Part shown: positions 1 through 64,000 of the stretch, piece after piece | Position numbering within the stretch: position 1 is the first letter of the stretch | Layout of the letters: the number at the start of each line of letters is the position of its first letter | Assembly (NCBI GenBank): GCA_949130485.1 | Contig: OX422185.1 | Location: 2,154,304 to 2,218,303, forward strand | Direction: 5' to 3' | DNA length: 64,000 nucleotides | DNA from: Agelas oroides | Taxonomy: Eukaryota; Porifera; Demospongiae; Agelasida; Agelasidae | Made by a program: the position numbers and the translations under genes | Notes under the pieces: model-generated | The model's input: the letters and a program-made list of their open reading frames with translations, nothing else | What the model was told of the DNA's origin: nothing | Database searches by the model: none

Positions 1-945
1 CCAAGGTATTTGTACCTTGAGACCTGCTCTAGTTGCAATCCATTCAGAAATAAGTGTGGGTGTCTCCTCTTTCGTCTCTTCCTGGAGATGATCATGTACT
101 TGGTTGAAGGTGATTATTCACTGACCAGCTATTCACCAGTTCAATATCCCTTTGCGTCTCTACAAGGTCATTCATATTTGAAAGTGGCTTGTAGAGGCAG
201 TGGTCATCAGCATAGAGTCTAGATCTTGTTCCAGCTGAAAAAGGAAGTGACGGGTGGTCGTTCACATATATAGAGAACAGCAGAGGACCCAACACTGATC
301 CCTGTGGTACACCTGACGTGACTGATAGGCTTGGAGATGATACGTTCTCTCTCACAACACACTGCGTCTGTGAATGTAAATAGTCACCAAGCCAACGAAG
401 CACAACAGGATGAACATCAAGGGCAGCAACTTTATTCAATAAGGCTTGGTGGGAGACACTATCAAACACCTTTCTGCAATCGAAAAAGACCACACGCACA
501 TCCTGGCCTACTTCAAGGCATTGGTGCCAATCATGCGTGGCAATCAACAGTGCGTTAGCTGTACCGAATGAAATCCAAACATTAAGTCAGAAAGAATGTT
601 CTGGCTATTTAGGTAGTCAAGAAGCAGGCTGTACACATGTTGTTCCAAAAGTTTGCTGGGAAGACTCAGGAGTGACATTGGGCGATAGCTTGAGACAAGG
701 GACTTGTGGCCATCCTTTGGAATTGGAGTCACATTGGCACGCTTCCATTCTTTAGGTAACTTCCCTTCACTGAGAGACTGATTGAAAATCTGACAGAGAG
801 ATGGAGCAATCTGGTGTGCAAACAGCTTAAGCATCCTTGCAGTAATATGGTCAGGACCACAAGATACATTGGAACGGAGAGTGGAAATAAAAGATTCAAT
901 GTTTTCTGCATTGGTAGAATATGCTGGAGGCACAGTAATATTCAC
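1..945 (-). pseudogene. Reverse transcriptase domain, frameshifted
   Basis: Two long frames (945-544 and 547-92) and a third up to the window edge together cover RT blocks 1 to 7. Visible are the early block GPDHITARMLK and PIPKDG, the A-block FFDCRKVFDSVSH, the B-block SGVPQGSVLGPLLF and the catalytic LYADDHCLYK. After position about 92 the match continues in another frame with SRKRRKRRHP and EQVSRYKYLG, the usual thumb-region end of CR1/L2 RTs. The changes near 545 and near 100 are frameshifts, so no functional enzyme is made. The domain would have copied the element's RNA at the nicked target. Confidence 0.85.
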
Positions 946-1172
946 GTAAAGGTTGGGGCAACTGTGACTTAGCTAATTAAATCGTTGGTTGAAAAAGAAA
1001 TTCAGCAGTGTTGCTTTGTCCAAGTGGGCAATGGAATCATTGTAACTCAATTCAGGTGGGAGGGATCAGATGTTAGCCTGAGCCTTTCTAACTGCACACC
1101 AAAAATCTTTGGGGTCAAGACGTGACACGGCAAGACTATGGAAAAAGTTCTTTTTTTTTTTTGCTTGGTGGG

Positions 1173-1612
1173 TCATGTACACAACCTTATTTCTAGCTGT
1201 GCTATATCGCTGGAGATGGTGAGGGTTGTGTGTCCTTTTTGATTTCCGGAAAAGAAAATTGCATTCATGAATCGCCTGGAAATCTCCCTGGACAACCAGG
1301 GTAGATTTCCACGAATGGGCACTGTTTTGCTAGGGATGGTTGCGTGAATAACAGACCAGAACTTGGATTTACATACAGACCAGCTCTCATTCACACAGCT
1401 TTGTTTGAATAAGCTGCTGAACAAATCTAAAGCAAGTTCTGTGTTTGCAGCTTTGTGGATCCACATCTTCCTTCTAGTTGGCTTTACTTTCGGTGGTCTG
1501 TTGGAACTTGATAACTGAACAAGGACAGAGAGATGATCTGAGGTAGCTATGGGCTCAGTGATGGTGCATGAATGGAGCAACTGAGGATAGCAGAACAAGA
1601 TCAAGTATTGAG
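1173..1612 (-). pseudogene. Endonuclease C-terminus and linker of the retrotransposon
   Basis: The frame reads the terminal endonuclease motif with TSDH (the conserved Ser-Asp-His of exonuclease-endonuclease-phosphatase domains) and then the hydrophilic linker to RT. The preceding ILDLVL block lies in another frame at about 1580-1610, so there is a frameshift. The rest of the endonuclease is absent because the minisatellite starts there. Confidence 0.7.
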
Positions 1613-2930
1613 GAGTGGACACTCCAGGCACTTCAGGCACCATGGACACCTCAGATACCATGCACAGACACTCCAGGCACCTCAGGCACCATGGACACCT
1701 CAGGCACCATGGACACCATGGACACCTCAGACACCATGGACACTGCAGGCACCTCAGACACCATGGACACTGCAGGCACCATGGACACTCCAGGCACCTC
1801 AGGCACCATGGACACCTCAGGCACCATGGACACTGCAGGCACCTCAGACACCATGCATGGACACCTCAGGCATGCACCATGGACACTGCAGGCACCTCAG
1901 GCACCATGGACACTGCAGGCACCTCAGACACCATAGACACCTCAGGCACCATGGACACCATGGACACCTCAGACACCATGGACACTGCAGGCACCTCAGA
2001 CACCATGGACACTGCAGGCACCATGGACACTCCAGGCACCTCAGGCACCATGGACACCTCAGGCACCATGGACACTGCAGGCACCTCAGACACCATGCAT
2101 GGACACTGCAGGCACCTCAGGCACCATGGACACTGCATGCAGGCACCTCAGGCACCATGGACACCATGGACACCTCAGACACCATGGACACTGCAGGCAC
2201 CTCAGACACCATGGACACCTCAGGCACCATGGACACTGAGGTACCTCAGACACCATGGACACCTCAGACACCATGGACACTGCAGGCACCTCAGACACCA
2301 TGGACACCTAAGACACCATGGACACTGCAGGCACCTCAGACACCATGGACACTGCAGGCACCATGGACACTCCAGGCTCCTCAGACACCATGGACACCCC
2401 GGGCACCTCAGGCACCATGGACATCTCAGACACCATGGACACTGCAGGCACCTCAGACACCATGGACACTGCAGGCACCATGGACACTCCAGGCTCCTCA
2501 GACACCATGGACACCCCGGGCACCTCAGGCACCATGGACACCTCAGGCACCATGGACACTGCAGGCACCTCAGGCACCATGGACACTGCAGGCACCTCAG
2601 ACACCATGGACACCTCAGGCACCATGGACACCATGGACACCTCAGACACCATGGACACTGCAGGCACCTCAGACACCATGGACACTGCAGGCACCATGGA
2701 CACTCCAGGCACCTCAGGCACCATGGACACCTCAGGCACCATGGACACTGCAGGCACCTCAGACACCATGGACACCTCAGGCACCATGGACACTGAGGCA
2801 CCTCAGACACCATGGACACCTCAGACACCATGGACACTGCAGGCACCTCAGACACCATGGACACCTAAGACACCATGGACACTGCAGGCACCTCAGACAC
2901 CATGGACACTGTAGGCACTTCAGACACCAC
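1613..2930. repeat. Minisatellite built on 9/15-bp CACCATGGACAC blocks
   Basis: About 1.3 kb of short words (GGCACCTCA, GACACCATGGACACT, GGCACCATGGACACC) joined in varying order. Almost every block is a multiple of 3 bp, so several frames on both strands stay open for hundreds of codons without being genes. A roughly 150-bp higher-order segment recurs at about 1707, 1957 and 2630, which shows duplication of whole blocks. NcoI-like CCATGG and PstI-like CTGCAG palindromes recur in each block. Confidence 0.95.
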
Positions 2931-3010
2931 TCACACTGTAGTGACTACTGTCATTATGTCATAATGATGTAATAATGATGTAATGTAGTGACCGGTTACA
3001 TGGAGAAACA

Positions 3011-3105
3011 ACCTTGTTGCATCCCTCAGGTTTCTAAAACAGCGTAGAGCCTCGATATAGTGCAATGACCTACACGAAATGTTTGAATTCAAAGGGTAGT
3101 AGAGC
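3011..3105 (+). repeat. Direct copy of the foldback arm at 4299-4388
   Basis: About 90 bp are essentially identical to 4299-4388 (both contain AAAACAGCGTAGAGCCTCG). The copies lie 1.3 kb apart in the same orientation, which suggests a second, truncated copy of the same foldback element. Confidence 0.85.
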
Positions 3106-3109
3106 CGTC

Positions 3110-4200
3110 TTCGCGTTTAGCTTCGTTTCAGAAAGCTGTGAACACCAAGCGGGAAAGATTAGAACACTTTTGCGAGTGTCTGGTTCAGTCTAACTGGCTA
3201 CGGAAGGTAAGCAATTAATAACATTCCGAAGTGTACACTTCCACCCCGCCCCGTTTACCAGACCCTCCTTTTCGAATTTTCGAGGGTCTGGTTCCGAGAC
3301 TACCATGGATCCTTCTGGTCAGAGAATGGTTTGGAAACAATATGGGACTCAGAAGAGAAAGACTTAGTGGATGATCAAATAAACTACTAATCTTTCATCA
3401 GGGCTGTGGCTGTTGAAACAGTGACTTTTTCAGACGCAGGAGAAACGGCACGACACAGTACCCCAGGGTGTGCTTGCTCCTGAGCTCACCTCCACCTCTA
3501 TCCAGAACACCGGTTATCTACATTCTGACCCCGTGATTCAAGTTGGTGTGTACCCGAGGAGCAATCAGAGATAGAAAAAGAGGTTGATGCTCCCCCCCTC
3601 AGAAGTAGGGCCAGGGAATGTAGCTACCACAGACTGTATAAATTGGACGTTTCTGTATCCAACTCTAAGGCTTGTATCACGAAAGAGTTAACTGAGACAC
3701 AAATACTAGCTACTTCACTGAAAAGCTGGATGCATTAGCTTCATTTTGATACCCTTTTTAGGCAAAAAGCAGTGACAAACCAAAAGTGTGCAACTGTTTC
3801 TCTTACCCTATCCACACGGAGCTGTAGGGAGGGTGCCATGGAAAAGAGTGCCCCGAACCACGGTGGTACTTTTTCCCTCAAAAATGAGTGCTCTTTCCGT
3901 CTCAGTGGTCATGCCTCACCAGCTCAGCGCAAACCCGACTCGAATTCGTCACGTCGCTCACCAGTTACAGCCTTACAAAAACTTGGTAGAAACTGCTCGA
4001 TTTATCTGCGCTTCATCTCAATGAATACAAGAGGACTTCCGCCTTGCAAATAAATTCCCGAAAGTATCTACGTTAGCCGGACCACTGTTGTGTGACCAAA
4101 GTCTATCCCAAACCGCTTACATAATCCGCCCGCGCACTATAGCATGAACCATAGTGAGGTGGTATATATCACGAATCATACTACAAATTCGTGCCCATAG
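3110..4200. other. No convincing gene
   Basis: A small hairpin at 3262-3300 (GACCCTCCTTTTCG against CGAGGGTC) ends in GGTTCCGAGACTA, like the TAGTCTCG transposon termini found later in the window. A 65-codon open stretch without ATG ends at 3739 (plus). I do not recognise it. Confidence 0.5.
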
Positions 4201-4204
4201 TCTC

Positions 4205-4390
4205 GCATCCATAGTCTAAGTCGGTTATTGCACTATGCCTCTGCTCTACGCTGCTTATAGAAACCTTTGTGATGATACATAATCACCTCGGGTTTTGTCC
4301 TTGTTGCATCCCTCAGGTTTCTAAAACAGCGTAGAGCCTCGATATAGTGCAATGACCTACACGAAATGTTTGAATTCAAAGGGTAGTTGA
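4205..4390. repeat. Foldback repeat, about 60-bp arms
   Basis: The reverse complement of 4215-4275 matches 4315-4375 (AGGTTTCTA..CAGCGTAGAGC..TAGTGCAATR on both arms) around a loop near 4285-4300. It is a hairpin-forming MITE-like repeat; the right arm recurs at 3011. Confidence 0.7.
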
Positions 4391-4436
4391 GAAGCTTCTC
4401 TTTAGAAAACCTGTACTCTATTTCTAGAAGTTGGAT

Positions 4437-5390
4437 GTAATTGTACATGTCACTGCAAAAACAAGTTGTAACCTCAAAGTGGTTACCATGGTTGCAGACA
4501 GCTGAAGAGACAGTGGTTATGCCTGAGAGGTTTACTTTGGTATTGAAGACTTACTGCATAAGGCAACCCAACAGGCAGCTGGCCAGTTCATCTTACAACC
4601 ACAATACATCTGTGAAGGAGTCATTACAAATGCACTCCAAAGTTGCAGTAAGAAACCTTCATGTAACCAGATGAGGGAATCAAGGATGTCATGAGGGTTT
4701 TCAGTGTAGCTACTCTCATAACCACTGTTTGTCTGCAACCAGGGTAACCACTCTAAACTGTCAGGTATTGAAATGTCAATACAAAACCGTCAGGTACTGA
4801 AATTACACATGTATAGGTCTAAGGGCCACTAAACTTCCTGTGTTATTTCAGCCATACCTGCTGTAGGTCATGTATATGACATTTCAATACCTGACAGTTT
4901 CGTATATACCTACTTTATAGGCCATGTATATATGATTTCAATACTGTGGCCCTCGGTTGTGTATACCATAGGGAGCCTTCTAAAAGAAGCACTCGATAAT
5001 GCCTGATAGTGCTCATGGAGGCCTTTGACTAACCTAACGCTAGTGTGTCATTTGTGCACTTTTCTACCATGTCTCCACTTGCGTCTACTTGACTCCGCCA
5101 TGGTTCTACTTGGCTCCAGTTGACTCTACTATTTTTAATGTGGCTGCCATTTCTTCGGGATCACCCTACATATGGCATACTACTGTACGCCATGAAAGTC
5201 AGTGCATTTGTAATGACTCCTTCACAGATGTTCTGATGGTTGGTTGTAAGATGAACTGGGCAGCTGCCTATTGAGATGCCTTATGCAAATAGTCTTATCA
5301 TAACCACTGTCTCTTCAGGTTGCCTGCAACCATGGTAACCACTCTGTGGTTACAACTTGTTTTTGCAGTGTGTACATTTACATCCAACTT
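4437..5390. mobile_element. Foldback element with inverted arms of about 190 bp
   Basis: Left arm 4443-4640 and right arm 5195-5383 are inverted copies. The outer part shares CACTGCAAAAACAAGTTGTA and the inner part shares CTGTGAAGGAGTCATTACAA. No coding capacity is seen. A smaller inverted repeat around TATTGAAATGTC lies inside (4765-4880). A third arm end sits at 5401-5462, and an internal part recurs at 7100-7235 beyond the tectonin gene. Confidence 0.8.
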
Positions 5391-5400
5391 TTAGAGGGCT

Positions 5401-5462
5401 CCCTATGGTAACCACTTTGAGGTTAAAGCAACCAACTTGTTTTTGCAGTGACATATTGCATG
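5401..5462. repeat. Extra copy of the foldback arm end
   Basis: Reads GGTAACCACTTTGAGGTTA and ends CTTGTTTTTGCAGTGACAT, the terminal part of the 4437-5390 element. It ends about 20 bp before the tectonin TATA box, so the element abuts the promoter. Confidence 0.75.
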
Positions 5463-5483
5463 TAGCAAACATATTTAGAACAG

Positions 5484-5490
5484 TATAAAA
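5484..5490 (+). promoter_or_regulatory. TATA box of the tectonin gene
   Basis: TATAAAA lies 88 bp before the preferred ATG (5578), at a plausible core-promoter spacing for a short 5' UTR. Confidence 0.65.
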
Positions 5491-5577
5491 GTAGACCAGT
5501 AAACCCTGTGTTACAGAATTGTACAGTGCTCCAGTCTGCCTGCAGCTACAAAATTCGTGTACTTCAACCAAGTAGCC

Positions 5578-6309
5578 ATGCGCAGCTTTCCTCTGGGACT
5601 ACTCCTGCTGAGTGCTGTACTTAGCCCTTCCCTTGGACTGTGGCAACAAATTCCAGGTGGACTGAAATATGTGACTACCTCTGTCAACTATGTGTGGGGA
5701 GTTACCACTGCTGACAACATCTACAAGTGTGCAAAACCTTGCACTGGCAAAAATGCGGTCAAAGTTGCAGGACTTCTCAAGCAAATTGATGCAGGTGATG
5801 AGGAGGTCTGGGGTGTTAACTCAGCTGATCAGATCTGGAAGCGCCCAGTTGATGGAAGTGGCAGCTGGAAGCGTATACCTGGCCTACTGAAGCATGTCTC
5901 AGCTTCAGGAAATGGTTACATCTGGGGTGTTAACTCAAAAGACCAAATCTTCAAGTGCAAGAAGCCATGCACAGGATCGTGGATAAAGGTTGATGGATTG
6001 CTCAAACAGATTGATGCTGGCTATGCTTATATCTATGGAGTAAACTCTGCAGATGATATATGGACACGCCCAATAGATGGAAGTGGATCGTGGCGCAAAA
6101 TTCCCGGGAAACTGAAGCACATAACAGCTGGTGGGGATGATGAAGTGTTTGGTGTAAATGCTCAAGATCAAATCTTCAGGTGCAAGAAGCCGTGCATTGG
6201 AAACTGGGAGAGGGTGGAGGGAGCACTGTCACAGTGTGATGCTAGCATTGATGAGGTTTATGGAGTGAATGCAGCAGGCAAGATTTACAAACGTCAAGTT
6301 GCCATATGA
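5578..6309 (+). CDS. Secreted tectonin beta-propeller lectin (fish-egg-lectin/tachylectin type)
   Basis: A single-exon ORF of 243 residues from this ATG; an in-frame ATG at 5557 would add seven residues before the signal. I chose 5578 because MRSFPLGLLLLSAVLSPSLG is a clean signal peptide. The mature part consists of about six tectonin repeats of roughly 35 residues, each with the pattern W-x-x-(I/V)-P-G-x-L-K then V-(W/Y/F)-G-V-N-x-x-D-x-I-(Y/W/F), seen for example at IWGVNSKDQIFKCKKP and VFGVNAQDQIFRCKKP. Paired cysteines (CAKPC, CKKPC) probably form small disulphide loops. Tectonin proteins of this size are extracellular pattern-recognition lectins that bind microbial or egg glycans; the ligand here is not known. 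A TATA box lies upstream and AATAAA starts one base after the stop. A broken partial copy follows at 6905. Confidence 0.9.
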   Translation: MRSFPLGLLLLSAVLSPSLGLWQQIPGGLKYVTTSVNYVWGVTTADNIYKCAKPCTGKNAVKVAGLLKQIDAGDEEVWGVNSADQIWKRPVDGSGSWKRIPGLLKHVSASGNGYIWGVNSKDQIFKCKKPCTGSWIKVDGLLKQIDAGYAYIYGVNSADDIWTRPIDGSGSWRKIPGKLKHITAGGDDEVFGVNAQDQIFRCKKPCIGNWERVEGALSQCDASIDEVYGVNAAGKIYKRQVAI

Positions 6310-6310
6310 A

Positions 6311-6316
6311 AATAAA
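6311..6316 (+). other. Poly(A) signal of the tectonin gene
   Basis: AATAAA one base after the TGA; a second AATAAA lies at 6426-6431. The closeness to the stop makes the second one the more likely 3' end. Confidence 0.55.
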
Positions 6317-6904
6317 ACAATGAACTCTAAGTTTGAACTTGTCATTTAGGCAGTATGTAGTTGGGATGCTACTTGTGGGATACGCAACTGTCCAGGTTTG
6401 ATACTTGCAGCTGAATTTGCATTTGAATAAATTTTGACATTATGTCAGTACTTAGTAGCTCCAGCAACCAAGTTACACTAGCATACATCAAAAGTTCTAA
6501 GTATTGTAAGTAATTATGTGCTATTAATTAGTCACAGTCAAGTCACGCTTAGATACGTAAGCACACAGCACCAGCATGTGCATCACTGCTGAGTGTTACC
6601 AGGCACCACATCCTCCAGCAAGTTAGATAAAAGAAGTCTGCAGAAATGTAAACATCCCTGGGCCATATAGTCCAGCACAACTCACCATGCATGCATGCCA
6701 TGTACAAACATTTGGGTTATTTCAACCATATTCAGTTGCATGTGTACTGTGTACACATCCTGAAGTTCAAGGAATGCTTCCAAACAGGTCTTCTGAAGAC
6801 CTTGAAATGAAAGCATTGAGAAGCTTCTTCTTTAACTAAACCAGTCTTGTATTTAGAACACCTATCAATTAGCATTTCTGGAAAAGGCTTGGTTGGTCTG
6901 AGGC

Positions 6905-7105
6905 CTAGGAGGTCTGGGGTCAGCTGATCAGATCTGGAAGCACCCAGTTGATGGAAGTGGCAGCTGGAAACTTATACCTGGCCTACTGAAGCATGTCTCA
7001 GCTTCAGGAAATGGTTACATCTGGGGTGTCAACTCAAATGACCAAATCTGAATAAATTTTCACATTATGTCAGTACTTAGTAGCTCCAGCAACCAAGTTA
7101 CAACC
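6905..7105 (+). pseudogene. Deleted partial copy of the tectonin gene
   Basis: 6907-7049 matches coding bases 5802-5949 of the intact gene, with a 7-bp deletion after GGTCTGGGGT that breaks the frame. At ACCAAATCT it jumps directly to the gene's 3' UTR (GAATAAATTTT, matching 6425-6471). The copy thus joins the middle of the coding region to the 3' UTR and lost the last repeats. It is not expressed as a lectin. Confidence 0.9.
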
Positions 7106-7235
7106 ACGATACACTGACAGCACTCAGAACATCTGTGAAGGAGTCATTACAAATGCACTTCAAAGTAGCAGTAAGGAACTTTCATGCTCTTAGTGTAACT
7201 AGGTGAGGGAATCACAGATGTTATGAGGGTTGTGC
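7100..7235 (+). repeat. Copy of the 4.4-kb foldback element interior
   Basis: Matches 4580-4700 (CATCTGTGAAGGAGTCATTA, then AGGGAATCA..GATGTYATGAGGGTT). The family therefore flanks the tectonin gene and its pseudogene. Confidence 0.75.
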
Positions 7236-7372
7236 CTAGGAGACTTGCCTTGGTTGCATGATTGTGGTAGAAGTGCCAGGAAGAAGCCAAATAAGCCTTC
7301 AGAATTAAAGAAGAGACAGATCTAGCCAATGAAAAAGCTTCAACAGCCAAACCTATTTGAATGTCACACTGA

Positions 7373-7600
7373 CAGTGTTGCTTTAGTTAATCAAAACTAT
7401 ATATCTAAATCTGTTTTAATAAGCCTCAATTAACTGTAACTAACTAGATATTATCACAGGATTCATAAACTAAACTACAACTAACCAAAACTTTTAGACT
7501 TACCCTGTAACTACAACTAAACTACCATGTTTTTACAATAGTGTTTTAGTTCCAGTATATAATTGTAGTTGCAGTATTGTTTTAGTCTTATATAGACTGA
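7373..7600. mobile_element. Degenerate hAT-like MITE
   Basis: Begins CAGTGTTGCTTTAGTTAA and is rich in AACTAAAACT words like the well-formed MITE at 9635-9891. A clean right end is not seen. Confidence 0.45.
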
Positions 7601-7974
7601 AGCAGCTTCAACAGTACAAAGGCTATAGGATAATAACTTATTTTGCGCATGCATAGAATGGAGAAGTTCTCGTGCGCAATTTCTTCCATCATTAAGTCAC
7701 TGGCTAAAATCCGTTTGTGAAAGCTTTCATTGCTGTTGGAGTGGCTAGTATTGGTTGCTGTGACAACCAATCTTGTACTCATGTATATTGTGTCAGTAAT
7801 TGTAACTGCACACTGATGCAACTAAAGGTACACAGTCCTCTGAAGAAAATATTCAGTGCATGGCTTCAGTAACGCTGTCTTTTGATTGTGACTTGCCAAT
7901 ATACAGAGTGTTTGGGGTAGAGAAATACTAATACCAGGTTGTGGAACATCTCCATTTTCATGATGGCATTTTCT

Positions 7975-8085
7975 TCTTTTTTTTTTGTTTTTCTATAAAA
8001 GTTCTTGCACATAAAAACAAAAAACAAAAACAAAACAACAACAAAAAAAACGAACAAACAAAAAAAAAACCCCAAAAAACAGGTG
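7975..8085. repeat. Homopolymer and A/C-rich low-complexity stretch
   Basis: T-runs at 7977-7990 and A/AC-runs at 8017-8075 make a weak hairpin. Just downstream CAAATTGGATGGTC (8161) and its reverse complement (8286) form another short inverted repeat. No gene is seen between 7600 and 8450. Confidence 0.7.
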
Positions 8086-8469
8086 GTGTTTTCACGCTAC
8101 AATACGACTGATCTGACTTCTCAAATCGCACAACAGTTTACAGAGACAGAGATAGTGTTGTCAAATTGGATGGTCAGAGGCTTCATCAGCTTCAATTTGC
8201 AAATGCGGAAATGGCAAGATTGTTATATGTATAGCTTGTATCGTAAATTTATTCAGAGAGATGTGGTTCACTGATTGTGCAGCCAGACCATCCAATTTGA
8301 AACTACCGTGTACATAGCTACATTCACTTGTGACAGCTGTGAACTGTAAAAATGTGTTGCATACATCATTGCATGGATTGATAAGGAGTAGCTAAATAAA
8401 GACTGCATGGTGAACGTTAAGTGCAGAAATACTAGCCTCGTTTCCAGGCTCTCCCCGCTAAGGAGTACA

Positions 8470-9225
8470 TATTGTCTCCATTCTCTATCAATGCACAGCC
8501 AATTTCCTTAAAATACTGTCATTGGGTCGTTTGAAGCAAACTGCAAGTGAGGCTGGTGCATGTATTACCCAAAGATCTTGCTGAATCTCTGCATAACAAG
8601 CAGTTTCTTCAGCTTCTACTGCCATTTTCACTTGTTCGTCATAGGAGTACATACTAATGTATGACCACAAGACTAGTGCTGAGTGAGCATTTCGTGAACC
8701 AGTCAAAGTGAGATCAGGAGAATCAATGATTGTAATCTGTGCATTTTCAGGAGGGCGCAATTGAAATTTGTTTTTTTTTTTGTAATGTAGATGCCACAAG
8801 GCCATGGGACACCGATCCACTTGTGCCCACTGGTCACAACTGAAGAGACAAAATCAAGTTGAAAATCAAAGACAGGAGGAGCTTTCTGCTTCATGTAGCC
8901 ATTTACATAATTATGCCATTTGCAAGAAAGGGCATAGGCTGCACCCAGAGCTCCATCTACATGAAATCAAAAGCCTTTCCAAGTAAAACTAGCACTTGGG
9001 TTGGTCAAATCACCAATATAATGTTTTCGTTCGTACATGCCATTTTTCTTTAAGAATGGGAAGAAGTGCTTCACCGGCAGACTGGACATCATCGTATGCT
9101 CCTTTGAATGTTGTGCCATAGTTAAAGATTACAAGGATAGGTTGGTCGACCTTTAGCTGAAAAGAAGTCAACCAATGCTTTCAAGGCTTCAATATCAGGG
9201 ACCGGCAATTACTAAACTTTGGGAG
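8470..9225 (-). pseudogene. PLP-dependent (group II) decarboxylase pseudogene
   Basis: Read on the minus strand, pieces of one enzyme follow in order: IEALKALVDFFSAKGRPTI, NYGTTFKGAYDDVQSAGEAL, GMYERKHYIGDLTNPSASF, HVDGALGAAYAL, SVVTSGHKWIGVPWPCGIY and LTGSRNAHSALVLW, then a CFKRP block near the stop. SGHK holds the lysine that binds pyridoxal phosphate; HVDGAL holds the cofactor-contacting aspartate. The set matches the histidine/serine decarboxylase branch of fold-type I enzymes. It is dead: one extra base near 9058, a TGA just before HVDGAL (probably a former Trp), a frameshift at the T-run near 8770, and TGA-TAG at 8485. About 250 codons run without an intron, so a retrocopy or an intronless transferred gene are both possible. 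A TAGCCTCG repeat end sits directly downstream. Confidence 0.85.
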
Positions 9226-9341
9226 TGTGAATCAAGAATATAATTTGAAAAGGTGCTCCCATGAGACGGTCATTTCAGCTAACCTAGTTCCACTGCCTCA
9301 AGTGGCAGCCTGATCAATTTACATGTACAATCCACACAAGT

Positions 9342-9347
9342 TTTATT
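9342..9347 (-). other. Poly(A) signal of mrpl1
   Basis: AATAAA on the minus strand, 41 bases after the mrpl1 stop codon. Confidence 0.7.
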
Positions 9348-9387
9348 AGACAATGTTGCATGAACATATAAACAAGGACGGCAAATA

Positions 9388-12300
9388 TTATATGAGAAAG
9401 TTTCTGATGTCCAGGGGAAATCCAGGTCCGTATGTAGACGCGAGTACTGCTCTCTTTACAAATGAAGCTGTGGGGGGAAAGATGGAAAGTAATGAGCACC
9501 TTTAAATGTGAATGAAACTCTGGACTGTAAAATCACAATCATGATTCAAGTTAGCCTCCTTGCCAAGCTCCATCCAGCGTCCCATTACTTGTAGTATGGA
9601 AAAGCAGCAAGTAACAAAAGGTGGACATGTATGTAGTGTTGTTTTAGTTAACTAAAACTAAAACTAAATGCATTTTAGTAAGGCATAAAACTTTTAGTAA
9701 TTAAAACTAAAACTATAAAATTATCTTAGTCCGTTAATTAAAAACTGCAACTAAACCTTTGACATCACCCAAAAATGGTAGTTAACTACAACTGAAAGTA
9801 CTGATACTAACCCTTTTTAGATTTAGTAATTAAAACCAAAAACTAAACTAACAATTTTAATCTATAGCCTAATTAAACTAAAACAACACTGCATGTATGG
9901 ACCTGACAGTGAGGTTGACAATGAGGCTAGATTCAAGCATGAGAAAGCATATGGATGAGAAAGCACTAAGTCTTACGGAGGGTATGTTGCTTATCGTCAT
10001 GTACCTACAAGTATGTGTGTTACTAGGTACTGTAAACAATAGATAAACACCACACCCATCACTTACAGAGTACTTTTTGCTTTCTGCTTACTTTTTGGTA
10101 GCTGGTTTCTGTGTGAAATGATAGCTGTTATGAGTGTTCCAATGTTCTCTGCAATATGCTCATCAGGAAAGTCAAGCTGAAATATAAGATACACAAGTTA
10201 ATATGATGTAACTTTGTTCTGACTTCTGCATAGAGCCAAGTCGGCATGCAATGTACATACAGTACAAGTCAAATAAAAGTTTACGTTCCGTTCTTAAACT
10301 ACGATCGTTCTACGGTGCGACCGTACCGAAAAAGACGGTTAAAAAACGATGAGGACACGCCCTACGGAAGCATGACATGCACGTGAAAACGCACGTGTAA
10401 ACGCAAGGTGCGAACGTTTTGCTAGAGATAAAAACGGCTGCTGTCTACAGCGAAAAGAACGGTTTTCTACAGCGAAAAGAACGGTTTTCTACAGCGAAAA
10501 GAACGGTTTTCTACAGCGAGAAGAACGGTTTTCTACAGCGAAAAGAACGGTTTTCTACAGCGAGAAGAACGATTTTCTGCAGCATGTCATTGAGGCGGAC
10601 ATTGAAGGAGCTGCAACAGCAAAACAGTGAGTTGATCCACTTGCGCTATTGTGTATCGCTACAATTATGGTAGCTAGACTTGTATAGTAGCACGGTACTA
10701 GACTTAGTTCACTTCGCTATACGTGTGTGTATAAGCTTTAGCTGAAGCTATTGTGTGCACCAGACTCATACAACATATAACACGTTTTCCTGTGCCGCAG
10801 GAAGGTTCTGTTTGGTCTTCTGGCCACTAGAATTAGCAGTGACAGTGGTCCCTGAGGGCAAGATAGAGTCCTCTGACGGTGGAAAGCTCACAGTTGGAGA
10901 TGACTGCACCATCAAGGAAGGGAGAAATACCTATACCGGAAAAGTGGCAGCTGTTGGTAAGTGTAGTTGCTAGGTATTGAACTCCTGATAACGTTACTCA
11001 GTACTGCGTCCCCCCTACACAAATGTACTGATATGACAGATACATTCTTATGCTCTTGTACATGTAGGTACAGAGGAAGAGATGAAGGTGATGCAAGACA
11101 AGTTTGAGACTGGTGATTGGACCCCCTTCACTACGGGTGAATTGGAAGGGAATGGGACCCCCTTCACTGCGGGTGAATTGGAAAGGAATGCCCAAGGTAA
11201 ATCTTGCACGTGTACATGTATAATTTGTGTGTGTCTGTTATAATGTACAGTGTCATACTTGCAAGTGTACATTTACAAAGGTGTTTGTTTCTTTGTTGAA
11301 CTTTCAGATTTGACCAAAACAGGGACTGCAAAGAAACGGGCAAGGGGGAAGGAGAATGTTGCAACCAGTGCTTCAAAACGACCTAAGGCGAAGGCTACAG
11401 GCAAGGCTTCAAAGGCAAAGAAGGCAAAGACCAATCCCACAACCAAAAGTGAAAGGTAACTTTGTTTGTTTGCTTGTTGTACATTGTAGTTGTTTCAGGC
11501 TACAACACCAATGTGACCACCCCCAAGGAGGGATATAACTACTATGTATTGCCTAGCTTGCTGGTTATATATTACTTCAGACTGTGTTTACGGGTACATG
11601 AAATTATGCTTTCTTTAGAACCAAAATCAAAACCAGATGGCAAGATAATCCGAGTACAGTTACCATCTCGGGAGGACCAGACTACATCCAGCAGCATCAT
11701 CCCCTCCACCCAGACTACCTCCAGTGGCATTGTCCCCTCCACCCAGACTACCTCCAGCGGGATTGTCCCCTCCACCCAGACTACATTCACCAGTGTCACT
11801 CCCTTTCCACCCTCTACCCTCCCCTCTCCATCTGCTTCATCCATCCAGAAATCTGATGGTAAGTATGCAAATGTAGTATGTTTTATACTCACAAGGCTAT
11901 GGAATGATGGGCTAAGAATTTTGTGACAAGCTTAATGATTACTGCATCACTGCAATACTCAGGTATTCCCTCGTCCCCGCTGTCTTCGTCACAAGAGCCA
12001 CATGCATTTGGTGACACTGACTCAAACCCTTCAGACTCTGGTAAGTGATGTTTATCAGCTACAAGTATGATGGCATGGTTTGTTATGAAAAAGGGGTTAC
12101 AAACTAGTTGTCAAAGCTCTCAGCCTACAGTCTCTGCCACAAGGGTTGCATCATTATTTACTGCTTTTGTCTTAATAGATCCTTTGCTTCTGGAGATTGA
12201 GGTGGGGGAGATGAGCCAGAAACTTGAATTAATGGAAAGAAACCACGCGCACATTGAAGCCATGCAAACACAGATTCTTCAAACACAGAGTATAATTCTC

Positions 12301-14688
12301 AGCCGTCTTGAAAATGTGGAGAGAGCCTTACTGCCACAAAAGCATAGCACACCCAACCGATTCAGGGTGACCGATCTCGCATCAACTCGATCCGATGGGA
12401 GTGGCAGGAAGATGACTACTACATGGAATGGAACAGATCAGACAGCATCCAACCGTTACCTAGCCCAGTAAGACCAATAGCCGATGGCCATCAAATTCCA
12501 GTGGTTGGCACCAACCAGGCACCTCACTACGGCATTGATCAGAGTATCAATATGCAGCCCTACCATCGTCACCTGACTCATGGTATTGAACCAACCTTGC
12601 CCAATCATCGTGGCCTGGGTCATGGTACTGAACCAACCTTGCCCAATCATCGTGGCCTGGGTCATGGCACCGAGTTGTCAACCCATACGCAGCCTCGTGA
12701 TTGCAGTTTAACTGCTGTTGATGCCATACTTTGCAAATTCTCAAAGCTACGTTGCGAATCTAAGGTTGGGACCTTGGCTGTCAAGTTGGCCAAGGAGGCT
12801 TTATTCGGAGATAAAGTTCTGATCAAATGTACCGTAATGGGAGAGCGAGGTCTACCTGGCCTACCCGCCACAGAGTTAATGGAGCTGAAGAAGATCCTGT
12901 TCCGAGAATTCCCTCATCTGTGGGCATCACGACACGAATTCGAGGCATTGTGGAAAGTAAGTGTCGATTCACTGGGCCAAGCCTGCAAACGCCTACGCCA
13001 CAAGAACCCATCAGGACTCAAGTAGCTTACACCACTTCATGCTGCTTCTGTGTTGATATTTCCATGAACACATGTACATGTACCAGTAACTATAATTTTA
13101 TTACACAAAGGAATTTATGAAGTACAGTAGGGATGCAAATAACAATTGTGTATGCATGGAAAATACATGTATGTATCTAATAACCAGTAGCAGCTCCCTC
13201 CATCTCGATCACTTTCGGGATCACCTTGCGTAGGTGGCGAATGTACTTAGTGCACTTGCGCACATCAACAGTTTCCCAAAACGCACAAATTCCATTTATA
13301 AGTTCCTCGTTCGTTTTTGGTTTTACTACACGACGAATATATTCTTTCAGTTCATGCCACAGATTCTCAATGGGATTGAGATCAGGCGATTCAGCTGGTG
13401 TCTTCCACCAGTTGATACCTTGCTCTATGATCCACCTCTGTGCAAGATCAGATGTATGTTTCGGATCGTTGTCCTGCATGAATTTGTGTCCAGCAGGACA
13501 AAACTCTTGAATGAATGGGACTAGTGTTGCGTCGAGAATGTCGACAAAGAGTTCCTTTTTCATGATCCCCTCGAAGATACAGATACCAGTTCTGCCATTG
13601 AAGCTTATGCCTGCCCACACATGAACTTTTGTGGGGTGCTTGTGTCTACAGAGAAACAAAAGGTGAAGAAAGTGATTAACATGGAACAGTATCTGTGAGG
13701 ATCAGTACATATTATGTACAATAGAAAGGGAGAACCTACTAGGAAGGGATTCAGTTAAAACACTGGAATGCAGCTGCTAGCAAACTAGTCAATAGGGTTA
13801 CGTGGTCATTGAAACCTGGTGAGCAGAATAACCTAGCTAGACACAGAATTAGACACAACTATACCTTGGTTTTGGCTTCGGGGCTTCTCCACGCTTCCGG
13901 CAACAAAATCGACGGTGGGAAGCCATTTGAACCGTGCACTCATCGGTCCAAATCACATCGTCGAAGGTATCATGCAAGTGTTCTCGAGCCCATGCCAGCC
14001 GCTTCTCCTTGTTTCTCTCTCGAATATGCTGGCAATACGCGCTCCCCCTGAACGTCCAGCCGAGAGCTGATCGGCAGCGCAGAATGGTCCGTAGAGAAAT
14101 GTTGTAGCCCTTGTCTTTGAGGAGGCGATACAGCTGCACTGCTGTCGTCTCGTCATCTAAGCGCATCTGGTCTTCTACAATCTGCCTAATTTCAGCCGTT
14201 ACTTTCGATGGCCGCCCAGAGCCAACGCGCCTTGCGATAGTGCCCGTCTCCTCGAACTTCTTGATGAATTTGGCGACACCAACTCGGCTACACGGCAGAC
14301 TTTCCTCACGCAACAGCTTCGCAATCGTAGGCGCTTTGTAACCCTTGGCATAAAAGAAGAGAATACGTTGCTTCTTGTATGAGCTGAACACCATCTTCGA
14401 TATACACCGAGGAAAGAAAATCAGTAGACTGTTGACACCTCGTGTGAAAAAAACCCGTTTGGGAACGGAATGACCTACCGTTTCGGGTATGGGTGTGAGA
14501 CGATAACAAAACGGTCGCGGAACGGAACGATTCGCACTGTAGAACGATCGTAGTTTGAGAACGGAACGTAAACTTTTATTTGACTTGTACTGTATATGGC
14601 AAATGCTGAGTGTTATTAAATATTTCTGGTATCAGGACATGCGATTGACGCAAGCACAATTGTGTCGTGTCATGATGTCAATGTCGCC

Positions 14689-14731
<43 letters not shown>

Positions 14732-17700
14732 CCTCAAGTAAGGGATATGAAAGGCAGACAAGTCAGGCGATTTGCCAGGTTGCAGGTTTGAGTCCCTTCC
14801 CGAGTCATTTCAGGTCTGCAGCAAGTTTATTGTGTTCCTAGTACATATTCATGACCAGATTAGTATATTCATAGCACACTTCATTATTTTATGACGTCAC
14901 TAAAACCCACAACTGTTATAGGCGATTCCTCTCGTTAAGAAAAGCATGACCTTAGCTGAAGATAAACTTCAATTAGCAATCTACTACACACACACACACA
15001 ATTCTCTTGCCACGTTTTTTGATGGAATGGCGGACATCGCTTCTGTAGTGTTCGACAAAGACTTAGCGTGCAAGGGTGGCTCGATGCGCCATTGCTAGGC
15101 TGCACCATCCTTTCCCCCTCCATTCCTCCGGTTATGCCTCCCACCCCTCCACACTCCTACCCCCCCTTCCCCCCCTCCCCTCACACCCACCCATTGACAT
15201 TGGTCACACCCTCTTTGGAAGCCTTGAAGGTGATAATATTTATGTTAGACAGTTCTAAACTCTTCATCTGCACTTGACAGTTACTTCAGCTGGCCTCATT
15301 CCCAGGCTCTTCCATAGCTTTACAACCACATAATATTGCACATTGTGCAATTGAAAAGCCAGGGAGGAGCCTAACTTTGCGTCATTCAGTGCACATCTGT
15401 GTCAAACATTATTCTGTTGCATATTTCGATCACGTTACTGTGTTTGAAGTACTACAGTTGTTAAGGATGGGGTTCGTATATGCGCTGCATAACACGTTCA
15501 CACAGTGAGGAGCCTGGGAATTAGGCTTTGTGTCATTCAGTGCACATCTGTGGCTGTCCCGGGTAGAAATCAAACATTATTCTGTTGCATATTTCGATCA
15601 CGTTACTGTGCTTGAAGTACTATAGTTGTTAAGGATGGGGCTCGTATATGCGCTGCGTAAACTCATAACACGTTTACACAGTGTGTATGACATCAGAAAT
15701 TCTGTGCTTATAGCGCTCTAATAAAGCGATTGAAATACGCAACAGAATAATGTCTACCAGGGACTACCACATTTGTGACTCAAGCCATACCTACTCAATA
15801 TTGAACTTTCAATAGTCAGAATGTTCCTGCAGAAAAAAACTGCCTACAGCGTCAGAATTGGAGCCACTACAAGGTGAGAGTAGCGTTTATACATGCATAC
15901 ATGCAAATGAAAGCCTGCGTGTGAAACGAATGAAAGAAATGGTTCATCAAGTAAGTTCTGACCAAGGCCTTCAATCAGCCAAGACATGTGACATGTGACT
16001 CCCACCTCCTCCCCTTTTTGTCCAAGCACATTTCGTCCAATGAATGTACCCAAGAGTGCATAATAAAATTTGAAACCGGTCGGAATTTACCGCCAGTACT
16101 AAAAATGGTAACATGCCCTGCGCACACTGCATTTACATAAGCCACTGTTGCTAAGCATGTGACCAGGTGTTCTATTTTTAGTATGGTTCAATAATTGTGA
16201 CCAGACTGTGGGCTTCTATTGGAGTTACACGCTCTTATACTCTAGCCGCCTGTTCTTATGCGTTCTTGACATACCTTGGCAACAGGGGCGCTGAGGTAGC
16301 CATGTTTGTCACACTTGTATTCTGTGCTCTGTTTCAAATTCACAATTGCATCAGCCATGTCGTCACTCACTGTGCCTGGTGATGGTGTGTGTGTAGGTGT
16401 GAGTGTGTGCATAGGGGATTTGGATAGGTAAGAGTGGATGCACAATCAATAAACTACATGTACACTTCATGAAAAAAAAGTCACCCACTGCACAGGACAT
16501 GTTTTTTGGCAATCGCTTTACAATAGTTAAGGCTAGGTACTGACAATGGCAGTACATGATTTTTCAAGTCTTACAACACCAAGGAGCTGCGGCTTTTATA
16601 ATGAGTCCGTAGTTTGTTGAACAATATGCATGACCTTGTCAGCGAAAATTGACAACTTGGCATACCTTGTCTTACACCGGCAGAAAGTGCATTTGAATGA
16701 TACTTTTATCTTTTAAACATGCGATCAATATGCGTGCAATTTTGATTGGATGTGACAGTTTGAACACACGTAAGTCCTGAATGCTTAGAACTTTTGATCA
16801 GCTATGTAACTGTGATACTGTACAAGTATACGTACCACTAGCCTCGGTCCCAGGCCTCCCCTGTTTTTACCTTCCGTTTGCGTTCACAATAATACACGGG
16901 AGCGGAAGACCGGCGAAAAACGGGGAAGGCCTGGGAGCATTCATCACGTGAGTGGACACGAGGTGGACGTAGGGGGGGAGGGGCCGATGTTCAAATATAT
17001 ACCTACTAAACTTGAAAGTGAGTTTCTTACCGGTCAAGACGAGTAGTTTCCATCACGCTAAGGTCTGGAGTCCGTAAAAGCGGTAGAGCGCTCGAACAGA
17101 TGGTCCAGTGCATTGTTTTGGTCCCCTACGTCAACATCGCGTCCACCTGACGTCATTCACGTGATGAATGCTCCCAGGCCTTCCCCGTTTTTCGCCGGTC
17201 TTCCACTCCCGTGTATTATTGTGAACGCAAACGGAAGGTAAAAACGGGGGAGGCCTGGGAACGAGGCTAACGTACCACGATGTCAGGTTGCAAAGCAAAG
17301 TCCCATGTGTGTTAACTTGCTATAGATGCTCAAGAAAAGCTTGTATGATCAGATATGCGCACAGTAACAGTGCATTGAACTTTGAACCAAGAGCGTATGA
17401 TGATGTCATTTTTTATTGCGGAGGGAGGAGGAAGAGCGTGTAACTGCCAAAAATTTGAAACAGGCAGAATCTCCCATGGGTATTACAAATAGAACACACC
17501 TTCGCACAAGTTCGCAGTTCCACGATCTATGACCTCACAACGCAGTGTTACCTTCGTAGTCAACAAGACGTGAACGCTCCAAGCTTACCTGGCACGTTCT
17601 AGCTACACAGGAACGGTTGTCGGCCTTCCTGACGCGAGGAACTTTGTGTTAGACGCTCTTCACGCCTGACAGTTGAAGAGGGCCACGTAGCCTTTCAGTC

Positions 17701-20700
17701 AAACTCTTGAGCTTCTCCTTGGCTAATGCGCGGTCCTTATCCAACCAATAAGCCTTCAATTCGATTGTTTTGCAGCTACTTTTACTCACGCTTCACCAGC
17801 ACACTAGCTACAACTCGACCAGATGTGCTATTCATAGTACACGTGAAAGATTCTGCTTTCACCACGGCCAGAATAGGAAGTTACACGCTCTTCCTCCTCC
17901 CTCTGCAATAAAAAAAAATGACGTCATCATGTGCTCTTGTTTGAACTGATGTAATAAATTCGGTGTTTACCCAAAGTGGTTGATCTTCACAGAGAGGGTC
18001 TGTGAAACAGTGCCTGTTTGTTTGGAAAATTGTTGCTATTTTCTGACAATGTCATGCTCATGTGAAGAAAGATACCAGGCCCCTCCCACTTTATTGATAA
18101 GTAACTGCAAAGCTGGGTGGGGACAAACGAATGAGGCTGCTTATCAGAGAGGACTGGATCAGACTGCAAGTGCCCAGAAGTTGTTATCGTGTGCACAGTA
18201 CGCTAACAGCATTACTGGAATCTATATGTATCTATGGTTGTACGCTAACAGCATTACTGGAATCTACATGTATCTATGGTTGTACGCTAACAGCATTACT
18301 GGAATCTACATGTATCTATGGTTGTATGTACACATATCAATGACTGTGTACCGTAAACGCTTTAATTAACGCGCCTCTCTAATGAAAGCGCCCTTTTGAC
18401 AGGAAACTAATTTTTCTCGCTCTAACGTGGGCGCCCCTTGACAACATAAATAGTTTTTAAGGGTGCTTTCTATTAAGAGAGATTTCACACCTGACTCGTG
18501 TGATTTTCGAGACATCTAGTTCTTCGACTGATTTCTACTTCTACTTTTAATCTCTGGACTCCAAATGCGCTTGTATTCATGCTAATTTCATGGTAGCCTC
18601 GAATAACGTACTCGAATTCGATCGTTGTCAGTGTAGCCATACTCAGGTCTTTCAACTTCACGGAAAGGTGTCAGTTGCGCTCTAATTCGAAGGCGCCTCC
18701 CTAAATAAGGCGCCCCCAAGGGTCGGAAGTAATTTTTTTTGCTCCAAACAAGGCGCCTTTGCGGATCGTAATTGTTTTTTAACGGCGCGTTAATTAAAGG
18801 GTTTACGGTAGTTCATGAGAAACATTGTCCGGTAGTTGCTTAACAATCTTGCTCAAAGTCACTCAAGAGTAAAACCACCACACTCGTCTGGTATTCTTAT
18901 GTGTTTACTGTACCATGCACTGAATGTTAACTGCACATACTTCTTGGTCAACTTTTGGCCATGCAGTCTAGTCCGGATTTTATTGGTCGTATGTTCAAGA
19001 CTTGCAAAGCAAAGCACTGTAGTTGCTGCTTTGGAAGGAGACTAACGCATACTCACCTCTTCGAGGGTTGGGCATTTTTGCCTTCAGAACTTTTTGTAAG
19101 TGTTTGATCTTTGGAAACATTGCAACGCTGCACATACACGTGTCAAAGTCCTTTTCTTCTCCCTTTTCTACCTGGAAGGAGAAAGGGAGGGAGGGAGGGG
19201 AGGGGAGGGAGGGAGGGAGGGAGGGGAGGGAGGGAGGGAGGGAGGGAGGGAGGGAGGAAAGGGAGGGAGGAAAGGGAGGGAGGGAGGGAGGGATGGATGG
19301 AGGGAGGGAGGGATGGAGGGAGGGAAGGAGGAAAGGGAGGGAGGGAGGGAGGGAGGGAGGGAGGGAGGGAGGGAGGGAGGGAGGGAGGGAGGAAGGAAAG
19401 GGAGAGAGAGAAAGAGGATGGAAAGGAAGGAGGGCAGGTAGGAGGAACCAAAGTGAAAGGAGAGAGAAGGATGGATGTATGAAAGGCGAGAGAGAGGGTG
19501 AGTGGAGAAAATATGGAGGGATGGCTAAGAGAGATACACTCACTACATTGGTGCATTTAGGTGCTACTATACCCCGGATCAAATGTAAAAGCTGGTCACT
19601 TGGTCACTTGACATAATATACATCTCATCTCAACAGTGTCTACCTTTGGTACGAGTTCTTCTCCTCCAATAATATCAGCACCTGCATTGTGAGCAGCTGT
19701 GACAATATCCTCCTGGAGTGGGGGAGGGGAGAAGGGGAGAGGAAGGATGTGGAAATGTAGGGAAGGAGAGAGGGAGGGAGAAAGGAGGGAGGATGGCAGA
19801 GGAGGAAAGGGATGGAAGAAGGAGGGAGAGAGGAAGAGAGGAAGAGAAGGAAAATAAGTAACAAAGAGAGTAAGTAATAAAAAAATGGAAAAGACAGAGA
19901 GGAAACGTGCAGAAATCATTGGTACCTTTCTAAGTATTGGTTTAAGGATCATATGCACATGTGCTATTCATTTGAACTTTGAACTCAGCCGATACGGTAC
20001 TTAGTTATCGAACTGTTTTGCAACCAAAAATAAAGTCGTGATGGCTGATTTACAACCAGTGAAACTACCCCAAAATACCATGCGAAGGGCAACTCAAAGC
20101 AGTTTTTGCAATATTGCCTCCCGTTGCGACGTTATGTCCTGTTGTTTCAAGGAAATTTGGTAAGATAGCAAGTTTTTGTCATTCAAATCTTTCTATTTTA
20201 CAGTAAGTACCATTTATTGTAGCGGCAAAAACGTTTTGAGCCGCCCTAGATTTTATTAATGCGCATCTCAAACAGCGAGATCAAGTCGCTAGCGTACTTT
20301 GTACTGTAGATTTTTGGTTAATAGTCTGCGGGGACAGTCGTGTACTTACTGTGGCTACAAAGTGAGCTTTTCTGTACACATTCACTACCCTCCCTACTTC
20401 ATATTCAGTAGGTTTTGTTGTGCTGGGATGAATTCTGTATGAGAAATTTTTATGTTGATATATTTCAAAAACCACGCCCACCGGGACTATCCTGCCACCT
20501 TAAGGATTGGTTACAGCTGTTTGTGGTGAGACTAGCAGACTTCTCTACACACAATGTGGTCAGCACTTCACCTGGATATCCAGTAAACTACCACCATTCT
20601 TCACATGAATCATCAGCACCTCCCACCCTGTGTCTACCTTTTTGTCTGCTAGACCTAACATCACTGCACATGATTCTATTGCACGTGATGTCGATAGCTC

Positions 20701-22571
20701 AAGCCTTGTCCCCAAAAATCTGCAGCTGGCCATCTGTCGTGGTGATAGGGATAATTTACTTCCCAAGCAAGCTGGATGGCTATCTGTGATGACATATCAA
20801 CATAATTTACTTCCTGAGCAATCTGATTGGTGCGACAACATGCCAATACACTTTATAATTAGTGAAAGTGTCCAGACCCTACTTTTTGATGAGGCGAGTG
20901 AAAAATTGGTCTGGGATCGAGACTCCTGTATATGTACCTCACAGATAAGGTAATGAGAGAGAATGGATGGAAGGTGAAAATTCAGGAGAGATGACAGAGG
21001 GACAGAGATGACATGTACCTGATCTGCAAAGACAAGTATCTTTCTCTCTCTTCCAAAGTGGTGTGGATAGATTAGAGTCCCTCGGAAAGGATCACGCACT
21101 TTGTTCTAGGAGGAAAGATGGAAGATAATTAGGGCGAGCCTGGTTGAGCCCCACACTATATGTATAGTCTATGAAAGTCTATAGTGTCAGGGAGGAAGGG
21201 AGGTAATAGGAGAGTAGACAGGAATTCATCAAATTAATGTAGTCACACACAAGGTAGCCACTCAGTCTTCAGCAATAGGCAAGAATATTTAAGCTACGCA
21301 ACAAACCACAAAAATCATGAATGGACAAGACTATGTGTTTTGCATATTCCATGATGTAAAATAGCTCTAGACATTTGGAAAAAGCAATGGAGTGCTGTAT
21401 GTGGTGTCCAGCATTTGCTGTAGTTTTGAAGCAGAAGCTATGAAACAGTGTTGGTATGGGGGATATTTGCCCCCGCCCCATCCAGCTAGATATGTGAAGT
21501 ACGTCACCCACTACCTTCTGTTCTGAGCCTTCGGGTATACTCACATGCAATGAAGGCCTCTTTCTTTCCTTGACATTGCTCACGTGAGAAAAGACACCAG
21601 GTTTTCCCCACCTGCACAACTTCTGCGTTTGTGTTCGAGCAAGGCAGCCTGGGAATGAGGCTAGCCTAATTAGCACTAAAAGCAGGCTCATGCACACAGT
21701 ATGTTACCAAGGTAACAATCATCATAGACTAGACGGCTCTCATGTCATATGACAGTTTGCTGCACATTAGCAGGCCTGCTTTGGCCTTACCAGGTCTTCC
21801 CTAGTCTTGTGTAGCCAGACTGTTGCTGGTGAAAGTCTGACCAATGTGAGACTAGGCCTTCCCAGGGAGAAGGTGTCTGAGGCTTTTTCTTGCACTGTAC
21901 TGATAGACGTCTAATCCAAGCATGCCCGGCACTTAAGTCTCTTAAAAATGCTAAAGTTTGCAAACTGGAAAGCTGACCACTTGTTGTTCAGGAACAAAGA
22001 ACACATGTGCATCCTTTTCCTCATACCATAAGTGGTCAAAACTGGACAGTGCAATGCAGTGACCAGCTTGGGGAGTACATGTAAATTAAGCATCTAGGTC
22101 TGCATAATACTTTTTAGCGGTTGTGCATTAACACATCAGTGTGAGCCCGTCTGCTAGGCCCGTATTTTTTCAGGGAGGTGCGGAGATGTGGAGACGCGGC
22201 TCAGTGAAAAACTTCTCTAATTAAAGCACACCTACTTTCTTCATAGTCAGGTCTACTCTACAGCTCAGCTCCACGGTCTCCGGAATCAGCGACAGAGAGT
22301 ACGCTCTGAGCGCCCGCAGTGTTTCGTAGAGGTCCAATACCTCATCTTTCAGCTTGCGGCGGTTGTAGAGGAACACACGACTGGTGGAGGGAGAGGGAGA
22401 AGAAGGGTGCGGCGCCGGCGTGCCCCCATGTTGGTTGGCTTCGTCGGGTTGCTTGGTGGCGGCAGCGGTGATGACCGTGCGGATTGTTGTAGCTGGCAGG
22501 CAGCAACCCCTAAGGGAATCCAGAGCCTTGCAAGCCAACATCTCAGAAGAAGGGACTTTCCCCTGACACAC
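9388..22571 (-). CDS. mrpl1: Mitochondrial large ribosomal subunit protein uL1m
   Basis: Seven exons: 22571-22236, 21105-21019, 19712-19644, 19171-19057, 16375-16275, 10176-10092 and 9467-9388. All junctions are GT-AG with matching phases, and the total is 873 bp, giving 290 residues. uL1 builds the L1 stalk that moves the E-site tRNA. Landmarks in order: a basic N-terminal leader likely to target mitochondria (the inner Met at 22541 may be the true start), [29 protein letters not shown], then [15 protein letters not shown] (the hallmark uL1 box), [20 protein letters not shown] (the MPNPKxGTV box), [24 protein letters not shown] and the closing [13 protein letters not shown]. Intron 5 is 6.1 kb because a Tc1 element is inserted; introns 3, 4 and 6 also hold repeats. 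The gene looks intact. A decayed copy of exons 1 and 2 lies at 39.9-41.5 kb. Confidence 0.92.
9560..9610. repeat. Degenerate piece of the TAGCCTCG-family terminus
   Basis: Carries the CGTCCCATTACTTGTAGTAT.GGAAAAGC arrangement seen in intact copies at 23208 and 47425. It lies in mrpl1 intron 6. Confidence 0.5.
9635..9891. mobile_element. hAT-type MITE with perfect 8-bp target duplication
   Basis: A 257-bp element in mrpl1 intron 6. Its left end is TAGTGTTGTTTTAGTT and its right end, read inverted, is CAGTGTTGTTTTAGTT. It is flanked by CATGTATG at 9627-9634 and 9892-9899. The interior is AACTAAAACT-rich and non-coding. The 8-bp duplication and the CAGTG termini are typical of hAT transposons. 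Confidence 0.9.
10448..10579 (+). repeat. 22-bp tandem repeat, six copies, ahead of the BEN gene
   Basis: Six copies of ACAGCGAAAAGAACGGTTTT plus CT, with single changes in copies 4 and 6. It lies between the left terminus and the first ATG of the BEN gene, where promoter elements would be. AACGG words also recur beside the right terminus. Confidence 0.95.
10584..13025 (+). CDS. BEN-domain protein, transposon cargo
   Basis: Phase-consistent exons: 10584-10626, 10801-10956, 11068-11196, 11308-11455, 11581-11858, 11963-12040, and a last exon from 12179. The protein starts with a short leader, then [27 protein letters not shown], a small beta domain common at the N-terminus of BEN proteins. Next come a duplicated TPFTTGELE block, a lysine-rich nuclear-localisation stretch ([19 protein letters not shown]), a Ser/Thr-rich linker with three 11-residue repeats, a short coiled coil (12180-12330), a 42-bp tandem repeat around 12580 and a C-terminal BEN domain (12740-13000: [31 protein letters not shown]). 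BEN domains bind DNA or chromatin proteins. The coiled-coil exon and the BEN frame differ by one frame between about 12346 and 12471, so either a further small intron or a frameshift lies there. It sits wholly within the Tc1 inverted repeats. Confidence 0.8.
13097..13102 (-). other. Poly(A) signal of the Tc1 transposase
   Basis: AATAAA on the minus strand, 75 bases after the transposase stop. The transcript end would nearly overlap the 3' end of the BEN gene. Confidence 0.5.
13177..14394 (-). CDS. Tc1-family DD34E transposase
   Basis: Two exons, 14394-13865 and 13645-13177, joined across a 219-bp GT-AG intron in phase, give 332 residues, close to the usual 340. The N-terminal half carries the paired helix-turn-helix DNA-binding region with the GSGRPSKVT linker between its two parts. 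The catalytic triad is visible: the first Asp in [10 protein letters not shown], the second in [11 protein letters not shown], and the Glu in [15 protein letters not shown], with 34 residues between the last two. It would bind the inverted repeats and cut and paste the element at TA. No stop or frameshift is seen, so it may be active. It is transcribed towards the BEN gene. Confidence 0.93.
14694..14729 (+). repeat. (TG)n microsatellite
   Basis: About 17 TG units. A shorter (CA)n run lies at 14987-15000. Confidence 0.95.
14762..14815 (+). repeat. Partial tRNA-like SINE
   Basis: GATTTGCCAGGTTGCAGGTT followed by TGAGTCCC matches the T-arm half of the SINEs at 28090 and 39417. Confidence 0.6.
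15050..15300. other. C-rich stretch, no gene
   Basis: Pyrimidine-rich (CCCCTTCCCCCCCTCCCC) in mrpl1 intron 5. A short ATG frame at 15027 ends after 24 codons. No motif is recognised. Confidence 0.5.
15362..15690 (+). repeat. Tandem duplication of about 150 bp
   Basis: 15375-15508 and 15530-15685 are near copies (GTCATTCAGTGCACATCTGT, then GCATATTTCGATCACGTTAC). Confidence 0.9.
15545..15765. mobile_element. MITE with about 40-bp inverted termini
   Basis: Left GGTAGAAATCAAACATTATT and right (inverted) GGTAGACATTATTCTGTTGC. A related palindrome lies at 36470-36735. Confidence 0.6.
16839..17269. mobile_element. TAGCCTCG-family TIR element, 431 bp
   Basis: Inverted repeats of about 110 bp start TAGCCTCGGTCCCAGGCC and TAGCCTCGTTCCCAGGCC. 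The 9-bp target duplication ACGTACCAC is perfect (16830-16838, 17270-17278). The interior is non-coding. It sits in mrpl1 intron 4. Confidence 0.93.
17388..17939. mobile_element. TIR element, 552 bp, with a possible captured exon
   Basis: Inverted ends of about 55 bp (CAAGAGC..ATGATGTCATTTTT) are flanked by TTTGAAC on both sides. The minus strand interior has a 40-codon open stretch ([18 protein letters not shown], about 17760-17640), lysine- and leucine-rich, preceded by splice-like bases. I do not recognise the protein. Confidence 0.7.
18198..18323 (+). repeat. 42-bp tandem repeat, three copies
   Basis: Units start at 18198, 18240 and 18282 (GTACGCTAACAGCATTACTG). Confidence 0.95.
18351..18808. 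mobile_element. Mariner-type MITE, 458 bp
   Basis: Ends CCGTAAACGCTTTAATTAAC and, inverted, CCGTAAACCCTTTAATTAAC, flanked by TA. Long imperfect inner palindrome rich in GGCGCC words. Confidence 0.8.
19173..19440 (+). repeat. (GGGA)n purine tract
   Basis: About 260 bp of almost pure GGGA/GGGAAA on the plus strand inside mrpl1 intron 3, so the transcript carries the pyrimidine strand directly before exon 4. A weaker purine stretch lies at 19722-19860, just 5' of exon 3 in the sense of the gene. Confidence 0.95.
21440..21665. mobile_element. Half of a TAGCCTCG-family element
   Basis: Matches the right half of the element at 37306-37701 (GCTAGATAYGTG, GAGAAAAGAYACCAGG) and ends CCTGGGAATGAGGCTA. 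Confidence 0.65.
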
Positions 22572-23207
22572 GTGTGCGTGAGGGCGGCTCGCGCGCGCCG
22601 TGTAAATTTACACCCAGCAGTGTACGTGTATTTATCTCCATTCCAAGCTTGGCACCAATGCCACTGCCTCCATCCTCAGCAATACTGACGATTCGAAACC
22701 ACTGCTCAGAAAGGCAAAACAGGCCATCCTCGATCAAGACAACAGACTCAAGCTCCAGGCTGCTGCTCAACATCAATCAGTCAAACTTGCCTTGAACATA
22801 AACTAGCTTCGTGTTTGGGAGACTACGATAAAGGTCCATACTGGACTAGAATCACTCAGTCATTTTTCAAAGCTCTCACATAGACCTGCTCTTTCAGTTA
22901 ACTTTGTACATAAGTGTATTGTTCATAGTTTTGTTGCCTTTTATGTACTCCACCCCAAACACAGGGGGCTACTCTCATGAACCTTTGAACCTTTTATGCC
23001 CTATAAAAATTCATACTAGGAGGACAGTACTAGTACATGTAGCTTCATGATGACCTGACATCCAGTCTTGATCCCAGACCCCACCCAAAAGGAGAGGGTC
23101 CGATGAGCTCATTCTTTAGGCTTCATAACTTTGTGGAAGCATCTTCCTAGCATAGCACACCCTCACACCATGGGCTAGCAGTGATGTTATGGAGAGTGGT
23201 CTGGGTT

Positions 23208-23292
23208 CCCTCGTTCCCAGGCCCTGCCCAGCTTCCCATCGCTTGCAGTATGGAAAAGCTGGGCGGGGCCTAGGAACTGGGCTAGCAGAGTA
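23208..23292. mobile_element. TAGCCTCG-family mini-element, 85 bp
   Basis: Hairpin of CCTCGTTCCCAGGCCCTGCC against GGGCGGGGCCTAGGAACTGG, with GTCTGGGTT repeated on both sides (23199-23207, 23293-23301). Confidence 0.8.
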
Positions 23293-23344
23293 GTCTGGGT
23301 TCAAGACACCTCAGGCCAAAAAGGTCACCTTCCACATCACATGA

Positions 23345-23600
23345 AATTCTCTTGATTGGACCCAGTCAATAATAACTAGGTCTTCCAAAAATTGTTCGAA
23401 CTAGCTCCAAGTACTTTTCAAACGGAAGTCCAGTGCTCACTGTGTAACCAGCTGCTCTTAAATAGCTTGTCCTGTGCCAAACAGTTATGGGTTTGGTGTA
23501 ACGTCATATTAGCGTATTCATTGATCTATGAATACACTTATATATTCATGATTAGCCTTAATTGCTGTGCTGATCTTACAGATACACAAGCGGACCAAGG
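23345..23600 (+). repeat. Upstream module of the hammerhead repeat, copy 1
   Basis: Starts GGACCCAGTCAATAATAACT, then AGGTCTTCCAAAAATTGTT, AACGTCATATTAGCGTATTC and ATATTCATGATTAGCCTTAA. The same ordered blocks recur at 27345, 32270, 34325 and 37740. The matching ribozyme part lies at 24739, separated by the tRNA-like foldback. Confidence 0.85.
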
Positions 23601-23832
23601 GCGTAGCTAGTATATAGCAATGAGGCACAGGAGGCACCTCCTCGTTTTTACTGTGACCGACAAGTTACTTCATTTACTTCATTTTATCTGATGGTTCTGA
23701 GCAAATGAGGGCCACAACAAGTGTAAAAGGTCTTTGCCTACAAACTGAGCCTGAATTATAATGCACAAATAGTGTTGAAATGAGACAGTAAGTGAAAGGA
23801 TGTGAGTTATTTGATAGCAAAAAAAAGACATT

Positions 23833-24470
23833 GAGATCCAGCCAGGATTTGAACCTGGGTCTTCTGAAGTCTAGTCAGATGCTCTTACCAACTGAGCCAC
23901 TGGAGCTCTGGCATTGGAGCAGAGGATAGATGGTATTATATCCATAGACACATTTCGAATCTCAGGCTGGATCTCTCAATCTGTAGGCTTTACTCTGCAT
24001 TGGTGAGTACTGAGTGCTCAGTTCGTAAGACGATCTGACTAGAAATCAGAAGACCCAGGTTCAAATCCTGGCTGGATCTCAATGTCTTTTTCGCCATCAA
24101 ATAACTCTGTAAATAAAACATCCTTTTCACAATTTGCCTTAGGCTGGCAAAAACACCTTTGGAAGGAGAAATGTTTCCGGTCAGCCCCTGCGGGGTTCCG
24201 GCGGCACATGCAAAGTGTCTGCTGATACCCAGTTTGCTGGGGCTGCAGCATAAAGTACTTCAGTACTCACCAATGCAGAGTAAAGCCTACAGATTGAGAG
24301 ATCCAGCCTGAGATTCGAAATGGATAAATACGATCTATCCTCTGCTCCAATGCCAGAGCTCCAGTGGCTCAGTTGGTAAGAGCATGTCTGACTAGAATTC
24401 AAAAGACCCAGGTTCAAATCTAGAGAGCCTGGGGACGAGGCTAGTTCAAATGTCTGGCTGGATCTCAATG
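23833..24470. repeat. Foldback made of two inverted tRNA-like SINEs
   Basis: Arms 23833-24005 and 24257-24470 are inverted copies, each ending in a tRNA-like sequence. On the left arm (minus strand, 23908-23833) the D-arm GGCTCAGTTGGTAAGAGC and the T-arm CCAGGTTCAAATCCTGG are clear, and the acceptor arms pair with one mismatch. The loop holds a third partial copy (24026-24083, plus). Acceptor mismatches and repetition argue against functional tRNAs. Confidence 0.85.
24420..24443. mobile_element. 24-bp micro-insertion with TAGCCTCG-family end
   Basis: CTAGAGAGCCTGGGGACGAG plus GCTA interrupts the T-arm of the tRNA-like repeat, between direct repeats GTTCAAAT (24412-24419 and 24444-24451). The uninterrupted version is seen in the other arm. 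Confidence 0.85.
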
Positions 24471-24738
24471 TCTTTTTTTGCCAAGACATTCACAGTAAAA
24501 AGGTCTTTGTCTACAAACTGAGCCTGAATTACGAAACAAGACAATGAGTACATTCATAGTAAAAATTTTGCCACACACTTCGCATGTGGATATTATTAGC
24601 TCCTCATTCTCATAATCCTAGCTACGCTCTTGGAGATGCTATGTCTGAGGAGCTTTACCCACGGTATGGTTAAGGCCAGCCACCTGATTGCATTTAGTGC
24701 ATAAGACATAGAGCAGTCCCCATCTCCCGGTTACCCAA

Positions 24739-24782
24739 GTGCAGCTGATGGGCCCTGGTATTAGCTGAAACACACCCAGCAC
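24739..24782 (+). ncRNA. Hammerhead ribozyme motif, decayed (copy 1)
   Basis: Stem I GTGCAG, box CTGATGG, loop TGGTATT, box TGAAA. The cleavage triplet is changed to ACC, so it is probably inactive. Confidence 0.5.
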
Positions 24783-24784
24783 AG

Positions 24785-25100
24785 CGGGTGACTTTGTATA
24801 ACATCTTGGCCTGCCGTTTTTTTAGGGAGGTGTGGTTCACTGATTTTTCATATGTACAGTCATTCAAATTTTCTGTGTTCCATATGAAATCCCATGGAAC
24901 ATGTTCCTGTGTACACTGATTGTAGGGCTACAGTTTACAGTGGAGAGAGGAATAGACCACGATTTCCATGGGATTCCTCTCGTGATTCACAAGCAATTCA
25001 CAAGTTCAAATGGTTGTATGAGTCATAAGAAGCAATTTTAACTAGCCAGATGACTTCAGCTTCGCTGAAAACCCTATAATGACTTCATCCAAGCACTTTC
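24785..25100 (+). repeat. Downstream module of the hammerhead repeat
   Basis: Reads GGGTGACTTTG, AACATCTTGGCCTGCC, AGGGAGGTGTGGTTCACTGA, TTTTCTGTGTTCCATATG and ends in a block ACTAGCCAGATGACTTCAGC. It is closely repeated at 29690-30000. Confidence 0.8.
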
Positions 25101-25306
25101 TGGTTGTGTATTTAGAGGACACACAAGCTGTATAAATCATGATTACTATACTTAGCTACATGTTCCCTTTGTCATGTGCTAACAGTAATGTTTTACAGAG
25201 CACTCCGCTCCAATACAATACAAAAGAACTTGAGCTCATAGAGTTTCACCTACAGTTAATCAGATAACCAGTTAACTGTTAGTTATTTGTAACCAGTTTT
25301 TTTAGT

Positions 25307-25430
25307 TATAGTTATAGCACAGGTGCCAGGGATTTATGGCAGTAAACAGACTGAGTCCAAGGGCGTAGCCCGAGGAGGAGGTTTGTTTACTACAGCCATA
25401 AATCCCTGGCTACCTGTGCTATAGTTATCC
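25307..25430. mobile_element. MITE-like inverted repeat
   Basis: TATAGCACAGGTGCCAGGGA against TCCCTGGCTACCTGTGCTAT, with GGATTTATGG continuing the arm; arms of about 40 bp. Confidence 0.75.
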
Positions 25431-26025
25431 CACCTGATTGGTCCTTTGTTGTTATTACTGTAAACACAGCTGTACATGTGCAAATGTTTACAGTAACTTC
25501 AACATTCTTTACTGTCAAAGTAAAATGATGTAAAATCTGTACTAATAGTCTGATAATGTAGTAGACTATAAACTAAAAATACATGGAGAGGGAATTATGA
25601 GCCATCATTTCCCTTGTACCTACCCCTCAGGGAGGGAAATTATCACAGTAAACCCCCACCTGTTGTATAGGCAAAACTATACCAGGTGGGATATATGTGT
25701 GCGAAGCTTAGGCCATGCATGTGCATGTAGTCATAATAGGCTCAGGCATAGCATTAGTCCTGTGGATAATTTTTTGCAAATATTTTCACACTGTACTGCT
25801 CAAAGTGCAAAGTTCGAAGTCGGTTAAACAAAAGTAGGTATGCACCATAAATAAAGGTACATCAGTCATCCATGCTCAAACAAGGGATGTTCACTCCTAC
25901 AGGTATGAGTGACCACCGTTATGAAGGGCCAACTAAGATACTCAGACAACGCTCTTTTCCGCAGAAAATCAAAAGAATGGTCCTCAAACAGATATTGCTC
26001 AGGGCATCTTGCCTCACGCTGGAAA

Positions 26026-26353
26026 TAAATGAATTTTGATGTTATGAGGCAAAATAGAGGAAAGGAATTTAGAGTGAGAAAAACCACTCAGCATGGGTTC
26101 TTTCCTGATGGAATTTTCCGGTCAACCCCTAACGGAGTTCTGACGGTACATACTGAGTGGCTGCCAGATGTGTGACTGAGGCATTCAGTGCCATCTGTGC
26201 AGTACATGTAGAGGATTGTGAGGGCTGATGGTTGTCCAGCTGTTGTGGCTCAGTGGCAGAGCACTGGTGGCTCAAGCCAGAGGTGTCCTGGGTTCGACTC
26301 CCGGCAACTGCAGGCTTTTTCTCTACTTCGCCTCATAACATCAAAATTCATTT
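26026..26353. repeat. Inverted repeat around a tRNA-like sequence
   Basis: AATGAATTTTGATGTTATGA at 26026 is inverted at about 26334-26353. Inside, 26226-26297 is tRNA-like (GGCTCAGTGGCAGAGC and GGGTTCGACTCCCGG). The anticodon loop lacks T33 and the acceptor stem has mismatches, so it is a SINE head rather than a tRNA gene. Confidence 0.7.
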
Positions 26354-26611
26354 ATCAAACAGATATTGTTGCCCATTAGTCTCATCCCCAGACCTCATCT
26401 GGCACGTATATAGTTTACAGTATAAAAGTGATCCGCGCTGGGGTTGGTTTGGTTTACATACGCCCAAAGAAACAGCTGAACAGCACCAGACCCTCTCCCC
26501 TCGGGTGGGGCCTGGAAATGTGAATAACATCATTACTGTAATGAGAAAAAGGGGAGGAAGAACATGTGACTTCATTGTTTTGTGGAACCTCTCCAATGTG
26601 TACTAAAAATA

Positions 26612-26981
26612 CCGTATAGTGGGAAATTTTCGCTGGGTGCCAATTTTCGCTGACAGACCTGCTTCCGCGAAAATAAAAACTGCAAAAAAAATGAACTAAG
26701 ATGGAAATTGATGACGTCATTATGTGCGTACGTCAAGTACTGATGTGAACATGATGGTTCTCTACAGTCTGTCTGCCCTCTAAATGGTTGCTGCAAAGAA
26801 GAATCAGCCTCCTACTGTAGAAAATGCCGTAAAAGGCGCTCCAAAGATGTTGCATCAGCCGGTAGGGGTGTGGTCAGAGCGTCCCGTATTCCGTGAAAAT
26901 AAAAAACGTGAAAATTTCTTCTGAAGAGCCTGGACGCTTTTCCGTGAAAATTTGCACCAGCGAAAATTTCCCACTGTACGG
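26612..26981. mobile_element. Mariner-type MITE, 370 bp
   Basis: CCGTATAGTGGGAAATTTTC and, inverted, CCGTACAGTGGGAAATTTTC, flanked by TA on both sides. Inner repeats of GCGAAAATT. Non-coding. Confidence 0.85.
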
Positions 26982-27243
26982 TAGAATGTTGGCATCAAAG
27001 TATGAATTTCAAAGTATGCTTTGCAGTTGATTCTGCAGTTAAACTCTTTCTTCCATCCCTTTCCTCTTATGCGATGTTGCCTCTTTGTTCCGGTCCTTTC
27101 TGATTACATCATGCTTACATGAGAAGACACCAGACTCTCCCCACCTTCAAGACTCCAGTGCGGGAGCCTGGGAAAGGATAAAGAAAGGGGAGTCTGGCTG
27201 ATACAGTACATCCTCTCACCATGGGACTATGGAGGAGGGTAGG

Positions 27244-27294
27244 TAGCCTCGTCCCTAACCCCCATTTTTGAGGAGAGAGCCTGGGACGAGACTA
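27244..27294. mobile_element. TAGCCTCG-family mini-element, 51 bp
   Basis: Starts TAGCCTCGTCCC, ends GGGACGAGACTA, flanked by GAGGGTAGG (27235-27243, 27295-27303), a perfect 9-bp duplication. Confidence 0.85.
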
Positions 27295-27344
27295 GAGGGT
27301 AGGGGTGGTCTGGGTCTTGTCTACAATGTCACCTTATGTTCACC

Positions 27345-27640
27345 TGATTGGACCCAGTCAATAACTAGGTCTTCCAAAAATTGTTTACACTAACTAGTGC
27401 GACTAAACTTCCACAATATTCGACTCAACCACCTAAATATCCGTTCTTAAATACCCTGGCCTTTTCGGAACAATTGTGGGTTTGTGTGACGTCATATTAG
27501 CATATTCATTGCTCTATGAATTCTATTACATATTCATAGTTAGCCTTAATTACTGTACAGCTGCACACCTAGCCTCGTTCCCAGGCACTCGGGAACGAGG
27601 CTACTGCACACCCAAGAGGAGCTTCTACCCAATTCCAATG
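27345..27640 (+). repeat. Upstream module of the hammerhead repeat, copy 2
   Basis: Same ordered blocks as at 23345, with TGTGACGTCATATTAGCATA. It contains the 34-bp insertion at 27570. Confidence 0.85.
27570..27603. mobile_element. 34-bp TAGCCTCG-family element
   Basis: 13-bp perfect inverted ends (TAGCCTCGTTCCC / GGGAACGAGGCTA) around an 8-bp loop, flanked by the perfect 9-bp duplication CTGCACACC (27561-27569, 27604-27612). It is nearly nothing but termini. Confidence 0.92.
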
Positions 27641-27714
27641 TACTGTTAAGGTCAGCCACCTGATTGCATTTTGTGCATGAGATAAAGAGGAATCCCCATC
27701 TCCTGGTCGCTCCA

Positions 27715-27758
27715 GTGCAGCTGATGATGCCTGGTATTGGGTGAAATGCGTCCTGCAC
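27715..27758 (+). ncRNA. Hammerhead ribozyme motif (copy 2)
   Basis: Stem I GTGCAG/CTGCAC pairs perfectly. Box CTGATGA, box GAAA and triplet GTC before the cleavage point are intact. The outer pairs of stem II are mismatched, so activity is doubtful. Confidence 0.65.
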
Positions 27759-27997
27759 AGTGGGTGACTTTGCATATAACATCTAGGCCTGCCTTTTTCT
27801 TGAGGGAGATGTGATTGCTCAAATTTCCTGCATGCTTACATGAGAAGAGATACCAGACTCTCCTCACCTTCACGACTCCAGTGCGGTGGAGCCTGGCTGA
27901 TATAGTACAAACTCTCACAATGGGACTATGGAGGAGGGGAGGGGAGGTGCGGCGAGCGTGAAGTGTGAGGCGCAAAGGCTCAGATGTTTAACACGCT

Positions 27998-28230
27998 CCA
28001 GACCTAACAGTCAGACCTTAGCCTAAGTCAAAGTCAAAGAGAAAGGTGAGAAATAAAGAAGAGAAAATAAAGAGGGGAAGAAAGGACAGTGACTCAGGGA
28101 GGGACTCAAACCCACAACCTGGCAAATGGCCTGCCATGCTCTAACCAACTGAGCTACTGAGTCACTTGGCAACTCAGTAGCCAAATTCGAATACTTAAGG
28201 CTGAGCTTCCAGGGATCCAGCCGAAGCCGT
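27998..28230 (-). repeat. tRNA-derived SINE
   Basis: The minus strand has the tRNA-like head 28163-28090 (GTAGCTCAGTTGGTTAGAGC, then GGTTGTGGGTTTGAGTCC) and a tail of about 90 bp matching the copy at 39350-39590. The anticodon loop lacks T33. Confidence 0.8.
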
Positions 28231-28418
28231 TAATTAATTAACCCTTTAACACCTAAATTTGTTTCACTAGAGACTACTTTTACAGTGCTAGTGCCTACAG
28301 CTGCAGAGACGTTATGCTCAAAGAGCTTCTACATTACTGTATACATGTACCCACTGAATAGACAAGACCAGCCACCTCACTGCATTTTGTGCCATTCCCC
28401 ATGCATCATGCCACCCCA

Positions 28419-28462
28419 TTGCAGCTGGTGAGGCCTGGTATTGTACGAAACGTGTCCGGCAC
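28419..28462 (+). ncRNA. Hammerhead ribozyme motif, decayed (copy 3)
   Basis: Box 1 is CTGGTGA (one change); GAAA and GTGTC are kept; stem I and stem II pair only partly. Confidence 0.5.
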
Positions 28463-28639
28463 AGTGGGTAACTTTGCATAACATCTAGTACTGGTTCAGT
28501 ACTGGTACATTTTCTGTGTTCCACTCGGAATCCATGGAACATGCAGTCTATTGTGTGTCAATAGAGGTCAGCAGGAGGGCAGAATTTCCCTGCTAGCTAC
28601 AGAGTATGCTGTGTAACCTGGCAACAAAACTGGCAGGGC

Positions 28640-28860
28640 TTCATTTGGGGGGTGGGGGCCGAGCGCGAAGCGCGAGGACGGGCGTAGAACGCGAGGCGGA
28701 GAGATGCTCCCGACGCTAGCGGGAGGCTGGCGAGCTTCAGCGTTGAGGGGCGAGGAAGCAGGGCGTTTCTGCGAAGTAGCTGGCGTGTCCATCGTTGCTG
28801 CGGGCGGTCCGCGTTCGCGGTAGACACTTCAACAGTAGACAGCCGAGTAGCTTAAATAAA
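28640..28860. other. GC-rich island without recognised gene
   Basis: Dense in GCGCGAAGCGCGAGG-type words, unlike the AT-rich surroundings. It follows a repeat (28558-28640) that also precedes the 74-bp array end at 33690. No protein family is recognised in any frame. Confidence 0.5.
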
Positions 28861-28929
28861 CTTAATCAATATTTCGACTACTGTGAGGTGAGAGCTCCTA
28901 CCCCGGGGGATCAATCAGGCCAGGGACTT

Positions 28930-29565
28930 GGTTTCTAGCCTAGATGCTCATGTTACTTAGGGAGGCCTATGTTAGAGTACTGGGAATTAACACCAAAGGG
29001 GAGGACTGTGTTAAGTGCCCTGGTCCAATGTACTTCTTGAGATGGGAGCTGGTTAGGGGGCAGTGTTCAAGGGGCAGGATATCGTGTGGGTCTCGAAGCT
29101 GTGTCCTCTGGAGCTGAAGTGGCGGTAGATGGGCCAGGTGCTCTTCCTCTTCTCCTTTGCTGCAGATCTATGGTGGCCAAAGCGATTTAGTAGAGATTTA
29201 GAAGTTTGTCCTACATACATTTTAGAACATTTAGAACAAATGATGCAGTAGATGAGGCTAGTACTTTTACAGGTGAAGGTATCAGTGAGGTAGATGGGTT
29301 GATGTGTAATGCTAGCATGGATGATGTTGTAGGAAAGTAGTTTAGGGCAGGTGAGACAAAGTGGGTGATTACATGGTTTTACTCTCTTAACGGTTGTAGT
29401 TTATCTGCAGTGGAATGTCAGCTGTAGGGGGAGGGGGTCTTTCAAGTGTCTTAGCAGAGACTAAGTGGTTGGAGACTGCCTTTTCTCGTCTGAAGCAAAG
29501 CTGTGTAGTAGAGAAGAGTTGTGTGAGGTTTCTGTCCTTAGAGATAAGGTCCCAATGAGGTTAAG
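28930..29565 (-). mobile_element. Penelope-like element remnant with GIY-YIG domain
   Basis: The minus strand reads an RT C-terminus (DLISKDRNLTQLFSTTQ, CFRREKAVSNHLVSAK), then a CNHPLCLTC zinc-type linker, then TSLIYCIICSKCSKMYVGQT followed by LLNRFGHHRSA, the GIY-YIG endonuclease signature. Frameshifts and a stop between the two halves show decay. GIY-YIG fused to an RT is diagnostic of endonuclease-positive Penelope-like elements. Confidence 0.8.
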
Positions 29566-29629
29566 GCCAGCCACCTGATTACATTTAGTGCATGAGACAT
29601 AGAGCAGTCCCCATCTCCTGGTTACCCCA

Positions 29630-29672
29630 GCGCAGCTGATGAGGCCTGGATTAACTGAAAAACATCCAGCGC
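29630..29672 (+). ncRNA. Hammerhead ribozyme motif, decayed (copy 4)
   Basis: CTGATGAGGCC and CTGAAAA are kept, but the triplet is ATC and stem I is mismatched. It lies directly beside the Penelope-like remnant but on the opposite strand. Confidence 0.5.
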
Positions 29673-29689
29673 AGTTGGTGACTTTGCAA

Positions 29690-30000
29690 AACATCTAGTC
29701 CTGCCGTTTTTATTAGGGAGGCGTGGTTCACTGATATTTCATATGTACATTCAAATTTTCTGTGTTCCATACGGGAACATGTTCCTGTGTACATTGATTG
29801 TAGGGCTACAGTTTACAGTGGAGAGAGAGAAAAAAAGACCACGTGTTCCATGGGATTCCTCTCGTAATTCACCTCAAGTTGAACTAGCTATTCATAAGTT
29901 CAAATGGTTGTATGAGTCATAAGAAGCAATTTTGACTAGCCAGATGACTTAAGCTTAGCCAAAAACCTTATCTGACTTCTCCATGACAGACAAATACTGC
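29690..30000 (+). repeat. Downstream module of the hammerhead repeat
   Basis: Long match to 24785-25100, including GTGTACATTGATTGTAGGGC and ATGGTTGTATGAGTCATAAG. Confidence 0.85.
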
Positions 30001-30435
30001 AGCAGACAACTCACAGACAGTATACATGGTGGTTAAGGTCACTTCAGGTAAGAGCACAAATGATACTCAGAGATTCAGCTCATGATTTGGGTGTGAAGCT
30101 TAGTCCACGTGTGTGTAGCCATAATAGCCTCAGGCCTAGCATTAGTCCTGTGGATGATTTTTATAACATTTCAATTATTTCCACACTGTCCTGTTCAAAG
30201 TGCAAAGTTCAAAGTTGGTTATACAAAAGTAGGTATGCATGGTAAAGGTATATCAGTCATCCACGCTCAATAGGTGAAACAAGGGATGGTCACTCCCACA
30301 GGTGTGAAGGGAAGACACTCAGACAACACTCTTTTCTGCAGAAAATCAAAAGAATGGTCCATAAAATGCTCAAACAGATATTGTTGTCTAACTGTGGCCT
30401 TTCGCAATGAAGGAGGAGGACAGTACATGATCACC

Positions 30436-31094
30436 TAGCCTCGTACCCAGGCCACGTGGGAGGAGGGAAAAGTGACCTGGTATCCACTGTTTGCACATGC
30501 GCGAATGATTCTGGAAATCTTCCGCGAATGAGTCCGATTATGGACAAGTTACACGTGGTTGTTATGCAGAGAAATAACCAAACTAGATATACGGCTTGCA
30601 GTGTGGCAGCTGTGTTTACGCGGCGATGGCTTCCATTATCAGAGACACAAGGGGTGACACGACAAGGACTACACTACAACCACCGCCGGTTCCACCGTCA
30701 CTGTGCTTGTAGTTGAAAACAAACGGCAGAGTCTCGTAGCAGATGGACTTACCAAATCCCGTGGGTAGCCACAGGAATACGTCTTTACCATCGTAGATAC
30801 ATAATTTTGATCGCATCCAGCTGCTCTGCTTTCAACGTGAAATATCTCCCTTTCCAATACAACAAAGAGCGAACTTGAGCGCTTTATCAAAGTCCTCGCT
30901 TTTAACTGCCATATTCGCGGGGTAAGCTCGAGACGGACGTGCTTCGGAGCTATACGCCAGTATATGGTAAAGATTAACGGTTCGTAAACGATGGTATACG
31001 ATACCCCATGAAATCATGGGTTTTTTCGCGCATGCGCAAACAGTGGATACCAGGCCACTTTTCCCTCCTCCCACGTGGCCTGGGTACGAGGCTA
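30436..31094. mobile_element. TAGCCTCG-family element, 659 bp, carrying a helicase fragment
   Basis: Inverted repeats of about 70 bp (TAGCCTCGTACCCAGGCCAC on both ends, two mismatches) and the perfect 9-bp duplication ATGATCACC (30427-30435, 31095-31103). The interior holds a RecQ-like gene fragment. Long inverted ends, 9-bp duplications and captured gene pieces resemble Pack-MULEs. Confidence 0.92.
30620..30925 (-). pseudogene. RecQ-type helicase fragment captured by a transposon
   Basis: The minus strand reads a lead-in DFDKALKFALCCIGKGDIS, then FTLKAEQLDAIK (motif 0), KDVFLWLPTGFGKSICYETL (motif I, Walker A with GFGKS) and VVLVVSPLVSLI (motif Ia). There are two frame changes between these blocks. 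The DEAH box and everything after it are missing. In intact RecQ enzymes this part binds ATP and starts the 3'-5' unwinding core; here only the first lobe edge was captured and it cannot function. Confidence 0.8.
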
Positions 31095-31263
31095 ATGATC
31101 ACCTTACAGTTATTATTATTCACAGACCCCACCAGCGAGGAGAGATTCTGTTGACATTCAGACCCCACCTTTCTTGGCACAAGCACAAAGTAGTTATCAG
31201 TTCGTAACAATGTGTACATACATAGTCCAAAGAAACAGCTGAACATCACCAGACCCTCCCCCC

Positions 31264-31657
31264 TAGTCTCATTTCCAGACTGCATTTTTCGCGCCCGCCA
31301 GAAAAATAGGTCAACTGCCTATTCCATTTTCGTCCAAGTGCGCCGGAATGCTGGCGCATTGTTGTTTTCTAATTTAATGCTTGACGTCATCAAAGGTTGC
31401 ATTCCACATTGCATGCAAATGATCTACTAGTGAAATGGACACTGATCGGGCAACCCTAGCTGCCGTGTATAGGTTAGACTATTCTATCTTTCGAAAGGAG
31501 CACAAATAGGATGTCTCGGAGTTTGCTGTTTACTAGAGAGTTTTTGAAACAGTTGACGTGACGTCACGGTGATTTGAAAATATTGGAACCAAAACGGTAT
31601 AGGCCGTTTACCAGACTATTTTCCTGCTCGACGAAAAGTAGTCTGGGCACGAGACTA
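31264..31657. mobile_element. TAGTCTCG-subfamily element, 394 bp
   Basis: Starts TAGTCTCATTTCCAGACT, ends AGTCTGGGCACGAGACTA; flanks CCTCCCCCC and CCTCTCCAC agree at 7 of 9. Confidence 0.65.
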
Positions 31658-32269
31658 CCTCTCCACTTGGGTGGGGCCTTGGGAATGTGACTAACATCAT
31701 TACTGTAATAAGCATATGAGAAAAAGAACATGTACAGGGTTTTGCAGAATCTTTGCAACGCTTCTTGGAATGCATAAAGCGAAACCGTAGTGACTTCCTT
31801 ATATGGAAGTCAAAGTTGCACCGCTGGGGCTATGGTTATGTAATATGACTCACCCTTTGTGACTATGTAGGAGGTAACATTTTGTTCACAGCCACTTAAT
31901 TATTCAATCAAACACAGCTGGGCACTTCAACGCCTTGCGCTTGCGTGTTGCAAAGATTCTGCAAAACCCTGTAAACTTCATTGTTTTGTGAAACCATCAG
32001 AATCTCCAATGTGTACTAAAAATAGAATGTTGGTAGAAACAAAGTATGAATTTGCTTTGCATTAGATTGTGCAGTCACTACAGCAAATATTGAGAGTTAC
32101 ACACTCTTTCCCCTTACATGAGAAAAGATACCAGACTCTCCCCACCTTCACAACTCCGTTGCGGGGGAGCCTGGGAAAGACTAAGGAAAGGGGAGTCTGA
32201 TATAGTAAATCCCCTCACCATGGGACCATGGAGGAGGGGAGGGGATGGGGGTCTGGGTCTTGCCTACCT

Positions 32270-32480
32270 GATCGGACCCAGTCAATAACTAGGTCTTCCA
32301 AAAATTGTTTTCCACCAATTACAAATGGACTTCTCTTCCGCAAGTGTTCTACTCACCACATAATGGCTGTTCTTAAATACCTTGGCTTGTTCTTTCCAAT
32401 TATGGGTTTTGGTGACGTCATTACAGCATATTCATGAGCTATGAATGCTATTACATATTCATTGGTCTACAGCTGCACAA
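32270..32480 (+). repeat. Upstream module of the hammerhead repeat, copy 3
   Basis: Same ordered blocks (GGACCCAGTCAATAACTAGG, GGTGACGTCATTACAGCATA). It leads into the ribozyme at 32608 and the usual downstream block. Confidence 0.85.
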
Positions 32481-32607
32481 AGAGGCGTTACATTCAAGCA
32501 GCTTCTACATTACTGTAGCTATACATGTACCCACTGAAATAGATAAGACCAGCTACCTCACTACATTTTGTGCATGAGATAGCACTCTCCATCTTCTTGT
32601 CACCCCA

Positions 32608-32650
32608 GCGCAGCTGATGAGGCCTGGTATTGTACGAAACGCGTCATGGG
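32608..32650 (+). ncRNA. Hammerhead ribozyme motif (copy 5)
   Basis: CTGATGA, GAAA and GCGTC are all intact; the 3' strand of stem I is lost, so it could not close alone. Confidence 0.55.
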
Positions 32651-33002
32651 GTAACTTTGTATAACATCTAGGCCTAGCTCATTGATTGTTCATGCATTCA
32701 AATTTTCCATATGGAATCCCATGGAACATGCAGTCCATTAATAGCATGGTTTCGAGTGCAATTTGGGATTAATAGCACGAGTGAATGGCTATTAATTGCA
32801 CGAGGCGAAGCAGAGTGCAATTATGCCAATCATGAGTGTACAAGAAAACATGCTATTGATTGCTAATCATAAACCTTCCAAGTTGACAGTACACTACAAT
32901 AAGTATGAGTATGTATGAAATAGGCAAGTTTATAGTATACAAGTTTACAAGTTTATAGTACATCAGATAGTTTACAGCAAATTGTTGGTACTTACAAGTC
33001 AC

Positions 33003-33180
33003 TGACCAATCAGTGGGCTATTACACTTTTGCACTGTTGACAGTCTGTTTTTCAACCAATCAGAGAGCTATTACACTTTTTCAATGCTGACAGTCTGTTT
33101 TTCAACCAATCAGAGAGCTATTACACTTTTTGCACTGTTGTTCAGCCAATCAGTGAGCTATTACACTTTTGCACTGTTTA
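33003..33180 (+). repeat. About 50-bp tandem repeat with CCAATCA boxes
   Basis: Four imperfect units of ACCAATCAGNGNGCTATTAC followed by ACTTTTGCACTGTTGACAGT. Confidence 0.85.
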
Positions 33181-33269
33181 CATTTACAAGAAAAACATGT
33201 TGCAACACTATTTGGCATTTATTTCACTGTTGTTAATGGAGCTTTACTATGGACTGTGATATAGTCATA

Positions 33270-33713
33270 TGATTAGTGTAAGAACTATGCATGACAACCC
33301 GGCAGTGTTCAGAATCAATAGAGGTCAGCAGGAGGGCAGCAGTCCATTAGTGTAAGAACTATGCATGACAACCCGGCAGTGTTCAGAATCAATAGAGGTC
33401 AGCAGGAGGGCAGCAGTCCATTAGTGTAAGAACTATGCATGACAACCCGGCAGTGTTCAGAATCAATAGAGGTCAGCAGGAGGGCAGCAGTCCATTTGTG
33501 TAAGAACTATGCATGACAACCCGGCAGTGTTCAGAATCAATAGAGGTCAGCATGAGGGCAGCAGTCCATTTGTGTAAGAACTATGCATGAAAACCCGGCA
33601 GTGTTCAGAATCAATAGAGGTCAGCAGGAGGGCAGCAGTCCATTTGTGTAAGAACTATGCATGACAACCCGGCAGTGTTCAGAATCAATAGGTCAGCAGG
33701 AAGGCAGACTTTC
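33270..33713 (+). repeat. 74-bp tandem repeat, six copies
   Basis: Units begin at 33270, 33344, 33418, 33492, 33566 and 33640 (GTGTAAGAACTATGCATGAC) with few changes. The last unit runs into a block also present once at 28558-28640, so the array grew out of a dispersed repeat. Confidence 0.95.
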
Positions 33714-33945
33714 CCTGCAGAGTATGCTGTAACCTGGTAATGAAACCGGTGAAGTCTTAGTTAGCCAAACAATGCTGCTTTGCGTTGCTTGCTCACGCTT
33801 GCCTGAAAATGTTATACATTTACACTAGTACCCCTTAGCCTCATTCCCAACCCCTTAGCCTCATTCCCAGATTTAATCTCGCAGTTGCAAGGTAAAATCT
33901 AGGTGTGGCCTGGGAACGAGCACCCTCACACTATGGGCTCGTTGC

Positions 33946-34285
33946 TAGCCTCGTTCCCAGGCCGTTCCCGCCTCCAGTTTTTGATCGCTTCCAGTATAAA
34001 AACGGAGGGGGAAGGCCTGGGAGAAAGAGTCACGTGTGTGATGTCAGGTAGACGTGAGGGGGGGCGGTGCCCGATCGTTGTAATTCACAAACTTTGCGTT
34101 GATCAGCCTCGAGTCTACCATACGACGAGCTGTATTGACGCTGGCTTTCGAATGTTACAGTCTCAAGTTCTTGGACAAGATATTACAAGAAGGACCTCCA
34201 GATTCTTCGTCGGGCACCTCCCCCCTCCGTTTTTATACTGGAAGCGATCAAAAACTGGAGGCGGAACGGCCTAGGAACGAGGCTA
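33946..34285. mobile_element. TAGCCTCG-family element, 340 bp
   Basis: Inverted ends of about 75 bp (TAGCCTCGTTCCCAGGCCGT against ACGGCCTAGGAACGAGGCTA). Flanks only roughly agree. A short open stretch inside is not recognised. Confidence 0.8.
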
Positions 34286-34324
34286 AGCTATTGCTATGGA
34301 CAGTGGTTCAAGAAAGGTCACCTT

Positions 34325-34570
34325 ACAATTGGACCCAGTACAATAACTAGGTCTTCCAAAAATTGTTTTTTACAACCTAAACATCTTTCTTTACTACAAG
34401 AATGTGGCTCATTGCACGTAACCGCTGTTCTTAAATAGTTTGGCTTGTTCCTAACAATTGTGGGTTTGTGTGACGTCAGATATAGCGTATTCATTGAGCT
34501 ATGAATGCAATTACATATTCATAGCTGGCCTTAATTACTGTGCGGATCTACAGCTGCACTCCATGCACAG
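34325..34570 (+). repeat. Upstream module of the hammerhead repeat, copy 4
   Basis: Same blocks: GGACCCAGTACAATAACTAG, GTGTGACGTCAGATATAGCG, TACATATTCATAGCTGGCCT. Confidence 0.8.
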
Positions 34571-34599
34571 GGTCGTAGCAAGCTATTGTAGCCAAAGTG

Positions 34600-35900
34600 T
34601 ACATACTGCATGTAGTATCTAGGGGGGTCTAAGGGGCATGCTTCCCCAGGAAAACTTTTGTTAAATTAGGCACTAGAAGATCCCTTCTGAGGCCATTTTT
34701 AGGCCCCGGATCTCATAGGTTCTGCAATTCATAGCAAACAGAATTTCAATACTTGCTACACGTACTCTCTGTGAGGTAGTGATCGCAGATTGCCCGTAAC
34801 TTAGTGCAATTAGTAGCTACATATGGAAGGATGCCCCCATAGCAAAAAAAATGTGCTCGGAGATCGCTTCATAGCTGTGATCATAGCCATAAGGATTCTG
34901 GTCCACATTCAGTACCTGTTCTCAGGCTCCTGCCCAGCTCTCCGTCGTTGGCAGTACGTACTGAAAACGATGGAAAGCTGGACAAGGCTTGGGAAACGAG
35001 GCTAGTGATTTCAGACTCCACGAGTGAACTTCACGGCTTTGTCACAGTAAGAAATGGCCATCGAGTAAACTGAAATGGCTGAAAATCCTAACGCAACGTT
35101 AAATTTTTGTCAGTGAAATTTGCACGATGGTGGCAGCCGTTTTCTCAGACGGCTCGGCTTACTAGTTCTTATACGTACGACTTCACGTGTTTTCAAAGTG
35201 TGCATGTGCACGTTTAGTCCGCGAAAAAGTGGTCGGGCCAAACCCGACCAACCCGACCGCTTGCTATGGCCATGCCAGTGAATGTATGATGGATGTATGA
35301 TGGATGTAAGATGTTGATTGTTCATACATTCAAATTTTCTGTGTTCCATATGGAATCCCTGTGTGCACAAAAGGATGGTATGTTTGTGTGAGGAAAGTGT
35401 TTTGCCACTGATCGGTAAATCTGGCTATTGGACTACTGCTTGTCATTAAATTTTTGCTGTGATTTGTTGGACTAACACACGGTAGAATAGAAATTTTATT
35501 GACATCGTTTCGAACAGACTGTGCCAATCTTCTTCAGGTCGTTAAAATTGGATACTGATCCTAGCCTAGCAAATAACTTCGAAGCTGTTCGCGCATATTA
35601 GATTCAGCTCACAATTAGTTTGTGAAGCTTAGTCCATGCGTGTGTAGCCATAGTAGTTGCCCTGACTGACAGCAGACAGTCATAAACCCTGCTGCTATTC
35701 ATGATTGGTGTGCCATGACCTAAATCCATACAATGCATGTGCTTCTCGATCAGGCTCGCTCCATGCTGATGAACACAGTTGTCATTTAGGACCACCCCTT
35801 GAAAGCCAGTTGTCCCCTCTTGATAGTCCCTCCCCCATCACTAGAAGCTAATATACGCTACGTAAGATCTTTGAACAAATGACAGCTGCACAAAGAACAG
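34600..35900. other. No gene recognised
   Basis: Holds a TAGCCTCG-type hairpin remnant at 34915-35005 and fragments of the hammerhead repeat's downstream module (35340-35360, 35600-35660). Confidence 0.5.
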
Positions 35901-35995
35901 CTGCACGAAGAGACGGTGCTTTCGAGGAGTCTCGACCGACTTTTGAATAAGGCCAGCCATCTGACTGCATTCTGGGCATGAGATAGCAGTCCCCA

Positions 35996-36039
35996 GCACA
36001 GCTGATGAGGCCTGGTATTGGCCGAAACACGTCCTGCGC
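35996..36039 (+). ncRNA. Hammerhead ribozyme motif, best preserved (copy 6)
   Basis: Stem I 35996-36001 pairs with 36034-36039 (one mismatch). Core box CTGATGA is at 36002-36008. Stem II GGCC/GGCC is perfect with loop TGGTATT. Box GAAA is at 36024-36027, a minimal stem III follows, and the triplet GTC ends at 36033 where cleavage is expected. All invariant core bases are present. The very short stem III is as described for ribozymes of Penelope-like elements and retrozymes, which may work as dimers. Confidence 0.8.
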
Positions 36040-36469
36040 AGTGGGTGACTTTGCATAACATCTAGGCCTGTTTTATAAGGGAGATGTGGGATTGTTCATG
36101 TACATGTACATGTTGTATTTATCCAGTCCATGTCAATTTTCAATGACAATCGTTTCTGTTCCATACCATGGTTGTAGTAATTGAATTCTGGCATGGTTTT
36201 ACTATTACTTGAGCCTGAATTGTCAATTATTACTGGTTCACAACCATCAAAGTTACATACAATATTATAACTAAATTAAGAAATAATTATGCTCCCAGAT
36301 CCCCCTAGATATTGGTGTTTTGACATTTAAAGCACCATCTCCCTTACTTTGACATGCTCTGCTTATGCATTTGCTAAATAAAAACCTGATGAAGCCTATA
36401 GAAAGTAGTCGTGTATCAAGTGGGGGAGCACCAACACCAGCTGGCACATCAGCGTTCATTATGTGGAAA

Positions 36470-36735
36470 TTTTACGCACATACATTACGTGCAAAGTTAA
36501 ACATAATGTGACAGTTGGGTACTTCAATCGCATTGCTGTGTTTAAAGTGCCGTATCGCTGAACTTCTGTTAAGGGTGAGACTCATACATGCTTCGTAGGT
36601 TCATGAATATCTATTGACTGGACAAAGTGAGTATGAGCCCCACCCTTAACGAAAGTTTAGTGATATGACGCTTTGAACGCAGCAATGGGATCGAAATATG
36701 TGACGGAATAATCTTCGATTTATACACAGGACTGC
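36470..36735. repeat. Palindromic MITE-like repeat
   Basis: Left TAAGGGTGAGACTCATACAT and right TGAGTATGAGCCCCACCCTT, with outer arms ACATAATGTGACAG and ATATGTGACGGAATAAT. Related to 15545-15765. Confidence 0.7.
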
Positions 36736-37305
36736 CATTGCGATGAGGCATTTATGCCAAAGTGAGCTACTGTTTTTGGTGGACAAGCTTGGTCTTCAGG
36801 GGAGTATGGGCTAGCTGTTGCTATATCCTCGTCCCCAGGCCCCGCCCCAAAAATCGGGAAAGGGGCCTGGTGTCACTTGCAAACTTTCCTGTATGTGCTG
36901 AATCAGTATGTTATGCAACAAATACATCCCTTACGTGATCACGTCGTAGCCTGGTGTCACTTGAAAAAATTCCCGTATGTCAGCAGTCTTAATTTGGAGT
37001 AGAGGAATCACGTTCGTCCATTACCAATTACTAAATTCTTGACACGGGAAAGTAGTAGACCTGTTCCAAGACCATTTGAAAATGGGAACGAGGCTAGCAT
37101 AAACTTCTAATTTCAGAAACTTGAGCGTAGTTATGCTTGCTAGGCCACTACTCTTGCCTCACAAGACTTGCCTATAGTCGCTCCGTAGCAAGATCTGTTT
37201 ATCTACATGTACTCGCGTCAACAGTAGCTGGCTCCTTTCCTGATATTTGGGTGGGACCTGGGGACGAGGCTACTGTTGCTGTGTAGGGTGGCTTGAGGTC
37301 AAGGT

Positions 37306-37701
37306 TAGCCTTGTTCCCAGGCCCCGCCCAGCTTTCCGTCGCTTGCAGTACGGAAAAGCGTGGAGAGCCTGGTATCTTTTCTCACGTGAGCATGACGTAA
37401 TCAGAAAATGGCGAAAATTTACTGAACTACCAGGCTGCGTTTCGCGTATTGTTCAACTGACTACACGCTCAACGCTCGGTATATACGACAATCGCCCTCC
37501 GCTAGCTAGATACGTGCGGTAAGTTACCTGCTACGTTGGCTATTTTTCCTGTTCTGGGCCTTGTGCACCCACGCACAATTAAACCCTTTCTACCATCCTT
37601 TCTATCCTGACGTCACTCATGTGAGAAAAGATACCAGGCCCTCTCCTGCTTTTCTGTACTAATAGTGACGGAAAGCTGGGTGGGGCCTGGGAACAAGGCT
37701 A
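37306..37701. mobile_element. TAGCCTCG-family element, 396 bp
   Basis: Inverted ends of about 95 bp starting TAGCCTTGTTCCCAGGCCCC, perfect 9-bp duplication GGTCAAGGT (37297-37305, 37702-37710). Non-coding interior shared with 21440-21665. Confidence 0.93.
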
Positions 37702-37739
37702 GGTCAAGGTCACTTCAAGACTACAATATCACGTTACAT

Positions 37740-37960
37740 TTGACCCAGTCAATAACTAGGTCTTCCAAAAATTGATTTTCCTTACAGTGGATAATACTCG
37801 ACACGTCTGTCAGCCACTTCACCTCATAACGGCTGTTCTTAAATACCCTGGCTTCTTCGTAGCAATTGTGGGTTTGTGCGACGTCATATTAGTATATTCA
37901 TTGGTCTATGAATACCATTACATATTCATAGTTGGGCTTAATTACTGCTTGCAGCTGCAT
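37740..37960 (+). repeat. Upstream module of the hammerhead repeat, copy 5
   Basis: Same blocks, with GTGCGACGTCATATTAGTAT; leads into the ribozyme at 38049. Confidence 0.85.
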
Positions 37961-38048
37961 GCTATGTTTGAGGAGCTTCCACCAGTCAGCAACCTGATTG
38001 CACTTTGTGCATGAGATATAGAGCAGTCCCCCTCTCCTGGTCACCCCA

Positions 38049-38092
38049 GTGCAGCTGATGGGCCTCGAATTGGCTAAAAGACGTTCTGCACA
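38049..38092 (+). ncRNA. Hammerhead ribozyme motif, decayed (copy 7)
   Basis: Stem I GTGCAG/CTGCAC is perfect, but box 1 reads CTGATGG, box 2 is changed and the triplet is GTT. Confidence 0.5.
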
Positions 38093-38237
38093 GTGGGTGA
38101 CTTTGCATAACATCTAGGCCTGCCGTTTTCTTCAGGGAGATATGATTGTTCAAATTTCTGTGATCCATACAGAACCCAATGGAACATGTGGTCCACCCCC
38201 TTGTGTACAGTGGAGAGACGAGTTACATGGGATTCCT

Positions 38238-38533
38238 TAGTCTCGTCCCCAGACCTCACCTTTTCACAAGGAGAAACGGTCTGGTGCACACTTTTGCGAC
38301 AGTGTCACCTAGCAACGTTCCAAACATTTTATGCCAAACCTGCTCATAAAAGGTACAGATATTCAAGTAGATTTTACAAATTTTACTGTTGTAAGGGAAG
38401 TACTACATAATAATTACCGACCTCGCAATCTCATCGGTCCTTACCACTTTTTGGGTAATAAGCCAAAGAAATTCGACTTTGTTCACCAGACCGTTTCTCG
38501 CCGGGAGGCACGCATGGGCTGTGGACGAGACTA
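38238..38533. mobile_element. TAGTCTCG-subfamily element, 296 bp
   Basis: TAGTCTCGTCCCCAGACC against a right end of TGTGGACGAGACTA. Flanks GGGATTCCT and GGGATCCAT agree at 7 of 9. Confidence 0.8.
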
Positions 38534-38666
38534 GGGATCCATTCATGACTAACCCAGAGTTGAACTGGCGTAATTTACAAGTTTAGCTTGAGAGGTGGGC
38601 CCTACAGTACGTATGTCCTAATGATCAGGCACCGCCCCCATGTGTCTACTGTACCTTCTGTTACTC

Positions 38667-38914
38667 TATCAAGCCAAACCATCTTTCCCCCTCCAGAAAA
38701 GTGAGAGAAGGTCTAGCAGATGTTATTTGTTAACAGCTTGTTTAATCTGCAACCCCACACTGCAACCAGTATTAATCTTACATACTGAAGCCAAGATGTT
38801 GTCAAAATTGAACAGTAAGATCTGATTGGTCAGCAATTCATGAATACTAGTAACATCTGCTAGACCCTCTCTCACTTTTCTGGAGGTGAGAGAGGGTCTG
38901 GCTTGATAACCATC
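38667..38914. mobile_element. TIR element, 248 bp
   Basis: TATCAAGCCAAACC against GGTCTGGCTTGATA, with inner arms CTCCAGAAAAGTGAGAGA and AACATCTGCTAGACC; inverted arms of about 60 bp. Confidence 0.8.
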
Positions 38915-39349
38915 TGTCTACTAGCACTACCTGATCTCACTGCAAATGACAGAGATCTAGGTCTTCACTCTCCATATATTATCTCAGTATTGGTAGCGGC
39001 AAAGGCCTGGGAATGAGGCTATTAATGTACCACCCATCCATGAACACAAGCATAAACAGACAAGCCATGGGACCCTGGGTTCAATTCCTGGCTTTTCACA
39101 CTTCTCTATTTTCATAAGATTAAACCATTTCCAGCAAAGGCTACTACTAGGAAGATGCTGCATCATTCTGGTGCCCCCACACATGTTGACAATGGAGTTT
39201 GTTTTTTTTCCAGCATGAGTGGCTACAAGACATAGCCTAAGTGGTCGGTCGTATGTGAGCAGTCTAAGCTTGTTCATGGAAGTTACCCGAAGCAAACTCG
39301 GCAAACTCCGCTGTCATGCATTGTAGTATGACTCGCTTGTCACTCATAG

Positions 39350-39590
39350 CATCGGCTGGATCCCTGGCAGCTCAGCCTTGCGTCAGTATTCGAACTCAGC
39401 CACTAAGGTGCCAAATGACTCGGTAGCTCAGTTGGGTAGAGCATGGCAGGCCATTTGCCAGGTCGCGGGTTCGAATCCCTCCCTGGGTCACTGTCGTTTA
39501 TCTTTCTCTTTCTTTCACATCTTGATTTCTCACCTTTCTTTCTGACTTGGACCAGGTTAAGGTCTGACCGTCAGGTCCGGAACATGTTTG
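39350..39590 (+). repeat. tRNA-derived SINE
   Basis: Head 39417-39490 (GTAGCTCAGTTGGGTAGAGC; GCGGGTTCGAATCCCTCCCT) with pairing acceptor arms but no T33. The upstream and tail parts match the copy at 27998-28230. The intact A- and B-box-like sequences could serve RNA polymerase III. Confidence 0.8.
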
Positions 39591-39911
39591 TGTGCTGAAA
39601 TTGCATTCAGTCATCAGTCTCTTTCATGCTGACGCTACATTCTGGCAGTAGCCCTTCACTGTTCAGGCTGAGCTCAATCTTTATGACATGTTATAATGCT
39701 TGTTGATTTGAAATTTACGGTAAATGGTCGGTCCAAGCAAGCATACACACACACACATGCACAATGCAGTCACGCTAGCATGGGGCTCGATCAGGCTGGC
39801 CCCAATAAGCATGTGGCAGACATAAGGAGGGAAGGAGAAATGCAGGAAGAAAAGATGAAACGAGAGGAGACAGAGGAAGCGGGAGAGACAGCTGGATGAG
39901 ATGTGCATACC

Positions 39912-40020
39912 TGATCTGCAAAATATCTTTCTCTCTCTTCCAAAGTGGTGTGGGTAGATTAGAGTTCCTCAGAAAGGACCACGTACTTTGTTCTGGGAGG
40001 GAAGACGAGAGGGAGATAAT
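39912..40020 (-). pseudogene. Duplicate of mrpl1 exon 2
   Basis: Matches 21105-21019 and its flanks. It reads [14 protein letters not shown] with a stop before it and a small deletion at the 3' end of the exon, so it is dead. Confidence 0.88.
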
Positions 40021-40129
40021 TGGTGTGAGCTTACACACTACATATAGTAAACTATTCGTGCAGAAAGTGAGTGTTAAAAAGGCAGTCTTGGAACAAGACT
40101 AGCAATGCTTTAGGTGTGTAGGTTGCCCT

Positions 40130-40438
40130 TAGTCTCGCAAGCCACACCCTTTGCAAAGAGGAAGGTCTGGTGACTCTGGTCACGCTGCAGCCATTGAGTT
40201 GTCGCCGAGGAACGCAATTATCGAACATAGCAGTTAGAAAATAAGATCTGACTTCCGCTAAACATGTTGTGATGTAATTGCTACTCCATGACAACGGATG
40301 CGATCTACGAAGAGCATAGATCTGATTAGTCACATCAAGTTTCTGCCATGGCGACAACTCAATGGTTGCAGCGTGACCAGATCCTTCCTTTCTGCGAAAG
40401 GTGTGGCTTAGGTTCTAAGTGCTACTCCATGACAACTA
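40130..40438. mobile_element. TAGTCTCG-subfamily element, 309 bp
   Basis: Flanked by the perfect 9-bp duplication GGTTGCCCT (40121-40129, 40439-40447). The arms include AAGCCACACCYTT and CAACTCAATGGYTGCAGCGT. It separates the two duplicated mrpl1 exons. Confidence 0.85.
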
Positions 40439-40934
40439 GGTTGCCCTATGATTGTAGCTACTCACATAGCCAGAGACCAAGTAACTCTGCAGACATGAAA
40501 TGGCATTTTATGATACGCAGAATTTTCCGTGGGGATTCCCAAGGAAACACTCAAATGCTTCGCGCGTAAGGAAGAGCTATAGCGGTTGATCTAGAGCGCA
40601 CCTGGCAGTATCCACTGAGTGAGTTTCGTCCCAAACAAACGAAAGCTGTTTATGTAAATCGAGTTGACCTTTCACTATGGGCCACAATGGCAGTCGGTAT
40701 GATTATGTCATTCACGTAGCACTAATTTGCTACCTCGCGTGTATCACTAATTACTAGTTTCAACCTCCTCTGTGTCTGGCCTGTGAGACCAAGTAACTCT
40801 GCAGACATGATAAATGAATGTGTTTGAGTCTTGTTAGGTCTGCCTTTCGCCACTACCTAGCACACAGGCTGTGATCCCTCCACGGATCTAAAATGTATGC
40901 ATGAGATAGCAATCCCCATCTCCCGGTCACCCCA

Positions 40935-41080
40935 GTGCAGCTGATAAGTAGCCTTGTTCCCAGGCTCTCCTCTCGCCCCAACGAAAAATTAAAAAAACCC
41001 TCCGTTTTTTTTTTTTTGTCACAGTGAGGGGAGAGCCTGGGAACGAGGCTAGCTTATAAGGCCTGCTATTGGCCCTGCAC
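40935..41080 (+). ncRNA. Hammerhead ribozyme motif split by a transposon (copy 8)
   Basis: GTGCAGCTGATAAG stops at 40948; the rest (GGCCTGCTATTGGCCCTGCA) resumes after the inserted element and its target duplication. Box 1 is broken, so the copy is dead. Confidence 0.6.
40949..41051. mobile_element. TAGCCTCG-family element, 103 bp
   Basis: TAGCCTTGTTCCCAGGCTCT against GAGCCTGGGAACGAGGCTA; flanks GCTGATAAG and GCTTATAAG agree at 8 of 9. Confidence 0.88.
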
Positions 41081-41289
41081 AGTGGGTGACTTTGCATAAC
41101 ATCTAGGACTGCCTTTTTTCAGGGAGATGTGGTTCATTGATTGTTCATGCATGTACACACATTTCTACAGGCTAACCCACTCCAAACTATGTCGGGCAGA
41201 AGCAGACTGCCTGCTAGTATTGCAGTGTAACACAAACCAATACATTCTTCCCCCTTTGCTTTGCACACTTCTAAATTTACCGTACAACA

Positions 41290-41460
41290 TTTATCTAATT
41301 AAAGCACACCTACTTTCTTCATAGTCAGGTCTACTCTACAGCTCAGCTCCACGGTCTCCGGAATCAGCGACAGAGAGTACGCTCTGAGTGCGCGCAGTGC
41401 CTCGCGGAGGTCCAAAACTTCATCTTTCAGCTTGCGGCGGTTGTAGAGGAACACACAGGT
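41290..41460 (-). pseudogene. Duplicate of mrpl1 exon 1
   Basis: Matches 22215-22380 closely, including the splice donor after ATGAAGAAA and the downstream intron start. The N-terminal leader is replaced by unrelated sequence. Confidence 0.9.
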
Positions 41461-41469
41461 CAGCCGCGG

Positions 41470-42830
41470 AAAGGGACTTTCCCCAGCCCCTTACAAGTAC
41501 AACTAATGCCACCTACTGGGATGTCATGATGATGTAATTTTCAGTAGCGGACTAGGACTCAGTGCAGTGTATGTGTACGGTTAACCCTTGCCATCTCACG
41601 TGTGTCTCCTCTGAAGGGACTTGTCCTGTTTGGTGGCCACAGCATTTGACATGGAGGAGCTGTCCCACTGCTGATAGCCTAACTGATGTTCCTCAGACTG
41701 GATGTGGAGGAGTCCCAAACACTAAGTGAACTGCTGTAATCAAGAAGCTCCTCATCATTGCTAATGACTTTCCAGAAGCTGTTCAACTGATCACCATTGG
41801 ACTTCACACAAAACTGGCCACACTTGAACATGAACAACTTCACTCTTCCGTCTCTCAGAAAAACATCTCACCCTCGCTTCAGTTGTTCTTCAGCAGCATT
41901 TAGCTCCTTTGACTTCAATTGGGTTGCCTAGCAGGTCCAGCTCCTGTATAGTGTATTATTTATGCACACAGCATTGCTAACTGACATGTTCCCTCTAAGT
42001 TGGTGTTACAATGCCAAAGGATGACAACAACTAGGATGTGATTTGTCCTCATCAAACATCCAACCTGTCACATTCATTGTTTATGTAATTTGATACCCTC
42101 ATTCTGACCATACATGTTCCCTGGAACCAAACGAGTGTGCAATGTCTAGGTACCACTGGTCCTGTAATGGCCCCAACAACCCTAACTGGTTCTGGGGGGG
42201 CTACAGTTCCGACTTAGCTGACTGGTCATGCACGGGGGACCTGCAAGAAGTGAACTTTATGAGATGGTCAGTCTGAAGATGAGAAAAGTACTCGGAAACT
42301 GAATGACTCTGTCACACACACCAGGGGAAGAATTGTGGCTCCCTGGGACTACAAGTCAGTGGATTGGACAGAAGAGTGCTATTCTTGTAGTGTGTGTTTT
42401 TGTTGTACGGGACAAGTTTACTAGCTAAAGAGGTTCACCCTGCACTTTTCTTTTCACTACCAATACACTGTTTGTATGTATAAAACTCAACAAGTAAAAT
42501 TGTATTTAATATACCCCAAGTTTTAATTTGTAGCTAGTTGTTTATATAGCCCCAAGCTCTTTCTAGCTGGAATACTCAGGTTCAACTCAGCCATAATTGC
42601 CACTTCCTATACATCCTTGTACAATAATTCCCCAGCAATAATTTTACAGAGATAAACTTGATGTCATGTTCTCAAGAACACAAGGTACAACTATGACGAT
42701 CTTAATGCATAAGCAAGAACTTCCTGTTTAGTTATAACTACAGAATAATAACTAGCTATTGAATTTAATTGAAGCTTATTTATTTATTCTCCTTTAGCGA
42801 ACTTCTCACTGTCTTTCCTCTATCTACACG
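41470..42830. other. No gene confirmed
   Basis: Two short open stretches on the plus strand, about 41747-41907 and 42150-42270 (rich in W, Y, N and G), may be exon remnants. I recognise neither. Confidence 0.4.
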
Positions 42831-42863
42831 GCTAAAGTATAAGTGCACTGTTGGTCTTTCCAA

Positions 42864-45800
42864 ATGGCTCACGGAAGAGAAATCTGGCGCGGGACGTTGC
42901 AGCTGAAAAAGGGCGAGAAATGGAAGGTGTGTTATGAGTACTTCCACCGTCAGTTGTACGCACTGGTTTCAGTTTGTTGCAACAATCGAGTAATCTAGCT
43001 CAGTTTGCCAACTTTTGAGGCGGTATTACTACGAATCTAAGGTACAGTCCTGTTTGGGCACCTGCAAATTACAACACCGCACCCATTGCCAGCCCCACCC
43101 CCTTGCTTCTAATATGTGTGGCTGCTGTGCGAGCGAAGGAGGAAGAAATAAACTCACGGGCAAAACAGAATTCAAGACGTTTTCAACACTGGTTAGGAGC
43201 CTTTTCCGCTGATAATGAAATGAAAATGTAGTGGTTTATAAGAAAGAACCACGGGTTTAGTGCATATTTTAGAGCCTAAACCTCTATTTAATATATAGAA
43301 GGGCCTGCCGAGCGATGTAAGTGAACCGCTGTCCTGTTTACGCATGGCGTATTATCATTAGTAGTTAGCCTTCTTGCAGATTGTTGGAACACAGTACAAG
43401 GAAAGCAGTGCTATATATTCCAATGGCCAGATAATTTTGACAATTGACTCAACATTGTGCTGGGTATTTAGCACTGTCAATGAAGGTCAACAAGCTGCTA
43501 CATGCAAAGCAGTTTTCACCTTTGTGGCTGCATTTTATTGTGCTAGATTTCCCTCCAGTATCGGGATTTTAAATACATATTTGTATCTTACAAGTGTCAC
43601 TTCAGTTCTGGCCTCTTAGGTAGTTTGGTTGTGTAACATTTTGTATGACTAAACTATTTTACAGATTCGACTACTCATTGCTTACTGTGGCACTAAAGAA
43701 CATTCTGCACGAGTCACCATTTGTAGAATACAGAATCCAAGACTGCAACATTCAGAAGAGAAAGTTGTTCGTCTCAAACATGCAAGGCTAATTCATACAA
43801 GCTTCGAGAGTCTAGACTCTACTACTGAAGGAGAGCCACAGAGTCTATCAAAAAATGAATTCCAGCTGATAACTCACAGTGATGAAACACTGGAATTTCG
43901 CCTGGAGAGTGACCCCAAATGTCTGGAGTGGGTCAAGGTTCTCACAATTCTGACGACGTACCCAAATGTGTACATGCCATGGGAGACACAGAATCCTGTC
44001 ACATTCCACAGCAAACCAGACCCCTATATGTATGGCAGTGGTAAGCTTTGTGATATGTTTGTCATCCTTTATAGCACTAAAAAAGTCAATAACGATTATC
44101 TACTGTAAAATAGATAAGTTGTAATGGCTTCTCAGTTCGCTCCTGCATAACAGTCGAAATGTTGGCAAAGTGTTTTCTGAACTCATGTTGGTAACAGATA
44201 ACCTTCCTATTCATAACTTGTGATATTGCATGAGCACTTTGAACAAATGTCCATCAGTATAGTAGTGCAAAATGCATGTGAGCAGTACAGCACATCAAAC
44301 CCTATACTAACATACCAGTTAGAGTGTTTTGTACCACAAAGTTACACTCAATTCATTTTATTTTTTCATCATCAGGTTCTGGAAATTCATAAGCTTTGCA
44401 ACTTTTGTATCATTCAGCAACATACTTAGGAGTCTTGACTCAACCATAGTGACAGCACCCCCATGTATTAATCGTGTGTAGCTAAGTATGGTTTTGTTAA
44501 GCAGTGTCTTACTGACAACTCTTTTTGATTATTAAAACAAGCTGTGGTAGAAGCACTTCATGTGATCATGTTCCCTTTCTTCCTACCCCACTTGGCACTA
44601 AGAAGTTGTACAATTGTTGAATATAAGCTAGTGTTGCTATGGCAATGAGAATTCCTGAGCCAGCTATGGAATGAACAGTTCATGTGATCATGAACTTTGC
44701 TTGTTTATTTCCACCCCACTTGGCTTTCAAGGAATGTGACATCTGTCATAAATGTGCTATTCATTATTAAAAATCCAACTTACGCAATAATATTTTAATA
44801 CTCTTTTTATAACAGTATGAATACTTTAAACCCGAATAGACTCTGCGTAGGCTGTGTATGTCATGGGTTGTCAAAGGAAGGGGTTGGTGGTAAGGGTGAA
44901 TGTCATTGAAATCATAACATTCATTACAAACTATGCAGTAACATTATAAAATTAATACTTGATTTCTCCATAGACTTGGTGTGGGCAGTGTTTGTCATGC
45001 ACGCAGGTATTGCCAAAAAGGGGCTGGTGGTTGGAGTGAATGTTGTTGCACTCAGAAACACCTCACGTGGGGGGACATCTACACCCACACTGGACCTCAT
45101 CTACCCCCAAGACCCCACCAACAAGATTGCCTGCTGGGAGAAAGAAAAGATCAATGCAGTTGGTAGGATGGGCAAGCTTGTGTTCCTGGAGATTAGTAAG
45201 GAGTGTGAACCAGGAGGTGGTCTGGTGTGGATGTATGTGGGCTATGGTGAAGAAGTTGGACTGTATGAGAATGTTAAGAAGTGAGTCACAATAAATGCAT
45301 GTTTGATATATTTTTAAAGCAGAAAAAATGAAGTGAAAGAATTAAACACGGGGTCCCTGGCTTGAGCTGCCAATGCTACAACCACTGGGTCTGATTGGCA
45401 TGGCTGTGGCTTTACAGTTCTCTATTTCACCACATGGCATCAAACATGCATTTATAACGTGCTCTAAAGCACTGAATTTAGCTGTGAATCCCAATAGAGT
45501 AAAGTAGGTACCAGTCACTCAGCCAAACTCGGCATGGAATCTGGCTCATTTGGAAGCTCGTTGTTTCTGGTCATAAACAGTTATATTTAGATCAGCTGGT
45601 TGAAGACATGTTTGATGCTATGATGTGAGAATTAGAAAGCTGGCAGCAGCTGGGAATTGAACCCAGGGCTATTTGCTCAAGCTACCTATGAGCAACGAGC
45701 ACCGGGTACATGTTTAGCATAATTTTACAGTGCTCAGTATTACATTGTGTGTGCACACTGTAGCTATTCATAGCTGCATGTATTCATGTAATGTGCGTAC

Positions 45801-48800
45801 ACCATCAGCTACTTGAATCTTATATTCATGCGCTGAGTATGTGCTCTCCAGCTTAGTTATATATTCAGAGCTGGGACTATGCATTTGTGCAATGCATTTC
45901 CTAGAGCAGGGACAAGGGGATGGATCACCTGTGCATTTCATTGTATGTATGTGTTGGGGTGGGTCTAGCCTCATTCCCAGGCTCTCATGTGTGGGCGGAC
46001 AAGGGCCTGGGTATGAAGCCAGGGTGGGTAGTATGTACATGAGATGAAATGGGTCTGGGCACGGTTAGAAAAGGGTATATTTATTACTCATGCAATCTTC
46101 TTGCAATGCCAACCTCATCTAGGTTCTTGCACCAGGGGGATGAATCCTTTGTGCACATCAAGACACAACAACCGCTAACACACGACTATGCACGTCGTCC
46201 ATTTCACTCTGACACGCCTCCTTCAATGGATGAATACTCAGATCTTCCCATTCTCGACCTCCAGCAACTGAGTCTTGTTGAACAAGTCATGAAACAGTGG
46301 GGCCATGGTGCAGCTGCCAACTTGACTCAAGAGAGCACTCCTCCTTCCTCTCCTCCGGCCACTAATTGTAAGGAAACAGAATGGTCATCATCATCTCAAT
46401 GCATTTGTACTATAACATCTTCTTCAATTGTTTTGTTTAGCTCTGCCTCCTCAGCAACACCCCACTCAACCAGTAACTGCATATAATCCAGTTCCTGACT
46501 ACCCTCAAACTGTGAAGTGTAAGGGAATTATACCTCATAGGAATTTCTTACAGTGTGTGACGTGCACTAACACCATGGTCTTAAATTTCCCATCTCATTT
46601 TTTAGCAACTCATCAACACCACTTTCAACCAGTGGCTTCAAAGTTGGTTCCAGACCATCCTCCAACCACAAAATGTAAGAAAGCACCAAAAGGCTTGATA
46701 GAATATTCTTACAACTTCTGGTATCCACAAATGTAGTAGATATGCAGCTGCATTGTGGTACCTATCATCTACCATCTTAACCTCACATTGCTTTCTGTAG
46801 CTCTAGGTCCTCAGCAACACTCCACTCAACCACCAGCTGCAAAGTCTGTTTCTGACTACCCTCGAACTGTGAAATGTATGGAAAATAAGTTTGCTTCATA
46901 GCAAATACTCACAGTGTTTGATGTGCATGCACTAATATCTTCTTAACCTTCCCCTCTCATTCTTTAGCCCAGGGAACGCAGCAATATCACCCTCAACCAT
47001 CAGCTCCAGACCATTCTCCAACCACAAAATGTAAGAAAGCGAAACTGTCATAAGTTGGAAATAGGCTTAATAGAAATTCTAACAACCACTGGTATCCTCA
47101 AATGTAGCTATGTAGCTCATAAGTGATAGCATATAGCTACTACTGTAATATTTTCTGTTGTAGCTCTGCCTCCTCAGCAACACCCCACCCAATCTGTAGC
47201 TGCAAATTCAGTTCCTGACTACCCTCGAACTGTGAAATGTACGGATTTTTAAGAAACCATCTAATGTGTGCTGGTACTATAATATGGTCTTTTACTTCCT
47301 CACTCTTTAGCCCAGGGAACTCAGCAATACCACTCTCAACTAGTGGCTTCAAAGTCAGCTTCCTACCATCCTTCAACTACTAATTGTAAGGTTATATGAT
47401 CAGGACCTGGAAGTACACCTCATATAGCCTCGTTCCCAGGCCCCGCCCAACTTTCCATCGCTTGCAGTACGGAAAAGCGGGAAGATACCAGGCTCTCCCC
47501 ACTTTTCTGTACTGCAAGCGATGGAAAGCTGGGCGGGGCCTGGGAACAAGGCTACACCTCATAGAAAATCCAACGGCATCTGATGTTCTTTCCACTTGGG
47601 TTATCTATCCTTCATTGTTTTGTTTACTTAGCCATGGAACCTCAACGATACCCCACTCAATTGGTAACTGTGAATGCAAAGTCAGGTCCTGACCATTCTC
47701 GAACTGTGAAATGTAAGAAAGAACTTTTTTCATGACTTGACAGGAGACTCTCATGGCATCTTATTTTCATTTTAAGAATGAGTGCTGAATTAGTCTTGAT
47801 GTTTGATGTTTTCTTCGCTCTCTGTTATTTTACACAGCTCCGATGGAGCAACGCCACTCTCAGCATGTAGCTCAGAAGTCAGCTCCTGAACATTTTCGAA
47901 CTGTGAAATGTAAGGGAAAAGTTTATCAATTGGCCACTGTGGAATAACTCACCAGAGATGTTTGTGTCTTTACCAGATTGTACATACATTTTTTATGACT
48001 TGCTAACTTGCAGAGTTCAGTGTTTGTTTATTTTTTCACATCCTTTAGCCCTGGAAACTCAGCATCATGGCCATGCTCAAACAGTAGCCGTAACGACAAC
48101 TTCAGACCATCCCCAAGCTGTGAAATGTAAGAAACATCTGTCACCTTCTACAACTAGATTTCACTATATTTCGCGTAAAGTCTCATGGCATCCGGTGTCA
48201 GCTTGAACGGATTACAAATTTCAGTAGCAGTATTGAGAACAGCATTAAGAACATCAAAGTTTATATTCAGACTGTATGATGTTCTTCTCTTATTCTTTAG
48301 CCCTGGGGCCTGAGCAATACCACCCCCAACTACTAGTTGCCTCTGATCATCCCAGAACTGTGAAATGTAAGGAGCAAAATTTACCATCATCGTAAATTCT
48401 CATGGTATCTGATGTCATTGAGTATGAATAGTGAACAGATAACACTGTTACAGTTGAACTCAGTGAAGTTGTAATATTGTTTCCCTTTGTTTTCACAGTC
48501 ATGGAACTACAGCAGCACCACACACAAGCAGAAGGTGCAAAGTCAACTCAAGCAACCAAACTTTCTGCCATGACCTGTAAGCAAACAGTATGTTAGACAT
48601 GTTTCTTGCAAGTAAATATTTAGTGCCATATTTGTCTGCACAAAATGTCACCGTAATACTTTACAAACTGGTTACGAGACCATTAATGGAGGATTAGAGC
48701 CACCATATTGCTGATTACTTTGTCTGACCAAATACCAGTTGCTCATGAAAATAATACCCACACAATTGACATGCATAAACTTCAGATGTGGTTTGGAAAC

Positions 48801-51800
48801 TCTGCCACTCACACATTTCTACATCACTAGTGCTTGTGCAGTGAAACAAAACCAAACGAATATGCTTAATAGAAGTGGGAACAGCATTGAGATTATACAC
48901 TTGCCACCATAGCTACCATAAACAGACTTGTAAAAAGTAGGAAGTTATCTTTGTATCTCCTCTCTGTAGCCCTGGGACCTCAGCGATATCACACTAAACC
49001 AGCAGCTGCAAAATCAACTCTGGACTATCCTTCAACTGTGGAATGTATGCAACCAAATTGGCCATAACTAAAAATTAATGCAGATGTGCACTAGCCTCAT
49101 TCCAATTGTAAGAATCTCATGGCCACAGCTTTCAGCACTCGCATGCTGCAAGTGATAGTCTGGGAATGGTGCTATAGGCATGTGCTAGTTCCCCTTGCAT
49201 GTAGAATTGTTTTTACATCACTATTGTGCAATTCCATTATACATGCATTGCTCTGGTTAATTTTGAGAGATGGCAATTATTGCTACAGCATAGCTAGATA
49301 TTATTACTCATACATTTTCTTTAGCCCTTGTGAGTGCTATGCATCATTATATAGCTTACAGTCAAATAGAATCACTACATGCAGTTGCTTATATATATGT
49401 AAGGCTTTTAGTCAGCAAGGACATCGCAATAGCACCAGAAAGAGCCATATGATGTCATTTTTATTGTAAGAATGATGTCATCTTGAGCTCAAGCTCAAGC
49501 TGACATCATGACATCAGATAGTTCTTAAATACTACTACTTGGCTGTAACTAACAGCTTAAAGAAGGGCACAATATAACTCTAGTGCATATGTAGCCATGG
49601 CACCCTTTTCCCCACACTTATCTTAGCCCTAGGACTTGGGCGATACCACACTCATGAAGCAACCACAGCAAAGTCACCTCCAGACCATGATCTGCCTCCC
49701 TCCTCTCCTCAGACCACTAAAGACACAAAGAGTAAGGACCATGTAGACCAAACGTTGTGGCACAATTATGTTCATTTCTACTATAATATGTATCGTTTTA
49801 AGTGTAGAAGTAGAAATTGTTATTAATTGCAGTGGTAGGAAATTGAACTGAGCTAAGTGTGCATATGTTTTAAGGAGAACACAATTAACTATCTGTAAAT
49901 TTTGCATCTATACAATAGATGCACAGCATGTGTTCACCTGCACGTGTACAACATGCAATACAAGGACACAACATGACACAACATTACACACAGTACTATT
50001 ACATGCACCACATGCACCAGATGCCAACTATATAGATTTGTTCCACCAAAAGTTGATTTAGTTGTTGTAAAAAGCTAGGAATGTCACTTTGAGGTGCAAA
50101 ATTTTATTTGCCTATTAACTCAATGTGTTTCTTGCCTCTTTAGCCTCTGAACCTCAGCTGAAGGACCTTGTGTTGGAACTACGTCATATCCATGGATGGT
50201 TCCATCTCGGAGTATGTCTAGGCTTCCCCCGATCCATTCTTGACGATATCCATGTGAGCTACGGCGCTTCTCTTGATGCAATGGGGCAATGCAAGATACA
50301 GTTACTCTCTACATGGAGGGATGGTAGCAGCGGCTGTACCTGGTCAGCAGTTGTCACTGCACTACACCAGACAGGGAGGGCGGGGCTGGCCAAAACCATT
50401 GCTGATAAGTACGGTAAGGAAAGCTTTTATTGGTACCATAGGTGCTCTAATCTATAGACGAACCAACTTAGCAGACACTATACTTTTGCTTGTCTAGACA
50501 GCCTATAAGTATCCCACCTATATTGTGTTTATACTCCGAGTATAGGTAGTGTATTAAGGCAATAAACTATAACTCAATTTTGTGTAAACTATTTTGGTGC
50601 AACATGTAAACTATTCTGGTACAACATGCAAGTTTTGTGCAAACTAATATTTGTGCATAATATGACCCATTATACTCCACTGTTAAACTCCACTGTTTCA
50701 TCCAATGAAGAAATACTTAGAAAGTGATGTACTGTGGTGTAATATAGAAAAATAGTGTGGAATGTCATATGTAGTATATACTCAACACGGAGAGTCTTTG
50801 ACAGAGGAGGTATAAGAAATATCGTAACTGTTATAATTTATTGAGTCATTGTTGGTCGTTAAATTATATTAAGTAGTGGGCTCACTTTCCTACTATAAAG
50901 GGGACATGGCAAATAGAGTGATGCTAAATCATTTTTTTGCTGCATTGTACTCTGATATCAGTGCTTTGTATAAATTGTATATACACAACAGGTGCCACAG
51001 TTTTAGGAACATCTCAGCGTTTGGAAGACCGTTTCCCACAACAATTTAAGGTATCAAATTCACTGCATATATTCACATGTGGTGTGTAGTTCATAGCAGT
51101 GCATGAATGTGACTTGGGAGAAGGATTCTCAATGGAACTATTAGACATATTTGGTCATCACAATAGCTAAAGTGCTATGGCAATTATGTACATATAAATT
51201 GTATATAGTCTCTGTGGCTACACCCCATTCTGCAATGAGGGTGGCCATGTGAGACTAGCTATGGAACTTCTTCAGCATTATTTATATAAGTGAGCGTTTC
51301 AATGAGTGAGGGGTTGACTTGCTACACTATCTTTTTATTTTTATTTGTTTATTTTTTTAAAATTTATTTATTTATTTATTTATGTTTTGTTACATAATAA
51401 ATTTGTTATGTCCGGACATTAGAAATAGCAAGTAAGCTAATACAAGTCCAATATCCAGCAAAAGAAAGGTGATACACTACTTCAATTATTGTGAAGTCTG
51501 AGTCAAGATACCTGATATATAATAACCCACTCATGAATACTGTATTCTCTCTAAATTATCAGGCAACAAAAAATGATCCAAAATGGGAGTGTCTGGAAAA
51601 TTTCAGAGGGTTATTAATTTTTGAACAGAAGTGTCCGGTGTGAACTAGAGAGTTCATTCATGAACAGGTTGTTTGAAGTACTGTAAACTTGCCAGGTGGA
51701 AGGGAAGTGTAGTGTGATGTTTGAACCATAGTTTGAACCTTGCATGGCAATAAGCATATAATTATAGTTCAAGTGAAGATGCTTATGGGAGTAAGACTAT

Positions 51801-54800
51801 ATAGTCTGAGTCTGAGCCAAAACGCTTCAATATGCTTCCACAGGAAATCGTCCTCACTGATCAGCAAGCCAGTGCAATTGTATCATTGCGAAAGAAGATA
51901 GAAATGGAAGACAAGAAACTACTAGAAACCGAACGATGTCTCAAGGAGCACAAAGAATACAACCGAGCTCTTGAAGACAAGTTGGAGAAGCTACGAGAGG
52001 AGCTCCATTTCAGTGCTCGATACAGAGGAAAACAGTTGAGTGATCTCCAACTACTTCAGATGAAGAAGAGGGAAAATGAGATAGACATCCAAACCCTGGA
52101 GGAAAAATTCCAGAATCTCACTGACCATAGACGTCTGGTGGCACCCTCAGATCAAAATGAGCTGCACCAAACCATGGAACGACTTCGTGAAAAGACGGAG
52201 GAATCGCATGAGATACGCCAGCAGCTCAGCCAGTCATTGCCCAAGCAAGAATACGCTTACAAAGCTGCCAAAGAACTGAAGGAGAGGCTTGGAGATGTCA
52301 CGTTTCAGTGTGAGAATGTTGCAGAAAAAATCAAACAGCTGCAAGCAGAAAGAGAACAGCTAAGTGCTGCACTAAAAAGCCATGAGGAGGAGTTAGATCA
52401 GATCTTGCTTGGAGGAACACAACATGAACAGGTATGTGTGTTATCAAGAGTGAACTGTGCAAGCATTGTTACACAAAAATTGTATGTAGAGCAACTAATT
52501 GATGGTAGGCATGTCTGGAAATATACCACATCAAGAACACTATCTTATTTTCTGAGATTGCTATTAGGGACATTAAGGGGTCTGCGTACAATAGAGTAAT
52601 CATTCCTGCATAGCAGTGGAGTTAATGTTTCACTTCTGTAGCTATATATTAACTATTTCAATGCATTGTCATTTAGTTGTACCCAGGTATGGCTAAACAC
52701 TACACTTTTTTTACTTGACTAACTCGGAGTTACTACACATACCTATTTACTTTTGTAACTCTCCCTGAATGTGGGTTGGATAACTATAACCCAGTAGTAC
52801 AATCATACAATGAGGAATAGTCATCTTCAAATTCTATAAGCTATCGATAGTTATTTTGCACGAGATGGCCTCTTCGATGCCCGCAGGTGACTCATGGCAA
52901 ACGTGTGACAACTTTCAACTTTCTCAGTGTCTTATAATCGTCCGTCTTTACTGCCATGGTACGTGTCTATAGTGTTCCTCGGTATCCTTTCACACGCCAT
53001 AAATGCAACAAGCTGTTCGTTTCTTGACATGTGTAGTCTCATTCCAGAACACTGTACCTGGCAATTAATACCGTTAAAAAATTTTGTGGGTGTCGTAGAC
53101 CGCGAAAATATTTTTACATTAAATAATAAAACACGAATTTTTTTTTTACAATTTCCAGGTCTACGGTACATAGTACATACTTTTGTAACTCTTCCTGGAT
53201 AAACTATAGCCCAGTAGTACAATCATGCAATAAACTATTTATTGCTAATTTTTTGCAGCACATGCCGGAATACCACAATGTGATATTGTATGAAGATGGA
53301 AGAGTTGAACTGAAGCTGAAGGAGGCTGAAATTGAGCGGTGCATAGAAGAACTGCAAAAGAAAGAAGCCCACATCAGAATGCTGAATAACAAGCTTGAAG
53401 ATAAATTCATGAAGCTTTCTGAAATGGACGAGTGTATTCAGAAATTAGAGCAAGCAAAGATGAGTTTAGACACACTTTCAGATCCTTATGAATACGTCTA
53501 TCGTGGAGGGTATAGTTCCACCACAGAACTCCATCTAGCTGAACAGATCTCCAACATGGCCGCAGTCGAGTGGTTGCAGTACAAGATCCAGCTCCTGAGG
53601 GAAGAGGCCAACAAACGAGAATTGCTGTTTCAACTGTCATCGTTGACACAGACGGTGGATGAAATGTCAAGCACCCTGGAAGCTATGGCTGGAGCAAGTG
53701 TACCACCTGCCCAGGTTAGCTGGAAGCGAGTCACTTATAGCATAACAACCTTTTATTGATGTCGGTAGACTCTCTATGTAGGGATGGCGCCGACGCGCAA
53801 TACATGCAATACTTAAGCAAAAGCCATATAACTGAAAGCTTATTTAAGCGCCCAGGCCTCCTCTTTGAGTGCCTTTGTGATCAGCAAGACTCATATTGAT
53901 GTGAGCAGTATTTAGTATGAACTGGGGTATCTTTATTAAGTACAAATCTATAGCAGGGAAATTTAGTCTAAGCTGCTGCAGATATCTCTGCAATGTTGGA
54001 GCTATGTGCGTCTTCTGTGTTGTGCATTTGTGATATCTGTGGTAATCTCTACCGTGATCTGCTGAGCAAACAGTATAGTCAAGATTCATTGTTGGTGGAT
54101 TAATTGTCAGGGAATAGAATCTTTAGTGAGGGTTCAGGCCGGGAGTCCAAATGAGTGTGACTTGCAATGTTAATTTGTTATACCACAGCCTGCTACACAT
54201 GGTCAACTACTGCATCAGTCATTCAGTGCAGAGGAACTGAGGGGCTTGCCAGTGCTACCAAATCCTGTCAATCTGCAAAATGAGGTGTGCATAAAAAGAT
54301 ATACAGCTTTGTATATAGAAGTGTTCCTGGTCTTCATATCTGCTTTGTTGTTGCACTATACAAGTAGCATCTTCCTAACACATGTTATGCCGTAGAATTC
54401 AGCAGGTGAATTGTTTTGCATTGAGATTTGAGAGATTACGTTACAAGAATTTCTACTGCCCACAATAGTAGTAGATCTTACACAGCAAAATGTTTGTGTT
54501 TTTGGTGCTACTGAATCCATGTAAAAATTTATTGTGGTAAGAATATTGTATTATACTCAGAAATTCACCTTTTGTTCCAGCTTCCTCAATCAAGAAACGA
54601 GACATCCCCACCGACATCACAGTCACAGTACTATCAATCTCACCCTCCTAGTGTCTCGACCAGACACCATCCAGTGACAGCAACTACTTCAATGCCAACA
54701 ACTGAAAGATTCACTTCAGAATATGAGAACATATCATCATTAAGCCCTGGACCACACACTATGAACCCTCTTATGTACAGACATGAACGAAATCGTCCAG

Positions 54801-54934
54801 AGAATAGCTCTCATTTACGATACTCAATGTATGGTGATCATGGTGTGTCATCAATGCCATATGGTTCATCAACTCAGCACGAAATTCCGTCATATGATCC
54901 AGTACAAAGGGAGAAACAAGCAACGAGTGTATGA
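42864..54934 (+). CDS. PH-PTB-Death adaptor protein with repeat-exon array
   Basis: 24 coding exons. The first five are 42864-42928, 43020-43041, 43665-44040, 44974-45280 and 46123-46367. Thirteen repeat exons lie within 46441-49731. The last six are 50144-50413, 50992-51050, 51844-52431, 53259-53714, 54189-54284 and 54581-54934. All phases agree; 3828 bp give 1275 residues. Residues 1-150 are PH-like (LECLEWVKVLTIL-type end near 43940, read as KCLEWVKVLTIL). Exon 4 is an IRS-type PTB domain (GKLVFLEISKECEPGGGLVW), which binds NPxY phosphotyrosine motifs in DOK/IRS adaptors. Then come 330 residues of a 21-27-residue repeat, a Death domain (WFHLGVCLGFPRSILDDI .. LLSTWRD), two long coiled-coil exons and a Ser/Thr/Tyr-rich tail with YENI, a GRB2-type YxN site. 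It is probably a membrane-recruited scaffold linking tyrosine-kinase and Death-domain signalling; this role is inference. Confidence 0.88.
44836..44908 (+). pseudogene. Decayed duplicate of the PTB exon start
   Basis: TAGACTCTGCGTAGGCTGTG onward aligns with the start of exon 4 (44971-45050), including the acceptor TAG, with several substitutions and gaps. It lies 65 bp upstream of the real exon. Confidence 0.75.
45355..45710. repeat. Foldback with SINE-like arms in intron 4
   Basis: CATGGCATCAAACATG at about 45436 is inverted at 45608. The right arm ends in a tRNA-like T-arm (GGGAATTGAACCCAGGGC). Confidence 0.65.
45966..46021. mobile_element. TAGCCTCG-family mini-element, 56 bp
   Basis: TAGCCTCATTCCCAGGCTCT .. 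CCTGGGTATGAAGCCA; flanks GGGTGGGTC and GGGTGGGTA (8 of 9). It sits in intron 4 of the PH-PTB-Death gene. Confidence 0.8.
46441..49731 (+). repeat. Array of thirteen symmetrical repeat exons
   Basis: Exons 46441-46518, 46606-46674, 46801-46875, 46968-47030, 47164-47238, 47311-47385, 47632-47712, 47838-47909, 48049-48126, 48301-48366, 48499-48576, 48970-49044 and 49627-49731. All are phase 1-1. Each encodes a unit like LGPQQYHxQxVAAKS then PDHPRTVK or PDYPRTVK. Exons 1-6 alternate between a DYP type and a DHP type. Exon 11 has lost the end motif, and exon 13 is longer with a PPSSPQTTK end like that of the exon before the array. Confidence 0.93.
47425..47554. mobile_element. TAGCCTCG-family element, 130 bp
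   Basis: TAGCCTCGTTCCCAGGCCCC against GGGGCCTGGGAACAAGGCTA, perfect 9-bp duplication CACCTCATA (47416-47424, 47555-47563). It lies in the intron after repeat exon 6. Confidence 0.93.
51330..51400 (+). repeat. AT-rich simple repeat
   Basis: TTTATTTATTTATTTATTTA-type run in an intron. Confidence 0.9.
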
Positions 54935-55065
54935 ACATAACACACTTCCAGATTCACTTATGTTTTGTATAGCAGAATGAGCTGCTGTAGCAGTTGTAAT
55001 GTTGGTATCATTAACTGTGTCTTCACTACAATACATAACTATACCTATAATATGCTCCCTGTCAG

Positions 55066-55071
55066 AATAAA
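55066..55071 (+). other. Poly(A) signal of the PH-PTB-Death gene
   Basis: AATAAA 132 bases after the stop codon. Confidence 0.6.
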
Positions 55072-55379
55072 TTTGATTTTTAAACAGTTGTGCATAAACA
55101 GTTTAGTTACAATAACAGATGGAGCTAGCATAATGGAAGTGTTCTGTGTTGTGTTATAACTTTTGGTTACGGTACACTTTCCGTATATTATCTATTATTG
55201 TAGTACACTTTATAGCACAAAGTCATTGCTTGAAACATTGATCAATGTTAGTAGTAAGCTGATAGAATGTGTACAACAGGAGAGTGTCCCTTTGTACGTA
55301 TGGCTCCAGCATGACTGGCTGTTTCTCTGCAGTTATAGAACCTACTGCATTGTGCCTCAGTACATAACTTGGACTTCCT

Positions 55380-56420
55380 GTCAAAAAGTCACCAATCGTG
55401 CTCATTATGGTCAAACATTTTAATTTCAATTTTGGGAGATTTGTTTTTGTTAGAAAGAGTATTTGTCTGGTTGGCTCATAAACTATCCAGTTATTTACTT
55501 TGTCTCTGTAGCAGTAATTACACCATGAAAAGGTTTACCTCCTCTTTAAACTAAAGGTAAGGATGAAACTTGTCAACAAAAAATCGTGGTTTATCAAGTG
55601 ACCTGCAGAGGAATAGAAATGCTTTTACAAATACAAAACTTTGGAGCTTTGGGAATATCATGTTGTCCAATTGAAACATCTACTCTTTCATATACAAACC
55701 ATTGTTTATCTCACTTTGTGTATGCCTTCTTTTCTTCAAGTAACCATAAAAGGCAGCCAATATACAATAATACTTTTTCCTGGCCCATTATGCTATTCTC
55801 CTATGCTCAAGAATATAGCCCATAATGTTTCACAAAGTACCCATTATGCTCGAAAGCTCACCTATTATGGTCACATAAAGTTATGATGGAGAGTTGTGTT
55901 TGTTACAAAAAGTATTTGTCTGGTTGGCTCATAAACTATCTGGCTATCTGGGTAGTTGCTTAGTCTCCAGGGCTGTGTAGAGCTCTTCGTACCAAACATA
56001 TGATGCAGTGTCTAAAATTTGAGAAATTGATCACTGCCTGTGACCAGTTCATTCATCTGGAGTCATACTTGCTTGCCAATTAACTTTTGTGTTAATTAGA
56101 ATGCCAACCTGGCAATGCAGAAAATGACATCACACAGTCATAATTATTGTTGCAATTTGAGTCCAGTGCAGCATTGCACTGAGTTAAATATCAAACCTGT
56201 ATTTATCACTGCCAAATTACAATTTATAACTGCCCATTTTGGCCAGGGATACCCCCATATTTTCAACATTGCTATAATGATAAACTTGTTGTCAACAGGT
56301 CATTGTTTATGAAGTGAGACCTCTAGGATAACAAAACTTTGAAGCTTTGGGAATACCATGTTGTCCAATTGAAACATCTTTCTTATATACAGACCATCGT
56401 TTTTCTCACATTGTGTACGT
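55380..56420 (+). repeat. Intergenic local duplications
   Basis: 55430-55500 resembles 55880-55945 (AGTATTTGTCTGGTTGGCTC on both), and 55580-55720 resembles 56290-56415 (CATGTTGTCCAATTGAAACA on both), in the same order. No gene is seen. Confidence 0.8.
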
Positions 56421-56611
56421 ATATTACTGTACAAGAAAGTCAGGGTATCACATCACTATACACTTAATGACATGCTGAAACCTGGAAAGTTATCTTATTC
56501 TGATTGTTATTAAAAACAGTGGATAGGTTTTCAACTGAGAATACTGGATTGTGGGCAACTGTCACTCAAACCATTGACTATAAATTTGCTTGCTGATTGT
56601 CTCCATAGTCC

Positions 56612-59600
56612 ATGCTTTGTTATGTTATGTGGCAGATTGTTGTGCTGCAAAAGATGCTTTTACTCTTCTTGCCTGTCACCATTGTCCTCAGTGTTTCAGT
56701 TGCTGATGTGGTGAGTAGCTCACAAGTTGGTACTAGTACCCTCACAGTGCGCACTATTGTCCCTTCACCAACAACTGATTGCTGGAGCCCACCATGTCTC
56801 ACGTGGTCACAGTGTCTGGCAGACACCTCACAGTGCTTCACCTCTCACACCACTGTCACCATGACACAGGGTGAATACATCCTCCATAAATATGTTGCAG
56901 TGTATGGTGTAGTGTCACTGTCCATATATGGAAGTAGGCCTGAAGAGAATGGCAGTGCAAGGGAGAATCAGGTAGTTATTAACTGTGAGTACAGAGAGGG
57001 TGGAATTGGGATCACAAATGTGACAAACTTTTCTCTTTCTGGAATAACGATGATCTACTGTGGAGTGCAGGGAATAAACAGTGGCTTTCAGGACACAGAA
57101 ATGGGTTTTTCATATTATACACTGCAGATAATTGAAGGGGTTAATGTTAACCTCAGCTTTCTATCCATCATCAACGGCACTCAAATTGGGCTGCTGTGCC
57201 TCAATATACAAGGCACTTCAGCTATTCAGGACTCAGTTTTCAGTCATAGTAACTACAGACTGTTGGAGAGGTACATGCAAGGTGAAGTGGAGTGTTCTGA
57301 GGATAATTGGGAATGTCGCGGAGTTAATGTGTGGGTTATTTTCTTTAACCCATTGGTAAAGGTTGCTTCCAATGTCTCTAACTTTGTAATTGAAAGAACA
57401 AACATATCATACGGTATAAACTTGATACCAAAGTTTAGTTCATTTTCAATGAGTGCAGGAATTGCTTTTCATTTCAGTCCTAGTTCGGAATATGATGTTC
57501 GTATCACTATTGATAAGTGCTATGTTACAAAGAACATTGCACGGTATGCTGCCCATTTGTTTCTTGGAATTCCCAGCAGTTGTTCGATTATAGTAAAAAA
57601 CTCTATTTTCACATATGCAAACAGACTAACAGAAAGTGGCCCAATGGAATTAGTACCTGTGGTCCAACCTGATATGGGAACATTAATGCTTTCAATCCTT
57701 GACGATAACAATCACAGAGGTACTGCAATTTATGTAGAAATTAGTATAAAGCAAGTTCACATAGCAGAGAATGTTGGAGGTGGCCTGCATATTTCCTTTT
57801 TCCTACGACTTTCTCAAAGTTATGTTCAGCTTAAAGTGCAAAAAGTAGAAGTAATGCACAATTTTCTAATCCAAACAAACTATCAACCTCATGGTACTGT
57901 TGTTCAGTTTAATGGTCACCTAACAAATGCTGGTGGTGTGTACATCAACGTGGAATCACTTGAGGTAAGCAGTAATGTTGTTGTATATCAAGATGAAAAC
58001 ACAGGAAATCAAGAACCTTTTGGTGCTGATATTTCTGCCTTGGCAGTAAGAAATACTGAAGTGCACTTTAAACACACTGCCTTTTCTGATAACCATATGC
58101 CTGCAGTGTATAGTTATAATGGTGACCTGCATTTCCATGGAGTCAATGTTTTCAGAAACAACACAGGAAGACACTGTGGAGGTGCACTTGTTCTCAGTTC
58201 GAGTCACATTTATCTACACAAAGGTACCCATGTCTACATTTTAGAAAACACAGCTCTCAAATATGGAGGAGGAATATGTGTGGATGGTGGTTCAGTTCCC
58301 GAAGCACTTCATGTGTGCTTCTGGCAAGTAGTGGATCCTGACATCAATAATACTTTTGTGTATCTGGATGGGAATTTAGCACCAATAACAGGATATGAAA
58401 TATATTCTGGAACTTTTTATAACTGCATTAACCTAAGTACTTATGAAGAGCAATTAACTTCTGAAAAACTGTATGCGTTATCGCATGCAATCTTCACCCA
58501 TGTGTTTATATATAAACTGTTGAACAACCCTTTCTATCAAGTGAGTTCTCAACCTCTTAAAATTTGTTTCTGCTATCAAGGGCCAGGACTGATGTGTCAG
58601 GATGAATCTGTGGTGCAACAAAGTATTAGTGTCTTCCCTGGACAGTCATTCAATGTCTTGGCAGTAGGAATTGGGGCTGGAATTTCACCAGCAGTTGTTA
58701 GGAGTAGAATCGATGGCAAGTATGACATTTCTCCTGAAGTTCAAAGTTTGGGAAATGCATGTGAACCTCTAAACTACACAATCCTGGTCCCTGAGAATAT
58801 ATCTGAAATTCTTGTGCAGCTGACAGTAGAGGGATCTTACCTTCTTTCTGGTTATATAAAATACCTGAACCTTACAACCCTAAAGTGTCCTAGAGGTTTT
58901 ATCCTACCACAGCTTAAATGTGTGTGCCATCCAATGTTGCAAAGAGCCTCTGTCCAATGTGACATCACCACTCAGAGATTCACAAGATCAGGCTCTGTGT
59001 GGATTGGCTTGGGGTCTGATGAGGAGGGACTCCTCACTCACATGCACTGTCCTAATGCATACTGCAAAATACAACAGACTGATTTCAACCTCACTAGTCC
59101 AGATGTACAATGTGCCTTTGGCCACTCTGGAGTTCTTTGTGGAAGTTGTAAGTCTGGTTTAGCTTTGATACTGGGTTCATCCAAATGTCAGTCTTGCTCC
59201 AATATATACTTGCTCTTGATACTCCCATTTCTTGCTACTGGTGTGCTATTGGTCATAACACTGGGAAGACTTGATCTCACGGTAGCCTCAGGAACAATGA
59301 ATGGAGTGTTGTTCTATGCCAATGTGGTGAAGGCCAGTAGCAATGCACTGATTTCAAACTCTGTATCCAAGTACTTCATGATCCTCTCTGCATGGCTAAA
59401 TCTTGACTTGGGCATAGAAACCTGCTTTTACAGTCACCTTGACATGTTCTGAAAAGTCCTCCTGCAGTTTGCCTTCCCCCTCTACATCTGGCTACTGGTT
59501 GCTGCAATCATTCTCCTGAGTAGACACTCAACTGTAGCAGCTAGGCTAAGTGGTAGCAACCCAGTTCCAGTTCTAGCCACCCTCTTCCTCCTCTCATATG

Positions 59601-60415
59601 CCAAAGTCCTTGCCACAATCATCATTGCCTTCTCTTTCACATCTCTAGAGGCAGAGAAGATTAGTCCTCTTGTGTGGCTGCATGATGGGAACTTGAGGTT
59701 CCTGCAGGGAAAACACATAGCCTTGGTTGTGGTGTCCACTCTGTTTGCCTTATTCTACATCATCCCTCTTACCCTGCTCCTGCTGTTTGCCCCAGTTATG
59801 CGGAGGGCAGATAACCACAGGATAGTGAGGCTGGTTCAGAGGCTGAAGCCTCTACTGGATGCCTTCCAGGGACCCTACAAGGACAGGTTCCACTGGTGGC
59901 CAGGACTGTTGCTGGTTATAAGAATCATACTGTTTATTGTGCTAACTGCCAACACAAAGCACGACCCAAGCCTGAGTGCTCTATTTGTGGGTGTGACTGC
60001 CCTTCCTTTGGCTCTCTTTTCTTTCCGTGGAGTGTACAAGAACAAGCTACTGAATCTACATGAGACTGCAATCAATATCAACATGATAGTATTTGTACTC
60101 TGGTCGTTCTTCAACTACAGTGCATGTGGAAGTAAAACTGAGTTCACAAAACAGCAGCAAGCAACAGTATACACCATGATCAGTGTCTTTTACATCAAGT
60201 TTATGGCTGTCCTGATCTACCATATTAGCAAGAAGCTCACAGACCTGGGTGTACCACGCTACTTGTTCAACGTCCTCAGGAGGCAAGGTGAAACAACTAA
60301 TGATGGTGGAGAGATGGAGTTAAGAGAGAGACAGGGCTCAGGATATGCTCCAGTACCTGCTCAACCTCCCACTGTTACATTCTTGGAGTTGAGAGAGCCC
60401 CTCCTCACTGATTAG
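56612..60415 (+). CDS. Beta-helix ectodomain multipass membrane protein, interrupted by one in-frame TGA
   Basis: One frame runs 1267 codons from 56612 to a TAG at 60413, broken only by TGA at 59450-59452. A signal peptide fits either the first Met or the Met at 56654 (MLLLFLPVTIVLSVSVADVV). Residues about 60-720 have repeated short hydrophobic strands and many N-glycosylation sequons, as in right-handed parallel beta-helix proteins (LHFHGVNVFRNNTGRHCGGA). A Cys-rich stalk follows (CAFGHSGVLCGSCKSGLALI), then about eight or nine membrane helices, starting with YLLLILPFLATGVLLVITLG and ending near residue 1210. The cytoplasmic tail is short. The architecture suggests a large adhesion- or channel-like receptor; I cannot name the family. 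The TGA falls after helix 2 (HLDMF*KVLLQF). The sequence after it keeps frame, composition and helices, so the break is recent, read through, or a sequence error. No intron is needed. Confidence 0.82.
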
Positions 60416-60419
60416 ATGC

Positions 60420-61660
60420 ACAAACAAACCAGCAAACTTTAAAAATAACAACATGATATTATTTCACATGTATGTCATTACTTGGCTAGCTAAACATATG
60501 TAACCTTTGGCAAGATATTATCCTGGACATACCATTTTCTGTGTGAAGTCATTTACTATCTTCTGCAGCTTATTCATGGATTCATTTTTCTTGCATTTAT
60601 CATGTTTATCATGTAATGTAACAGCTGAACAGGGGCCAATGTCTTGAAGTGGGGACATCAAGTCATAAAGAATTGATAAAGATGTTTTGACTGTTCTAAA
60701 GTTCCAATCAAATAATTTATTATTTGTTTAGGTTGTACCATATGACAACAATGTGACATCTCTTCAGTTTCAGTTTTCAGTACCATCCAGTATTGAAAAT
60801 GTATCTCTGTAATCGTGAACCTGTGATTTAGGTTGTTATAGCAAACATACAGTATATAGGTTTTCAAAGTGCATGATGCTGTACTATGAACTAAATTCTA
60901 GGCTCTGCTTGTGATCCTCTTGGGGTTTGGTTTGGACTTCACCAATCAAAATCAAAGTATATAATTTATACATCACTTGTATAGCCCAATAAAGCATTAT
61001 TACACTACCCTTGTACATGCATTTACTAACACATTTAAATTTCATTGGCCAAGTCTTCTCCCAGATACAGTTGAACAGTAGAACACAGTTAAGACTTTAG
61101 TTGTCTTGCCTTGACAAGGGCACATTAATGTACCAATAATTAATATTTCAAGTCCATTGTTATTGCTCAAGTTTGGTTAGAGTGGTCAGCACAATTTTAT
61201 GTTGAAAGCAAAGTCATGTGTGCAAATAATAATACTGAACACAGCCAAACCATTTTATTAACTCTGTGTACACCTATGTCTTCCCATTTATGCAATAGAA
61301 CATTCTTCATAATATTCACAGCATGCATATAACTATTTGTTTTGTGGGAAAAGATGATAACAAAAGATATAGAGATGGTGTCTAAGCATTGTATTATTCT
61401 TATACACCTTGAGGTTGTTCAGTGCATGGGGAGTAGCTAATTGCATCACTATAAATGAGTTCTTTATATTTTACAAATGTACTTCATGCAATGAATGAAG
61501 TTTGCCAATGCACGCACATGCAGCCTGGCCAAAATCAGTATTTCTTCACCAACCTTGCTAAAGATAGTTGATGTATATAAACAATAGGGCTTTCTCTTCA
61601 ATGGTACATTCATCAAAATGCAATACAGCACTAGCTATACACACAATAACATTTGTATAA
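60420..61660. other. Intergenic, convergent 3' regions
   Basis: AATAAA at 60988-60993 (plus) and at 61254-61259 (minus, about 400 bases past the stop of the minus gene) could end the two converging transcripts. No coding region is recognised. Confidence 0.5.
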
Positions 61661-61665
61661 CTAAT

Positions 61666-62571
61666 TTAAGGATTAAAGCAAAGGCCATCAATGGTTCGTC
61701 TACCATAATGAAGTTCTGCAAAGTTAGTGAAGACCATAAAAGGTTCAGTGGGGGAGCTGACAGTATGAATATCACTTAGCCATTGTTCTTTAATCACAGC
61801 TAAGCACTCAACCCCAGGTTGTGGTACACCCATTAATGTCGTATTTTTGCCTATAGTGTAACTTGATACATTCCTAATTTGTTTGGTGTATTCCCAAATA
61901 GTATCTCCTGTGTAGGTGGATATCACTACAATTTTGATAGCACTATCACGAGTGTATTTAATATTGTCGAGAGGACTTTGTAGTGCAAGGATGAAATAGG
62001 TATGTCCTAGAGCATACAGGGTCGGACAACTCAGATTTAGTTTTGCTGGACAGCTCAAATTTATCTTCATCAAGCCAACTTTAGTGCAGCCAGATGATGT
62101 CAGGTCCCAAACGTGGAGGGTAGGTCGTGTGTTGGCATGCTGAAGAATTCCAAGAAGTCTTCCATCAGATGAAACTGTTATTTCCCCAAAAGCAAAGTGA
62201 TCTAGCTGCTCATCATTGTCTCTCTTCAACTCAAAGGAGCAAATAGGATGAAAGTCTAACGCAAAGCAAGAAGAACCTAGTTGATATATTCTTATATTAC
62301 CTCCTGCTTGAAAGATAAGGGTGTGCGAGCTACAGATGTTACTTGATGAGCAACTGTTCGGACAAGAAAGTATATCAGCCTTGTAAGGGTAATAACAGGA
62401 TGCATGGTGGTCAATTGTTTCTTTGTGTACACATGCTAGTTCCCCTGCAGAGTCCAATGTGATAAAGCTTAAATCCCATGTGGGATTAGATATGAAACTG
62501 GATGGGCTTGAACAGCGTGCCACCATATTCGTTGCAGAGACCATCAGCGGACACAGCATGAGCATGCGAGC
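61666..62571 (-). CDS. Last exon of a WD-like beta-propeller protein
   Basis: An open frame of about 300 codons ends in TAA at 61666. A good acceptor (TTCTTTAG) precedes 62571, so this is probably a 3' exon rather than a whole gene; the first in-frame ATG is at 62565. Repeated short strands with LHVWDLTSSG, ITVSSDGRLLGI, IRIYQLGSS and SFITLDSAGELACV have the spacing of beta-propeller blades, with GD/WD-like ends, about five blades. Propellers of this type are protein-interaction platforms. I cannot assign a family. Cys-rich insert at about residues 50-75. Confidence 0.6.
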   Translation of the reverse strand, partial: ARMLMLCPLMVSATNMVARCSSPSSFISNPTWDLSFITLDSAGELACVHKETIDHHASCYYPYKADILSCPNSCSSSNICSSHTLIFQAGGNIRIYQLGSSCFALDFHPICSFELKRDNDEQLDHFAFGEITVSSDGRLLGILQHANTRPTLHVWDLTSSGCTKVGLMKINLSCPAKLNLSCPTLYALGHTYFILALQSPLDNIKYTRDSAIKIVVISTYTGDTIWEYTKQIRNVSSYTIGKNTTLMGVPQPGVECLAVIKEQWLSDIHTVSSPTEPFMVFTNFAELHYGRRTIDGLCFNP

Positions 62572-62877
62572 CTAAAGAATGTGTTTCGGTAGGCAGCATA
62601 ACCAGCCGGAAATGCTACTAACAGTGGTTGTGAACCAACATCTGGTTGTTTCTGTTCGTTATCTGCAATTACATATTTTACTACTGTAATCATTGTAGCA
62701 AAACAGTGCATTTCAATTTCAATAGTATCAAAGAATACTGTTAATTGGGAAACAATGTGAGATCTAGCCTCTACCTTTATGGAACTTAATGAAATCATGA
62801 AAAACATCTGTGGCAAAATTAATCTCAATATAAATAAATATGTCAGCAAGTTAGCTGAGAATGTGGAAGTATACTTT

Positions 62878-63479
62878 TCACTTAGTTTGGCGAAGCAGCC
62901 ATACAGTACACCCCACCATATCACCAGTCTTCTTGAATCCATCAGTTGCTAGCAATGGAAATATATCCTCTGCAGTACAACTGTCTTTATTAATGACACG
63001 ACCAACTAGACCTCCCATCATTCCACCACCAATTGCACCAGCTGCCTCAACTGCAGTCTCTAATCTAGCCCTCCCACTATCACCTGCCACAGTAGTCAAA
63101 AGAGCACCAGCTCCAGCTCCTACTAAAGCACCAAGGGGAGCACCAACTAGACCTCCCATCATTCCACCACCAATTGCACCAGCTGTGCCACCACCTACAA
63201 CATTTGCAACCAATCCTTTCGTTCCAGATTCAGTGTATGCAGCCATACCAAGTATTTCTGGTAGGACTACAACTTCAATGGCATCATTTGCTTTGGCTGA
63301 GACTGTGACTTTCCCAACATCAACAGGGAATAGCTTGATGGTGTTAATGAATCTTTTGAGCTCTTTCTCTGTAACAGTTACAAATTTCCTCCTACGCATG
63401 AAATACTGCACTACGATCCCTTTAACTCTTGCTTGAAGTTCATCTTTCACCCATTGCTCCAGAGTATCGGTGAATCTCT
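62878..63479 (-). CDS. Glycine-zipper protein, 3' exon
   Basis: Starts at an acceptor (TTTGCAG before 63479) with RFTDTLEQWVKDELQARVKG and ends LLRQTK at a TGA; about 200 residues, with the 5' end of the gene not found. Two near-identical segments, AGAIGGGMMGGLVG at about residues 112-125 and again near 160, surround an alanine/glycine-rich hydrophobic stretch (APLGALVGAGAGALLTT). Such GxxxG-rich glycine zippers usually insert in or associate with membranes. A basic FMRRRKFVTVTEKELKRF region precedes. Function is unknown. A following exon at about 62680-62580 (AFPAGYAAYRNTFF) may belong to it or to the propeller gene. Confidence 0.55.
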
Positions 63480-63698
63480 GCAAACATTTGTGGATATGAT
63501 TAAGTGAAATCCACTAGAATGAGTACTTATTGATCATAGTGACTAGAATACATGTATGGTTAATCAATACATGGTGTAGCATATAAGGTGAACGATGCAG
63601 TTACTTCATCAGGGTCAGCCTTACACCCTATATAAACTTGGGAATTTTGTATGTTCATAGGTATGCATGTTTTGTGCACCCTCATACACAGGCTCTCC

Positions 63699-63753
63699 TA
63701 GCCTCGTACCCAGGCTTACAGTGGGCGCCACCAAGAGTGTGGGTATGAGGTTA
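63699..63753. mobile_element. TAGCCTCG-family mini-element, 55 bp
   Basis: TAGCCTCGTACCCAGGCT against TGGGTATGAGGTTA; flanks AGGCTCTCC and AGACTCTCA (7 of 9). Another family end (CCTGGGAACTAGGCTA) follows at 63810. Confidence 0.7.
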
Positions 63754-64000
63754 AGACTCTCACTGCTAAGTAGGGGCTTAGGATTAGAGGAAGGCCTGGG
63801 AACTAGGCTATGTTTTGTGTACCAGAAGAGCAACACTGTCCCAAGACACTCAGAGAGTTAACCATTAGTCTCGAACCCAGGCTTTCCGTTCCGGATTTTG
63901 TCTCACAGCTACAAGCCTAACCACATCCAAGATCCTCATAAGAGGTTAGTGCTGCAGGTTTACCTTGGCTTGGATACTTAAGAGTTCAGTGCTTTGTAGG

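Follow-up and report, generated by a model that had tools for sequence, protein, structure and literature searches.

Eight related copies of one repeat lie on the plus strand of the window (the whole 64,000-nt stretch of Agelas oroides DNA analysed here); a hammerhead-like core occupies one internal position common to all of them. This agrees with the preliminary description, which had also proposed a dispersed family whose hammerhead is type I-like and has a minimal stem III, as we found. Copy 6 (35856..36099), the youngest-looking fragment, indeed has all core bases in its hammerhead (35996-36039), yet stem I contains an A·C mismatch. The other copies had been said to differ by point changes. 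Core bases or stems are lost in copies 1, 3, 4, 7, and 8; copy 2 (C3:2182021) and copy 5 (C3:2186914) also keep the fixed bases of the core pattern but have broken or deleted stems. Copy 1 (24647..24851) is a 3' fragment of the element with a degenerate hammerhead (24739-24782; CTGATGG, GTC lost). The hammerhead of copy 2 (27647..27816) has a paired stem I (GTGCAG/CTGCAC) and a broken stem II (27715-27758), and that of copy 5 (32543..32675) has lost the 3' strand of stem I by deletion (32608-32645). The hammerheads of copy 3 (28364..28496; CTGGTGA at 28419-28462), copy 4 (29562..29742; a 1-nt deletion, a weak stem II, and ATC replacing GTC at 29630-29672), and copy 7 (37987..38147; GAAA changed to TAAA at 38049-38091) are degenerate. 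In copy 8 (40888..41148), the hammerhead (40935-40948, continuing to 41080) is disrupted, with a 103-bp inverted-repeat insert at 40949-41051 splitting the copy.

In the window, each of the eight copies is 5'-truncated and has at least one defective stem; they are degenerate, truncated relics of a retrotransposon 3' end. Past the element's own 3' end, only copies 1 and 4 have a long common flank (246 bp), copies 3 and 5 have 21 bp in common, and the 5' edges of copies 2-5 coincide to within 3 nt. Local duplication of an old truncated insertion next to a small-RNA gene would probably account for the arrangement, less clearly so for copies 1, 7, and 8, and copy 6 is probably an independent insertion.

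The window also contains five gene-like modules on the minus strand, which comprise a TATA box, an Sm-like site, a 3' hairpin, and variable 5' parts. All five belong to one Sm-like RNA gene family. Module 1 (23359..23582) has a promoter-like block, TATTTAAG, a variable stretch, and, at 23359-23393, the Sm-like site and a 3' hairpin. Module 2 (27351..27570, 3' end 27351-27382), module 3 (32275..32435, 3' end 32275-32306), and module 4 (34332..34555, 3' end 34332-34364) are the three of the five that carry TGACGTCA exactly, and module 5 (37742..37962, 3' end 37742-37773) carries TGACGTCG. The 33-nt 3' end is identical in three of the five modules. Genome-wide, this family of genes resembling Sm-site RNAs has 79 pattern matches, with partly covarying hairpins, and most of its genes are located in C3 4.1-5.4 Mb. 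The TGACGTCA module itself has 27 genomic matches (four in the window, 15 in C3 4.1-5.4 Mb, and eight elsewhere). The claim that the hammerhead copies share this upstream module did not hold up: five modules stand against eight copies in the window, and 27 matches against 2545 first-look candidates for the hammerhead repeat genome-wide, 40 of which were scored. We rejected the module as part of the repeat, as its genomic distribution is unlike that of the repeat; its units are gene-like, lie on the opposite strand, and form a separate, unrelated family. We likewise rejected the idea that the element prefers small-RNA genes, since only two of the 100 hammerhead matches listed (of 1025; up to C3 6.97 Mb) fall in C3 4.1-5.4 Mb. 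A literature search on Sm-type RNAs gave no lead for the small-RNA family.

Intact copies of the element elsewhere in the genome have a 3558-nt unit whose ORF encodes 992 aa, and a 1012-codon frame is present in seven genomic copies. The protein has an N-terminal GIY-YIG domain (Pfam, residues 128-217, 24.8 bits, above the cut-off of 22.6), a CxC motif, and a C-terminal reverse transcriptase (Pfam RVT_1, residues 632-842, 24.4 bits, below the cut-off of 29.6). Both CxC cysteines (C429 and C431) are invariant in all 17 aligned proteins, and the catalytic YIDD and the GIPMGT motif are conserved in 17 relatives. Among 30 relatives, profile matches at E up to 0.01 were obtained in 29 for GIY-YIG and in 23 for RVT_1. 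Five relatives in other records come from genome contigs in records titled as bacteria; the descriptor found a hammerhead in none of these five, of which only L051 has most of the ORF plus a 3' flank. Relatives were also searched for in viral contigs, where none was confirmed. The 3' UTR of the intact unit holds a complete type I hammerhead with a self-complementary stem III of 2 bp (ACGCGU). The cut is predicted 72 nt upstream of TTCAT, the usual 3' end; in tandem copies this places a hammerhead ahead of the next ORF as well. The hammerhead is part of a 3'-terminal module of about 196 nt, and the window repeat consists of relics of this module. Of the two leads in the preliminary description, the Penelope-like one is favoured, as the ORF joined to the same hammerhead is intact and includes both an endonuclease and a reverse transcriptase. 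Judged from sequence, the repeat is likely the 3'-terminal module of a Penelope-like retrotransposon that is autonomous and was recently active, a reading in which we include a unit-length RNA and an internal start of reverse transcription.

Searching the genome with a 35-nt core pattern (at most two mismatches) returned 1025 matches, compared with none for the reversed pattern. A structural descriptor located complete hammerheads in seven of seven expected places in the intact loci L041, L048, L049, and L050 and nowhere else in them; at all seven places the stems have 6 and 4 bp and the type I core is CUGANGA/GAAA/UH. No window copy passed the 4/3/2-bp descriptor, and neither did anything in 100 first-order random 64-kb sequences (4/3/2 bp) or in another 100 (6/4/2 bp). 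The covariance-model check suggested in the preliminary description gave a divided answer: Rfam Hammerhead_1 does match over the hammerhead, but below its curated cut-off of 34 bits, both for an intact element copy (whole model aligned, 24.2 bits, E 0.00043 in 141 bases) and for window copy 6 (aligned exactly to 35996-36039, 17.7 bits, E 0.057 in a 141-base search). No hammerhead appeared in the Rfam results for the whole window at the gathering cut-off or for 22 kb at E up to 10.

Sequence change in the UTR of eight old copies is 2.3% in the last 196 nt versus 14.5% in the first 250 nt. The set was chosen from nine loci with protein identity of at most 89%; C12:6364041, whose match stops at residue 520, was excluded for that reason. 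The 12 core bases and loop II are unchanged in all eight old copies, four of which were known to match the core pattern before selection, and all stems are intact in the youngest element copies. Overall, conservation of the hammerhead does not exceed that elsewhere in the 196-nt module (8/352 vs 28/1216 changes), although outside CpG it does (1/272 vs 26/1168 changes). We therefore dropped hammerhead conservation alone as proof of function, given that the whole module is conserved. Covariation was also dropped as proof, being too weak and CpG-driven: 12 double changes were counted against a shuffle mean of 7.0 (23 of 1000 shuffles reach 12), mostly at one CpG pair and with relatedness inflating the count. 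L064-L075, picked for matching the hammerhead pattern, were kept outside the conservation test and inside these pair counts. The predicted minimum-energy structure (-23.2 kcal/mol) is not the hammerhead fold (-22.0 kcal/mol without stem III), and folding is not outstanding (z -1.31 for the intact copy and -0.01 for window copy 6). The small ribozyme carried by the element RNA is probably self-cutting.

Four of the 13 long copies examined (L048, L049, L050, and C1:22.297 Mb) are tandems of the pseudo-LTR type, with a period of 3553-3558 nt. Repeats within a tandem locus differ at 0/2065, 0/1118, and 1/2280 positions, and the full units of the three tandem loci differ by 4-9 substitutions between loci. 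The two repeats at C1:22.297 Mb differ at 1/414 positions and have three substitutions and a 5-nt deletion in common relative to L049 and L050. On the 5' side of the 13 long copies, four have an upstream hammerhead unit, six do not, and three had no match in the stretch fetched; five non-tandem long copies have start points from 54 nt upstream to 80 nt downstream of the unit start. Many 5'-truncated copies share one 3' end and have varying 5' break points. At 85 distinct 3' flanks, the first bases of the next unit (GCATA) recur at 78, 81, 84, 52, and 44% (majority or plurality). We dropped these flanks as proof of a circular template, as target preference explains them equally. The inserts end 72 nt past the predicted cut, which argues that the template is not a linear RNA cut at both hammerheads; it would instead be a re-joined circle or an RNA left uncut at its 3' side.

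Transcripts of a tandem locus would contain two hammerheads, whose short palindromic stem III would favour action in pairs, and cutting would free a unit-length RNA. Reverse transcription may start internally near TTCAT, beside GCATA-like DNA; stopping early would give truncated copies, and passing the start again would give tandems. One possible but still tentative version is that the element copies itself from a 3.56-kb RNA circle: paired minimal hammerheads would excise unit-length RNA from tandem transcripts, ligation would close it, and reverse transcription starting inside the circle could go round more than once, re-creating a two-ribozyme tandem. A circle directly explains why units agree more within a tandem locus than between loci. 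The same element could instead use ordinary read-through RNA of a tandem locus as its template, with no circle and no part for the hammerhead in insertion, which we consider realistic, if a little short of an even chance. Such a template dispenses with the ligation step, and the start scatter of the five non-tandem long copies is as expected if many RNAs begin thereabouts. PAc, a Penelope element of Anolis, inserted in vitro from RNA that was unprocessed, and mutating its hammerhead made no difference to insertion (PMC11167929). The agreement within loci would also follow from a parent tandem that was recent and homogeneous, and the numbers are small.

The hammerhead might also be an inactive relic in a module whose conservation reflects binding and priming by the protein. 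Conservation beyond the hammerhead, a fold that is not the predicted minimum, and an Rfam score below cut-off are in line with this, yet the unchanged core and loop II in the old copies (half of them known beforehand to match the core pattern) and the intact stems of the youngest copies make it unlikely. A non-autonomous animal retrozyme, whose short tandem repeats would spread through small RNA circles, would fit the type I hammerhead and the many short copies, and retrozymes are described together with Penelope-like elements (PMC7229834). This second lead of the preliminary description is very improbable: the same hammerhead belongs to a 3.56-kb unit with a 992-aa ORF, none of 97 neighbour distances among the 100 matches listed (of 1025) is 500 bp or less, and a retrozyme-like family exists separately, with no sizeable similarity to the 3.56-kb unit. 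It is barely credible that the hammerhead works together with the TGACGTCA module as a single unit and that the two were duplicated jointly in the window. A hammerhead copy does lie 25-110 bp from the module end at three of five modules, but the two are on opposite strands, and the hammerhead copies decay while the module 3' ends stay identical in three of five. At six other promoter loci fetched, no intact hammerhead was found at a fixed spacing beside a family gene, and an element end adjoins the gene at only one (L089), on its other side.

Among known Penelope-like elements, the Naiads that Craig et al. presented in 2021 reportedly combine an N-terminal endonuclease, a CxC motif in the linker, pseudo-LTR tandems, and microsatellite-like flanks. 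The Agelas oroides element resembles them in its N-terminal GIY-YIG, the CxC between endonuclease and reverse transcriptase, its pseudo-LTR tandems, and its microsatellite-like flanks. Naiads are reportedly described as lacking canonical hammerheads; the complete minimal type I hammerhead sets this element apart, and we therefore term it Naiad-type rather than Naiad. No hammerhead-bearing Naiad was found in the literature searched, a body of texts outside which the original Naiad description falls. Hammerheads in Penelope-like elements are already known, and one in a member with an N-terminal endonuclease contradicts that reported description. Minimal hammerheads were reportedly associated with Penelope elements by Cervera and de la Pena in 2014, and the 2017 title of Lunse et al. 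states that they cleave as dimers. They are type I hammerheads in which stem III is minimal or absent, as here (PMC7761336, PMC6155905); compared by description, the difference here is an element with permuted domains. PAc (Penelope/Poseidon) has a C-terminal endonuclease and a hammerhead overlapping the ORF start (PMC11167929). It shares with our element tandem units, a minimal hammerhead near the unit junction, and insert 3' ends inside the unit RNA, and differs in that ours has an N-terminal endonuclease and a hammerhead in the 3' UTR about 200 nt before the next ORF. Animal retrozymes are small (~170-400 nt), non-autonomous, and carry type I hammerheads in tandem units (PMC7229834), as this element does, yet the window family is the tail of an autonomous element. 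The retrozyme-like hammerhead family elsewhere in this genome has 606-bp tandem units.

The curated 34-bit cut-off passes over minimal hammerheads like that of this element. The Sm-site RNA-like gene family, with its variable 5' parts and 79 pattern matches, may matter as much as the element itself. If N-terminal-endonuclease elements were indeed regarded as lacking hammerheads, this one shows retention or re-gain. PMC7761336 describes the minimal hammerheads of Penelope-like elements as having no known role. Intact ORFs with hammerheads, a sharp 3' end, and comparable tandems make it testable whether the template is made by the ribozyme and whether it is a circle. If the RNA-circle reading is true, the element would be a protein-coding counterpart of retrozymes, and the purpose of Penelope hammerheads would be explained.

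We identify the hammerhead-bearing repeat, with high confidence, as the tail of a Penelope-like element with an N-terminal endonuclease. A genome search with its protein returned 62 matches, seven of which have a 1012-codon frame, the match of one being interrupted by an internal stop. Three of these long-frame loci were fetched (L048, L049, and L050), and each holds a full 3558-nt unit with a partial unit ahead of it; both units carry a complete hammerhead at all three. The 992-aa protein has a GIY-YIG domain at residues 128-217 (24.8 bits, cut-off 22.6) and an RVT_1 match at residues 632-842 that stays under its cut-off (24.4 bits, cut-off 29.6). Relatives numbered 292 among 7993 scored candidates, and a sample of 30 contained GIY-YIG in 29 and RVT_1 in 23. 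When 30 genomic loci were oriented and compared, 27 reached the last base or last two bases of a common 3' end and three (L009, L032, and L034) stopped shorter; the 5' break points vary, and the longest loci extend into the ORF. One copy (L042, C1:14220050-14229950) lies inside a long array of ~1.2-kb repeats in both orientations. Protein relatives also occur in records titled as bacterial (L051-L055; a planctomycete and a gammaproteobacterial MAG, mussel symbionts), and these are probably contaminating eukaryotic DNA.

Aligned to the intact element, the window copies span parts of the last 270 nt of the 446-nt 3' UTR: copies 2, 3, 4, and 5 start at positions 272-274 of the reference UTR, copy 1 at 249, copy 7 at 279, and copy 6 at 181. 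A Blast search of the window with copy 6 placed its relatives on the plus strand, with one additional flank match inverted, and a repeat search of the window recovered the same families. A 246-bp 3' flank is common to copies 1 and 4, copies 3 and 5 have 72 bp in common, and the 5' flank of ~190-230 bp in copies 2, 5, and 7 is a small-RNA module. Eight copies lie in 18 kb of the window versus about one in 250 kb genome-wide by the core pattern. In our reading, a few old truncated insertions, or a single one, were probably multiplied by local duplication, and copy 6 is a separate, later insertion. Copy 8 is split at 40949-41051 by a short inverted-repeat insert with TAGCCTTGTTCCCAGGC ends, bordered by the near-identical AGCTGATAAG and AGCTTATAAG, which looks like a small DNA transposon; similar termini are found at 23209-23278, 37306-37359, and 37648-37701. 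The window also contains a 74-bp unit repeated six times in tandem (33198-33765; middle copies 97-99% alike) and, in the same array as the copies and modules, tRNA-like genes predicted by ARAGORN for Ser (23833-24091), Glu (26239-26312), and Trp (28089-28163 and 39417-39491), some present as inverted partial copies.

The upstream module, which had been described as part of the hammerhead repeat, belongs to another family and is gene-like on the opposite strand. Five members lie on the minus strand at 23359-23582, 27351-27570, 32275-32435, 34332-34555, and 37742-37962, and others elsewhere in the genome (L089, L090, L091, L093, and L094). Each module consists, in order, of TGACGTCA, a block from ACCCACAA to GTTAGGAACAAGCC, TATTTAAG or TATATAAG, ~60-70 differing nucleotides, AATTTTTGGA (which we take to be Sm-site-like), and a hairpin. 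The site reported in the preliminary description, TGACGTCA, is exact in three of the five modules and differs in the rest. Module 1 has TATTTAAG at the position matching the other modules, and the distance of 151 belongs to an earlier TATATAAG. The modules form a family of Sm-site RNA-like genes in which a TATA-box promoter is shared, the 5' part varies, and AATTTTTGGAAGACC goes with a 3' hairpin bearing compensatory changes. No Rfam family matched them at its cut-off (SmY scored 19.2-24.5 bits on the five, cut-off 39), and the likeness to SmY, spliced-leader, and U7-like RNAs is one of layout only. Among six fetched loci with the same promoter, five have the same 3' end at a similar distance; the family 3' end is absent from L092. 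The 3' end pattern had 79 genome matches against 0 for the control, 73 of them on C3 (the record containing the window), including 63 at 4.1-5.34 Mb. Across 62 distinct hairpins and 2000 shuffles, the inner pairs 4 and 5 formed more often than in shuffles (55/58 versus 48.4, 1/2000 as high, and 47/58 versus 37.6, 0/2000); pair 6 was without support (513/2000), and pair 3, never broken, gives no information.

The intact hammerheads (L041, L048, L049, and L050) have the core CUGAUGA and GAAA with cleavage triplet GUC, a stem I of GCGCAG/CUGCGC continued past a 2-nt bulge by CCCA/UGGG, a stem II of GGCC-UGGUAUU-GGCC, and a two-pair stem III (ACGCGU). Minimal type I hammerheads are established in Penelope-like elements, according to passages in PMC7229834, PMC6155905, PMC7761336, and PMC6431247. 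A structural descriptor matched these four loci seven times, always at the expected places and nowhere else in them; it had no match in the window at 4/3/2 bp, nor in first-order random sequences (two sets of 100). Rfam Hammerhead_1 spans the full model on an intact copy at 24.2 bits and aligns to window copy 6 at 17.7 bits; both are under the cut-off of 34, and neither a search of the entire window nor one of 22 kb listed a hammerhead. The core pattern (≤2 mismatches) had 1025 genome matches versus 0 for a reversed control, and folding computations gave the hammerhead no strong support. In 43 distinct sequences (626 cells), 63 stem pairs were broken, versus 363-471 when the pairing was slid by 1-3, and double changes numbered 12 versus 1-5. 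Re-dealing the 3' letters gave means of 67.8 broken pairs (45/1000 shuffles do at least as well as observed) and 7.0 double changes (23/1000). C-G to T-A at a single pair, a CpG on both strands, accounts for most of the double changes.

Conservation was measured in eight old copies (L056-L063; 69-89% protein identity to the young element), seven of which extend to the C-terminus (the L061 match stops at residue 630) and four of which were known to match the core pattern before selection. Within the 3' UTR, they differ from the young element by 14.5% over the initial 250 nt versus 2.3% over the final 196 nt, where the rate is alike inside and outside the hammerhead; the 12 core bases (0/96) and loop II (0/56) are unchanged, and L062 is almost identical across the entire UTR. 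Conservation of the whole module points to a binding or priming region just as it does to a ribozyme. We consider it likely that the putative ribozyme can cleave, singly or paired. A separate hammerhead family in this genome (L095 at C5:11180500-11185400, C3:504862-506678, and C9:62604-68086) has 29 Hammerhead_1 matches above cut-off among 73 scored candidates, and many of them sit in exact tandem repeats of a 606-bp unit; it is retrozyme-like but larger than the size reported for animal retrozymes (170-400 nt).

PMC3846280 describes Penelope copies that are truncated or arranged in tandem. Here, overlapping units within a locus differ at 0/2065 positions in L048, 1/2280 in L050, 1/414 at C1:22.297 Mb, and 0/1118 in L049, where the overlap ends at the edge of the fetched stretch, versus 4-9 substitutions between the full units of L048, L049, and L050. 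Ten further long copies were checked at the 5' side: a hammerhead-bearing unit precedes one of them (L085), five start between 54 nt ahead of the unit start and 80 nt past it, another starts at unit position 473, and three, without a match in the fetched stretch, are uninformative. The 3' end pattern (≤1 mismatch), which also demands a T eleven bases further on, had 807 genome matches; the 100 listed comprise 85 distinct flanks, in which the five bases that open the next unit, GCATA, are favoured (78, 81, 84, 52, and 44%). Short target-site repeats flank some copies (9 bp in L016), and a simple test found none in many. Passages in PMC7761336 term the role of minimal hammerheads in Penelope-like elements unknown, and excerpts of PMC11167929 report internal initiation, a protein-assisted hammerhead, and in vitro insertion unaffected by hammerhead mutants. 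The predicted cut lies 72 nt ahead of the unit end; because the inserts hold these 72 nt, a linear RNA cut at both hammerheads cannot have been the template of these insertions. The templates that would remain are a circle, which we consider rather unlikely, a multimer, or an RNA uncut on its 3' side.
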